Positions 1 to 64,000 of a stretch of 64,000 bases of DNA are shown one piece after another. Position 1 is the stretch's first letter, and each line of letters opens with the position of its first letter. The notes beneath the pieces are model-generated. The model worked only from the letters and a program-made list of their open reading frames with translations, was not told the DNA's origin and searched no databases. Origin of the DNA: Kappaphycus alvarezii (taxonomy: Eukaryota > Rhodophyta > Florideophyceae > Gigartinales > Solieriaceae); assembly GCA_002205965.3 (NCBI GenBank), contig NADL03000620.1, forward strand, positions 1,922,001 to 1,986,000. The letters run 5' to 3'. Made by a program: the position numbers and the translations under genes.

Positions 1-640
1 GGTGTACAGGTGTCATCCAGATGCCGCTATCCCACAATCATAATTTTGAAAATCACCGAAGCACGCGGTCAGACCGAGCAACAATAATTGCTAAATGTAG
101 TATCACTCGTTCTCAAGACGTTTTCCACAATGATAGGACAATATGCTCAATGGTGCCTTCGTATGTCTCCGTGTTTGGCACTCAAACTCCCCCCTCTCGA
201 CATTCTTTTCGCCCTTCGTGATCCTCCCTATTTCCACTGTAACTTTTCAATAGCCTTTCCGTTCTTCCCCACTCACTCTGCGCATCATCGAATTGGTCAC
301 GCTCTTTCTTCAGCAACTCTGTCCGATCTGTTTTGGCAGCTAGACAGGACTTTCTCCCAATCTCACTGTGTAGATCCAATAGTGCCAAGTTATCGCGTTC
401 TCAATGCTTCGATGGAACCCAGAACGGCGATAAGGAGAAGGAGGGATGCAAGCTACACATGGATGGACTACTTGAACCGAGGGCAAAACACCGACCAGTT
501 CTTCGAGGATCCTGCACATATTCTTCGACGAACCTGCACATATTCTGCGACCGGGAACTGAAGCAGCGGAAACTGAGGCTCCCATTTCTGGAAAAGTTAA
601 GAGATCCTGCATTGTTCCTTCTGACGCTGATGCTGGATTG
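1..640. other. Unassigned stretch upstream of the Tnp2-like fragment
   Basis: No convincing gene is visible here. Short overlapping ORFs occur on both strands, but none has a recognisable domain. An imperfect 22-bp tandem unit containing CCTGCACATATTC lies at 511-551. The stretch may be the decayed N-terminal or 5' part of the DNA transposon that follows, but nothing in it proves this. Confidence 0.3.
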
Positions 641-2735
641 GGAGTATTGCACTTATCTGAACCAGAGCCTGAATCAGGGAACCAGAGCAAATCGTCATGG
701 ATTTCAGAGATAAAGGAGAATAACCTATGTATTTTGAGTTACGAAGAACAAAATCCATCGGCGTACGCCACAACTGAAGAACAACTTGGAGAAGGGGATC
801 ATGTTTGTCGAGGAAAAGGAGTCTCAGATGATTTTGATGAATTTGGAAATTTGCAAGCTGACTGCGTTGAGGGTGAAGAGGACGAAAGGATAAGCAGAGC
901 CGACCAGGAAGATATGCCGCTGGAAGATGATGACGACATCATAGGCACTAATATATTAATGGGACGCCTTACGGTGAACGCGGCGGAAGAAGAAAGACAG
1001 AATTCGTTGAGAAGTTGAATGAATCACACTATTGATACCATTCAGTGTGATGAACGGGGTAAGATATGTGTCTACATATATATCGGCAGGACTGATACTG
1101 TGAAGGAACCTTCGAAATCCGATCGTTGCCATAATTTGTTGAAATTACTCTGAAAGCATGCCTCCTCTCTTATGTCTTGGAAGCGATTATTCTCTGCTAC
1201 CGTCGTATGTGGTATTTTACGTTAAGCTGGAGAAAAATACGAAGTTTTGCGACGATTTGCACGTTCCTTAACGAAATTAAATGTCAATTTCGTGTTGCCT
1301 GCCTACTCTGCAGTCCGAACGGAAATGATCTCCCGTTTGGTTCAACATTGTTTCCCGGAAAGTTCAGTTTACGAGTTCAATATGAACCCCAAACATGTTC
1401 CTGTAAATTCTAGCAATTCACTGTCACGGTCAGGAAAACGTATTGCTGCAGATGTAGTTGTGATTATGCCAAGACCTGGGCGAAATTGGATGTACGCCTC
1501 TTGCCGTTCTATAATGCGATGTTTGGTGATGCCAGTGGAAGAGAATCATACGGTACACCTGTACAGGTAAACAACGAAAAGGAAAGGATAGTGAGTGTTC
1601 CATTGAGACTGCACCAATTGTTCGAAACAGATGTCACGTTTTGGACCCTACGGCTTCTTCCTTGGTGAGGTCTCGAAAAAGAATGGTTAGAGCATACCTT
1701 AGGGCTTAGTTGCAGTTAGATCTAGGCAATTTTTCGTCCAAGATGGAGCGTGTAAACACAAAACATTTCGGGTGCAGAGTAATTGAGGGGAATTTTGATT
1801 CATTGGACAAATATTTATTTGCATTAAAGGGGAGATCTCAGCGTTGTAGATTGTTGGAGCGGAAGGGAAGCGAGAGTATATTGGGAAGAGAGCAATGAGG
1901 TGATTTCAGGGTATCGAAAGAGAAATCTTCAAGCTGCTCAATGTCGGATCTTCGCCGCATAATATTGATGCGTTAAATACTACTGTAAAGAAACGAAGAA
2001 GAAATGGTGGAAGTGCCTCTTCCAGGCACATTCGTTCTGAGAGTGTAGTTGATCACGTAATTACTGGAGACATCTGTGTATTTCTTAAGCCGTCAAGGGT
2101 GGAAACGCTAAATACTTCAAGAGGACTATATTACTGCGTGACAGTTTGCAGATTTTGGAAACATGATGATGTTGTGGCTTCACAAAGGCTCCCTTGGCTT
2201 TGTTTGAGACTTTCCAATCTAATTAACAGTGATCGTGCTGTAGAGTGGTTTCTCGACTCGAAAGGGTGCCAAGATGTTGTTTCCGTACCCTGTATGGTCG
2301 AAGAAGGTAATCCAAACCAGCCTGCCTCACACTCAAATCGCACCGATAAGGGCTTCTTGGAGGACTCCACTCCCTAGGTTGTTCTCCGAGTAATCCTGTA
2401 GCGCGATGATTTCCGTCCGAACAAGTCTCCGGTTCAGAAAGGATCAGCTGGTGAATAGTGCATTGTTCACTTGAATTTGCCCCCGAACTGGAGAAATAAA
2501 AAGGCTTCCGTACGGATTATATCTTTAAAACCTCCAGAAATATCTACAAATGAGGTTTTTCTGTCAATAATACCAGATACTGTTGCCGCAACAATGTTCG
2601 GCATTGTCTCATACGATCCAAGTGGCACAAAAATCAAAATATTATTGGACTTTTCGATTCGTTGGTGATCATCCGGGTGGTAGATCTTTATTTGTCGTAC
2701 AATGTCGCACAGAGGCGTGCGGAGGGTATTCATAA
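640..2735 (+). mobile_element. Decayed Tnp2-like (CACTA-type) DNA transposase, 5' part
   Basis: Several + strand reading frames look like pieces of one transposase. An acidic segment at 638-1018 contains a run of Glu and Asp. A segment at 1247-1570 resembles the zinc-binding lead-in of Tnp2 proteins and is followed at about 1590-1640 by a VPLRLHQLFE-like stretch. At 2471-2668 a frame reads NLPPNWRNKK and later GIVSYDPSGTKIKI, which matches the order and spacing of the Tnp2 signature (N-L-P-P-x-x-R-x-K, then G-V-x-x-Y-D). The frames change several times and carry stops, so this copy is dead. The domain match is from memory of the family (Transposase_21/Tnp2). Terminal inverted repeats were not found. 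The right end is cut by the LINE fragment that begins near 2736. Confidence 0.45.
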
Positions 2736-3702
2736 ATTAACTACGGATGCGGGCGGCGGGTAGAAACTTGTCGCGCCTGCATTATTTGGAGACTAAATGC
2801 AAAACGGGTAACGAAGTCGCGGAGCTCCTGTTGAGGGGAGGAACCGCGACGGGAAGCAGCGAAGGAAGCAAGGCGGCGGAAAAAAGCCTTACCGTCGTCG
2901 CCCAAGGCGCCATAGATATCAATCCCGACGGGGGAGAGGAGGATATCGTTTCGGTTGCAGTAAGTGCCGTAATGACGATGTTTCTCGCGCTCTGCGAGTG
3001 TCGCGGCGGCGCCGGCAGTAACCGTACTTGGCGAAATGTGGCGGCGTGCGGAGGGGTGGGCAACAGTAACGTCGACGGCTATATCGGTACTGTGAAGCCC
3101 GTATGCAGCGGGTATGTAAATATCCATTCGTAGCACGGGGGACTCCGAATGCCCAGATGAGTCGGGAACCTGGTGGAGGAGCGGATGTTCGACGAGGGCG
3201 ACGATCCCAACTTCCTTGCAGTAGCGGGCAAGAACGTTGCGGAGGATGTGGTGACGACGAGTCATTCCGTCTTCGTATTTGCAGGTCAACGCGTGTTGAC
3301 CACTTGGATCTAAGACGGGTGCGATGTCGGCCGAGCGGCGGGAGCAGACCGGACAGCGAGTAGATCCAGGGAATAGCGCGATGCCGAGACGTAGAGCCAG
3401 AGCGACTTTCCAGGCGGAAGAGGACATGTACGTACCGCGGTGGGGGTGAGGAAGCGAAGAGAAAACAGTCGATGCGGAGGATGTGCGCACGGAGAGGAGC
3501 CGTGCTCGGTCGTGGGCTGCCGCGGACGAGAACAAGCTATCGGACTTCGATAGCATGAGTTCAGTTGTGATCGCAGACTGGAGCCTTTCGCCGGGGACCG
3601 GCGATGAACAACGCTCGAAAAGAGCCGTAGCTGTAAGCGACGAAGACAGCTGCGGGTGGCGGGAGGATAAGAGCGAGATGGCAGATCATCCTGCAGCTTC
3701 AA
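2736..3702 (-). mobile_element. 5'-truncated LINE (restriction-like-endonuclease type), minus strand
   Basis: The minus strand holds the C-terminal end of a non-LTR retrotransposon protein: the open 271-codon frame listed separately plus upstream coding-like sequence to about 3700. No reverse transcriptase motif remains, so this is the usual 5' truncation. The stop codon at the left edge is followed almost at once by AT-rich sequence, so the 3' untranslated part is very short or lost. It sits between two Tnp2-like fragments and probably inserted into one of them. No clear target-site duplication was seen. GC content is much higher than in the flanks. Confidence 0.65.
2741..3556 (-). CDS. LINE C-terminal CCHC zinc motif and restriction-like endonuclease domain
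   Basis: This 271-codon frame has no internal stop. Residues 68-71 read CPVC, followed by H88, C92 and then RRHH at 100-103. This is the Cys-Cys-His-Cys arrangement that precedes the endonuclease in R2-like LINEs. RMDIYI at 143-148 and DVTV at 162-165 fit the R/K-x-D ... D-V-T-V endonuclease core, and AEREKHRHY at 188-196 supplies the usual conserved Lys and Tyr region. In the parent element this domain would nick target DNA for target-primed reverse transcription. The ATG shown is arbitrary, because the protein originally continued upstream into a reverse transcriptase. The frame may be open by chance of recent insertion; expression is not implied. Confidence 0.65.
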   Translation of the reverse strand: MLSKSDSLFSSAAAHDRARLLSVRTSSASTVFSSLPHPHRGTYMSSSAWKVALALRLGIALFPGSTRCPVCSRRSADIAPVLDPSGQHALTCKYEDGMTRRHHILRNVLARYCKEVGIVALVEHPLLHQVPDSSGHSESPVLRMDIYIPAAYGLHSTDIAVDVTVAHPSARRHISPSTVTAGAAATLAEREKHRHYGTYCNRNDILLSPVGIDIYGALGDDGKAFFRRLASFAASRRGSSPQQELRDFVTRFAFSLQIMQARQVSTRRPHP

Positions 3703-4690
3703 ATTCCCTAGATATACCAGAATATAACGCTAACTCCCCCTGCACACTTCGTTCCTTCGTTAAGTCTACCCAGGCAGCATCCAGTCGCTACGGATATGAT
3801 TTCCAAATCAATGCGGAGTTCCTCGATCATTCTCGGTGCGGAGAAAGACATGAAGCGTTGCGGGGAGCAGGTTTGCCGGATCGGGATTCTCAGCGTCTGG
3901 GAATGTCAAATACAAGTGATTTACAAGATAACCGTTGCCCACTTGTCACATTGCAGAACTGCTTGCCGAAAATGATTTCCCATATTACCGCCACACAGAG
4001 GGAGGAGAAGTGATAACTGGTGAGTTCGACGCGTACCAGTCAAATGTTGTTGCACCAGATCACCTGCTGACAGGTTTAGCAAAAAGTATTCTTAACTAAT
4101 TTTTCGAGGCTATATCGGATAGTGACTAACTTCATCAGTGGACTTGGCTATACACACAGCACTACGCAATAATGGGCTAGTAGGGCAGTCCTCTGTGTAC
4201 AATCACAGTGCAAAAACTCTTCACAGTATGAGTTTGTCCACCATGTGCTGCGTACTATTGGTCTCAGTTCCTATCTTTGAGCCAATGATTTCTACTGAAC
4301 TTGCATCTCTCTTTGATCACCCATATTCTCTACAATGTCTAATAGCATTGAAATTTTGGTGGCCTATGTTGGTTGTAGACTCGATTGAAAACATGGAGTA
4401 TGTTCGAATTGGTGAGCAGTATCTTCACGATTTGCAAGTACCTACTAGGGAATACGTGCGAAAAGTTGACAAGATGTGCAGGGAGCACGATTCCAGAAAA
4501 ATGGCGGGCGTCTCAGTGAGAGAACTTGACAAACCCAATCTTCACCGCCTTCTCGAATTGTACCATCACACCCTCCCTGCGTATGGACACGCGAGGCATT
4601 TTACGGATCTCATCTTTGAGAGTGCACAACAGCCTTTGAATCGCAGCATAGTACGGAGTAATCACAAGTGGGCCCACCGAAGCTCTTGAA
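3676..4690 (+). mobile_element. Decayed Tnp2-like DNA transposase, 3' part
   Basis: The frame at 3483-4013 contains a DHPAASNSL-type box near 3680, which corresponds to the D-x-P-A box that follows the NLPP signature in Tnp2 proteins. Near 4060 another frame reads DHLLTGLAKS. The longest open piece, 4138-4689 (183 codons), contains KPNLHRLLELYHHTLPAYGHA, the type of P-N-x-H-x-L-L-E-L ... G-H-A block seen in the later part of Tnp2-like transposases. The domain order is therefore correct, but the pieces lie in different frames with stops between. The left Tnp2 fragment (ending 2735) already contains its own DHPGG box. The two fragments may thus be separate copies rather than one copy split by the LINE. 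The element is cut at about 4670 by the next element. Confidence 0.5.
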
Positions 4691-7600
4691 TCAGGCAAAA
4701 CGGAGGCTATTCTTCTACAGAAATATCTCCGTGAAGACGACTACCCCTACTCTTCGGAACTGTATCGTTCAACCAAACAGAAATTCGCTGAGCTCCGCTC
4801 TCAAGCATACGCCAAGGAGTTCAATAAGCAGCAAGCTGCTTCGGGAGGACGCAGGCAGGGCCGCGGACAAGGAAGTTCTGAGCAGAATCCCTTGCAAGTA
4901 AAACGGTTGCTGTCGCACCTTTTTCTTTTGGTATGTCGCACGTCCTCTGGCACAATACCAAATGTGCCGCTCCCTTTTGGTCCAATACCTTCATGCCTCC
5001 GAATTCCTACTCCGAGCCCTCCGCTACGGGGTGTACGAGGCTCCCATCAAAAATCTCTTCACCATACTCAATTCTCTCTCCCTCAAATATATTGCCCCAG
5101 AAGACAGGGACATCTTCGACTCTCCATTGCCGACGCTCTGCATCGGAGAACTACGAAGAAATTTCACAGACACCGCACGAAGGCTACACCGCGAGGGTTA
5201 CCCAATATCCAACGCGTTTGCAGCCGTCTCAGGAGACAAGCAGCGGCTGGTTGTCAACCTATTCTCGACAATCGCTGTTCCGAGACATGCCGGTGAAGAT
5301 GGAAACTCTCGAAGGGTTCGCTCTGGAACTCAAACAAGCGGATCACATGTTCCTTTCGACATCGCCAAAGGATATCATCATTTCCGCCTCCACCCAAAGA
5401 TACGGAATTGGTTTCTATTCAAGGTACACAATCGATACTTCCGATTTATGCCCTCCTTTCGGCTGGAAGCTTTCCCCGCCTACTTCGTCAAGTTTATGCG
5501 CCCTATGGTTCGTTACATACGCCACCATCTCCGACTACGCATCCCCCTTACATTGACGACTTTCATCGCTGTAAGGAGTCGTCCCAACTACGAAGGCCAA
5601 GCAACAAATCGACCTGTTGCTACAGGCCTATGGGCTGTCGCGGAAAGAAGAAAGGAAATTGGAATGTAACTCGCAGTATCGAGCACTTAAGATTCGTTAT
5701 CGATACCTCTCGAATGGTTTATGGAATTACGACTCGACGGATGGACAAACTGCGCGGTATTGCCCAGCAGCTGTTGCGCCAAGGCCGCCGAAACAAAGTC
5801 TAGTCAACGTCCAGCTTCTACACCAATACACCGGGATAGCGATTTCATGCTCGTTCGCTATGCCGCTCGCCCGGTTCTACACCCGGTCACTGTACGACTC
5901 CATGCAGAATCGCCCAACGAAGTCAGGGAAACGGGTTCGACTGCTCCACGCTGGAATGAGAGACCTCAAGTTCTGGCGGGATCTCGTCAAGCACCCACCC
6001 GAACGGCAAATGTCCACTCCATCCCTACCATGGCTCTCCACTCCGACGTGTCCACATTGATCGGTCAGTGGGGTACTCTGGGTCGGATTCGACCAGGGGC
6101 TCAAGGGACTTGGGAAGCACGGGGACTGTGGGACCCGGTACTGCGTGTGAAACAATCAAGTTCCTGGAATTACGCGCGTTACGGACAACATTTGGTCCTT
6201 CGCAACGATGTACGCTCAGGGACACATCTCAAAATCTGGGAGACAACCAAGCGGTCGTGTCAATCTTGAATGCCATGACCACCAAATCCAGACCTTCATG
6301 CAAGAGCTCCGAGTACTACACTGCTCGCTGGACCTACTTGGAATCTCAATAGAGTCTCATTATCTCCCCTCCGCCGTGAATTAATTTGCAGACAGGTTAT
6401 ACCGGCTCCACACGATCGATGATTGGAGAATCAACACGAAGGCAATCCAACCCCTTCTCGAATCGTTTCCACCAACCATCGATCGTTTCGCCGGCAACAC
6501 CAACAAGGTATGCAGCCGATTCAAAGCTAATTTGCATCTCCTGGTCCCTCGGGATCAACGCACTCAGCAGGATTGGAGCACGGACATGAATTTCTGGAAT
6601 CCGCCGCTCAAGCTACTGCCACTCGTCGTCAAGAAAATCTGTCACGAACAGGCCAAGGGATTCTCGTCACACCGTACTGGCCCACGCACCAATGGTTTAC
6701 TCGCTTGCTCCACATGGCACAACCGCGGGTTTTCGACGCAGAAGACCTTTACCTACCTCCAGTTTGGGCCCCGCCGCAAATGCCGTCGCCACCGTGGAAC
6801 TCGCCGTGTGGAAAATTTAGCTGACAAAGCGGCCTCGCTGCCGCTGGCTGTCACGTTACAACAATCGTGCTGGCTGCAGCAGGCATGGGTCATACTTCAG
6901 GAGGTACTACGATGCATAGTTGATGCACAAGGCTAGAGCTCCGAACACGTGGCGTCGAACGAAATCTCGTGGAAGAAATGGATGCAATTCTGCTCGGACA
7001 AAATTGACCACTCGAGGGGTCAGAAAGTTCTTTACTTCGATACCTTGGCTGGTCGTTCAATCAAGATAAGTCAGTGCTTCGTCAGTCCGTAACTACATTT
7101 CCAACTTCGTTCCGCACACTCACGCATCGGCCGGACTTTGACCTATACCTTTAATCCAACTATCTCCGCATATCAACAAGCAGACCGGGAACGGAAATTG
7201 ATCCATGATCCGATACTGGCCTCCAAACGTCGCGCACTACCCAGCTCCGTGGCTCGCCAAGTGTTTACAGCTGCGCTTGCCATAACCATAAGATATTTCT
7301 CCGAAATGCAACTGCTGTATTGGTCAGCTATTTGTTCTTCGAACGAGGTGAAGCTGGTGTGTCGTTGCTCTCAGCAATATTTCATTGTCTCAAATTACGT
7401 CGATATAGCTATCGCATTACGGAAGAATCAGCAACGAGTGGCTCACTCCCTCTCGTATCGTCGGAATCCAAATTTAGAGACGAGTTCGATCGGTCTCGTT
7501 GCGCGATATGACGCTATTCGCAGAAAAACCGCACAACCAGCCTATTAATTGGGCCATCCCTGGGACTAAACTGTCTACAAGTGCCAGAACAATTACAGTT

Positions 7601-8220
7601 TGGCTCCGCTTATGCTTAGAAGAACTCAAAGTGGCTCCTCCACCTCAAGTATCATGGTCCTCGCACTCGCTGCGCATAGATGCGGCCTCGGAATGTGCTG
7701 CTATTGGTGTTCAAGAGTACAGGATTTTGATTTGGGGTGATTGACGGCCAGCCGCACGTTCCGAGAATCTTATTTGGATGGTCGTGTTTTACAAACGGAG
7801 GATTCGCTCTTTTTCTTCGGTCACTTGTTGTAACCTCACTCTCGAATGCTCCTACGGTCCTTTGGTTTTCTCAATTGTTTAATTCGGTGGAATGATTGGA
7901 AAATGATGGGTGAATATGATAAAGGGGCTTCGACGTGGCTGTGATCCACAACTGGAAGCAAGTCACGCTGTCACGTCTGCATCTCGGCGCATTTGCATCG
8001 CAGGACTGTAAGCCACTCGAGATATGGCCACGTTGGCAGCTTACCGTCGCTCAAGGACTTGATGTGCGATCAGAACCGTCGAACGGTCTATATAACCGAC
8101 AACTTGGAAACCTTTGGCACAACTTCTGGTCCCTCAAGTCGTCGCTTGTTCTCCCGCCTCCCTCCCTCCACTCATCCTTCATGGCCCAATCACAAGCCGT
8201 CTTTTGTTCTTGATTTATTT
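4668..8220 (+). mobile_element. Fossil tyrosine-recombinase retrotransposon (DIRS-order), truncated
   Basis: Recognisable parts follow in order on +: the C-terminal end of a Gag-like protein (about 4670-4900), a reverse transcriptase region (about 5200-5720), an RNase H region (about 6030-6350), the extra domain that follows RNase H in DIRS-type elements (about 6380-6820), and a tyrosine recombinase-like region (about 7000-7740) with a recognisable H-x-x-R box near its end. This order, and a recombinase instead of an integrase, point to the DIRS/Ngaro/PAT group. The copy is broken, with more than ten interruptions, and lacks its 5' end. The number of breaks suggests an old insertion. It lies directly against the Tnp2-like fragment at its left. 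Which subgroup it belongs to is not resolved. Confidence 0.72.
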
Positions 8221-8929
8221 ATGATTTATTTTTATGATTCGATTTATGGAATTCTGATGATTCAAGTGTCACGCAAACGCAGCAACCGGTGGAAGTTTTG
8301 ATTTGGTTCTGGTCAGAGGATCAACGCATATGGTCACGGGCGTATGACCGCGCTACTCTCCTTACAACTCTTGCGACGCGAACACACCAAATCTAAAGAG
8401 TTTACCCAAGCGTACGCATGATGGAACGAATGGAACGGACAAGGATTTCAGCGTCTGGGGACACGCCGATCACTCATCCAATTCCACCATTCCATTACTC
8501 CCGGTCATTATCTCGGTCCTGGCAACTCACCTGCCCTTTCTGGAACATCCTCTCCCCTTCGTGTGCCTCCCCAGGCCGGCCATTGCTGGCAGCGTACGTC
8601 CACTCAAGACAAGTAAGGTTGGCACCAAAAGGAAGCTGTCACACTACACCCCTTTGGGGTACCATCCCCGGAAGAAGCGCCCAGCACCCATTAGCCGCTG
8701 TACAGCAGCATCCGGAGATTCGAACGATCAAGCATTTTTAACCCTGCCATTACCAGTTCTGTCTCGAGCACACGTCCAACACAAAGGTTCAAGTCAATCC
8801 AAACTACTGGAGCAAGTAAGCTGCATAAGTTATCCCTGATTGCTGTAATGGGTACTCATTTAGTTTTCCCTGTTTCTGTTAGCTATTTGCTTTGATAACA
8901 TGTTATATGTTTCTCAATTGTTTAATTCG
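7867..8929 (+). repeat. 20-bp direct repeat (7867-7886 and 8910-8929), possible terminal repeat of the fossil
   Basis: The same 20 bases, TTTCTCAATTGTTTAATTCG, occur at 7867-7886 and 8910-8929, 1043 bp apart, downstream of the recombinase region. Split direct repeats are known in Ngaro and PAT elements, so this pair could mark terminal structure. It could also be a chance survivor of a longer decayed repeat. Confidence 0.4.
8290..8860 (+). mobile_element. Gag-like fossil fragment
   Basis: Coding-like + strand sequence with charged and Pro-rich segments resembles the N-terminal Gag region of a retroelement and lies just after the tyrosine-recombinase fossil. It may be part of a second copy. 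It is short and broken. The assignment is weak and rests on composition and position. Confidence 0.25.
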
Positions 8930-8998
8930 AATCTGGACTTAGCGTACGTGCATCGGCATATTGACTTGGAAAATTCGTCATCTACAGTTTTCTCTAAA

Positions 8999-9028
8999 TC
9001 AACTTCTTGATGCTAATCAAGAAGTTGA
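8999..9028. repeat. Perfect 13-bp inverted repeat, 4-nt loop
   Basis: TCAACTTCTTGAT at 8999-9011 is followed by GCTA and then its exact reverse complement ATCAAGAAGTTGA at 9016-9028. No T-run follows, so this is not a simple terminator. It lies in unassigned sequence between the recombinase-retroelement debris and LINE C. Confidence 0.8.
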
Positions 9029-9759
9029 GAGGGATATACCTGATGAAGATGTCCGATAACATTCCTAAACGTATGAGAAAATCATTCAGATTGTCTCGCT
9101 CCATTGATGTCCACAGTACAGTGCGTAAGAAACGCCTTTCAGCAGAACCTCTAGCTGTAGCTTTTACGCAGGGATGACGTCCTCGGTGAGGCATGGAAAA
9201 CCACGTCTTTTGTAAAGAGGGCCTATTCTTGTTGTATTAGTTATAAGTCGGCTGGATATACGAACTCACACGCATGTATCAAAAACAAAAAAAAATCCAT
9301 CCCACCCCTGCACCCTCCTACAGAAGTCCCGCCTCTCCTGCTATCCTCCCCTTGGTCCTCGCCCGGATCGGCCCCCTCCGTCGCTTAAATCCCTCTCGGC
9401 ACAGCGCAGAACGCATTGTCCGGCTTTGCCCACGGCAGACCGACGCTAGGAGTCCCCCAAGTTCGTTGAGCAGCCCACCTTGCTGCAGATGTGCAATATG
9501 GCGCGCAATGCGTACCTTACACCAGTCACGCGTTGCAGACGTGCGTGTCCAGCAAGTTCTTGAAAGCCTGTGAAAACTGCACCCAGCACCTAAGTCTCTA
9601 GTTCGAGCTATAGAAGCGAGAGACTTGCCGCACCCGCTGGACTTATTGGGGAGACCGTTTCGACGCGCTGTCCGACACCTGCAGCCAAACTTCGCACCCG
9701 GCCTTGATTGAATATCCCCACGGCTTCTGCAGTAGCTGGCTAACACAATGATTAGCACT

Positions 9760-9819
9760 GAAGCTGCGGTGACGGGCATCTCAATGCCAACGCATCTCAA
9801 TGCCCGTCACCCCAGCTTC
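9760..9819. repeat. 20-bp inverted repeat (one mismatch) in LINE C
   Basis: The 20-base arm at 9760-9779 (GAAGCTGCGGTGACGGGCAT) is the reverse complement of 9800-9819, with one mismatch. The 20-nt loop itself repeats the adjacent CATCTCAATGCC word. The structure lies inside coding sequence of a LINE, where no such hairpin is expected. Confidence 0.85.
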
Positions 9820-10529
9820 ATCAATGGCTGTTGTCACGAGATTAGACCATGGGGAACTCCCAGACGAAACAAGCATCTTATCTCCTCTGCGACGCTGCTG
9901 CCCATCCAACCATGGCCAGATAAAATCCGTCCCATTGCAATAGGGATGGCCTTGCATCGACTACTGACAAGGGTGTCCCTACCCCAGGCGCTGGGAGACA
10001 CGGGGGAATACTTTGCCCCGCTGCAGGTTGTCACCGGAGTGCTCTGTGGACTTGATTCCATTGTGCACGAAGTCTGGAGACTGGTTGTCAGTAAAGGCGA
10101 GGAGGACGACGCACTCATCTTAGTAAATGTGCATAACGCGATCAACTACAGACAAAGCATGATTGGCCTCCTGTCTACCAAAGTGCCGTCGTTATGTCGC
10201 TTTCTGAACATGGTGTGCACTCGTTAGATACTGTCGCTATTCTTACCTGCGGCATCCATACAAGACATCCGCAGCTAAGAAGGGATGGAACAAGGGGATC
10301 CAGCAAGAATGTTGATGCGTTCCCCAGTAATGCATCCACTGGCGACGGAAATTGCAGAGAAGACACAACTTTATTTACATAGATGGTATGCGGACGACTG
10401 CACCCTCATAGACACACACTCCGAGCTCGACAAGGCAGTCGAGATCCTTTATTCTAAAGTACGCGATCACTGCTTGTGCTTTAAAACGGCGAAGACGCAC
10501 CTATTCCGGCCTCGCCAGCTTGTCACTCG

Positions 10530-10585
10530 AACAAGGCTAATATTGCACCGCTTCCCAAGGGAAACGGTGCAATATTAGCCTTGTT
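10530..10585. repeat. Perfect 21-bp inverted repeat in LINE C
   Basis: The 21-base arm at 10530-10550 is matched exactly, as reverse complement, by 10565-10585, with a 14-nt loop (CTTCCCAAGGGAAA). It falls between the YADD box and the LLGAPIGS box of the reverse transcriptase, and the reading frame changes across it. This looks like an inverted duplication created after insertion. Confidence 0.9.
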
Positions 10586-13331
10586 CCCAAGAGCAAACTT
10601 CTCTAACGAAGGCATTGAGCTCCTCGGTGCTCCAATTGGTTCGCCTCAATTCATGAAGAACTTTCTCAATGAGAAATTCACGGTTGCAAAAAAACGTTGT
10701 TGCTGATCGACTGGATAGGGGACCCTTATCCGCTTCCACCTTAATCTGGTATGTGCTGCAGCATGCAAGCCACAACATGTGATGATGCTAACGCGGCCGA
10801 GTGCGAAAAACGCCATTGCAATGAGATTTGACCAAGAGCAAATGGAATACTATTCGCGTTCAAACAACGTGCGGACTACAAACGCAGTCCACCAGCAAGT
10901 GACTCTTCCGCTGCGCTTCGGCGGCCACGGATTCGCTCCCGTGGGGACGCTGAATTTAGCGTCGTGCACGGCCAGCATCATTGAGTCTGAACAGGTGAGA
11001 TGCCCCACGACCCTGGAGTAGCCGGGCACTGTGCACAGAGTTATGCGGACGCCGATAGCTACCTCCTCCAGTTTGTCCGACAACTCCACCCATCTTTTCT
11101 GAGAAACATGGTGGGCATCCCGAAGAACTGACAGCGGCCAGCCTTGCTACGAATCCCGGTATTACACAGAGCATTTTGTATAGAGCCTGGTGCGAGTGGG
11201 CGACAAAGCTCTTCTGGAAAGAAGACGACTGGTCGAGGGTTCCAAGCACCGGGTCAAACTCGGAAGCTAGTGCTCGGCGAGGACCCTCCATCAAGCATAC
11301 ATGGAGACGACTGCAGCAGCCTTGATCACCGCACATCCGTCAGCGGTCAGCCGAACGCAAGATACGATGTGGCCGAGGATGATACGTCGCCGCCTGGGAG
11401 TTTGCGTGCTTGACAACACCGTGCGGCTGCAGTGCGCGGAGTGCACCAGGTGCATGAACCACCGAGGAAACCATGCTGCCGATTTGCGCGAAAGAGATCT
11501 AGGATGGACCAAGCGGCACAATGCTGTGGTAAAGGGTTTTGGCCGACAACTGTTCACGGCAGCAGTGGGCGTCAAACAGAAGGTGGTATACCTACTTGCC
11601 TGACTTTACGGGCGGCCTACTGACCTCCCAGTGCAGCCGAGGTCTGACAGCACCAACACCTCGCAGCCCCTCCTTGTGGGATCCAGTACGTCGTCGCAGT
11701 CACATCGCCATTGCAGGAGGGCTCTAGATTCATGGGAACACGCGAAGCGCGTGCCGTTGGCAATGCAGCGGAACGACGAAAGCGCAGAGAACTTTGCAGG
11801 TGGTGGGAGGCAGTCCCGGTGAAGCTGTCCCAGGACGATCAAACTCAGGATGTATGTTTGTGCCACAAGCTGTCGACTCGCTAGCAGAGGTAGAGGGCTT
11901 GTGTTAGGGCATGGATAAGGGTATGTTCGGATGCCTTTGACATCATGCGTAACAACACACTGTCCCCCAGCCTCCACCCGGAGACCTTCGCCACTTCCTT
12001 TCTCAAACTGGCCATGGGCTTCCGCTCCTGCATCAACCCACCCGACCTCGATGACGACGCCGCCATCTCTCGCTTCGCGGCATCTATGAAAAAAGACGCC
12101 GGCTTCCCCGCCGTCGAAACGATGATGAGACAGGAAGTCGCACTTCTCACCAAGCTGTCGACTACTTTTTTCCCCGATCTCGCTACCCCGCCGGCCCCCG
12201 CAGATAATGGCGACGCTCCTACAGCTGAGCCTTCTGGAAACGCTCCATCCCAACCTATGCCGCTGTCGCCGCACGCCCCGCACCTCACACCCCGCGCGCT
12301 CCCTGCCCGCTCTACACATCCAGGACCCTCCCCCAAACGACACCACCGACGAGCCCGACTGCCCGATGCCTCTGACTCGCCGCGCCCGCTCTACGATCGC
12401 CTCCAGCGCATGCAGGCTCTGTGTTCCTGAGCCCTGCCACTTCGTATACGTTCAGGTCGCCGAGCAAACCGTCCGCATCCGCAACCCCTCCCACATCCGC
12501 CATGCTCTCCGCGAGGGAGGACTGCGCGCACAAATCGCCGTATGCCAATCGAACACCCCTCTGTCTTCTTCCTTGTTGCACCTGAGCGAGCCGTACCCCT
12601 CATCCCCACGCCTACCGACGCTTTCGTCAACAGGCCACTTCTGAGGACTTCATCGTCCCGACACTCACATTCACGGCACTTCGCCACCCGCGTGACGCCT
12701 GCGCATCCGCTGCTGACATCGCCCCCTTCATCAAATCATCATGGCGGAATCAACCGCCTATCTTCCGAGGAATGCTCATGGCGCCTGCGCCACGACTTCC
12801 TTGCCCTGCTCCACCCCATCGCTGATTCCCTCATCCGGACCCAGCGCGAACCCGATGCACATCCCAATCCGACAACCATCCCAATCCCTCCAATCAGTCC
12901 CTCGCCGCCGTACTCCAGTGCAGCACCTGACACCCAGACGCCTACACCCCCGCGCCCCACCCCCGCCCTGCCGGGTAGGACGCTTCCTCCCCCCCCCCCC
13001 CTCCCCCACTCCCCTCGACGACCTCGACGCCCGCAATCTCCCACGAGCCCACTTCGCACACTCCCCCTGTCGATGCTGACATGGACGACGCAATGAGTAC
13101 AATCGGCATGAATCCCCAATCGTGCCCTCTACCCGATATTATCTTCCGATGCGGGTTCCAACGCTGAAATACCTACCCAACTGCCTCGTGCTGACCTCCA
13201 CCGTCTCCTCCACGACCTGTTCGCCCGCTACAGCTACGCCGCACACAGGACACCATGTCGGCCGCCCTCGCCCCCATACTCGCAACCCCAAACTCGTTCT
13301 TCGTCGCAACGGCAAACACGAGACACGAACC

Positions 13332-14210
13332 AAGAACGCAATGCAAGAACGAATTCCTCTTGGGATTCGAGGAGGCAGGCGTTTCGCGCGTCTATGGCCC
13401 TCCCGGGAGCCAAGGAATGGGTGTATTGTCCCCCATGCCCCGGACTACAGACAAGCATTGACCCTCGAGAATTCTCGGTGTGGCGCCAATACTACTGTCA
13501 AGTCCCACTTTTTCAGCCTGGCACGCCATACCCGAGAAGGAATTGCCCGGACACACTCGATGTACATGGCGATCATCTGATGCTTGCATGGAGCCCAACG
13601 GATCAACCGACACGATCGCCAAGTAACCCTTCTCGCGAAAGACCTGGCAAGAGCTGCTCGTCATCCTGCTGTAGCCACGCCATGGTCTCCACCGCACGAG
13701 ACCAGACATCCAGGCAATAGGAACCAGCGGAGGGACCGACTTTTTTGATGTTACCTTCGTGAATCCCCTCGCTCCCTCCAACAGAAGAGTGAGGGCCTTC
13801 AACCCGATGTCCTCTCTGAATGCGGCGCGAAATGCAAAGCAGAGAAGATATCAATCCTTTCTCGCGACCTCCACCAGAGGTAGGCTCGTGCCTGTGCCAA
13901 TCTCCACTCTTGGAGGTTGGCACCCGGATGCATGTGCACTGTTAAATGACGTGGCAAGGAACGTGGCTGTGGGGGCACTGGAGACGTACGGGAAGGTTCG
14001 TGGGGTTTTGATGCAAAGGCACGCTGCAGCAGCCGTCATGTCCAATGCGGCCTGCTTGATGGCTGGCCTGAAGGTAGCATTTTAGGGAGCGTAGTTCCTT
14101 CCCCATTACGGTGTCGGTATACCCTTTTTGAGTCGATTATGGTTGTCTGGAAAACCATGGGATAGATCGGATATACCTTCCAAGAGTAAAACACCCAAAC
14201 GTTCCCCCCC
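13332..14210 (+). mobile_element. LINE A copy 1: 5'-truncated RLE-type LINE, 879 bp
   Basis: This segment lies precisely between two copies of a 13-bp target-site duplication. It encodes the C-terminal part of a LINE protein: GAKEWVYCPPCP near 13405-13440, a DVHGDHL-type zinc remnant near 13557-13577, and the endonuclease C-terminus with a stop at 14083-14085. The roughly 125-bp 3' untranslated region ends AAACGTTCCCC, with no poly(A). The upstream part needs frame changes, so the copy is dead, but its last frame is open. The same 3' end is seen at 29.5, 35.7, 36.3 and 61.8 kb. Confidence 0.85.
13759..14085 (+). pseudogene. C-terminal endonuclease-end fragment of LINE A
   Basis: This open frame of 108 codons is a fragment, not a complete gene. 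The sequence just upstream gives DVTFVNPL, the D-V-T core of the restriction-like endonuclease. AARNAKQRRY near residue 22 matches the A-x-x-A-K-x-x-R-Y segment, and GGWHPDA lies at about residues 52-58. These are typical of the extreme C-terminus of this LINE class. The ATG at 13759 is internal and not a real start. The frame ends in TAG, with the family's common 3' tail directly after it. Confidence 0.7.
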
Positions 14211-16994
14211 CGAGACACGAACCCGCACGTCCCTAGCGTTTATCTCCTCCCTCCGACACCGTATCAACCTCGCGCGACAAGGCCAATGGCACGACATTTA
14301 TACGCACTGCCTCGATGCGTTCCCCCCCGTTCGGAGCACTCCTACCGGCCCCACGCTAAATCCAGCGTTGTCAGCGCTATTTCCGCGAAGGCAATGTTTC
14401 CAGGGCCACTGCTGCCCTCCTTGAGACTGCCCCACCCGTCACTCCTTCCCCAACAACCCTCCCCACCCTACAACGCCTACACCCCTCCCACTTACACCAT
14501 CCACCCTTCTCCCCCGGTTGAGCTACCCCGACCTGCACCCTCGCTGAATCCACAATCCGCCGCTCTCTTCAAGGCCTTAATCGCCACTCTGCTCCTGGCC
14601 CCTGATGGTCTACGTCCTTCTATTCTTCGCATCCTCGCCCACGCTCCGGCCGGCGCGGAACCACTTGCCAGTGCTCTCTCCTCGTTTACCGGTTTTGTCA
14701 ACAAGCTGGCCAACGGCGATATTCCGGCCTCCTTTCAGCCCTTCCTCTCCGGTGCATCGCTTATTGCACTCCCAAGGACAGCCTAGACCCTCACCGCCTT
14801 CGGCCGATTGCTATCGGGGTGTTATACCGGCGATTTGTTGCACGTCTCCTCGCCGCTCGCCTAGCACTGACCCGCTCTCTTATCCCACCTCCGTCCCTCC
14901 AATATGCAGTCGGCTCCAAGAACGGTATTGAAGCCATTATCCACCCCTTCGCACATCGGCATCCGCACATCGGAACAGGACCTAATCTCCTGAAGATCGA
15001 CCTCACCAACGCCTTTAACAGCGTCGAACGGCTTTGCTTCCTTCAGCAAGTTTCCGATCTCGCCCCGGACGCCGCCCGATTCGTGCACTTCACCTATGGT
15101 AGCCCCCCCACCTGTACTTTGGCCCCTACACATACTATCCAAGACAGGGACCCACCAAGGCCCCTCTAGCCATGCACCTCTACTCACTCGGCATCCATTT
15201 CTCCAAAGGCTGCAGCGATCTTTTCCCAACACTGTGACACGCGTGGTACGCTGACGACGGGAACATCATTCTCCCGTCACCCGACGCGCCTCGACTCCTC
15301 CAAATGATAGCAAATGAAGGACGTCCATACGGCATCCACATCAACATGCAAAAGACCGAAGCATGGTGGTTCGGCCAGAGCTCCTACCCAAACCTTCCTT
15401 GCAAGATTGTCACGGCTCCCGCAATCAACACCCTCGGCTCACCCATTGGTACGATCCGGGCTGCCTGTCCCTCGTCGAGGACCGCCTAACTACAGCTCGC
15501 GCTATCTGGACTGCTCTCCCTACCCTCCGTGACCCACAGACTGCCTTCCATCTCCTACGCCATTGCGCCAGCGCATGCCGCCTGATTTATACTCTTCGAA
15601 CTACCCCACCGCACTTAACCCTTTCTACGTCAGCTATGTTTGACCGTGAACTGCGAGGGGCCTTTCAAGAGATTCATCGAGAGCTGACGGACGGCTCCTG
15701 GCTCTGTGCTACTTTGCCCTTTTCACTAGGTGGACTTGGGCTCACACTCACCTCACCCATCCGCTCCGCCACCTACCTCAGCTCTCTCCTAAGCACCTAC
15801 CACCTCTCCCTCGACCTGTTGCCGCCCATCGACCACCATCTCCTACCCAACGAGATACGACGACCCACCAATCTATCCCTCACAATGTCATTCCTGCCGA
15901 TCTTCGGCTCCAACCTCTCCTTGCCCGCCTCCCCACGACGGTCAAATCCAAGGCGTCCAGACTACCCTCACATCCGCCATCCATCATGAACGCCACAAAA
16001 CATATCTCTCCTCTCCCCGCAATACGAAAGTGCAGCTCACGACTCGCCCGGAACCTCAGCTGTCGAAACGGTCCGCCAACTCACCCTTTCTCACCCTCCC
16101 GGACTCCCGCGACTCCACCCGCATCGAACCCCAAATCTGGACATACATGATCCTGCTTCGACTTGGTCACCCGTCTTCAACGGCCGGGACCACTGCCCCC
16201 GGTGTGCACTCTCCCAAGCTCGACCCCGCCCCTCCTCGACCCACTCGGGAGACATGCTATCCACTGCCCAGCAATGGAGGGATTCCTCCGACGCCACAAC
16301 CACCTTCGACAAACTGTATACCCTCCTCCGACATCCTTCTGTAATGTTGCGCCCGAAGCTCGAATATACCTTCCCCTGCGAAGCCCACCTCCCGTACTCG
16401 GAACGCCGCCGAATGGACATCCTCATTGACGACATCGAATTCTCCTCACGTCCCTGCGCACTGACGTCTTCATTGCAAGCCCCTACACCGCACGGGCCAT
16501 CTCCCACTCTCGCAAGACCTCCGGAGGGGCTACCTGCCCATTGAAGCCTCGAAAACTGCGCTGCCCTCTGTGGGACGATACAAGCCCAATTCTATCCTCT
16601 TGGATTCGATACTCACGGAGCCATCGGCAAACCTGCCCGTGAGGCCCTAGCCAAAGTCGCCTCTTTTTCGCTCTCCGCCGCGGGAAACCCCCATCTGATG
16701 AATACCACCGATTGGTCACCACCCTCGCTTCCTCGTTCTACAGCTGACGGCTCATGCCGTATCTCGCCGTGCTTTGTCTCTCACATCACCTGATGCTTGA
16801 GTGACCAGCTGTTTAGTGACCATTTAATAAAAGCGTTGTTTGTTTGTTTTGACAGAACGGGTGATTGGGCTTTGGATGCTGATGGGTGGCGGAGGAGGTA
16901 GACTGCGTCAGTTATTGTTGGATGAAAGGGTAAAGTGAGTTGTGGAAAGTCTGGATTGTCTGCACACTTGATTGCATGCCCCACTGGAGTTCAG

Positions 16995-17255
16995 ACTACA
17001 GTACAGTACAGTACAGTATATACTGTACAGTATTAAACATCAGATCTGGCACTTGCTTTACCAACGGTGATGATCAGTTACTAAGTTACAGTTACAGTAA
17101 GGCCTCGTCGTACTGTAAGATTATATTTGCAGATCTGTGCAAAACTCAACTGTAATTGTACATCAAAAGTATCCATGATTGGTCCATGTGCTCTACATTA
17201 CAGAACAGCGCACTTTTGTTGACATTGCGCGACAATATACAGCACAGTACAGCAC
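16995..17255. repeat. ACAGT pentanucleotide repeat clusters, left of the BTB-like gene
   Basis: Perfect and near-perfect tandem ACAGT/ACTGT units occur at about 16998-17035, with looser copies at about 17083-17120 and 17232-17255. The sequence is self-complementary (TACTGTACAGTA), so hairpins can form. The same motif lies on the far side of the gene remnant and near 39.9 kb. Confidence 0.85.
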
Positions 17256-17459
17256 TTTCAAAATAGCGAAATAGCGTGCATAGTGGTCACTGCCAGGTTT
17301 ACATTAGAGCTTGTATACACACGGAAGAGAGGAAAACAGAAAAATACCTTCTAACCGTCTCGTCGTCGCCCCGACACCACCACTCTGCACCAACCTTCTC
17401 CCTTCACCTCCCCCCCCCCCCAATCTCCCTAGCCCTGTTCACCTTCCGCCAACCCCCCA

Positions 17460-20430
17460 TGCCGCGCCTCCAACCCCATCCGCATCGGCCTGTGGGAGCT
17501 TCACCACAACATTCTCCGACCCTCCCATTGTCTTCTCCAACTCCACAACACCTCTCTCCTAACCCTTCCCTTCACCCCTGTCACCCTTCATCTCACGGGA
17601 AACGCCCCCACCACCGAGCCCCCCTCCACCTCGCCCACCTCTCCATCACACTCCCCCGTCACCTCCTCATGTCCGCGGGCGGTCCCTTCCGTGCCCTAGT
17701 CTCCCCCCTTCCTCGAATCCCGTCAAACCTCCATCACCATCCACGAATCCCCGCAAGCCTTTTCCCACATCCACCGTTTCCTCACCTGTCAACCACTCTA
17801 CCTCAACACCGCCCCGCCAGATCTCGCCCTCGTAGCCGATCGCTGGGTCTCGTCACCCTGTTCGACGCCCTCTTCCTGCATGCTGAAATAAGGACAGTCC
17901 CCTCAAATCATGGGTTCCCCTCCAAACCAGCGACCTCATCCTCAAGTTCCTTCCCATCATGTCCCGCGTCTCCGTTCCGCCTCGCTTCAAACGCTTCCTC
18001 GCCATGCGTCTCGCTTTGGATTTGGAGCTCGTCGACGCCTTTTTCGACACTTGCGACCGCGACACATACACCACCATCTTTCTCATCAACAACATGATCC
18101 ACAAGTCGAGTCCCGTCGCCACAAGCTTGACGGCAAAGCCACTACTGCAAAAGCCGCGCGTGTGCGGCGGTTGCACCCGATGCTCCGGGTTCCGCAGTCG
18201 TCCCTCATTCTACCGTACTGGCTGCCTCTGTCTTTGCGAGCCCTGAACACGAGTTCATTCCGATGGAACGCTCACCGGTACCCCGGCTACTCCATCCCCG
18301 GCCCATCCCGACTGTCTCCAGTGGGATGGCCACGCTACCGTCCTCTGCGTCTGCGCAACTTGCGAATGGAGATGCTGACGGGGACAGTCAGCATGTGGGT
18401 CAGAATTGGGAACAGACGCGGGCGGTGGAAATGGGAACCAGGGATGAAAGCAGTTGAGGTTAGTGCAGGGGATGCCGAGGTGCAAGTCGGCGAGGAACCA
18501 GCAGTGGGGGAGACGGATGGGTTCCCAGTGAATCAGCTACGGCGCTAGTCGAGTTGAGCGGAGCTGATTCGGAGGGGAGCTATACGTCTTTTGATGGAGA
18601 CCAGTCGGAGGAGAACACTCGAACGGATCGGGCGAGCACTGGCCGACGGATGCGGTGGAGGGAGAGAGGACGAGATAGATGCGATCCGAAAGCCTTGTGT
18701 GCCCTTGCGCCGTATCCGACTGAGAAAGGAATGGCACCGGGAGTTTGACATTTGGCGCGTGTTTTTTGCAGCAAAAGATGATGCGAATGTTTGTTCACTA
18801 CTTTCGAATTACGGGAGACGGGATTTTTCGTCTGTCTGTTGGATTTGATCCTGGGAAACTGGAGCCGACTTTGACGATGACTATGTGGTGGAGCTGTTGC
18901 GGCAGGTAGATTGTTTTGGGAAGAGCCACATATGATATGCTTTCGCCCGAGTTGACAAAAGAATGGACCCCAAGAGCTTGGCGCTTGCTTGCGTTGGCGC
19001 AATTGCAAAGGATAGACATGGAGTAGATGTGAGGATGACGTGGCGATACGGAAGGTTGTGTAGAGATTTGTTAGAACGTGCCGCGCAGCTGGCGAATAAG
19101 ACGGACGAGAGTGACGGGAATTCGACTCATAGTTCGGATGACGAAAACGAGCTTGGCTTTTCAATGGAATGGGACGGGAGAGGTGGGGACCAGGGGTTTG
19201 ACTTTGGAATGTCACTACATTGCACGGATCTAGATCCGAATGAGATGACTGCTCTGACGCTGAATATTCGGCTGCTGGACCCAGTGGGGAGGTGTTTGAT
19301 AAAAAGGCGGGGCGGAGGGAGGTAACAAACACGGATCAAGGTGATCGAAAGTGGATGCGGATGCAGTTTGGAGGATGGGGATGAATTCCAGGGGTTCACA
19401 GCGAGCCCAACGATGAATGCGGAGGAACGCGTATCGGAACTGGATTCATTTCGCGGGAGGGGATGTCGATTCACGGTTATGGAGAGTGAGCAGCTTGAAG
19501 AGTGGATGAAGAGACACAAGATACACTGTGGGCTGGTGTTTCAGGTGCGACTGTACATCTTCCCTGGCGAGGACGGACGGAGAAGAGGGGAGAGGGGGGA
19601 TGAGAATAAGGGCAAATGCGTGTGCGGTGCTTGTGAATGTGAAGCGTGTGAGGAGGAGGCGGAGGAATTTTTGTAGAGAGTGGGAGATGAGGATAATCAT
19701 GGTTGGGAGACGGAAAAGTCTGAGCGGTGGATGGCGGGAAATGAAATGGATTTACGTGAATAGGAAGGATGAGTGTGGGAGAAGGAAGGGCTTGCGTTGT
19801 GGATGTAAGTTTGCGTTACTGTGCGATGATGACTTGAAGATGTGATGGAAGAACATGTAAACAAGGAAACACAGTGGTCGATAGACAGGCGGGCCACTGG
19901 ACATGTGTTGTTGTCACGTGTATCTGCGACACACGAGATGATAGGGGTGGGTGTAAAGTGGTTTACACAGTTGCAGTATGGGGAAGATGAAGAGGGATGA
20001 TGGAGGGAGGGGAGGTGTGATTGCGTGGACATTGGTGGGGACATTGCGTGGGTGTGGTTGGAGAGTTTGAGATACGGACAGCGAGCAGCCGTATTTCAAA
20101 GGGCGGAGTTTGTGTGGCAGGATGGAGTGAATGAGTAGGTGGACAAGAGTGTAGAAATGTGCAGTGGTGGTTGAATGGAGAGGAATTGGTTTGTAGAAAT
20201 TCTAACATTAAAAGAGAGAGTGCAAGCTGTTGTGGCTCATTGCAACGTTGAGGGTACGTTGCTGGCTGGGCGTGTGTATTGTGATGTATGGTGAGGAGAG
20301 ATGTGGAAAGGGAGGTTGAGGGGATTGATTTGTGGGGCAAATTGTGGGGCAGGAAGGTGGGCAAGGCAGCTGGGGCGGTGTGTGTGTCGGAGAAGCGTTG
20401 GAGAGTAGAGCAGTGAGAGCATGGCGAAGA
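17460..20430 (+). pseudogene. Decayed host gene, BTB/POZ-domain-like protein
   Basis: A GC-rich island shows coding character on + in alternating frames. At about 17640-17880 the frames read LLMSAGGPFRALVSP, then ESRQTSITIHESPQAF, FLTCQPLYLN and ALVADRW. This order resembles a BTB/POZ fold (a held hydrophobic anchor, F-x-A-L, E-S-x-x-x-x-I-x-I, F-L, L-A-D-x-W). RFKRFLAMRLALDLELVDAF near 17985-18045 resembles a following BACK-like helix region. Later open pieces at 18591-18848, 18963-19325 and 19341-19676 look like genuine protein with acidic linkers. Coding-like frames (GVKWFTQLQYGEDEEG, VVAHCNVEGTLL) continue to about 20430. At least six frame changes and several stops separate the pieces. 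Introns could account for some, but consensus splice sites were not obvious. BTB proteins usually act as adaptors or regulators. The family call is moderate; that the gene is host-derived is an inference. Confidence 0.42.
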
Positions 20431-20504
20431 GTATGACTTTTTAATTCACTCGGTTTTCAGGTTTCAGGTTTCAGTCGGCAGGCCACGGAGACATGGGTGG
20501 ATGG

Positions 20505-20695
20505 GAATATATTGTACTGTGCGGTACAATTTGACGTGTCTCGCAAAATTGATCGGTTTGTTTCGCAGATTTGTCGTCTGAGTTGTACTGTATCATACAC
20601 AGTCATGTAAAGTTGCAGTTGTTACAAAACTGTCATGTCACTCTACTGTACTGTATCGTACTGTACAGTACAAGTACAGTACAGCACGCCAGGGG
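20505..20695. repeat. ACAGT pentanucleotide repeat clusters, right of the BTB-like gene
   Basis: TGTACTG/CAGTACA words occur at about 20511-20530, 20583-20592 and 20643-20688, including TACTGTACAGTACAAGTACA. They mirror the cluster to the left of the gene remnant. No transposon structure was confirmed. Confidence 0.8.
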
Positions 20696-20699
20696 ACTC

Positions 20700-21500
20700 G
20701 GTTGTACTGTTGCCCCGTGGGGTACTGACCCGTCAATTCAACTCTTTGGATCCGTCTGCCCTTTGTGCCCACTGTAATCAAAGTCTTCTTACTGCAGTGT
20801 GCCTATTCGCGGGGTGACGGATGAGACATTAGTCAAGCACAAAATTGAACGCCAGACTCAAATTGTAATGCACTTTCCTATATTCATAAACAATCGGGTA
20901 ATTCTACCAACGTTGATCCAACTTTGGTCCACCAACTATTACCAAGGAAGTATCCTCTACTGGGGGGGGGGGGGCACGGGGGTTCGTTTACTGTAACAGA
21001 AAAGCTGGCTGATACCTACTCAACTTTTCTGGTGGTAGTGAGCGCGTGCGTGAAGGGTTCTGGCCGGCCCTGATGGCCCTTTGCACAAATCAGTTCTCAT
21101 TGGTTGGGTGCAAGGAGGTGGTACAGTATACGCATACAGATCCCATGTACCATCTGCTTGGCAGAATGGGCAATGTCGTCTCCTCTAAGAGTCATCCTAA
21201 CGTCCCCATTACTGAGACGCGGTTGCGAGGAACGGAGGTTGATAGAATTAGCTTTGCACTTTGAGGTGGTGGATCACCGGTTGGAGGGCGAGAGGGACTG
21301 ATGCGGAGATTTATTGGACCATGAGTTGTGCCGGGGACCAGAAGAGGGATCTCTCGCTGGGAAGAATTTGCAATGGTTAAATGGGATATCATAAACGACG
21401 GTATTTCTTGCCAAATATACCGGGCGAGATTTGTTTATTATGAGATTTGCAGAGGTGTTGCTTAACTTCAGTTGCATTTGTAACCTGCAACGATCCTGAA
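20700..21500. other. Spacer with a short dispersed repeat
   Basis: No gene is recognised. A G-run at about 20961-20972 is followed by TTACTGTAACAGA and GGTGGTAGTG words near 20990-21040. Diverged versions of these recur at about 36069-36118 in the same order, so this is probably the edge of a dispersed repeat. Confidence 0.3.
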
Positions 21501-24500
21501 TCATGGTTTGAACGCAAATTCATAAGACTTAACCTTTGCAGCACTCCCAGTAAATCATCCATACTTACCCCCGTTGTAACTATAAAGATACATTACGGGA
21601 GGAAAGGATCGCTGAGTTAAAAATTGGAAAATAGAGAAACTTGTTCTCCCACTTAAACTCGCATGGCCCCAACCTAAGCTCTATAATTGAAATGCCTGTA
21701 AATTTACTTCAGCTCCCCATAGTAAAGTATTTAATTGGCTTGCATATGATGTAGATCAGTCACGGCATGTCCTTGTAAAGAAGTTAGGACTAAAAATTAG
21801 TCTAATCATTCCAGGAATTAGGGCTGATCGTTCCTCCTAATCACAAGCCCTATCTTCTGGACAAAAAAAACCGTCTACGTTAATATGAGTTCAAGCAAAC
21901 TCTGTAGACAAAAACTTGATAGTATTTCCAAATGATAACTTTCTAGATCGATTCCTAACAGTTACTATCCTCTACACTTAGATTTACTCCTAGGAATGCA
22001 GCAGTAGTGGCAATAAATATACGATAGCTGACCTAATTTGAGCCACTTCGAAAAGTATTCAACTTTGGCGAATGTCCGTACATTAGCAGTGCTTTAAAGA
22101 GTATCATCTAGAAAACAGAATTCAAAAATCCTTGATACTGTATTTCTTGATATATCAGCATCCGGGCGAAAATAGACTGGCAATAATAAAGCTTCGGTTC
22201 AAGGCTACTGAGATTCCGCAATTGAGACAAGAGTTGAGAGTGAAGATTCAGAGTTAAATTTTCTTGCTCTTGCTTTTTATAGGAAAGATACTGAGCTTCT
22301 GCATCGACATTGCCAGCTCTCCCAGTGATGTATTCCCAATGCATTGCTGAACCATAAAAATGCCGATCATGAGCAGATTAAAATATTCGAACTAGCATTG
22401 GTAAGTGAAGGTCTTTCTGACGGGAAGCTTCATAAATTTTTGACTGGATTGGGACCAAGGGAATATATTGGCTATTCTAGCAAATAAATAGTAAGTCGAA
22501 AACACTCGTAAGCTACCCTAAAGAAGCAACAGAAAGAGATTCTCCGGGTACACTTCCTTTGAACTGGGAGATCTTCCGAGAAGGGAGGGACATATTTCTT
22601 TCAAGCTTTGATATTTCAAGCCATTATGTGATCCAAAGCATGTGGAGAAGGCATTTTATTACCCGTAAAGCAAGCCTAAACCACGAAAATATCCCTCTCA
22701 CAACGCTTCCATGATAATCATTCCTTCTTATCGCGTAGATCACGCCGCTTATAGGAAAAACACCCGTATTACATTTAAATAATTTTTTTGTCGGCCCAGA
22801 ATAATTCTGTCTGCTTAGACTTGACACAGGCGACCCCTCCTGTCGCTCAAGGTAATAGAGCTTTATTATATCCTCTTACCATGGACATTACCACTGCGAA
22901 TTTTTGTTTCAAAATTAATTAAAATGTTGACGAAATTTTCGGGCAATGAGGACTCAAGGGCAACCAAAGACAGCTTTTTAAGGGTTTCACTAGTTTGAGA
23001 CACAACTCAGGGCTTATTTGAACAGGAGCGGGTTTAACGCTGAAAATACAAATAAGAAAGTCTTGTTTACCCCAAAATTTTGATCCCTTGGCCAATATAC
23101 AGTACTATAGCATTCGGAAGAGTAATCTTAGTTGTGGCTTTTTGAAGGGATGTTTGAAACCTATTGCGGGAAATTTCCGCAGAAAATTGGAGAGGCTAGT
23201 TCATGCATTTTTTGTTGTAAGTACTATAATGCGGATTTAGAATGTATCGAACAGTTTCTGGCGGCACTAAATTTCTCTCTTGCCTCGAAAAATAACAGCA
23301 CGGAACAAGTTGGTGGGACACTGCGTTATGATTAGCGGTGATACAAATTAAGCCAAATTGTGAGCATCTCGGAAAAATACTCACTCAAAGTCAATCTCTT
23401 CTTTATAGAGGTCTAGATCTCATCCATAAACATATCTCAGAGTACCAAATCCGGTTAAAGTTTTTAAAAATGAGTTTCGTGTATGACGAAAGGAGAACAA
23501 TGGATGTAAATGAACTAAAAGAACTGAAGTGACAATGTTTTATAGATTCTTAGACTTTTCTATGGAAACAACTACCAAAAAGCAGCCCATCAAAAAATAA
23601 AAAAATGGATAATACAGACAGTACATAACACAACGAACCTCACGAAATTCATGGCTTCCTTGTATTTTGAGCTTAATTTATTTGTATTTTAGCAATGCCG
23701 TACTTGACAGCTCATTGTTTACATGGATCATAATGATTTTGGAGTACAAACAGTATGCAGTTGCGAGATACTGTAAATTCTTTAGTATTTACAATAAAAT
23801 ATAATTAAAATAAACAATGAACATCGAGAAAAATACCGAATATACGCTAGAAGTTGCCATTCCCACAGACTATTCCCTGGCTTCTACATTTTTTTTCGGA
23901 ATAACTATTTTTACTGCCAGTTACTCTTGAATCAATTGATCTCTTTTCTATAAATACTGTAGTACATATTTTAACTTCGTTTTCTTTGTCGAAAATTTCT
24001 TTAAAATTATAACACCTGTAAAAACTTTTTTATGTAAATCTTGAATAGTTTTTGACATTTTTCGATTTAGGCCAACAGGTGTATATTTATTACCACCACT
24101 TCGGAGTACACTCTGTACACTTGTAACTAGGGGACCTGGATTCAATTTTGACATCAGTAAGATTATTAGAGGCTATTTTGATATGTACGCATCCACTGTA
24201 AATATCGTATACCACGTACAAAAAGCATTGCCTATATAATAATGTATAAAGCATGAAATAAACTAGTGCTGCTCAGTAATGTTTTAGTGGACTTTATTTA
24301 TATGAGCTAAATTATTTGCAATGGCATTCATTTTCAATGATTTCGAGGAATAAGTGAAGAGAATTGAAATATAGATCAAGCCTCGTGTCTTTGATCTATT
24401 TATCAGTTTAAAGGCACTAAAATACTCTGGATTGATTTATAATCACTATTTCTGTGACACTAAAAGTATCATTTACTTTACTTTTCTGAGCCGAACACTG

Positions 24501-27500
24501 TAAATGTTTATTTATAATATTTTTAGTTACTATGAGAGCCGACTGTCCTGCTGCAGTCAACAAGTATTCACTGAAAGCAAATTAGAGATCAAGCACCCCT
24601 CTAGAAAGTCAGTTATCTTCGAAATTGATATTAATTCAATGCTCAGACGTTCCACGAGCTTCAAAGAGAAGCCTTTGCCTGAAAAAATGATCATTCTGAT
24701 TTTCCTTTTCAATTTTACAAGAATTTACGAATTTGAGTTCTTATACTGCGTTTCACGCCTCATTTAGCTTCACTGCCAAAAAGTTACCCCATAAATTCAC
24801 AGTTTGTTTGATTTTTGTTAGAGCCTATGCCTCAGTTTTGATATTTAAAGTCGCTCGAATCAATTTAAAAGCCCTAGTATTCCCGTAACAGTTATCAATG
24901 AACAAAATATGAAAACAGTTCATTGTGCAAGACGGAATTAGCTTATTTTTCATTGCTGGCATCTCCATTATAATATATGAACCTCCATTTTTTAGCTTGC
25001 TTTAAAGCCAATGTAATATAATTGTGGAAATCATCCACATTATTATTTTACCTCTTGGATACTAAACTGAAGACGAACTATTAAGTGGTCTTCACGCTGG
25101 ATATTTTTATTCTTTATTCTTTATTCAAAATTACCAGTAAGGTACCTGCAACGAGAGCGTCGCACTGTCCAATGATACCGAATAAAACTACTAAACCATC
25201 AATGCCTTTCTCATTATCAACGGCCTTGATTTTCTTGTCGTTACAGAAAGTCAAGTTCTGTAAATTACTCGAATAAGCGATAAAGCTGTTTCATCAGATT
25301 AATATGCGTTAATTTCAAGGGTTAAAGCTGAGACATGTCGCTTGTTTACAAGGTGATGCGCTTTTTTGTCCTATTTATCATTCCATTTGTCATAACTCGG
25401 ATTTTTGCCGGAATCGAACCATAATCTGTTTTATTCAATTACATTAGGTATTTTATCCATGATGTCACAAATTTACGCTACGAAAAATGTTTTTTTTCGG
25501 ATCCCTTAGGACTGGTCCAAAATATTCCTAATTTTTAAGCTTGGGAGTTCTTACGGCTAATTAATGAAGTTTTGTCGAGCATATTTTCCACCGCGATTGA
25601 AAAGTAGTGCAAACTAATTATATGAAACCTATTAAATTTATCGTCGAAGCCCCATCTTTACCTTCGAATTTAGCTTAAAACCTTTGCACACAGTCGTCCA
25701 GAGACCGCTGGTTATTTTAACGGTAAATATTTATGTGATACTGCCAGTTATCACCGAATATTTAAAATGTACACAAATTCAAATAATATCTCTCAGCCAT
25801 TAGTTCTTGGTGATTTTTGCTTTTCTCTAATACGAAGCAGATATTGTAAATTATGGACGACTTTGGACTTAATTTGTCCCAATAATGATCGGATACCTCA
25901 TTCATTTAGAAGAGATCTCAGCACGCCAACAAACTGCTATTACAGGTTTTACAATAATATTTCGGTATGAGGAGTTTTCAGGGGTGAAGCGTGAAGCCAT
26001 CGAAAAAAAATCATTTGGTGGGCAGATTATTGGAACGGGATTGAGTGTCAAAGTGTTTAATCTATGTATAACTTTGAATACAGAGGTGGCTAAGAATATG
26101 AAATCATCCAGTTACCAGCTAAAGATGAAGGAAAAATTACGGGACATCTGAATGTTGGTAGTGAGGAGGACAGGTGATGTATGCATATGAAGTGATATAT
26201 GTCTCAGAATTTTAATGCCCCCTAAAATTCTTCAGTATGGAATGCTGCTTACCGATGAAGGTATTGTGCATGTGTTATTTCTCTACACTTAAAATACAGC
26301 ATAGAATGGCTCCTAACATCAACTAAAACAATTGAAATCGTATATTTGTAATTTTTGGATCATATTGTGACGTTGATTCGGAAAGTCAATAGACGTGATA
26401 TAACTAATTAATTTTCATTTGACGCATACGCTTTTGAGTTTCTAATTAATCTAGTAACTGCATGTCGATTATACACGATTACTTCACCGAAAATATTTAC
26501 GACGCCGACATAGCCCCAAACATTTCGTCAAAGTATTCAAATCTTATATTTAAACTCTCCAAATATTTAATCTTTCAGATGAAAATTTTGCATTCTCACA
26601 AAAAATGAGCAATTGTCTCTCAGGTCCAAGTATGGCGACCGTAGAAGCATAATACTTACAACCTTCAGTTGTCTTAAGTGCCTCTGATCTGTAATATTAC
26701 CAATTTTGAACAAATGAGAGTCTAGAAGGAATCTCAGATTTACAATATTAACATGTTTGAACGAAAGAGACCCAGCATTGAGTCTTCTTTGAGAAAATTT
26801 CTAACAATATTAATTGATTGGACCCTCATGTTCCGCTAGCTATATTTTTGACGTAAATACCCCGAAATATTAATTTTCACATTCTCAGTCTTCCTTCACC
26901 GGTAATATTAATTTTAGATGATATATTTGGAAGTCAGAACATGCAGTAGATGTAATTGGTAGATTACTGTTGGAGAATTTTCGTGCTTTACGAGAAGGTA
27001 TAGTTTTTTCACAATTGATGAAACAGAATAGTATGTCAATATTATTACGCTTTCCAGACGTGATAGTATTTTTCAAGAAGATTGGAGATTTCATTGTAGG
27101 TGATATTTTAATACTGAAAGTTTTTACAATAGATATAGAAATGGAGTATTCAGTATCCATTTGATTATTTTGGTCTATACAACTAGATTTATTTTTGGAT
27201 ACATCGCGAAATAAAATATTAACTTGGCTCATGGGCACAGAAATAGTTTCTGTTTTCTGAGGAGAAATTAGGAAGTATAATATAAAAACATTTACTCGGA
27301 AAATCGTAAAAATATTAATTGAATGCAACAAAATTTGGTTGAGGGGCTCCAGAAAATTAAGGAAAAGGGAGAATAAAGAAGAATGGTATTTTAACAATAT
27401 ACTACTTTCAAGGATTACTCATGCAATCTCAGGTGGAGATCAGGGCTTGCATTCGCAGAAACGTCTTCATTAACCACATTCTTTTCTCTGTGTAGGCAAT

Positions 27501-29538
27501 ATTATTTGATTTCCCATTGGATTTTAAATATAGATGGAGAATCAAAAAGAGAACGTCAAATTCAAGCGCTGATCAGGGGCAAGGTACTTGATTATCTCAT
27601 CTGGAAGCATCCTTTGATTCTGGATAATGAATAAAAATTAAGGAATCAAAAGTTTTGTTCTTGTGGAGAATCTAGGCACAGTGGTTGCTCCTCAGAAGAA
27701 TACTGCGACTTTTTTGCGCTTATTCAGGCTATGAATAGCCATTAGAAATTATTCGGGGTCTTTATGGGTGCGGCATATTATAGGTTTGCTGCACTATTTA
27801 CGAAAGCATTTTTTTAGCCTAGCAAACGAGATCGTGAGTGAATGATTTTCCTGTTACTTTCCTTTGCGAACACAGGGAGCATGTTTACTTCTTTTGAGGA
27901 AGGTAAAGGAGACTTTTTGCGTCATTAAAAGTGGGAGGAGCAAGGCGGAATTGAACTATTAATAGAAAGGATAGCGGCTGGGAAGGGTGGAAAATTCCAA
28001 ATCTGTACTAATATGCAGATGAAAATTTAGGAAACAGTATTTTCGAGCCACTGGTGTTCATTTGAATTTGACAACGTTCTTTGAAATGGGGCTTGTATAA
28101 CGAATATTCAAGGAGTACTATTTATGATTAACATTTGGGCGTTCCCATTTGGAGAAAGCAAGGATAGTTCAAGATATTGATAGCATAAAATTGCGGGGGT
28201 TGTTGAAAACGGTGGAAACTGACAGTAGTAATCCCATTTCCCTATCTTCTTTGTAGTACTATAAAGGTAATTGTATTTACGACTGGTACGCGAACACAAT
28301 GTAGATGAAGAATTTACAAGAAATCAGATATTTTTCTTCAAATGAATTGCATTGGTTTCTTTCATACCCAAAATAGGAACATAATCTATGCAAATAAATT
28401 TTAGTACGAAAAATGCTCAGTGGAAGGAACGCAATATTACGAAAGAACAGGAATATGCAAGATAGGTTATTATAATAGGTCAGAAAGTTCCGAGAAATGC
28501 TCAGAAATACCTTTCTATGCCCATTTTAAGTCATTCGTCGTTACTTTCTGGCTATCTGGTCTAGCTCAAAGAGGGGTACAGTAATAAACGCTAGTATCAT
28601 ACTTCGGAAGAATTAATAGATCAGGACAAATAGGGTAAGTTAAGAGCTGTAATTCTGGAATCGGAGCATTCTCTTAAAAAATGTAATAAATAGCAAAACA
28701 TCCAGACGCGCTGATACAGCTAAAACGGATATGGGTGAAGAATATTTTAGGACTAATACTCAGAGCTGAAATAGTTGAATTGAAAAATCATTATTCGCAT
28801 GCTGATATACGCAACTTAAGGTGAAGAGATCAGAAAATATCCGTGAAAGTAAGATATTTCTAGTATTAGGTCAGCGGAGCTTTAAATGTTTTAAAGGGTT
28901 GGTCTAAAGCTGTATTTCGCATCATGGATGCTTACTTTTTCCACGTAATGAAAGCACGGGTTGAGCAATATCCATTGACTCTATCGCTTTTTGTCACCAA
29001 AACAAAAAGTTTAGTTTCAGTCATCGCAATTACTATAATCAGATCAGTTATCTTCGCCGATGAAACTTCCTCAGTTTCAAAATCGCTTTCATTCCCCTTT
29101 ATTTTGACCCTCGAGTCCTTTCATTTATTCATGTTCGATACAGCGATTTTGTAAGCCAAATGGGTGTAAATTTCAGCCTTTTATAAACCAAATATGCGTG
29201 AATATCTGCTCTGAACTTCCATGCAGATATTAACAAAAAGTTGTTTTAAATAGAATTCCGAATATTTGAATCACCATTAGTCTGTGATCGCCAGTTTCAA
29301 CCAGTGCAGTAATAACTAATTCTGGTCATCAATATCCATTTCAAACTATCTAAAATTTCCATTTTTATGTCAGAAGCTTCTATCTATATGTCTCCGATCT
29401 TCTGCGGATCCCTGTAGCAATTTGGAGCCTATGAGCACACCCAGTTCAGCATCTGTACAATTTGGAGAACGCAAGCCCGTAACTCGCCCTACTTCAATAT
29501 GGATACTGTAATAGCTTATAGCTTTGCGCTTCCTATTC
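21500..29538. other. AT-rich, stop-dense block without recognisable genes
   Basis: Composition falls sharply in GC after about 21.5 kb and stop codons are dense in all six frames. The longest open frame, 26885-27397 on minus (170 codons), has a simple Ile/Ser/Asn/Lys-rich composition with no motif and is probably chance. The words AATATTA and TAATATTA recur irregularly at about 26.69-27.40 kb. The block may be heterochromatic or decayed repeat sequence. No centromere- or origin-specific signal can be claimed. Confidence 0.5.
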
Positions 29539-29808
29539 GTGTTAAATTAAGTGGCAAGGAACGTTGCTGTGAGGGCACTGGAGACGTACGGAAAGGTTCG
29601 GGGGGTTTTGATGCAAAGGCCACGCTGCAGCAGCCGTCATGTCCAATGCGGCCTGCTTGATGGCTGGCCTGAAGGTAGCATTTTAGGGAGCGTAGTTCCT
29701 TCCCCATTACGATGTCGGTATATACTTTTTGAGTCGATTGTGGTTGTCTGGAAAACCATGGGATAGATCGGATATACCTTCCAAGAGTAAAACACCCAAA
29801 CGTTTCCC
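29539..29808 (+). mobile_element. LINE A copy 2: 5'-truncated, 270 bp
   Basis: It begins within the last codons of the LINE A ORF (equivalent to about 13940 in copy 1) and runs through the same 3' untranslated region to CGTTTCCC. By eye it differs from copy 1 at roughly ten positions, including a one-base insertion in the coding part. CTTCCTATTC at 29529-29538 and CTTCCTACTC at 29809-29818 are a likely 10-bp target-site duplication (9 of 10). It lies in AT-rich sequence, so it is clearly a later arrival. Confidence 0.85.
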
Positions 29809-29819
29809 CTTCCTACTCA

Positions 29820-32800
29820 ATTTGAATTTCAATTTATTTGCTAAAAATCTTTGAAAACTCTATCTGTCTTTCTATTCAATGCAATTGCATCGCATTAATC
29901 GCAAACTCACATAAATCTCTGCATATCCACTAAGCTTTATCGGATATTAAGACTTCATACCCATCAATATCACCTTAGACTGGACTCCAGTAAAGATGAT
30001 TACATGGACTTCAACCCCATTTCTTACATTTTACTGCATTCAAGAGTACCATTTTCCACCACCTGTCAAGCTGATGAACATTTTCCAACACTCATGGCCT
30101 CAACATATTTCTACAGGTATCTCCGCTATTTTCCCTCCGTTGGTTCCATCACTGCTTCCGATACTGTAGCCCTCGAAAAATTTCTCTCACTTGAAGTCTA
30201 CTGTCCAACCCAGACCTTCTACACATGCTAATCCTTCTTAAAGGATTAGCTGAATTTACCGCCTCAAGTGTTTCATATTAGCAGCGCAATCTCTTCCCAC
30301 GCACGTCCACTTTTGACTTAGTCTCCACTCTCATCGCATGGCTCGACCTTATTATAACAGCCTTTGTGCTCCTCTACGGTACAAGCTGATGCTATTTCTG
30401 CCTCAAGGCGACTTCAAAGCTCAATGTTGAGATATGAAAGAATATTTCAACCCAAAACTGCTGTATTCGCAATTATTTCCCCCGTCTACCTGCCTCTCGT
30501 TTAAGCTTCAGTATCATTGCCTCTCAAGTCCCTTTGCTTACGCCTGTTGGGTTCAGCAAAAATTACACCGAACCACTAGTAGACTACAATCCGCCTACTG
30601 CGGCGACGCTCTGCTTTTGTAGGCAGGACGTACATTTCATAAGAAAAGTCCAAAATAATGATTTGTTCAAATAGACAATTTTCGGATCCAAGGATCGCGC
30701 CAGCACGTACCGGATGTTTTCTAGTATTTTCTTTCAGTTGCCAATCTGTGTTAAATATTCAATGATTATTTAGTACGCACGATCAATCACCAAGCATTGC
30801 TGTAGTTTTTCGCTATTGCAAACTTATTCCTCTTGATCTTGGTCATCAGCTTGACTATTTTCAGCTCCACCATCTTCCTTGGCGTCAGACACTCCGTGTA
30901 TAAGATCCCTTAATTTGACTTTCGCATTGACGTTGTCTTTTTAGCTTGGTTCAGCAGTTTCCAGGCAGATAATTGTAGCTTACTTTTCGTACTCGGTGGT
31001 ACAGCACTCCATACTCTCCATAGTCTGAACAGAGGAGTCAAAATCGAAGCCTCAGCTTTCATTATGCACGTTTACGCCATGTTCGGGGAAGCGATGTAAT
31101 CAATTTTGAGCTACTTCACAGGATCAGATTTTATATTCCTCCTTTGCCTATTAACATGCAGTACGAACTTAAAAGTTGTAAAAATACTGACAAATAATGT
31201 ATATAATGTCAAAATTGCACTGGAAAGGCGCAACTGTATTTTCCCTTCAACCATGTGATTACTATTTTATATGAGAGTTGTACTTTTTTATTGTTGGGGG
31301 AAAGAAATAAGCACTGCAATTTTGAGAAGCCTACAGTTAGTGATCTTTTGTGCGGATAATTCATCGATCAGTAATAAAATATTGCTGTCTTCATCGCTTC
31401 TAACGTACTGATGTACAATAATTTAACTTCCAATTAAACAAATATTCTCCCATATTTGCGTTTTTGCTGGTGAATTATTCACAGACAAGCTCTTGATATG
31501 AATTTATTGAACTCCGCAAGGTTCAGAGTTTGCCTCACGACCAAGGGTGGAATTGTCTTGAAACTTTTTAAGTTTAAGTTTCCATATAGGAGGTTGCTAA
31601 GAGAATAAATCGAGCTGTTCATCGTCGCAAATATTCTGAGGTAGAAAGTTCATCTTTGAAAGACGAATTTTTGGCAACTTGCTCTATACAGCGCCAAAAT
31701 CTGAACGCTGAGCCTCGCCGTAGCCTCTTATTTAAAGAATGCCGAGTATGTTCTTGAATATCTCTCTACAGAACTTCAGAATTGTGAGCTCGATTTTCTA
31801 GTTGAGATTTAAGGAAAATTTTCCCTCATCCGTTAATTTTTGGCTGCTATTTTCTAATTTACCTTTTAGCATGGTTCCAAAGTCGCTGATCATTCATTTA
31901 AATATTCGAATGGCCTTACATATTTCCGGATCTACATTGTTTCTCATGCGCTATATGTTGATGTTGGTTGACACAGGTAAATTTTGTATCATTTCATCTT
32001 TAATCACAACTTCAGTGATTCTAGAAAGATCAGACACATGCTGTTGCACTATGGACTACTTTACTCATATATTGAGAGCTGCTAGCTCCAGTTTCAAATA
32101 TATTCGCTTCTTGTTAAGGTAAATATCAAAGATAACTTTCTTTTGGCGTAGCGTCTCTGCTAAACGGCGTTCTTTAATAGCAGAGATATTTATATTTCCA
32201 TTTGGCTCTGAAATATTGGTTGTTAAGATATTTAGCGCGTATTCTTTTTGTACAGTACATACTAGCGGAATTTAACTCAAACAGTTCGTATATTTGAATT
32301 TTGACTCGAATATGTGAATTTTGAATTCTTAAATTTTCAGTAATTACGTGGTTTCAAGTGCGTATGTTTCTCAAATTGAATATGAGTTTTAAGTATTCAT
32401 TCAAAAACAATATTTTTGCTTACATGGATTGCCTTTCGTTTTAGGCCGAAAAATGAATACTTTTTTCGAAAGAACGAAATTATATCCCTAAAGAGCTACT
32501 GTGCTAAATGTGCATGATGTATTTATTTTGGTGTAACTGTATCTGTGTAACGCAAACGATACAAACGCTTTTCTACCATGGAAGTTGATTAGTCAGAAAC
32601 TAGACATTTTTTCATTCATTCAGCACAATAATTTTAAGTTCAGGGGTTTGAAATATTTTTTATTTGTACCAAGATCATATAATAATTAGTACGCTGTCGT
32701 GAAAGGTTTCCCCGACTTTCAATTATTTTTTCCATTTGAGTACTGTTTAAAAACTCCTACAGAGTACTATATTTTTCTTAATTCTAGATCTACTACCTGT

Positions 32801-34100
32801 ATCATTGACTCCTTAAATGATCGTAAAATTGCATTGTACTACACAATTGATTGTATCTCAATCTTCTCGTTTGAATTAATTAATTTGTTGGAATTAATTA
32901 CAAGAATCTTTTTGTAAATATAATCGAAATTTCTCCTTCTATTTCAACATTAAGCTAGTCATGCATTCGTAAACATAGAATGATTCAGCTTTATCCTGAC
33001 TAATTTTAAGTAATGAGAAATCGATACGCCTGCAAGGAAAATGTGCTCTAGCGAATGTACAAAATTATTCCATATTTACAAAAACTTAATGAAATACAAA
33101 CTAGCTGAAAAAAATTAATCGGAAATATGAATATTTGTTATTCAATGTTATCATCGACGTTGACGCCAATATATTATTGCAAAAATAATTTCAATACCTT
33201 TACAGTTGCGCGCTACACCTCTAACTCCAACTATAACTAGCGGACCTACTTGAACTCATTAAATACCCTTAAGCTTCCGTTTTGGTCCTAAAAGTTCATT
33301 TGATCATTTTTCTTTCCTCACTCTTCCCAATATAGAACAACTCTTATCCCTCTTTTACAATGAATGGAATCCATTCCAGCCTTCTTCCGATCGGGGACAT
33401 GGATCTTCTCTTCAATGTTTCTATTAAAATTGAACAGGGCCTCCAAATTTATTTGAATGAGAAAATGGCATCACGTAAATAAAATCTTAATTAATAAGAA
33501 GAAGGACATAGAATATTCAATTCTTTTTGTCCATCTTTTATTGGAAGTTTAAGCTGACGAGAAGGTTCTTGAAGAGTTTACAGACGAAATTACGGGCCTA
33601 TGAGACGAAAAAGTGCCTTCGCTTTCCACTTATGAGGAGAAGGGATAAAAATAGAAGGAAAAATATCGTAAGACTATTCCGGAAGAGTAAATTGATAACT
33701 ATGGGATTGACATTCTGGAAGATAACATAACCCATTATTAATTCTGTTATTATATTGATAAATATTACAATGTTCTTAAGGAGTATACGGGAAAGCCCGA
33801 ATTTTTCGAGGATAGCTGTCTAGATTTTAGGGCGTTTCGGATACTTTTGGATTAATTTACGGTTTATATAGGGTGGAAACAATTGAAATTAATAAAACGA
33901 ATTTAGCAACTTTTTCATCTCTGCGTATATTTGTGCTACAGTAGTCTCCTAGCTTTCAAAAAGTACTGGAAAGGCGCGACAATAATTCGGAAAGAGTGGC
34001 GTTTGGCCCACGGCATGTTTATTACATGTCTGCATTATTGAGAAATCCAAATGGTGGATCTAAAAACTAGCGCTACTAGTAACGTAGTCCGGATTATCAG
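29820..34100. other. AT-rich block, no supported gene
   Basis: Only short frames are present. A slightly C-richer part at about 30000-30650 has + strand frames with more protein-like composition (for example 30004-30231 and 30434-30622). No domain was recognised in it. The rest is AT-rich and stop-dense. Confidence 0.4.
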
Positions 34101-35300
34101 TACAAGATGAAAATAAAGTCTAAATGGTTCATACTGTTTGTTAAACTAGAGTTTAGAACAGCAAGAGACAGTATAAAATCATGTCAGCACCGTTTAGGAA
34201 AATGGAGGCCTTTAACTCGTCCATTTCGACAAAAAAGACACATTTCTTCATTACACGGTTTAAACACAGGCCTGAGTGACTTTTTCCATTGATTTGCCTT
34301 TCCTTTATACTTTCTTCAGAAAATCCTTTGGTATTCGTTCATTTCGCTACGTTTATTACATTTGTGTTACCAAAGATCAAATGATGTCACACTATAATAC
34401 GTCACCGATGAATCGTTTTCACAATTATTTACTTCGTGTTTTGCGTTTTATGTCATTTCCTAAAGTGCGGGCACATGTTCCGTTAGGAATTGAGGCGAGT
34501 GATGGTAAGCTTGCATTGTAAAGGGTTACTATTGTGCCCACTTCACCATAGAAAACTGTCTGGAGTCCAGCCATCAGCAGGCAGCATTAGACATTGAAGT
34601 ATTAGCTGTTAAAAGTTCTCTGCAAAAGATCAGGTGTCAGTAAAACGTATTTTTGGCTAGAACATAAACCTCTACACTTCCCGTTTCAGAAGCTCTAGAC
34701 CTGAATCTTGCCCCGATTGGTGAAGTGAACTGTTTTCAGGACTTTAGAACTCGCTCACCAATCCCAGATAGATGCTCCGGGTAAAAATATTCTTGGGGAA
34801 AAGAAACCACTATTGCTATTATAAGGGAACTTCAATTATATAAATTTACCGCTTGAGTGTCATATGTATGGTTTAAGGATTCGCTTTCGCGTAAAGAAGC
34901 TAATACCTGTGGTTCTGAAATTTAGTATTTGAAATTAACTGTGCTGAGATTGACAAGTAGTCGAAATCATTGAGTACACTACGTCGACAATTACCACAAG
35001 GGAAGGCTTTTACTTTCGGATTCAGATATGCTTGCGACTTGCACCTTCTCGCTCTCGATAACTCATCAAGCTGTTTCAGACGCCATGGAGAAAATGGATG
35101 ATATCTTTATATTTGGCCTTCAATAGACGAAAGGTTTAAATGCGTAATTTAATATTGAAACTATCGCGTCGGAAATTTTATTCATCTGCTTAGCATCCTC
35201 AAAGAAGAATTCCATGCTTCCTGGTACGCTCGAGGTTCGAATGCTGAATGCGACGCAAAAAGGTATACTAGAAAATTTTGGCAAGAAGGCGATTTAGGGA
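34100..35300 (+). mobile_element. Weak Gypsy-like pol fossil
   Basis: Around 34530-34720 the + strand has a stretch resembling the RNase H region of Gypsy (Ty3) elements, including a short segment like the box that carries H-K-P-L. Neighbouring sequence may be further pol remnant. It is heavily broken and looks old. No LTRs were identified. Confidence 0.25.
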
Positions 35301-35694
35301 TTGAAAGATAACGTGGTTACCTTTATTAGTCCAAAACGCACACCTCCAAAACTATCTCGGTTCTCAGCTCCCCGAACAGTCGCAGTTGACGCACCCTTGG
35401 GGAAAACGTGAGGTTGATTTACTGCGATGGAAAAATAGGTTGCAGCCCTAAAAAGTTAGGCGGCACAGCGATGTCGAGGGATCTTCTTTAAAACGAAGAG
35501 TGAAGGCGCTACGGACCAAGTTCCAAAAAGCAGCCATTAGTCCTGCCAACAGGCACGCCGTGTTCGCAGCAACCTGTAACGTGACATGTCTTTATGACAG
35601 GATGGCCCTCATCTTTGGAATTTGGTCCCGTCGCTCGGTTTGCAACAAACTGGGCCAACTCCGTCAGAAGGGAAATACTTCAGTGTGCAAACAG

Positions 35695-35858
35695 CGGCCT
35701 GCTTGATGGCTGACCTAAAGGTGCCTTCTAGGGAGCGTAGTTCCTCCCCCATTTACTGTGTCCGCATGTATCGTTGAGTCGATTTTGGTTTTCTGTGAAA
35801 AGTTAAGGATAGATCGAATATATCTTCCAACAGTAAAAACACCCCAAACTTCCCCCCA
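35695..35858 (+). mobile_element. LINE A copy 3: diverged 3' end
   Basis: It shares GGCCTGCTTGATGGCTGACC, then AGGGAGCGTAGTTCCT, TTGAGTCGATTTTGG, AGGATAGATCGAATATATCT and a final AAACTTCCCCCC with the other LINE A tails. It carries more substitutions than copies 1 and 2, so it is older or from a sister subfamily. No clear target-site duplication was found. Sequence at 35500-35690 directly upstream is coding-like but does not match the LINE A ORF end seen in copy 1. Confidence 0.75.
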
Positions 35859-35859
35859 G

Positions 35860-36292
35860 CAAAGAAACCCCCTATTTCCCCCATGGGCGAAACTTCATAT
35901 GCTTTTGTGTCTATTTATCCATTGGGGGATTGGAGATTTCACTGCATTTACGGGAGACTGGGCTTTGCAGGGACGGCAATGTAGTTGGTATCCCGGTAAT
36001 CAGACCGACATTCTCAGGAAACAATCTCATGAGGACGGTGCTGGAAAAGGGGGAAAACGGGGGGATCAATTACTGTAACAGATATGGTGGCTGAAACTCA
36101 GTCATCTTGGATGGTAGTGTGCATTCACGTGATATATTGCGTCAAGCGCAGATGGCGCTCCACTCTGCTGCAAAACGCTGCCGTCGTAATAGCCCCGTGG
36201 CCTATTCGCGATGATGTTTTCAGCTGCAAATTCGAGAACTGGAACTATAAACTTTAATGTCACTATAGCACGCCTTTACCGGTTATTCTACA
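35860..36292. other. Spacer between two LINE A tails
   Basis: GC content is higher than in the surrounding AT-rich block. It contains the TTACTGTAACAGA ... GGATGGTAGTG words shared with about 20990-21040. No gene is recognised. It could be part of a non-LTR or other repeat whose ends are lost. Confidence 0.3.
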
Positions 36293-36446
36293 GCCATGGC
36301 TGGCCTGACGGTAGCCTTTTTAGGGGGCGTAGTTCCTTCCTCATTACTGTGTCGGCATACCTTTTTGAGTCAATCGATGTCGTCTGGAAAACCATGGGAT
36401 AGATCGGATATATCTTCCAAGTGTAAAACACCCAAACCTTTCCCCT
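36293..36446 (+). mobile_element. LINE A copy 4: 3' end, about 154 bp
   Basis: It starts near GCCATGGCTGGCCTGA, which matches the last codons of the LINE A ORF, and ends AAACCTTTCCCC. Differences from copy 1 are moderate. TTCTACA at both edges (36286-36292 and 36447-36453) may be a short target-site duplication. This copy lies only about 435 bp from copy 3 and has the same orientation. Confidence 0.78.
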
Positions 36447-36449
36447 TCT

Positions 36450-38690
36450 ACACCTACGAGCGCTGCTATCCTTTGCCTTCAATCGTTTGAATAGAGGTTG
36501 GTACTGGAGCCAAGAAGTGTTACTTGCCTATACGGGTATAGCCTCAAATTAAATATTTTTTTGGTATCGCTTAACAACGTTCAAGCCGCTTATTAGCTGT
36601 TGCCAATACAAGCACATCTTGCTCAGCGGCTCCAGTAGTAGATCGCGACATATTTAAGAGCTAGATTCGTTGCGTACAAGGTGTCATTGATGCGTCATTA
36701 ATGCTTCGGGCTAGAATCGCTGAAAAGAACGAGAGCAAATATTGAGTGGCTATACAGGTAAAAACTCGACATAGTCAACACTGGGACGCATTAAGGATAT
36801 CCGATATTTGCAACATGTTCATTTCTTTTACAGAATAAAATCGTCTTTCTCTAACCATAAAAAGCAGCTGTATTAAAGCCAGCAATGGAAAAGTACAATA
36901 GCATGCGGATATAGAGGTTCGTAACTGGAGGTAAACAGAACGGAGACCTTTGCAAATGTGTTTCATTCCGGCCTCTCGAATTGATTATCATAGCAATCAT
37001 GGAAACTCTGATATGATATGGATGCTCATATACTAGGTATGAACTATTCAGATGCTTTTTACAAATCCACATGGTCCCACGAAATGTTTCATACTGCTCA
37101 GCCTCTATCCTGTCATCTTGGAGAGGCTCGATTAATTTTGTAGAACCAAATTAGCATATCAGCATAGTGACCAAGTCAGCATTTGAAAAGCGTGATATAG
37201 TCACGTCTCCCAGGGCAGTTTAGGATTCTCATATTTTGGCATTTAGGAATTGAGGTAAAATCATAGATGGTTATCGAGCAGGGGAGAGACGCTGAGGGCC
37301 ATTTTCTAGAAGGGATTTCATCTGAAGCAACAATGATGCTGAATTGCTGTGAAGTAGACACTTTAGAACCTTGGAACCTTTAGACATTGCATGCGGTACA
37401 GTACATATTTTGCACAGAATAACCTCGGTGGTTTGCCAGGCTTTTTCGTTCTTGAAACGTTTTTCGAAATGATATGAATTTAAACGTTTATCAGAGAGTT
37501 GGACGTCACACGGGAAAATGAAGAAAGTTCTGCAATTTCTTATGAAAATTAATAGAAATTAATTATACTTGACGAATCTCGAGACCTCCATTAAAGGTCT
37601 CCATTTCTCTCTTCTCTCTCTTGAACAGAATGAATCTGCATTTCAAATAATATTAAAATATATATTAAGAAATCCTGAATTTTTTTCTCAAATTCTAAAT
37701 TTTTTCGTTACCAAAATCCCCCATTTGTGACGGTATTTTTGAAACATTTTCATACAACGGAGCTTTGCCAGGCTTCTTGTGGTCCTGTAATTAATATCGT
37801 GTATGATACATTAATTGAAATCGATTTCCTCCTGAGGTCAATGCTGCCGCTAAAATGAAAAATAAGTAACTGCTCTCATTAAAAAAGTACATTTGCCCCA
37901 ATCTGCCTTTCGACTCATGTCTCTGTTAAGTAAGTATAGCCATAATGTCTTACATCAACAGCATTCCTGTTGTTTGCATTTACCCTACTGGAATCCTTCT
38001 CTTCTCCTGGAACCAACTGCCAACATTCCAATTGTAGCTCAAACCACAACTCCCTAAAATTCCCGCACCCTGTGCCGTATGTCGCCGAAAACTGTGAAAT
38101 AAGCCATAGTGCCCCAGCAAACTACCCAGCAAGTTCGTATTGCAGCTTTCCTAATAATCCTCAAAGCAACCTGTTCAACTGGCGGACGACCAACCAAAAT
38201 CATTCAATAAGATGCACAACGCGGCGTCGACACCACTACTTGTGCAGTAGAGGCATCAAACCATCAATTTGATATCTTCTCCTGCACAGTGACACACCTG
38301 AGAGAACCAACATTTCTTGCCCCGTACGCTACTTTCCTCAAACATTTCTGCCAAACCACCCCTTCAGTGCGTAGATGTCAGATTTTTCACGAGTCGTGTG
38401 TTTTGTCACTGTAGTAACGCCCCGTCGCATGTATAAACCAAAGAACTGACAACAGCACTGATCCACTATTCCCCCTACCATGCAACTATCACCTGACAAA
38501 TCTCATCTGAGATCTTATCCAATCGCACTTATTCTATATTCATACCTCAAGTTCGAATCGTCCAGACATTCATACCTGCGGGAACCATATCCACGTTTGA
38601 TTCTCAGCAAAGGCCCTTTGCCTATATGATACGTATCTTATCTCAAATTCGTCCTCACACTTTCCAACTGCAATCCTCCGTCAAATCTAT
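36450..38690. other. AT-rich spacer upstream of the secreted-protein gene
   Basis: No supported gene. Towards the right end the sequence becomes C-rich. An open + strand frame at 37970-38272 (100 codons, Ser/Asn/Pro/Cys-rich) has no recognised domain and may be promoter-side sequence or a remnant. Confidence 0.35.
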
Positions 38691-38704
38691 CCCACAACTT
38701 TTTT

Positions 38705-38711
38705 TATAAAA
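38705..38711 (+). promoter_or_regulatory. TATA-box-like element
   Basis: TATAAAA lies about 80 bp upstream of the ATG at 38791, preceded by a T-run and followed by a C/T-rich stretch. The spacing suits a eukaryotic core promoter for the secreted-protein gene. This is a position-based inference. Confidence 0.35.
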
Positions 38712-38790
38712 CTCTCCTCCTCCTTTCTTAACCGTCGACTCCGCCCGTCAGCAGTCCACTTTCACGGATCACCAAGCCCTCATTTCCGCC

Positions 38791-39211
38791 ATGTTCTTCA
38801 CCACTCTTCTCCCCATCAGTCTGCTTGTAGTATTCCTGTCGAACTCCATTTGCGCAACCGTGGTATCGACCCCGAGCCCATGCCCGACCCGCTTGTTCGA
38901 TCAGCCTCTGTTCGTCGAGTCCTAACCGATAAAGACGTACTCTGTCCTGACGATTACCCCACTGGTATCTTGGTACGGTGTGAGAGGGTGGGTCCGCAGG
39001 TGCAATTTAGTGTGCAAAGTGAGGGAAGCGGGCGAAGAGGTACCGTTCAAGGTAGCAGAGGAGAGTGTCGGCACAAGTTGGGGTCGGAGCATTGACTGTG
39101 TTGTTGGTGAGGACGTGGTTGGTACAGTTCGACTGGATGTTAAGGTGGGAGTGGTGAGAATGGAGTGGCTGCCGGCGTATTTGAAGGGTAGGGAAAGAGT
39201 TAGCGTTGGGT
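38791..39211 (+). pseudogene. Broken gene for a small secreted protein
   Basis: The ATG at 38791 opens a clear signal peptide (MFFTTLLPISLLVVFLSNSICA, residues 1-22 counted across) with a cleavage-like SICA-T. The frame stops at 38923. Coding character moves to the frame of 38850-39095 (DKDVLCPDDYPTGILVRCER) and then returns to the first frame at 38980-39211 (NLVCKVREAGEEVPF, then WGRSIDCVVGEDVVGTVRLD). Two frame changes are thus apparent. The Cys spacing and alternating hydrophobic strands suggest a secreted beta-rich, disulfide-bonded domain of unknown function. It would act outside the cell or in the secretory pathway. A spliced intron is less likely, because the shifted segment itself looks coding. 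No family name can be given. Confidence 0.45.
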
Positions 39212-39214
39212 GAT

Positions 39215-39880
39215 TTAGACGGGTACGGGTGGAGGGTGATGGGAGCCTAGAAAAGGGAGGTGGTACTGCAAGTGCCCGTTGGGGGTTTGGCGTGGCCGGA
39301 TATCATTTTCAGGAGAGTTAGGCGCATGTTATTAAGCAAAAGTATCGGCTGAGTACTAAGAAAAGCTAAGTGCGTGTATATACATGTTCAGCTTCCGTAT
39401 GTCCGGTACGGTGGGTTGAATGCCGCTTTTATCTATTGAAATCCCTGTGCTGGAGAGAATGAGAGTTGAAGCTCCAAAGTGAGGTTGGGTGCTTGAGCGC
39501 TGTTTTGTAAGGTGTTATGTTGTTACCACGGTAGGACTGTAATTTTTGCAATTGCTTTATCGATTGTGTTCGTATTCATCGCTTTAGAAAAAAGGATCAA
39601 ATCTCCGTTTGCACCGCACCGCACCGCATGGCAAGGAAAAATGAAAATGAAAAGTGGTGCGTCTTCAAAACCTGTTGCAGAGGAGCTGGGGTCAATAATT
39701 GCAGAGATAAAGCTGTGGATGTTGTTATTTGGCAGACGGCAAATGAACTTGACTTGCAGAAATTCGTTGCTTTGCAGTCACCACTCTAGCGGTTTGAAAA
39801 TGAATTGAACATACTGTAGTGATTGGTCTGTTTAGCGGAAACGCTGGAACGTAGGATTCAGTTACTGACAGATACACAGA
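39215..39880. other. 3' flank of the secreted-protein gene, no firm gene
   Basis: A 98-codon + strand frame at 39512-39808 starts with a hydrophobic stretch (FAIALSIVFVFIA) but has no recognised domain. Its reality is uncertain. Confidence 0.2.
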
Positions 39881-39881
39881 T

Positions 39882-39946
39882 ACAGTACTGTACTGTTCTG
39901 TAAACATCTACTGTACAGTACTGTACAGTACAGTACAGTGCTGTAT
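39882..39946. repeat. ACAGT pentanucleotide repeat, self-complementary
   Basis: TACAGTACTGTACTG and TACTGTACAGTACTGTACAG type runs give direct and inverted repeats that can fold back. A further TACTGTACTGTACTG lies at about 40575. The motif matches the clusters flanking the BTB-like gene, and a 19-nt palindrome around the same core lies at 41283-41301. Confidence 0.85.
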
Positions 39947-39956
39947 ACCGTGGTAA

Positions 39957-40397
39957 ATGGAAAACAATCACAATGCTTTCCTGGACGCCGTATCGAGCAA
40001 TGTTTACAGTAGAGAGGAAGACGTAAATGTAATCTGCGGACGCAAAAAAACGTGTCAGTTTCCTCGGCACAAAACCATCGAATTAGAGTGCTGCATATTT
40101 CAGTTAGAAAGCGCGGTCATCCGTGGGGTGACGGGTCAGAAAAGCAACGGGCGCAGTGATTTCAAGTGCAGAAACTCGAAGCTCGTACCAAACCAAACAC
40201 AAGGTGACAGATACGACATAAGCTATAGCAACGAGTTGTGTGAGAAGAGCAGACAGGATACGACAGTTATTCCAACTCTACCTTGTATGGTTCAGGTTTT
40301 TGAACACATTAAAGGCCCCCGCATTCCAACTCCAGCTTGGAACCCCCCCATTCCAACTCCAGCTTGGGACGGCGGGGCCGAGTTGCTTCCGAAGTGA
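39957..40397 (+). CDS. Unrecognised 146-codon ORF with a 9-residue repeat
   Basis: The frame is open for 146 codons and starts just after the ACAGT repeat. Its middle part has mixed, protein-like composition with scattered Cys. Near the end a 27-bp tandem unit at 40322-40375 encodes IPTPAWN-PP then IPTPAWD. No domain was recognised and no promoter was identified. It may be a chance ORF. Confidence 0.2.
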   Translation: MENNHNAFLDAVSSNVYSREEDVNVICGRKKTCQFPRHKTIELECCIFQLESAVIRGVTGQKSNGRSDFKCRNSKLVPNQTQGDRYDISYSNELCEKSRQDTTVIPTLPCMVQVFEHIKGPRIPTPAWNPPIPTPAWDGGAELLPK

Positions 40398-40739
40398 AGT
40401 GAGAAAATACGGCAAGTGCAGACTATTGTACCATTCCAGGACTGCAAGTGGAATGGCAATAAGAACGATGAACATAAGAGCTTCGGAGAGTTGTGTTCAA
40501 GACTTTGCATGTTGCACCTGAATATGTCTGTGGTAAAGTAATTCACAGCAATGAATTGCATGGATCAACAATTTACTGTACTGTACTGTTGTCGAACGTG
40601 GGAAGTCTGTCATCCTACGGTATATGGAACACTTGGAACTTTGCTGAATGTTGATTAAATAATTTATTCATCTTTCATTTCGAGTGCACACCGCCTGACG
40701 GCCTATAAATACTCATTAAAGTAAAGTTTTATCCATTCA

Positions 40740-41850
40740 TTACGATTAAGATCTAATCAGAAGGTCCACATCGGTCACGTGCAGTGGAGCGCGCGAAATG
40801 ATGGCCATAGCTACCAACGACCTCATGATGCAACTCAAGCGTTGATATACCGGGTGCGAAAAATGGTGGGAGAGACGTGACATATCTTCGCAGCTCAGTC
40901 GATAAAGCGTTCAAAGAAACGAATAGTACCAGGGCATGCGGATCTTAGCGAGTCAAAAGCAAGGGGCTGAAACTGAAAACCAAGGTCGCGGTTATCGCGG
41001 GAAAAGTCCGGGGAAAGGCGGACCATTGGCCTGGGCAGCTCTTGTTCCAACTTCTGGATCTTCTGGCGATATCCTTGGGCATCGGCCTCGCCGTCAACCC
41101 GCGTCACACTTGCGGCGGCGGACGACGTAAACGGCGATGTAATGACAACGACACATGCAATAGATTTGTCAAGGGGATCAGCGGAGGATGCGGGAGAATG
41201 TACAAAGATGTCTCCGGGCCGAATAGACAGCTATACTCTACGAAACACGAGTGAAAGCACTATGACTGGGGTAGATGTACATGCAAAGTACAGTACTTTG
41301 CCTACTATCTGTTCAATATCCTCAACACAACAAAAGCATGGGAACCCTTTACCCCTTTTCTCAGAGTCTCCCATTCCGACTAACGAATGGGACCTAATTA
41401 CGATATGCATTCATTAGTATGACTTCTGCCATTCACAGGTCGTGCAAGCACCATGTTGTACGGCCAATTACTAATTGCATTGTCAGTTTTCCGCGGTGAC
41501 ATCCAAGGAAACTTGGTCCAACAAGTGCTCAAATCCATAATGATTTTCGAACCTTTTGCCGTACACACAGAAGGTGCCTGACTCATTTTAATCAATCAAA
41601 GCAGCACATGTTCTGCTCTATTCCAATTGAGCTCCGCTTAACTTCAAATAAATGCTTTGACAGTAACCTCCAATGCCGCTTGTTTGCTGGCTGGCCTCCC
41701 TTCCACCCTCTAGTAGATTGGAGTGCCATCCACAGCTTTCGACGCATCGTACGGTTTCGCAATTGGCTTGACAATGATACGATATCGATGTACGCTCCGG
41801 TACAAATTTACTGGATACCAACCCACATATTTACCACAGTAAATTAACCC
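40740..41850. other. Unassigned sequence with an LTR-like fragment
   Basis: At 40755-40800 GGTCCACATCGGTCACGTGC resembles GGTCCACGTCGGCCAGGTGC at 42188-42210 in the LTR-like region, so a related fossil end may lie here. A 19-nt palindrome GCAAAGTACAGTACTTTGC lies at 41283-41301. No gene is supported. Confidence 0.3.
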
Positions 41851-42065
41851 CCATTTACAATAAATATTGCGTATGCCACAAATAGCCTCACAACGCCGTC
41901 TGATCCATCTTCGCAACTATTTCATTCAAACACAGAGTAGTGTCGCTATTCTACATGAGCATAATCTTTGCGTTATGGCCTCTACCAGATGGAGGACCCT
42001 CATTCCGCAAAAGCCGCCAAACACAAAAAAACATTACGTAAAATATTTAAAACATTGTACATTTG

Positions 42066-45000
42066 TAGGGAGCAGATTATTAATGGTAAAGATGATCTTA
42101 TCGGATGGAGCACGGTAGTAACTTTATGGCATCAGTAAAACGGGTGTCCGCTGCAGGATCCGACTATACTGCTAGCTAAGTGCTAACCGGGTGGTCCACG
42201 TCGGCCAGGTGCAGCGACATGCGCGACTCAATAGATTGTGCACTCGACGACCAGATTGTGCTACTAATGCGCCTAAAAATCCGATTACGGGCCGACGGGC
42301 GGACGGTGGATGTGCTACTTACGCATGATACTACTGTACGCACTGTAATGTATGACTTAAATTCCCTCTTCTCTTTTCTTTCAAAGTTATCACTGTTGAA
42401 TGCGCATTACAGTAATGCCGAATTTAGCCGAGAATTAGCCCGTTTCGAGTGCAGTAGTCAATCGGTACAGTGACTACGAAAGTTTGAATTTGGCGCACTG
42501 CGCTTTATAAACCCGGCGACACGAAATACGGAAGGGGTTTTCGCTAATGAGAAAAACAACCCGACCGGGGAACGCACCTACCCATTCTATTTTGCCGCCC
42601 AAATCCTCTACACCTTCCAGCCTCCTTAACCTCTCATCTCCCTTGCGCACGAACCGTGCAACCGCAGTTATGGGCCCAGATCCGAACAAGACCAAAGAAT
42701 GCCAGCAATCCGATCCGCCGTTTTTCTACCCAGATCGAGACTTGCAAGAGTGGCGCCGAAAAGTTGGACGCTGGTGGATCTTGTTCTTGCCGCTGCCGAA
42801 AGAGGAAATGACCGTCACTACTCCACTATCGCAAAAATTCTCGGCCGTACTTTGTACGAGCGTGGACTACCTTCTGCTCAGCAGTCATCGTCGATGAAGC
42901 ACAATCAAAGGGTATAATTAACTACACTCAAGAGGACCAGATCGAGTGTGTGAGGGAAATTGTTGAGTTAATTGCCGTAGACCCTCCGATTGCAAGTGTT
43001 TCTCGGCTCATTTCTTCTTTTAACAAGGTAACGGGTTGTCAAAGGAAGAAAAATGAAGATCTCACTTTGTTTGTGTCCCGTTTCCGAGGATTAGCTGCTG
43101 ATCATCTAGTACAGGTTAATGCTTCCTCTTCTTCACAAATCGGTGAAGTCTTAGCAATCACACTTCTAAATAATGCCAACCTCGAGGAAGCAACGTTAAC
43201 GAATGCAAAGTTGTCTTTGATTTCTCTGGCCGAAGCGCGAGCCAAGAAAGAAGAACAGAACAAGACAGTCGCGGTTCTGGAGAAGGATCTCGACAAGACG
43301 GTAACTGCATTTGAAGACCTGAAGACTGCTATTATTGCGAGTTTTCCCCCAAACGTCGAAGGGGATAGTGCCTCGCATATACCATCTACCCTCTCAGAGA
43401 AAGCGGAAGAACTCCAGGAGGCTATCTATCAACTCCGTCGTTCTGGAAATGACCAAACAGTGAAGTCTGTGTCAAATATGTTCACCAGTAAGGAGGCTAG
43501 GACCAGGTTGCATCTTGATGACACAGCGATTGTACTTAACAATCTAGCAGTCACACCTGCGAATAATCAAAACGCAATGACAATGCAACAGGTTCAAGCC
43601 CTCTTCGCTCAAGAAATGAAAGCTTACTTTGGTCTACTCGTCATCCAACCGGAAACTGGAGGACTATCTGCGAAAACTCTTTGGTTTTAGACCTATCATT
43701 ACAGCATGGTTGAGGAGGATTCAAACTCAAGGCGAACCTACCTCAGCGTTGTGCCCTCCAAATGCTCATCCTTCAAATCATACTTTTCTTCGGATCCGAG
43801 CGTTTGTATCGATGCAAAAGAGCCAAAAGGACTACGCCGACGGAAAAAAAGCAAGACGATTTGCGAAAAAGCTGCATGGTTATTCTCACCTTCCGTACAA
43901 TGACATGGTGACGTCCTGTAAGCGTTGGGTTCTTAATCCGTTTTGAAGCAGGCTCTCAGATCTGTAGTGGAAAAGTGCACTTCATACAAATTGACATGTC
44001 AACCTTGAGGTCAAGCAAAATATCACCATGGAAGCTTTTTCTCCAGTTTAACGATCACGTTCAGATGTTGGATGACTCGAGAGGATACTGCTGGTGATAG
44101 TTTGCGGCTTCGGCATTTTTTCGAAAGAGATTAATGAGAGATGAACTTGTAGGGTGATGAAGAGCTTTGTCGAGGTGCTCTACATTTTCGGGTGATAATT
44201 TTGAACGCAAGGGTCTTGTTCCCAAGGAGGTGCGATTGCGAAGACGGAGTTTTGGTTGTTATTGGTGAGCAGGAACGAATGGTTTGCCGTGGAAGATGTT
44301 GGCAGATTGAGGGAGTGATGAAGGAGCTAATTCCGGGAGAAGGATGGATCTGGATCTCTTGCCAGAAATCGGAATTGATTCCAGAGGTGAGATTTGACCA
44401 CTAGAGGGTGGGTTGATTTCCATTTTTTGATTTTTAAATGGGTTTAATGGGCGTCTTCTCTGATAAAAAGGTCGAAAGCGTGTTGTCTTTGAGTCTGGAT
44501 CCATAGAAGGAACGGTATCGGTGTCGGGGGGAGGAAAAATACGACTAGACAGAGTGTGTGGGCTTTTCCAGAGTTTTCCGTATGCTGAAAGACCAAACAA
44601 ACGGCGCAAGTTGCGTTGATTGGTACTCTTCCGAATCGAAACGGCTTTTTGTCGGGAGGTAGACGAACTGTGCGAACGGGTGACCAACCAACGGTTTTAA
44701 CCAGTCTTCGGAGCATAAATTGCGGGGGCGCCTGGGTCTATTAACATGTGGTTAAATACGTTGTGGACAAAGTATGTGTCGATTTCTTGAAGACCGCCTT
44801 TCAAGGAATCCAGGGTAAAGTTGGAAGCGGTCATGGAATCGACGTTGAATGCGGAAGAGGAACCAGGGAATGCGATGTACCGGGTGGGTGGTTGTGAGAG
44901 TTATCCAGCGTGTCGAGAAAAGCGCAGATCCATTCCTGGAATCCGACGTCTTGGGGTTCTTCATCCGTGAAGCATGCGGATACTTCGGCGTCGAGGAAAG

Positions 45001-46795
45001 CAACCTGTTCGTTAATGGAGTCGTCCGGTTCATTTTCAGCGTTATCGGGAACCATGTCTGCGGCAGTGCCAATGCTCTTGTATAGGTGAAGGCGGCTGAG
45101 GTACTTATTCTTTTCCGGGCAGAAACGTAGGATATGCCCTGGCATTTTGCAGCCATGGCAAATGATCTGTCCTTTCCGCAACGCAGAGGGGAGTGGGCTA
45201 TTGGGACTAAAGTTTCTTTTGTAATGTGGGTAGTTGCGGCGGTACCTGACTGGGCGACGATGGAAAGGTGGGGGCGGCGTTTTGGCGAAGAATGCGGTGA
45301 CTAGTATCGCTGTTGAGTCCAATCCCGAGTGTTGTTCCGGACTTACTAGGCAGGAGTTTGTACCGGAAGTCTGGTTTTGACGCGAATGTCGTTGGTCGTC
45401 AATGTTTGAGGCAGCGGTCTTGATGATTTCGGCGAAAAGTACTGGAGTTTGGTGTGGGGAATGCTTCTCAAATAGAGTTTTGCACCAATCATAACCCTTA
45501 AAGATGGTCTCATAGACGGTTCAGAACCAATTCGGGTGCCGACATGAACGGTGGTAAGTCGCGATGGTGTGCGACTACGTAGTCGATGCAGGTGGAGGTG
45601 GCTTCGCGGTGGGTGTTGTTTTTTTTGCGCGGAAGTTGCTATAGGAGATGGCGTTCCAACGATTTATCTTGCGACTTGTATGTTATGTTCGAAAAGCAGT
45701 AGGTTCGATAGGCTGTGGATGAATTCGTCGATTTTGGATGTTGTGGGTTCGAATTTTCGATGCGGCTAGCCTGGCTTTTCCGGTCAGGACGGAAAACAGA
45801 ACGGTCACTTCAAAGTCATCTAGAATCTGAGATGCCTCCATCTGTCGAGAATCGGCTGAAGTTGGTGATGGAATGGCTCTGTTTCTTCCCCTGAGATGCG
45901 ATTCGAATGTCCAAAGATTGAAATGATGCTCTGAATGCTCTTCGTGAGATCCAGTTTCGAATGTTGCCTGCGTGCTTACCAATCTGGACTCTATGCTGAA
46001 CATCCGAGCTTGAATCGGCGTGAGCGTCTACTGGATTGTTCCGAGTATCTTCAGACAGTTCCCGTTCCTCTAGAAGGCTGGACTTGATAGCTTCGTCAAT
46101 CGAGAGGTTTGGACTGCTCTTCCGGCAACTCGTTAAAGCACGGAGAATACGGAATAGCAACGGCTTCCAAAACTTGTCGAGTTCGTGGATGGAACATGGG
46201 TCAATATACCAATGAAAGTGCTCGGAAATTTTCTTCTTCGTTGTGTAAGGCACGGAAGTCTTCTCGCAAGAGGGTTAAAGAGTCAATCTGGTATGGGTTT
46301 CGTATTTGGGTCGGGCTTTTCAGAAAACTTTGACGTCGTTGATACATCCTTGAAGTGACATAGCCATGGGTCTTCGGGGCGCAGGCTTGTCTGTCGTTTG
46401 AGGAAACTTGCGATCCGATGGACAAGTCTCTCTTGTGAAGGGGTTAACGTGGCTGTGGCTTGTTTTTCTGCTGACATGTTGGAATGAGCAGATCAACTGA
46501 TGTGGATGATGTGCGTCGTCGACGTTGAAGGCGTAACGGCCGGAACGATGTGGCTAGTCGGCGGAGAGTTTTCCAGACCCTTGTAGCCTCACTCTCCGCG
46601 ATGATCGGAAAGTGTTGCTTCTTAGTAGAGATTTCCCTTGCTAAGATTGCGATGCTACCATGTAGGGAGCAGATTTTTAATGGTAAAGATGATCTTATCT
46701 GATAGAGCACCGACGGGGCGGACGGTGGATGTGCTACTTAAACGTGGCACTACTGTACGCACTGTAATGCATGACTTACAACATTCACACTGTAC
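42066..46795 (+). mobile_element. Copia-like LTR retrotransposon fossil with LTR-like ends
   Basis: Similar sequence in the same orientation occurs at 42066-42360 and 46659-46775: both start TGTAGGGAGCAGATT and both contain GGCGGACGGTGGATGTGCTA and ACTGTACGCACTGTAATG. The right-hand copy is internally shorter. Inside, a Gag-like coding region on + spans about 42640-43950, with a W-R-x-K-x-G-x-W lead-in and a coiled-coil-like central part typical of Copia-type Gag. The element is broken and its pol is largely missing. A second element in the opposite orientation occupies 44250-46560. It appears moderately old. Confidence 0.5.
44250..46560 (-). mobile_element. Second LTR-retrotransposon fossil (gag region), opposite orientation
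   Basis: On minus, Gag-like coding sequence runs from about 46480 down to 44830 and includes a single C-x-x-C-x-x-x-x-H-x-x-x-x-C zinc knuckle near 45130-45170. Pro-rich sequence to about 44250 follows, possibly the start of a protease or pol region. It differs from the + strand Gag beside it, so it is another family nested within or beside the first. It has several breaks. No paired LTRs of its own were recognised. Confidence 0.5.
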
Positions 46796-47979
46796 GTTGT
46801 TGAAGTCAAATCAAATGCACTCATGCTTACAGAAATAAATGCAGTACGCATCATGCAGCATCAATGAACGAACAGTCGCGGCTATTTAACACATACGAAT
46901 ATTAGCAACCGAATGCAGATCATACCTTACGCATAGATAGGGCAGATACACAGCGCACTAGACGAGATTTGTCGCTGCAAAACGAACAGAAGATGCTGAA
47001 AGGTCAAGACTGAGCCACACACTAATAAGAAACAGCAATCGCACGCATGCTACAATCAGAGGGTATGAATCAATGGGCAACTGAGACACGGAAAAAAGGT
47101 CCGCGTAAAGAGTTTATATGTGGAAATGAAGAGGAGAAGCGGAGATAGCGGCAGCAAAAGATCCATATGCTTTCGAAGAGCAAATGAATGACATTTTTCA
47201 GAGTGCATCGAGGGAGCAACAGAGCAAGCAAGCTTTAAGCAGAATTAGCAATATAATGAAGAGAGAACAGGCAGCGGGAAAGTGAATAAGCGGGGACTCG
47301 GAGAATAGCGAGCAAGAAAAGCTACAGAATTAAACTAAAGCGATAAATGGGAACACAGAAATTAAAGTAACCAAAAGGCGAATTGCGGGATCGCATCAAT
47401 GATAGTAGGAATTAATCGCGTGGAAAGCAGGATGAGAATGTAAGCTTTGATAAATAGCTCCTGGGTAGGGAGAATACCACAAAATCTTAATTTTCGACAA
47501 AAAATGAGGGATTTCACAAAATATAAGATCCGAGAGCACCATGATCGATCAGCAGCATAAAAAATGCAGTTAAGATTTTTTGATCTAATGGAAATCCACT
47601 TAAAAAACCTACCACCGAAATAAGAGTACGTGCGTGGGTGGGAGACCAATTTCATGATCCAAAACCTATTATGGGCTATACGGAAGATCACCATTTTACC
47701 GCAAGCATTATAAAATGCACATTCTCTTTCGAAATCTTGAGTACTCAGTACTTGTAGTCGGGCTTGACCTGGCCAGATTCTCGTTACAGGAAGAAATGTC
47801 ACCCAACACAACATTCAGCTTCCGACGAACTCATGTTTCATCTACAAGGACACTATATACTTAAAACAGAAAGGATAACCAAAAACCACTCCCAAACGTA
47901 TCTGAGTCGATGTGGAACCTAGGAAACACTCATGTATCTCCAATTTGCTTTCCTAGCCATTAGCACGAAGGGCGAAACG

Positions 47980-49100
47980 CGAACCAAAATATAAGCGAAG
48001 CGTATCTATAGGGCTATACAAGCAAGGAGAACAAGGTTGCAACTATGCTCACAGGCAGGAGCGATTACTCCGGAATTCAAGCAAGCAATCATCGAGGTGG
48101 ATGATGCATCCGGAATTTGTTCTAGTTCAGTAAAAACACAGCCCGGTCGCGAGATATTTCTTAGTCACTTCAATGAGTTTTTCAACATCGAACTAAACAC
48201 GGATATATGTTTTGTGAACATCCGCGGGAAGAAATGAGCCATATTAGTCACGACGGATACCGGAACGGGTCTCATCGAGGGAGAATTGACCGATGCAAAA
48301 AACATTTCCACTTTGTGCAAGCTGCTAGAATTGCTTGAATTACAGACATGATGCCCCAGTTCCGCTATCAGGCGACGATGAAAAAAACAATAAACCACTG
48401 CACAAACTCCTAGACCAGCAAAAAATCATAAATAAGCCCAGGTCTGCGCGCCGGCATACGAAAAAAGGAATTGTGGAACGTAAGATATAATCGCTCACGG
48501 AAACCATACGACGGATCGACAATGAGGAAAAAAATACATTGCCGAAGACCTGGTCACCAACGTAGTCTTTTCCTCAACCTATTCTCGGTATCAAAGCAAC
48601 TTAGTTCGTTCCAGCTGGCGCGAGGTCACCAACCGTCAATCATCGGACTGCCAACAGCAAAGGTATCAGAGACAATGTTCGACGCGCACATTGAGCTAAA
48701 AGCTAGTAGAACTCCACAGAGAGCATTAAGTGCTAAACCTAAAAACACAACTTGAGCGTGAGAACATAAGTTTGGGACGATGAATGGTTGTGATACGCAT
48801 CATCGAAGGGCAACGAGCGTGACTAGTGGGTACGAGAATACAAGCGTTGCATGACCACTATGCTGATGTTAGCCGACTCACGTGAACCCAGTACGAGGGT
48901 CACTCATGGAGCCGGCCCATGAGGACATGCGTGTCATGCCCAAGTCAGCATTAGCAAAGGAAACCATGGTATGCCTGCTGGAAGATGGAAAAGATGAGAG
49001 GAACGATGGCATGTATTATTATGAAAGTTTTTTACATGGCCAGGATGTTGCGATAGACTCCAGCGAGGTCTGCCTCGGCCATTAAAGGACTACTTTGCGT
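47980..49100 (+). mobile_element. Integrase-like pol fossil of a Copia-like element
   Basis: The + strand shows, in order, segments resembling the catalytic core of a Copia-type integrase and the region after it (about 48030-48750). Coding-like remnant continues to about 49100. It is broken, with at least five interruptions. It could belong to the same fossil as the Gag region upstream, but intervening sequence (46.8-48.0 kb) shows no recognisable part. Confidence 0.4.
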
Positions 49101-49699
49101 AGCTCCAATGGAATTAACTCACCACAAATAGGGAAAATGCTGAACCAACTTAAATTATCTATTTGTCTGATTTCAAGATGCTGGAGCTGTAATTGTCACA
49201 TTCACTGGAAAGGTGGGGAGATTGTGACCAAAGCGGTGAGAACAATATTCTTCCGAATGTGAACGCACTGCTTCCCGCAGAATTCGAATCCATTGCCGCA
49301 CGAGTATGCGCAGATGTCAGCGCCGCAACGCCAGTCTCCACGTTCCCAGTCACATCGTTCACAGCACGCACACAGGGATGCGGCAGTAAAGAGTAATATT
49401 GGATTTCACAAAGATAATATCGGAGGACCTATAGAAAGCATCAAATGCATGGAATCAGATAAAGAAGATTGTTAGAGGGTATCTTCGAAAAGATAGGCTC
49501 TCTACAGGTAGCCAGGAATGAAGTAGAGTTGGCTCCATCATGGACTGCGGATGAGGCATTCAGCTGGGAATTCCATGACAACTGGAGGACGCAATATTTA
49601 GAGTTAACGAAAAAAATATTGAAATTAAGGCATAAATCATACGCTCACATGTTATGTACAAGGTAAGGACGGAAAAGAGAAATCTCGGAAGCTCAAAGC

Positions 49700-52600
49700 A
49701 TGAACATGCCCACATGTTATCGAATATAATGAAAAGACTCATCAGGAAAGAATCCGTCAGCGATCACATTTTCGTACTCCGCTTGCTACTTTCTATGGTC
49801 ACCGTTACTGGCTTTGAGATCTAGATTGCGGATATCAAAGTGAAGTTACCCCCAAGTGAGTCTATCAAGCGAGATATCCACGTGCAAACTCCACAAGAAT
49901 GGCACCAGGCACAGATATAAAGACGTGGATTATTAGAGAAGCTGATAAGAACTTAGAATAGTAGACTTGTTCAATAATTCAGCAGGGCAATTTTTCGTTC
50001 CGCATAGGTGATTTGTAAAGTTTCGTAATTCTGCGATTTATTCTCTATCTCAAATATGAATACGCGAAGTATTTGGAGCGTCCACAAACTGGCCGACTTA
50101 TCGGTAAAGAACTTACTTGATTGAGATAATAATTATTTTTTTGGAGTTGCAAACTACTGTACCCTGGTCAGATATGATTCGGGTGTATATATAGAGAATA
50201 AGATATATATTGCATATTGGAATAGTACTTAATGTTTCAGCTCAATGCTCAAGGTTTCGAAGTCATTTTCGCTAAAGTTGAATGGATTGAAGAGGCATTC
50301 TTGCAGCATTAGCGGCAAGCTTGACGAAATGTAGCCACTTTCGCCAGAGTGGGTCGAACTTTCTTTCACATAAAATTTCTTATTCTCTTTTTACTTCGAT
50401 TCACAGGGCGGCGAGAGCTTCTACAGGTAGTATATACTGTAGCGTATCCCTTGGACATCTACTACCTGCCTCAATCCCGTGCGGATATTCTTAGAGCCCC
50501 TACTCTATAAGATACGCAATAAAATGTGTAACTAATAGTACAAATAGATGGAGAAAATAGAGAATGGATAGAATAAAACGGCAGTAATGAAAAAAAAATA
50601 CCAATTTACAGTAGTATTGCAAATAGTACGAAAATAAGTATATGTAGCTACCCTTTCGTGCCGGTCCGAATAATTTATACACTTGCTATCTTTTATTTGA
50701 CCCTTTTATGTATCTATTTTCTATTTCTTGTCATCTAATGACTGGCAAAAAGATGAACTTATTTCTATTTATGATATGAAAAAGTGAAGCACTCTTTTCG
50801 ATTTTTTGTAGGTGTTAGCAGAGTTTTCCACAGTCATTTTAACTACCATGTTCTTTTGCTTTATCGTCAAGCAAAAAGATAAAGGAAATTATTTGTCTTT
50901 TTTCCCAAACCATTAAAACATTTAAAAAAGGCATCAAGGAGCTGCGTTTGCATGTTTTTGCGAAGAAATTAAGATATCTATCAGGTGAAGTCATACCAAG
51001 ATCTTTCTACAGTTGAGAATTCACACTGATATGACAATAGTCTCCTAAATCAGATAAACCGCAAATAGGTTCCAGCAACTCAAGTAACTGATTTTCGGGC
51101 AATCCAAAATATTTGGTTAGTTTAAGATAAAATTTTTCCATTAGGCACTGAGATGCTTGTAAGTACGCCTTTTTCACATCTTGACGTCAAAACATGAAAT
51201 AAAAATATTCCAACAATTAAAACTAATAACTAGTGTAACGCTGACTTATAGTCTTAATTTCATGTAAAAGGTAGTTATTTTCTATTTACCCATGGCATTT
51301 TACGACGAACAGTAATTTGGACACCTCTTTGTCAGTGTTCTTATTTTTGGTGAGCATAATGGAAATAATATTGAGATTTTTCGTTATATATTTTCTCACC
51401 ACTCTTTTTCAGGTATTTATCTCAACAAATACCTCCATTTATTTATGTTTTGCTTTCAGAAAATCATAGACTGTACGAAAAATACCTTGGATGTAAAAAA
51501 TAATTTATATGTATACTCACTGTCATGAAGTGAATATTTTTAAAGCATACCTCTTCGATTGATGAATTCAAATTTTCAATTCGTGTTTCAACATGACTAT
51601 CTAACAATGGCTTTACTTGAAATCTTGACTGCTGAAATCTCCCCATTTCTGTCAATGAAGATGTTTACATCATTCAATTTCGTGATGGTGAAGGGCAGTG
51701 ACTATTTAGGACTGGATTTACACCATGGACTAGGACTTTTATCCCAAGGATAAGTTCATTGTGAGCGGAGTTTGGAACAATTGAATTCAAACTCGTTTTA
51801 TGTCCTAATTCTGATGTGATAGTCTCCATACCAGTTCTTCCCATTTCGAAAACTCTCAGACGTTCCATTTGATTTGGAAGCTTGCTATTGATGGACAAAA
51901 ACATGGTAAAAACTACAAAGTCTATTAACGATGAAAAAAGTCCTTTGGGCACATAATATCATTCATATCATCAAGGGAGAATGTAAACCAGGTTCTTTTT
52001 CAACTTCAGTCTTTAGATTGAAACTTTATCGGTAAATAAAGCGTAGTGGCTCATGATATTGGTGCCTGGGTTTCGAAGATATGAAGTATAGGCGTTTTAC
52101 GATAAAACATATTATCTAGAGGTAAATTTTAGTCCATAATGATTCAATTAGGCGTCCTACTTATAATTAACTTGCTTAAGTGCAAAGTGTTGAGAAATGC
52201 TACATTGTTTTGAAACTTTAGTAATCAGCTCTCTAGTGTAAAGAACAGCCTCCTCAGATCTGGCTCTTCTTATTTGTTTGTATGGATTCGAATCGGATGC
52301 CTTAAATAAATTTGCTTTTAGGCTTGATTTAGAATTTGTGAATGAGTCTTCGGGAAACTTCCATGCATCTTAAAATGGACCGTGTTTGCGTGTAATTGAC
52401 ATTAACGTTGAAATTTTTTATCTTGGAGAAAAACATTTCAACGTTCCATTTGACCAGTCTGAAACTGTCTAAAGCTTTTAGACCAATCAGAAATGAAATA
52501 TTGAAGTCTAAAACATCTCTGTGCAGCGAAACAAAAGCACCATAGATGGTAAATTACTAATTACAATCTGGTCCATAGCTTGAAATATTCCATAAAAAGA

Positions 52601-55280
52601 ACCGCAACTATTTATTACGTGTTTTCGTCTCATTTTGATTCCATTGGGTTCACAGTACTATTCCGCTTTTGATTATGCAATACATCATGTTTCAGCACCG
52701 ATGCCGAGACAAATTCTTTTTATTTCTCGGTGTTGCAACATTTGGGCAATTTGATGCTCTTGAAAGTTAAAATCTCATATTTCTGCTCTCAATTTTCCTT
52801 TTCCTCCGTAGAATTGTGACCAGTTTAACGTTAAAAATGATTTTATTCGCATTCTTACACAGATTGGATTTGCTTAGGACTAATCCTGCTTGGCTGGGTA
52901 TCCTTTTTTAAAAATCTTCGCAATCCAAACCTTAATTTTAATTATTTATAATAAAAAGACAGTAAAATAAGCTGATACATCTACTCCTTCATGATATATT
53001 ACAGGATCTTCGATATTATTGTTGCTGTCGACGCCTCAGAAAACATTTCAACAGAAAGCAAGTCCTTTTCAACTGATTAACCATATCGATACAGTTCTTG
53101 AAAAAGATCTAAGAGTAAACGCTTTACGGCTTTGACGCAATCACTAAATGAGTCTTTCTGATATTATTGAACTTTTCTAGCAACGTTCTCCGTCATTGAC
53201 TGACGATATTGTGATATAATGCGGCCACTGTTACCACAATCCCAACAAACTCTATTCTCACGGATTTTCCCTAGGCATGCTGTAGGTTTCGTTGTTCCTA
53301 GAATTACCACTGTGAAGATTGACTGTAATTGAACGCAGGGATCGCCTATAATAGTTCTTTATAGAATAAAATCTACCATATGTGTGACTATGAAGTGTAA
53401 GGTCTGTATCTGAGATTGATGTCATACACAGATTCCTCTGATCCCTCATTCGTCCAATTTTCTCATCTCGCTCACATTGAGAGGCAGACATGCACTTTCT
53501 GTAATATGATTGGTAATTTGATTCAACAGAACATGCTCTACTGCACGTTATGAGCTTAGGAGAACACAGTAACGGGGTACTGAAGATATTCAATTGCACG
53601 CCTTTCTGAACGAAAATAAGGTGGTTTATCTGGAATGAGCCCAGATATTTCCCTGCAAACTTTCTCAATTGCACTTTTTAAAGTACAAGTGTGAGAAATA
53701 TACTGGGTAACACGGTACTTTCGAAGATATATGAAAATTACATTTTGCTTCGGCAATGAATTATACTCAATTTCAGTATCTTCAGGGTTTGTGAATAGTG
53801 CTCATACAACATTTCACATTATTTGTGTTGAATTTATTTGCGCTTCTTCTAAAAGGGTGGTGTAGATACTTGAGTTTTTGTATATTATTGAGAATGTAGT
53901 CTTGGAAAGCATATTCTCATTCCTCTATAAACTTTTTGTAATATTCAGCTGTGTTCCCGAATATTTCGCAATATTTTCTCTGAAGTAAACCTACATTTAG
54001 TGTGAGACCTTGTCTGCCGACGATGTGGAGGGTTGGTTGGTCACTCAAGTGGAAAATTTAGCAATTAGAGCTGTTTTAAGGTGATCCAATTAGTGACGCA
54101 AGATAATTGAAATAGCCATCAAATTGCGCTGATGCTTTACTGAGTTCACTACTTCGGACCACAATTGACTCGAAATTATTTGAGAGAACACTTATGGATA
54201 ACAGTTTTAACATCTCGTTCGGCAAGGACAACAATCAATTTGCAAATATTTGAAAAATTACTCAGAATCTGTTCCGAAAAAAGCATTTGGATGGAGAGAG
54301 CAAGCCCTTAGTTCCTCACTAGAGAGGTAATTATCCCAATAAAACGCTCGAAGCAGTCCGCAAGAGACTGATGCAATTATGCGGTCTGTATAACATATTG
54401 ACCGAAACCATACTTCAAAAACTTTTCGCGACTCCAAATTAATCTTGATTTAAGGCTTCTCAAATCATACCATTTTGAGTGTTGTTGCAACATTTTTATG
54501 TAGCGAGGCGTGCCATTTTTGTTCTACTTTTTTAAAATCCAACTGGAAACCCATTTATTTGAGAAATTTCTTTTCTTATGCAAGACAAGTAAAAGAAAAG
54601 TTCGTAATAAATATTCACCTTCAACTCTTCCTCTACTGCAGAATATCTCTTTTGTAGAAAGTAATTGTATTTATCGCAAAAATTTTTTTGATCTCACACT
54701 GAAATTGCTAGCAAAACCCTAGATTTTCAATTTTGTTACCTCTTCTGAAATAACATTTGAAGGAGCTATTGCACAAATTTTTACAAAATCATCCGTGAAA
54801 CTTTAATAAATTTCGACATGGTTTAAATCAGGGCATCTGTCCGATAATTTTTTCCACCTTTATACTTAACACTACAATATCTACCCTTATTTTATTGATT
54901 AAAATGGAGTTAGTTCACTGCGAGCAGTGTGAAGTTTGGGGCTCCCCGAATCCTGCATTCAAACCATTTTATTTCATTAATTGGGGGCGATTTGTGTTGA
55001 GAGCGCCTCTATGTACGCTTTTTGAGAGAGTGTAGACGGTTTTATCTCTAATTTTAATTTATGATTGTTCAATTCTCGAGTGGCGGTATGCCAGTTCTCC
55101 TTTACTCGTATACTGTGCCCTAAAACTTGTACTAATGGCTTACCTCCCTTTATGTCAATCAAAAATAACAATCTAATAAAAAAACATTCACTTGTAACTT
55201 CTAGATAAAATTCTGCACTCATTTCGGCTATATGTTACTAGAGTTCACAAAATGAGGCCGCAAAGGTACTTTTTTGAATT
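49700..55280. other. AT-rich, stop-dense block
   Basis: Composition and stop density match the 21.5-34 kb block. The longest frame is 53258-53674 on minus (138 codons), with no motif and low-information composition. No repeat or gene can be supported. Confidence 0.45.
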
Positions 55281-57130
55281 TCAGAGCAGTTCTTGACACA
55301 AGTTCAAGTTCTGCCCTAATCTCGAGACTGGGGAGGGATTCGGAGCTTCCTTTGCATTTCCTTCTATGTTACATCAAAGTTTCTTCTGCAGGAGTCCTCA
55401 ACGCTTGCTAGCCACCGGGGAACTATCGGCCAATGACTAACCTTCCTCTGCAGTTCCCCCTGCCACCACTGCGAATCTCTTTAGCACTTTTGTGAACCTC
55501 ATCAAATACCATAGCCTGGGTTCCCTCCCCTGTGTCGTGAACCGAAAAGTTCTTTCTCTAACCGTTTCTCTGCGGCTGCGCTTACGAGTGGATCCGTTCT
55601 GGCGCCAACGCTTCCAGGGTACCGACCCGATCTGCCGGATTGCATGACCGTTCAGAGGAGAGCTTTGAGTAGATGGTCCCGAGTTCAGGCACTGATGCTA
55701 GGGAATATGTCTGACACTATTTTGATGACATAGCAGCGTAACATCTTACCTAGCTCCTCATGAAATACTTCGGAATGGTGTGGGGATAAATAGCGAGAGT
55801 TGTGGGGATGGTGTTATGTCTTCAGTCAGTTCGAAGCAATGAAAACTGGTTATGAGCTAAATACAGGTCCTGAAATTACCACACGCAAATATCCTTATCT
55901 AGTAAGACCTCTTTAATCTTCCTGCTAGCATTATCTGGCAAGCGGTATAGTTTCACAGGTAGTACATATTCGCTCTTTGATTTGTTTTTCAGAGATCAGT
56001 CTGTAATCTGTTGTTCTTTCGCGAGCCCGACGATGAGTTTCTAGTCCTTATCACTTTTGCTGTTTTATTCTTAGATTTTCCCGTCATTTTTTTCATCCGC
56101 GGAGCTTTGAGCGGTGAACAGTTTGCTGTCGGGATCCTAGTATGCGGTAGGTACCCCACTGGTCTGGCTCCAGAAATGGGAGTGCTACCTCGCCTCGGAG
56201 CTTCACATCCACAGAATGCCATACTAGATCGGTAATTTCCCTCATCTTTTCATTAATACTACCCCAATGAAGAATGTAATGGGTCCATCTCTGATAGCAA
56301 GGAAACTAATGTGAGTTATGCTTTGAATTGTTGTGCTCAGAAAATTCTGAAGGCGGCCAGAACAGGACCTATTGATTCTTTCTACGATAATTGCACGTTT
56401 TAGTACTATTCGACACTAAATTGATATTTCAAACCAGCTCAGTCGAAACGAGGTTCGGCAATTGCCTTTTATCTAAAATAGTGGATATGTATTTTCCGTA
56501 GATCATCGCATGCTTCAATTTAAGGGCAAATGCCAATTTTGAAAGAATAAAATTGGCGGGGATCTTATTCTAGTACGAGAGTGGAGTAAAGGGACAGCGA
56601 AGGGTTTCTTTAGCCGTATAAGAGTCCCCTGGCTCGCTTTTGCATTAGTGAGCCAAAAAGTGACTTATTATGTGCCTCTTTGAGCAATGTAATCTGTTTG
56701 TTGTAACTATTCTTACATTTTAGCTATTCTTAGCTATCTTTGAGACAGGGTAAGAAATCAATTTGACAGAATTTAGAAAAAATTCCCGCTGCTAGTTCTC
56801 AGTTATTCGAATGCTCTGCGTCTAGTATCTATTTTTGATCCCCTTAGCGTGTTGGGGAGAACTTGGACATGAAAATAGATTTTAGGGTACACCCATCGGG
56901 CTCTCATGTAATTAAAGCACTAAGTTAACAAGTGCAACTACCAAAAAGGATGATTTTTCCATTGGGCTGGGCGTCTGCAGATCTGCAGTTTCCATAGAAT
57001 CATCCTGAATTTGAATTTATCCTTTTTGTAGTCCATTATTATTGCAAACCGGTCCTTTCCGCAAATTAATGTTCCCTTCATCCCGAGATTTTTCTTAACC
57101 TCTCCTTTTTCAGGAGGTAGAATAGGCAGA
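55280..57130. other. Mixed-composition spacer
   Basis: A GC-richer patch lies at about 55300-55720 with no clear reading frame. At 56000-56235 both strands carry open frames of about 75 codons without recognised domains. Nothing firm is supported. Confidence 0.3.
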
Positions 57131-57132
57131 GA

Positions 57133-57588
57133 ATGAGGAAAGCTGAGGTGGATATAGAGGGATCTGAATACGAGAGGAATTGGGTGGAGCCACAAGAGCG
57201 AATGGTGTACAGCCGTAGAGGGGATATTGTGGAGGGCAGAGAGGAGATTGGGGGTGTAATATTAATCTCTTACTCCTCTATTGCGGATGGAGCGGAGGTT
57301 GAGGGCCTTGAAGATAGTTTGGAGGATCTTGATATGTCCGAGAAGGCTATCTGTCATTCTAGGTCGTCCACCAGAATTTGTGCGGACTGCATTGGTGGTA
57401 TGGACGTTTTGGGGGAACTTCTTGGCTCTGATCTCGAGGAAGAATATTTTAGGATGAAATCTGGATATTTATCGTTAATGTACTTACTGCCAGTCTTTCT
57501 CGACCATATAGTTGCCTTTAATGTATTTTATGTAATTTATTATGTTTTTTCAGAATTTATAGTTAGTCAGAAAGTCTTTACAAGCTGA
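57133..57588 (+). CDS. Unrecognised 151-codon ORF, acidic with a C-terminal hydrophobic segment
   Basis: This is the longest clean frame in the right-hand AT-rich block, and its composition is more protein-like than its neighbours. Residues 1-110 are charged and acidic (for example EVEGLEDSLEDLDMSEKA at 55-72), with Cys at 74, 83 and 86. Residues 112-145 form a hydrophobic stretch (SLMYLLPVFLDHIVAFNVFY) that could be a membrane segment. No domain was recognised. It may be a gene fragment, an exon of a longer gene, or part of an unrecognised element. Directly upstream there is only AT-rich sequence. Confidence 0.25.
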   Translation: MRKAEVDIEGSEYERNWVEPQERMVYSRRGDIVEGREEIGGVILISYSSIADGAEVEGLEDSLEDLDMSEKAICHSRSSTRICADCIGGMDVLGELLGSDLEEEYFRMKSGYLSLMYLLPVFLDHIVAFNVFYVIYYVFSEFIVSQKVFTS

Positions 57589-57599
57589 ATAAAATGCTT

Positions 57600-60100
57600 C
57601 CTATAAGAGAAGAAAAATAAGTTAGGAGACAACCCCAAGTGCAGACCCAAGTAGCCCAGAAGTTGAAAGCCAACTTCCGCCCAAGGAGCGTTTATATTAC
57701 GTTATTTCTGAGCCTAGCTGGTAGGCCCTAGCCCTATCATACTCTCTTGTAGCCCCTCAGCCCTCATATGTATTCAGCTCTACTCTTTCCTCACAACCGA
57801 ACTTGTGTAGAACTCTTTTCGCTTGCAAAACTTACGTTTTGGCATAATTTTTCTGATAATATCATCCTCTGGATATTTAACCCTATCACATAGCACTTGA
57901 GTATTGAAACTACTTACTAAGGCGCACTAAAAAATCATTGCAATGGTTTTGGGCGGACATATAGAGGTTAAAGGACGGCGTATGGCGGGTCCCTTCACAC
58001 TTGGTTCACCGTCTTTCAATCACGAGCTGCTGTGACAGGCCACTCTCTGCTGCAAATTTGTCGCAATAATGGTCTAAACCGCAACCACAAGGGTGTTCTA
58101 GGATATAGATTGATTTTTACGTCCGTATATGAACAGTATAGGCCTATATTGGAAAGAAAATGATTTGTTGTTGTCGGAGTTTTTAAAGCTGTCTAAGACT
58201 GGGATGTTTCAGGGTGAGTATGTCAAGTGTCAAAATGGATTTTTTTGTCGCAATTATAACATAGAAGCGCCTCTTTGTACTCTTTAGAGGAAGCGGATAA
58301 TCGCGTCCCTCATTTTTGTGATTCTTCCCTTTTCCAGTGGTCAGCTGCCGGTCCTCACTTCCGTAGCTGACGCAAGGTATCCCACATACACTAGCGACTC
58401 CCCTTCCTATATCCCAAATGAAAGTAAAATTCTGATAAATAATGATTCTTCTGCAACCTCCAGACAAATATAATGCACTCATCTAGACCAGATACTGCTA
58501 GATTCCACAGTATGGGCTGCGCAGGTAATATATGTGAAGCTTTGGCCTTATAATGCATTAAAATATCATAATAAGAGGGATTCCGAGGCTATATACTTTA
58601 ATTTTCGGAAATATACAGCGCCTGACTAGGTTTACACATTTCATTTAAAAATCAATTACAGTTAAGAGCCCAAACGTTACACTTGTTAAACCATTTTGGC
58701 AGCGATAGGTTGATACGTTTTGTACGCTTTAAATCCTGCGCTTTCGAAAATTCTGTACTTTGTAGTACCGGAACGGTTTCATTACCAAAATTACCTGACT
58801 TTCCAGACGTGCGAACGATTTCGAGTTTCTCAATTTCTTCCGTATGGTACGTACTGCACTGTACAATTGGCATTTTTAGGCCTTGTGAAGTCTAGAAAAT
58901 GTTTTATTCGGAAGACCTCACTTTCTTGAAACTTTGATTCTTTTAAATGTAATGGCTATCTCAGCGAAATACTAGGAACGCTGTTGGGATAAATCTGAGA
59001 TTTTTACAGTGGTTTCAGTCCCTCGTTTCTTATCCATGTCTTCCCACCTTTTTTATTTCGAAGAACCTATTTCTTGTCCCTTGCTTCCGGCTAGCCTAGA
59101 GAGCTTCAGTTTCGGAGGGTACGATGATAGCATCTACGATGAAACTCCTATGATCGGTAGATTGCAACTCGAAGGTTCTGTAAGGCTGGTGCTTCGCCTT
59201 TGTACAACTCGTGTCGTTGTCTCGAGGCGATGCTTGATGCGCTGCTAGCTGACCTTGTTTATTCGAGGTTCACGGGATGAAAGAAGAGTCGCGTCACCCC
59301 TCCCTCCCCACTTGCCCGATAAAGTCTATGGCAGGCCTTAGTGCACACGAGTAGGTTCCTAGAGGCGTTTTAAATCAGCACTGGGCGTTATTCCGAAGGA
59401 TCAGAGTAAAACAAAATGTTGTACCCCGCTTGCAATTGGACAGAAAGGCAAATCTAATAGAGAATTTGAAATTCCGTCAGATTGGAAGAACTCGCAGCAC
59501 TCACAGACCTTTTTTGATATACCAGGTGTGTGGTGTTTGGCGCTCACCTGTTAATCGAAGGTTGAACTGATTGATGCCGTCGGGAAGTCTGGAGCTTTAG
59601 GCACGGGTTTACATAGAAAGCTCAAAATTCCTCTAAACAGTACTAAAGTAAAATAGTCTGATTAAAACCAGTCCAACAGTAGCAAAATCGCCAACCTGCC
59701 TCCCATGACATCATCCGAACTGTAGCCGTGTAATAATAATTCGTGGCTCAATTTTGTGTTCAAAATTTATTACACCACATGCTGAAATATAGGTTTCTGG
59801 AGCATTTAAATCCCAATTTAATGTAAAACGCAAGTTTTATGGGAAATGAAATAGCAGTCTAGAAATCGTTCAATGGAAGCTCAAATTCCATATATTTATT
59901 AAAATATGTGAATGGCGCGAAAATATTGACGAAACTATTGCCATACAGATCATAATATAGCACATAGCCTCATATACAAGAATTGCAGGAAATCTCTAAA
60001 CCATGTGCCAATTTCGTAAAATACGATAATCATCTAAAAATCTGTTATCTGTTGCACAGATGTGCCATAAATAATCATTCTAACGAATTAGTCTTGTCGT
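57600..60100. other. AT-rich spacer
   Basis: No supported gene. A 79-codon + strand frame at 59009-59248 contains a protein-like run (LESFSFGGYDDSIYDETPM) without a known domain. Everything else is short and stop-dense. Confidence 0.35.
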
Positions 60101-60109
60101 AAATCATGC

Positions 60110-61430
60110 CATAAATGCACAGGAATCTCAACCGATCATTCAAGCAGCACTACCACCATGACATTCTTAGCCGAAAAGGCATTGAAAGCGCTGTATCTCC
60201 TAGCTGACGTTGTTGTCGCGCGGAACATGAACTCGACAAAGGAAATAACCTCCCCATCAGAAAGGACGCTGATGAGGAAAATTAAAGTCCATGTCCTCTT
60301 TTTGATGACGAGCAATGGTATAGTAAGGAAATAGTCGAAATGACCAACTTCGACCCACATCAATTTGAGGCAATATGGGGGGTTCAGTCGCACATTGAGG
60401 CGAACTATTGCAATATCCGCGGTCGAAAAAGTGCCCACGTGACGAAAGATGTCCTGTTTATGACACTCAGCCTACTGAAACATCGGGGATAGGGGGACTT
60501 TATGGCCAAAAGTTTTGATATGCAAACATCGTCATTCGAACGGCTTGTCTTCAATTATATCCGAATGTTTTCTGACGCCGTTTACGGGCACTACGATGAA
60601 TACCACGCTGACAACGACACGATGAAAGTTCTTTAGGATGAAAAAACTTTTCTCTCACTGACCAATGGCTTTATATGCTACTGATGTTACATTTGAACCA
60701 TCCTTTTGTCCCTCTGGATCTTTAGTCGAGGGAAAGAAATACTTCAGCAAAATGCATGGTCAGTATGGTTTTAAAGTTGAGGTTTCTGTTCTCCCAAACG
60801 GAATGTAGATTGGATGCAGTGCCCACGAACCGAGGTCTGTATCTGATTTCGCTATATTTCAGCAAATGCAATGGTTTCACATGCAATTTTTGCGAAACCG
60901 CAAGAAGAGCGAGAAGAGCGGTCTTTTGAAGATGATGGGCCACTTGCTGCAAAGCTTCCTAACCAAAGGGCCGCCTTTGTTTCAAAGTCTAGAGAGGAGC
61001 CAAGAATTTATTCATTTCATTCATCCTACCAACAAACCAAAGAATAGTTTTTTCAGTTTCACTTTGGTGGTGGGAAACACGCACATATCGAGTGACAGGG
61101 TTAACGCTGAGAAATTTTCGGCCGCATGTGCTCACTTTAGAATATTGTGGGCACAAAGTTTAGGTGGTAAGAAGCAAATTCTGGTTCTACTTCCGGCTTT
61201 GTCTTGGGATGGCTAATTTTCATGTGCGTTGCAATCCGTTACGTGCTGATAACGGGAGAATGTATCACAAAATCCAGAATCAGTGTTTCAACATCGGCTA
61301 GTCCCAGCTTGAGAAGCGTCGCCGAGTGCAAGCAAAGTATCGCGAAAAGCGGCGACGTCGCGTGGACATGCAGTTGCGTACGGCGGTAAATGACTGGTAC
61401 TACGCAGTCACCCTAATTCTGACTAAATGA
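60110..61430 (+). mobile_element. Decayed Harbinger-like DDE transposase
   Basis: The + strand carries a transposase in pieces. KSAHVTKDVLFMTLSLLKH near 60431 is the helical region before the core. YATDVTF at 60674-60694 carries the first catalytic Asp. KMHGQYGFKVEVSVLPNGM near 60751-60807 and HEPRSVSDFAIF near 60822-60860 follow, the latter with the second Asp. DRVNAEKF near 61096-61118 places the Glu. In another frame ANFHVRCNPLRADNG near 61212-61260 matches the block after the core in PIF/Harbinger DDE transposases. At least three in-frame stops and two or more frame changes are visible, so it cannot make a full protein. In a live element this enzyme cuts and pastes the transposon. Terminal inverted repeats were not found. 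Confidence 0.65.
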
Positions 61431-61831
61431 TATGTTTTTTGCAGTTTATGTGTCTTAAAAAGGTTTTATAATATCATACGTTGTATTCAAAAGAAATCTA
61501 AATAAGCACTTTTTTGGCTGTATTAGTGTTTGCGTACAGTATTAGTTAGTTGGGGTAGAGGAGACTGATTGATCAGTAGGTCAATATTTGGGTAGACCTA
61601 TTGTCATGCTGTCCACGAATTTTGACACAACAGGCCAGCCGACATCCTCCTCATGCAACTCCCTCGTGACCCTGAAGCCGGCGTCCCGGACCGGCCCATC
61701 GCATGTGATGTTCCCATGACGTCCCCATTTCTGCAATCCTCAGTCACGTGAGCGACGCAAGTCTCCGGGGGCGCTTCCGCCCTCACGCACCACCGCAAAT
61801 TCCGGGACCTACAACACAAGCTGTCAAGGCG

Positions 61832-61946
61832 CTTGGTGTCCTCGGTGTACCTTTTTTGAGTCGATCTTGGTTGTCTGGAAACCCATGGGATAGATCGGAT
61901 ATATCTTCCAAGAGTAAAACACCCAAACGTTCCCCTTGGTGTCCTC
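61832..61946 (+). repeat. 12-bp target-site duplication around LINE A copy 5
   Basis: CTTGGTGTCCTC occurs at 61832-61843 and again at 61935-61946, bounding the 91-bp LINE A segment exactly. The flanks are LINE D coding sequence. Confidence 0.9.
61844..61934 (+). mobile_element. LINE A copy 5: 91-bp 3' end only
   Basis: Only the last 91 bp of LINE A are present, starting GGTGTACCTTTTTTGAGTCG and ending AAACGTTCCC, with a 12-bp target-site duplication. This shows that the 3' untranslated segment alone was retained and that insertion does not require a poly(A) tail. It is the shortest copy in the window. Confidence 0.88.
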
Positions 61947-62589
61947 CTCCCAGCCCTCCCGCGACCCGAGTTTCCAATTCCAGCCCCCGGTTTCAGATTC
62001 CCTTGATGTCCCTTCTCCAGAGGCTGTGTTATTTATCGAAGAGTTTCTACCCCGTGTTGCCAAGAAATGCCATACCTCGGACGATGCTGGTCGCACGCGC
62101 ATCTAGTAGCGTATCAGTTGCGCCTTGTGGTCCTCGGTGGCTATGGCCATCATATTCGGAGCCCCACTTGACGCCACCGATCTGGTCCATCCAGTTAGCT
62201 CCATCCAATTAGCCCTTTACTGAGTAGTCGGTCAGGAAGTGCACTTTCGATAAGTAACAACTAAATTTCTCTCTCCTAGTGTGACTAATTCTGCTGATAC
62301 CCTTCCCACTCCAGGGTGATGTGGTTGTGAACCAAGCGGGCTTTCGTCCGATAGATACAGCCGGGCATTTACCTCTTCTTAATTGAGGGAAGGCAGCATG
62401 ATAATATGCTGTCTAATGCAACCGCCCAATGCTGTCTACATGCATTTCATGGTGTCCCCGTTTACAGAAGTTCCGAATGCTTTGGATGGACATAGAGCTG
62501 GAGCACTAGCGTTATGCGGGTCACAGCAACTGCGACCATTTGGCCAGCAAGGATCATAAAGGCAATTCCCAACAACACACACCCTTCCA

Positions 62590-62830
62590 TACATTGTGAT
62601 CATAGCACCATGCGACGCACTCCCACCGAATCTGGTCGCTCGCTTGCCTACCTTCCCGATTACTCCCCTGTACTGCAATTTACTCAAACAAACCCCCTCC
62701 GCAAAAGACATCTACAAAACCAGTAAATACCGCAATGCAAGAAGAGATCCCCTCGGCGACCCACGAAGGCAAGCGATCCGGCCTTCTACTGGCCTTCTCG
62801 GAGCAAAAAAATGGGTCCATTGTGCCCGTG
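62590..62830 (+). mobile_element. LINE A-like internal fragment
   Basis: From 62731 to about 62822 the sequence matches 13341-13445 of LINE A copy 1: both begin CGCAATGCAAGAA, and GAKKWVHC here corresponds to GAKEWVYC there. The + frame is open from 62596 upstream of that block, giving additional LINE-like sequence. It stops at 62839. An AATAAAG lies at about 62928 downstream. It is a relative of LINE A rather than a 3'-end copy, since the shared 3' tail does not follow. Confidence 0.5.
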
Positions 62831-62839
62831 CCCCAGTCT

Positions 62840-64000
62840 GATTAGTTTTCCTCACCTACAGGGCGCTAGTCATCATTCAAGGGATCCGGACGTTAAAATA
62901 TTATTTTCATGGATTTAATGCTCGGTCAATAAAGAAAAGAAACAACATCAAGTGCATTTCAGTCTGGGACTTCACTGTTTACACCAAATTGGGTAACACC
63001 ATTAATAAACCAGCAACGGGCTCATGCAATCAACTCTACTGAAAACCGAGAAATACTGTGCATGTTACGTTTTGTCTTGCAAATCCTGCTTCATAAGTGC
63101 ACATTAAATGTTCATGCAATAGAACAGTCTGAAGCAAGACTCCCTGTGAAAGGCTATTCCCACGCCCCCAATGCCATAGTCTTGACTTCAATGCACTGGT
63201 AAAGCATGGGTTAATTGATCACGGGAAAATGGAACGAGAGGACCAGAACCTACGAATAATGTAGAAACTCGAACTAAATTTAATCCTATGTAGTGGTCCA
63301 ATGAACCAAGATCAACTTTTGACCATTCAGTCAGGAAAAACTCTCAAAGCATGCGTGGGAGGTTAAATTCATCCAATGCGAGCAAGTCTCTAAACTGATC
63401 AGGGGCTTCACTTGGTACAGGGGACCCTGATGAAGCCACCATGAAGCGTTCGTGTACTGTCCAACGTGTATTTCAGTTTACAGTAGCTGCTATTTAAGAC
63501 TACGTCCTTATAGAGCTTTGGGCACAACATTGAGCCATTTACTGACAGAAACTGGACAGGGTCTTGTCTCTCCTCTTGGCTGTAGAACTGAGGTATCACA
63601 TAAGGTTCTACCGGATCATATTTCTGTAACTTTGAGAGCAGTATTTCGAAGAATTGCTAGATGCCTCTGCTCTACCAAATCTTTGTCCCTAACATACATC
63701 GTTTAGTGTTCATCAAGGTTCCTTCGGGTTTCTTACGGAGGAGGGACCGTTTAACCTAAGAGAGATGATATTTAACCGTTACTTCTTTAGAGTGTGCACC
63801 ACAACAAAAAAATGATTCACAAATATAAGTATTATTTCTTCCAAATAAATGACGGCTGGACACTTTCTGTTTTGATATGCACTCTGCTGCCCAAAACTTT
63901 ACAGTCCAGTATCATGCGACATCAAAATTCATGAGATCTTGAGAAGGAACTTTAATGTCGCGTTCCACTTGGGGGAAATAGTGGTGTTTACTGGGAGCCT
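62840..64000. other. Unassigned right edge
   Basis: An 84-codon + strand frame at 63452-63706 has no recognised domain. No repeat, RNA gene or transposon motif was identified. Confidence 0.3.

Follow-up and report, generated by a model that had tools for sequence, protein, structure and literature searches.

LINE A is very probably an autonomous, early-branching non-LTR retrotransposon, which encodes a reverse transcriptase (RT) followed by a restriction-like endonuclease (RLE) in one open reading frame (ORF) and has dispersed by target-primed reverse transcription. Four of its features are new here, namely a 3′ end formed by a C-run of variable length, an insertion preference for C-R^(C)-T, the lack of a detectable N-terminal zinc finger, and a YHDD motif. 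The family is young, abundant and dispersed; it includes full-length copies and an open frame, its nick-site preference can be read, and its 3′ C-run varies. This makes two questions testable: how RLE-LINE enzymes begin copying without poly(A), and what goes missing once targeting is abandoned.

Copies in the window and across the genome

Using positions 14086-14210 as a blastn query against the window (the whole analysed stretch of 64,000 nucleotides), we recovered the five places named in the initial annotation, all on the + strand. Identity to copy 1 over the aligned tail was 96% for copy 2, about 80-81% for copy 3, 88% for copy 4 and 94% for copy 5. Copy 1 (13332-14210, +) is a 5′-truncated copy of 879 bp, which retains roughly the last 250 codons (the Cys/His cluster and the RLE, with a frameshift) together with the 3′ UTR. 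The end of its RLE reading frame (13675-14082, +) corresponds to residues 896-1031 of the full-length ORF, with 96% identity over the aligned stretch, and its 3′ UTR and oligo-C end occupy 14086-14210 (+). Copy 2 (29539-29808, +) is likewise 5′-truncated and was 95.6% identical to copy 1 over 270 bp in blastn; the roughly 12 differences agree with the earlier estimate of about ten over some 260 bp.

Comparison of the flanks revealed direct target-site repeats at the ends of four of the five copies (all +). Copy 1 is bounded by CGAGACACGAACC at 13319-13331 and 14211-14223, and copy 2 by the pair CTTCCTATTC/CTTCCTACTC at 29529-29538 and 29809-29818, with one mismatch. Copy 4, a 5′-truncated copy at 36293-36445, lies between TTCTACA at 36286-36292 and 36446-36452, and copy 5, which comprises 91 bp of 3′ UTR only (61844-61934), lies between CTTGGTGTCCTC at 61832-61843 and 61935-61946. 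These repeats adjoin the previously assigned ends exactly in copies 1, 2 and 5, and shift the end of copy 4 by one base. Copy 3 (35695-35857, +) is the most diverged, and its flanks yielded no clear direct repeat. When the two flanks of copy 1 are fused with one repeat removed, a 260-codon open frame runs over the junction; we regard it as supportive only, because a second, shorter frame (150 codons) also spans it.

In the 336 Mb genome, the exact 28-base 3′ end occurred 435 times (209 on +, 226 on -) and the reversed 28-base control pattern 0 times, which excludes chance; given this split between strands, the uniform + orientation in the window does not reflect a genome-wide trend. A first genome search gave 2054 first-look candidates, of which 40 were scored; every one of these matched at E ≤1.6e-54. 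We studied the copies with the best scores, so that the sample is biased toward young copies. Their 3′ end is common, and their 5′ breakpoints differ, spreading from 34 to 2788 bp and continuing into full-length elements; many copies are shorter than 300 bp, and the tail alone is common to all. Elsewhere in the genome lie two full-length copies, C602 (3761 bp) and C642 (3762 bp), flanked by the repeats GAATGA(C) and GAAGTCATTGA, respectively. C642 carries one open 1031-codon frame, and 4 of 11 other long copies (L065, L063, L062 and L060) match it with no less than 99.5% identity over 2.7 kb. The genome copies support the original reading of a 5′-truncated LINE family without poly(A) that moved fairly recently. 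Homology past the C-run, which would have spoken against that reading, appeared in the sample only in two pairs of duplicated loci and where flanks fall in other repeats.

The encoded protein

Residues 97-1031 matched the Pfam domain RVT_1 (E 2.1e-9). This was the sole Pfam match at E up to 1 in that region, and no apurinic-type endonuclease domain was found there. The best solved-structure relatives of the RT were R2 proteins (E 2.9e-8, or 5.7e-16 when searched as a profile), placing a LINE-type RT within the one ORF. The catalytic motif reads YHDD in LINE A and YADD in distant relatives from the same genome; YHDD in a non-LTR RT was not found in the open-licence PubMed Central literature, which is weak evidence of absence. 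No relatives turned up when viral and prokaryote contigs were scanned with a single protein.

A putative RLE at the end of the ORF is suggested by sequence motifs and by resemblance to R2 below the significance threshold. The two best chains for the C-terminal profile were the same R2 proteins, matched in their C-terminal region (992-1147 in 9nl3) at a sub-threshold E of 0.07, with the RH, PD and DVT residues aligned. Among the alignment rows covering this region, RH and D-x-T were present in all eight and RP(D/E)I in the five closer ones; we take these to be the RLE motifs. Structure prediction was unusable both for residues 97-1031 by themselves and for the C-terminal 376 residues supplied with 11 sequences, the mean pLDDT being 39 in each case.

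A Cys-Cys-His-Cys cluster lies at residues 845-864 and can be read as C-x4-C-x9-H-x3-C or C-x4-C-x6-H-x6-C. Its spacing differs from that of the CCHC knuckle between RT and RLE, given as CX2-3CX7-8HX4C in the consulted part of PMC5678591. In a search for an N-terminal zinc finger, the pattern C-x2-5-C-x8-17-H-x2-6-[HC] matched only this cluster at 845 over all 1031 residues.

Target sites, the oligo-C end and a proposed mechanism

Among the 52 copies with both flanks, 18 had a repeat match score of at least 9, a score not reached in any of 200 shuffled pairings. An exact match of at least 6 bases starting right after the C-run was present in 21 of 48 copies (1000 shuffles: mean 0.23, maximum 3) and absent in 27; the copies lacking a repeat may have decayed, received nested insertions or had their 5′ ends placed uncertainly. 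Such duplications, 5′ truncation and a common 3′ end are features expected of RLE-encoding non-LTR retrotransposons (the R2 group in the wide sense). Insertions prefer C-R^(C)-T, one position being occupied by C at 20 of 23 sites. Beyond this short preference, no repeated host target was common to the 50 distinct sites, some of which fall in other repeats. The likeness of some flanks raised an insertion hot spot as a candidate, which we rejected: in two pairs (L025/L027 and L011/L021) the insertions sit almost at one point of a repeat that the pair has in common, and no site dominates.

The copies have a 3′ end in common, as the initial annotation held, but do not stop at one fixed base. The element ends in T1-5 C2-9 in 67 of 69 rows, and this end still varies among 27 copies with identical preceding 59 bases. 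In the two remaining rows the run was absent as first read; it is truly missing from L021 and stands one base further on in L028. In L047, some 11 additional bases separate the C-run from a probable repeat. No C-tailed non-LTR element was among the matches listed from the open-licence PubMed Central literature, consulted in part, which is again weak evidence of absence.

We propose that the protein would nick one strand at C-R^(C)-T and that reverse transcription would begin inside the 3′-terminal oligo-C of the element RNA, without poly(A). Synthesis would often halt early, leaving 5′-truncated copies, and cleavage of the second strand about 6-13 bp away would give rise to the target-site duplication. 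Variation in 3′ length could result from initiation at different C residues, as a single primer-terminal G may pair with any of them, or alternatively from slippage of the enzyme or untemplated addition of residues. The order of these steps, the endonuclease activity and the recognition of the RNA are our inferences. Tentatively, the oligo-C could take over the function of poly(A): the endonuclease would favour C-R^C-T because the nick leaves a primer-terminal G, which can pair with any C of the run and would allow priming that is sequence-specific and yet loose in register; combined with YHDD and the missing N-terminal DNA-binding finger, this might define a distinct RLE-LINE lineage without site targeting.

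How the enzyme would select its RNA allows more than one explanation. The 3′ end may act as a recognition tag for the RT, as suggested earlier, and a folded 3′ UTR could fill this role as in stringent-type LINEs. Mean column identity of the 3′ UTR reaches 94% across 45 distinct tails, but this conservation may reflect youth only; the folding energy is no better than that of shuffles (z 0.56), and 0 of 18 predicted pairs show changes on both sides, and we rate a folded tag as rather unlikely. All that diverged relatives have in common is a short motif close to the end, CAGTAAA..AAC, which 7 of 13 downstream stretches contain. AGTAAA is a variant polyadenylation signal. Ordinary RNA cleavage at this hexamer, with the poly(A) left uncopied, would account for the (C/G)AGTAAA that lies some 15-20 bases ahead of the LINE A terminus and for CAGTAAA in those seven stretches, of which four belong to one subfamily. 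However, among 65 distinct 3′ flanks the A-run beyond the C-run never exceeds 4 bases, a length reached in two copies, and no A-run follows in 55 of them, which makes this account unlikely.

The C-run might instead belong to the target, the enzyme picking sites that contain one. At 14 of 23 sites, the 5′ target copy also contains one or more Cs of the run, above expectation (p 0.0003), with three Cs shared at three sites and five at one; nevertheless, after subtraction of these target Cs, 20 of the 23 sites keep at least three Cs (up to eight) that are absent from the 5′ copy, and we consider this origin very improbable. Least credible is a SINE-like, non-autonomous family of short copies borrowing only the 3′ end of the LINE, as their size and shared tail might suggest: we rejected it because homology to the LINE reaches in the copies as far as their individual breakpoints, the 15 pairs with shared sequence among 53 upstream flanks trace to nested LINE A copies, to other repeats and to two duplicated loci, and no head is common to many copies in the sample, which also speaks against the tail being carried by an unrelated element.

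Comparison with known RLE LINEs

LINE A resembles R2 (R2Tg and other R2 proteins in the PDB) in its single ORF, its best-matching RT and its 5′ truncation, and its C-terminal part aligns with that of R2 below significance. It differs in that it is not confined to one site, has no N-terminal zinc finger that we could find, and carries YHDD and an oligo-C end; the sections consulted of PMC7650587 describe some R2 elements that end in simple repeats via untemplated addition. According to the portions seen of PMC4640811, the NeSL clade and Utopia have a single ORF in which the RT precedes a zinc finger and an RLE; LINE A likewise has one ORF, with the RT ahead of its Cys/His cluster and putative RLE. 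Utopia elements generally carry between one and three zinc fingers at the N-terminus and either target or favour U2 snRNA genes (PMC4640811, in part), whereas in LINE A no such finger was found and no target is common to the sites. Neither the N-terminal zinc finger nor the integration into a single repeated target that mark the R2 and NeSL clades was thus detected, and the additional apurinic-type endonuclease domain of Dualen was not found in residues 97-1031.

As far as the available text of PMC4640811 goes, four of the five RLE-LINE clades consist mostly of target-specific elements. BLAG, a non-site-specific R2-like element of the German cockroach compared here by its description (PMC7650587, in part), is like LINE A a genome-scattered R2-like LINE, but its proteins possess N-terminal zinc fingers. 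The HERO clade, compared by description only, comprises RLE LINEs of which many, like LINE A, are non-site-specific (PMC4640811, in part).

Copies in the window and across the genome

A blastn search of the window with the 14086-14210 tail recovered the five copies of LINE A, a poly(A)-less LINE family, where the initial annotation had placed them, each on the + strand (13332-14210, 29539-29808, 35695-35857, 36293-36445 and 61844-61934). The ends assigned to them coincided with the borders of 7 to 13 bp direct repeats in four of the five, the end of the fourth copy being off by one base; no direct repeats were seen at the ends of the third, diverged copy. Copy 1 (13332-14210) is nested in another element bearing a reverse transcriptase (RT), and joining its flanks minus one repeat yields a 260-codon frame across the junction, which we regard as supportive only, since a second frame, of 150 codons, crosses it too.

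The host of this insertion, LINE B (14606-15989 and 13112-13331), is a second LINE with an RT of the WYADD type. A third element with an RT and a restriction-like endonuclease (RLE) carries a YADD motif, lies at window 2741-3685 (- strand) and at L022:5396-7224 (WYADDGN in the latter), and shares about 20-24% identity with LINE A in the C-terminal part. Overlapping long open frames at 4126-6936 (+ strand) resemble, by eye, a further retroelement; the frame scanned, 4902-5669, had no Pfam match.

Across the 336 Mb searched (884 contigs), there are 435 occurrences of the exact 28-base end (209 on +, 226 on -; reversed control, 0), and all 40 loci scored, out of 2054 candidates for the tail query, contained a match. 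After exclusion of loci L001-L008 and L048 as repeats of others, 69 rows reached the 3' end, with starts varying from 34 to 2926 bases from it; the longest starts are bounded by the stretch taken, and that of L056 (2890 bases) is a junction with another element. An all-against-all comparison of 53 upstream and 52 downstream flanks revealed common sequence in 15 and 6 pairs, respectively, including the duplicated loci L019/L042 and L043/L044. Such duplicated loci, and pairs of GTP_EFTU_D3 matches having equal scores on different contigs (G000 C541/C556, C634/C9 and C27/C497), suggest that haplotypes remain uncollapsed in the assembly. One long copy (L017:827-2328) is interrupted by a foreign stretch of about 1.5 kb, perhaps another transposon, and the join has a 5-base overlap.

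The 3' end, target-site duplications and site preference

The annotation had proposed a 3' end common to all copies, which holds for the shared tail and fails for a single fixed base. The element closes with ...CACCCAAACG, then T1-5, then C2-9, in 67 of the 69 rows, the exceptions being L021, which lacks the C-run, and L028, in which it lies one base further on. Among 27 copies with identical last 59 bases, the run still ranges over T1-3 and C4-8, and the longest A-run after the C-run, among 65 distinct 3' flanks, is four bases, in two copies. In one copy (L047:299-440), about 11 extra bases (AAAAGATCCCC) separate the C-run from the probable target repeat CTGCACAGTCT.

Target-site duplications were assessed in the 52 of 69 copies with both flanks, after removal of two duplicates and end-cut copies, and were present well above shuffled pairings: 18 of 52 scored 9 or more, compared with 0 in each of 200 shuffles, and 23 scored 7 or more (shuffled mean 0.3, maximum 3). 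By a stricter criterion, at least 6 bases matching exactly from the first base past the C-run, 21 of 48 copies have a repeat (mean 0.23, maximum 3 in 1000 shuffles) and the other 27 do not.

Site preference was examined at these 21 sites plus two full-length copies (n=23). Leftward of the nick, the nearest base other than C was most often A (15 sites, p 0.002), then G (5) or T (3), and it was preceded by C at 20 sites (p 7e-10). A T directly follows the C-run at 16 of the 23 sites and in 45 of the 65 distinct 3' flanks, giving the consensus C-R^(C)-T, where ^ marks the nick; subtraction of possible target Cs leaves 3 to 8 Cs at 20 of the 23 sites. No site common to many copies was found among 50 distinct sites, several of which lie inside other repeats, LINE A and its relatives included. 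With this consensus, LINE A is not site-specific, yet neither is it indifferent to its target. The pairs L025/L027 and L011/L021 each fall within about ten bases of one place in a shared repeat. The former (L025:2882-2920 and L027:374-612) are two antisense copies in the stop-codon region of related LINEs; the C-R^(C)-T preference, acting on an abundant target, may account for their near-identical placement.

In diverged relatives, the sole shared feature near the end is a short motif, CAGTAAA then AAC, found in 7 of 13 downstream stretches (four from one subfamily) and absent in L012, L023, L025, L027 (at 353 and 2081) and L028, some of which are broken up by other elements. No sign of a conserved fold was seen in the 3' UTR. 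The subfamily contributing four of the motif-bearing stretches (L053:288-1190, L013, L019 and L024; about 50-65% protein identity to LINE A) has the 3' end CAGTAAATTAACCCCC, with 1653 genomic occurrences (control, 0), and appears to terminate in ATTTACA, not a C-run.

The full-length element and its protein

The first long copy, L014, was rejected as the full element because it is truncated, and the true 5' end was reached by walking upstream. Two full-length loci, C602 and C642 (3761 and 3762 bp), are flanked by the duplications GAATGA(C) and GAAGTCATTGA, respectively. A further locus has the same first bases, with no flanking repeat by eye, and two more start about 20 bases later. By eye, the C602 copy sits within an element of the third RT/RLE (YADD) type. 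C602 carries a frameshift, and C642 supplies the intact full-length copy that the annotation had called for, with 1031 open codons and a first Met at 40. Its suggestion of recent movement was likewise borne out: compared with C642 over 2.7 kb, 4 of another 11 long copies reach 99.5% identity or more (lowest about 94-97%), and although this sample of best matches favors young copies, the family was recently active.

The RT matches RVT_1 (E 2.1e-9) and R2 chains (2.9e-8 as a single sequence, 5.7e-16 as a profile), the profile ranking R2 ahead of LINE-1 (1.9e-5), with chain 8gh6, Bombyx R2, lower (0.0022). The C-terminal part aligns with that of the R2 chains matched by the RT. At E 0.07 this alignment is not significant by itself, but it runs colinearly with the RT match. 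In the eight alignment rows covering this region, RH and D-x-T residues are always present, and RP(D/E)I occurs in the five closer rows. The sole Cys/His cluster found in the ORF protein (residues 845-864) differs in CCHC spacing from that in the excerpted account of PMC5678591. Among 24 aligned catalytic stretches, loci repeating others excluded, 16 read WYHDDGY, including the relatives L012 (71% identity) and the L022 fragment (76%); four, each from relatives at 28 to 39% identity, read WYADD, the other four being either altered or misaligned.

Mechanism and relation to known elements

This anatomy is consistent with target-primed reverse transcription that stops early. Copying would most likely start within the oligo-C, assisted by the primer-terminal G at C-R^C-T. 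Dispersed RLE LINEs are already known, namely the HERO clade (PMC4640811, in excerpt) and cockroach BLAG, and some R2 elements terminate in simple repeats via untemplated addition (both from passages of PMC7650587). LINE A is thus a variation on an established type, set apart from previously described elements, as far as their excerpted descriptions go, by its oligo-C end, its YHDD motif and its apparent lack of an N-terminal finger.
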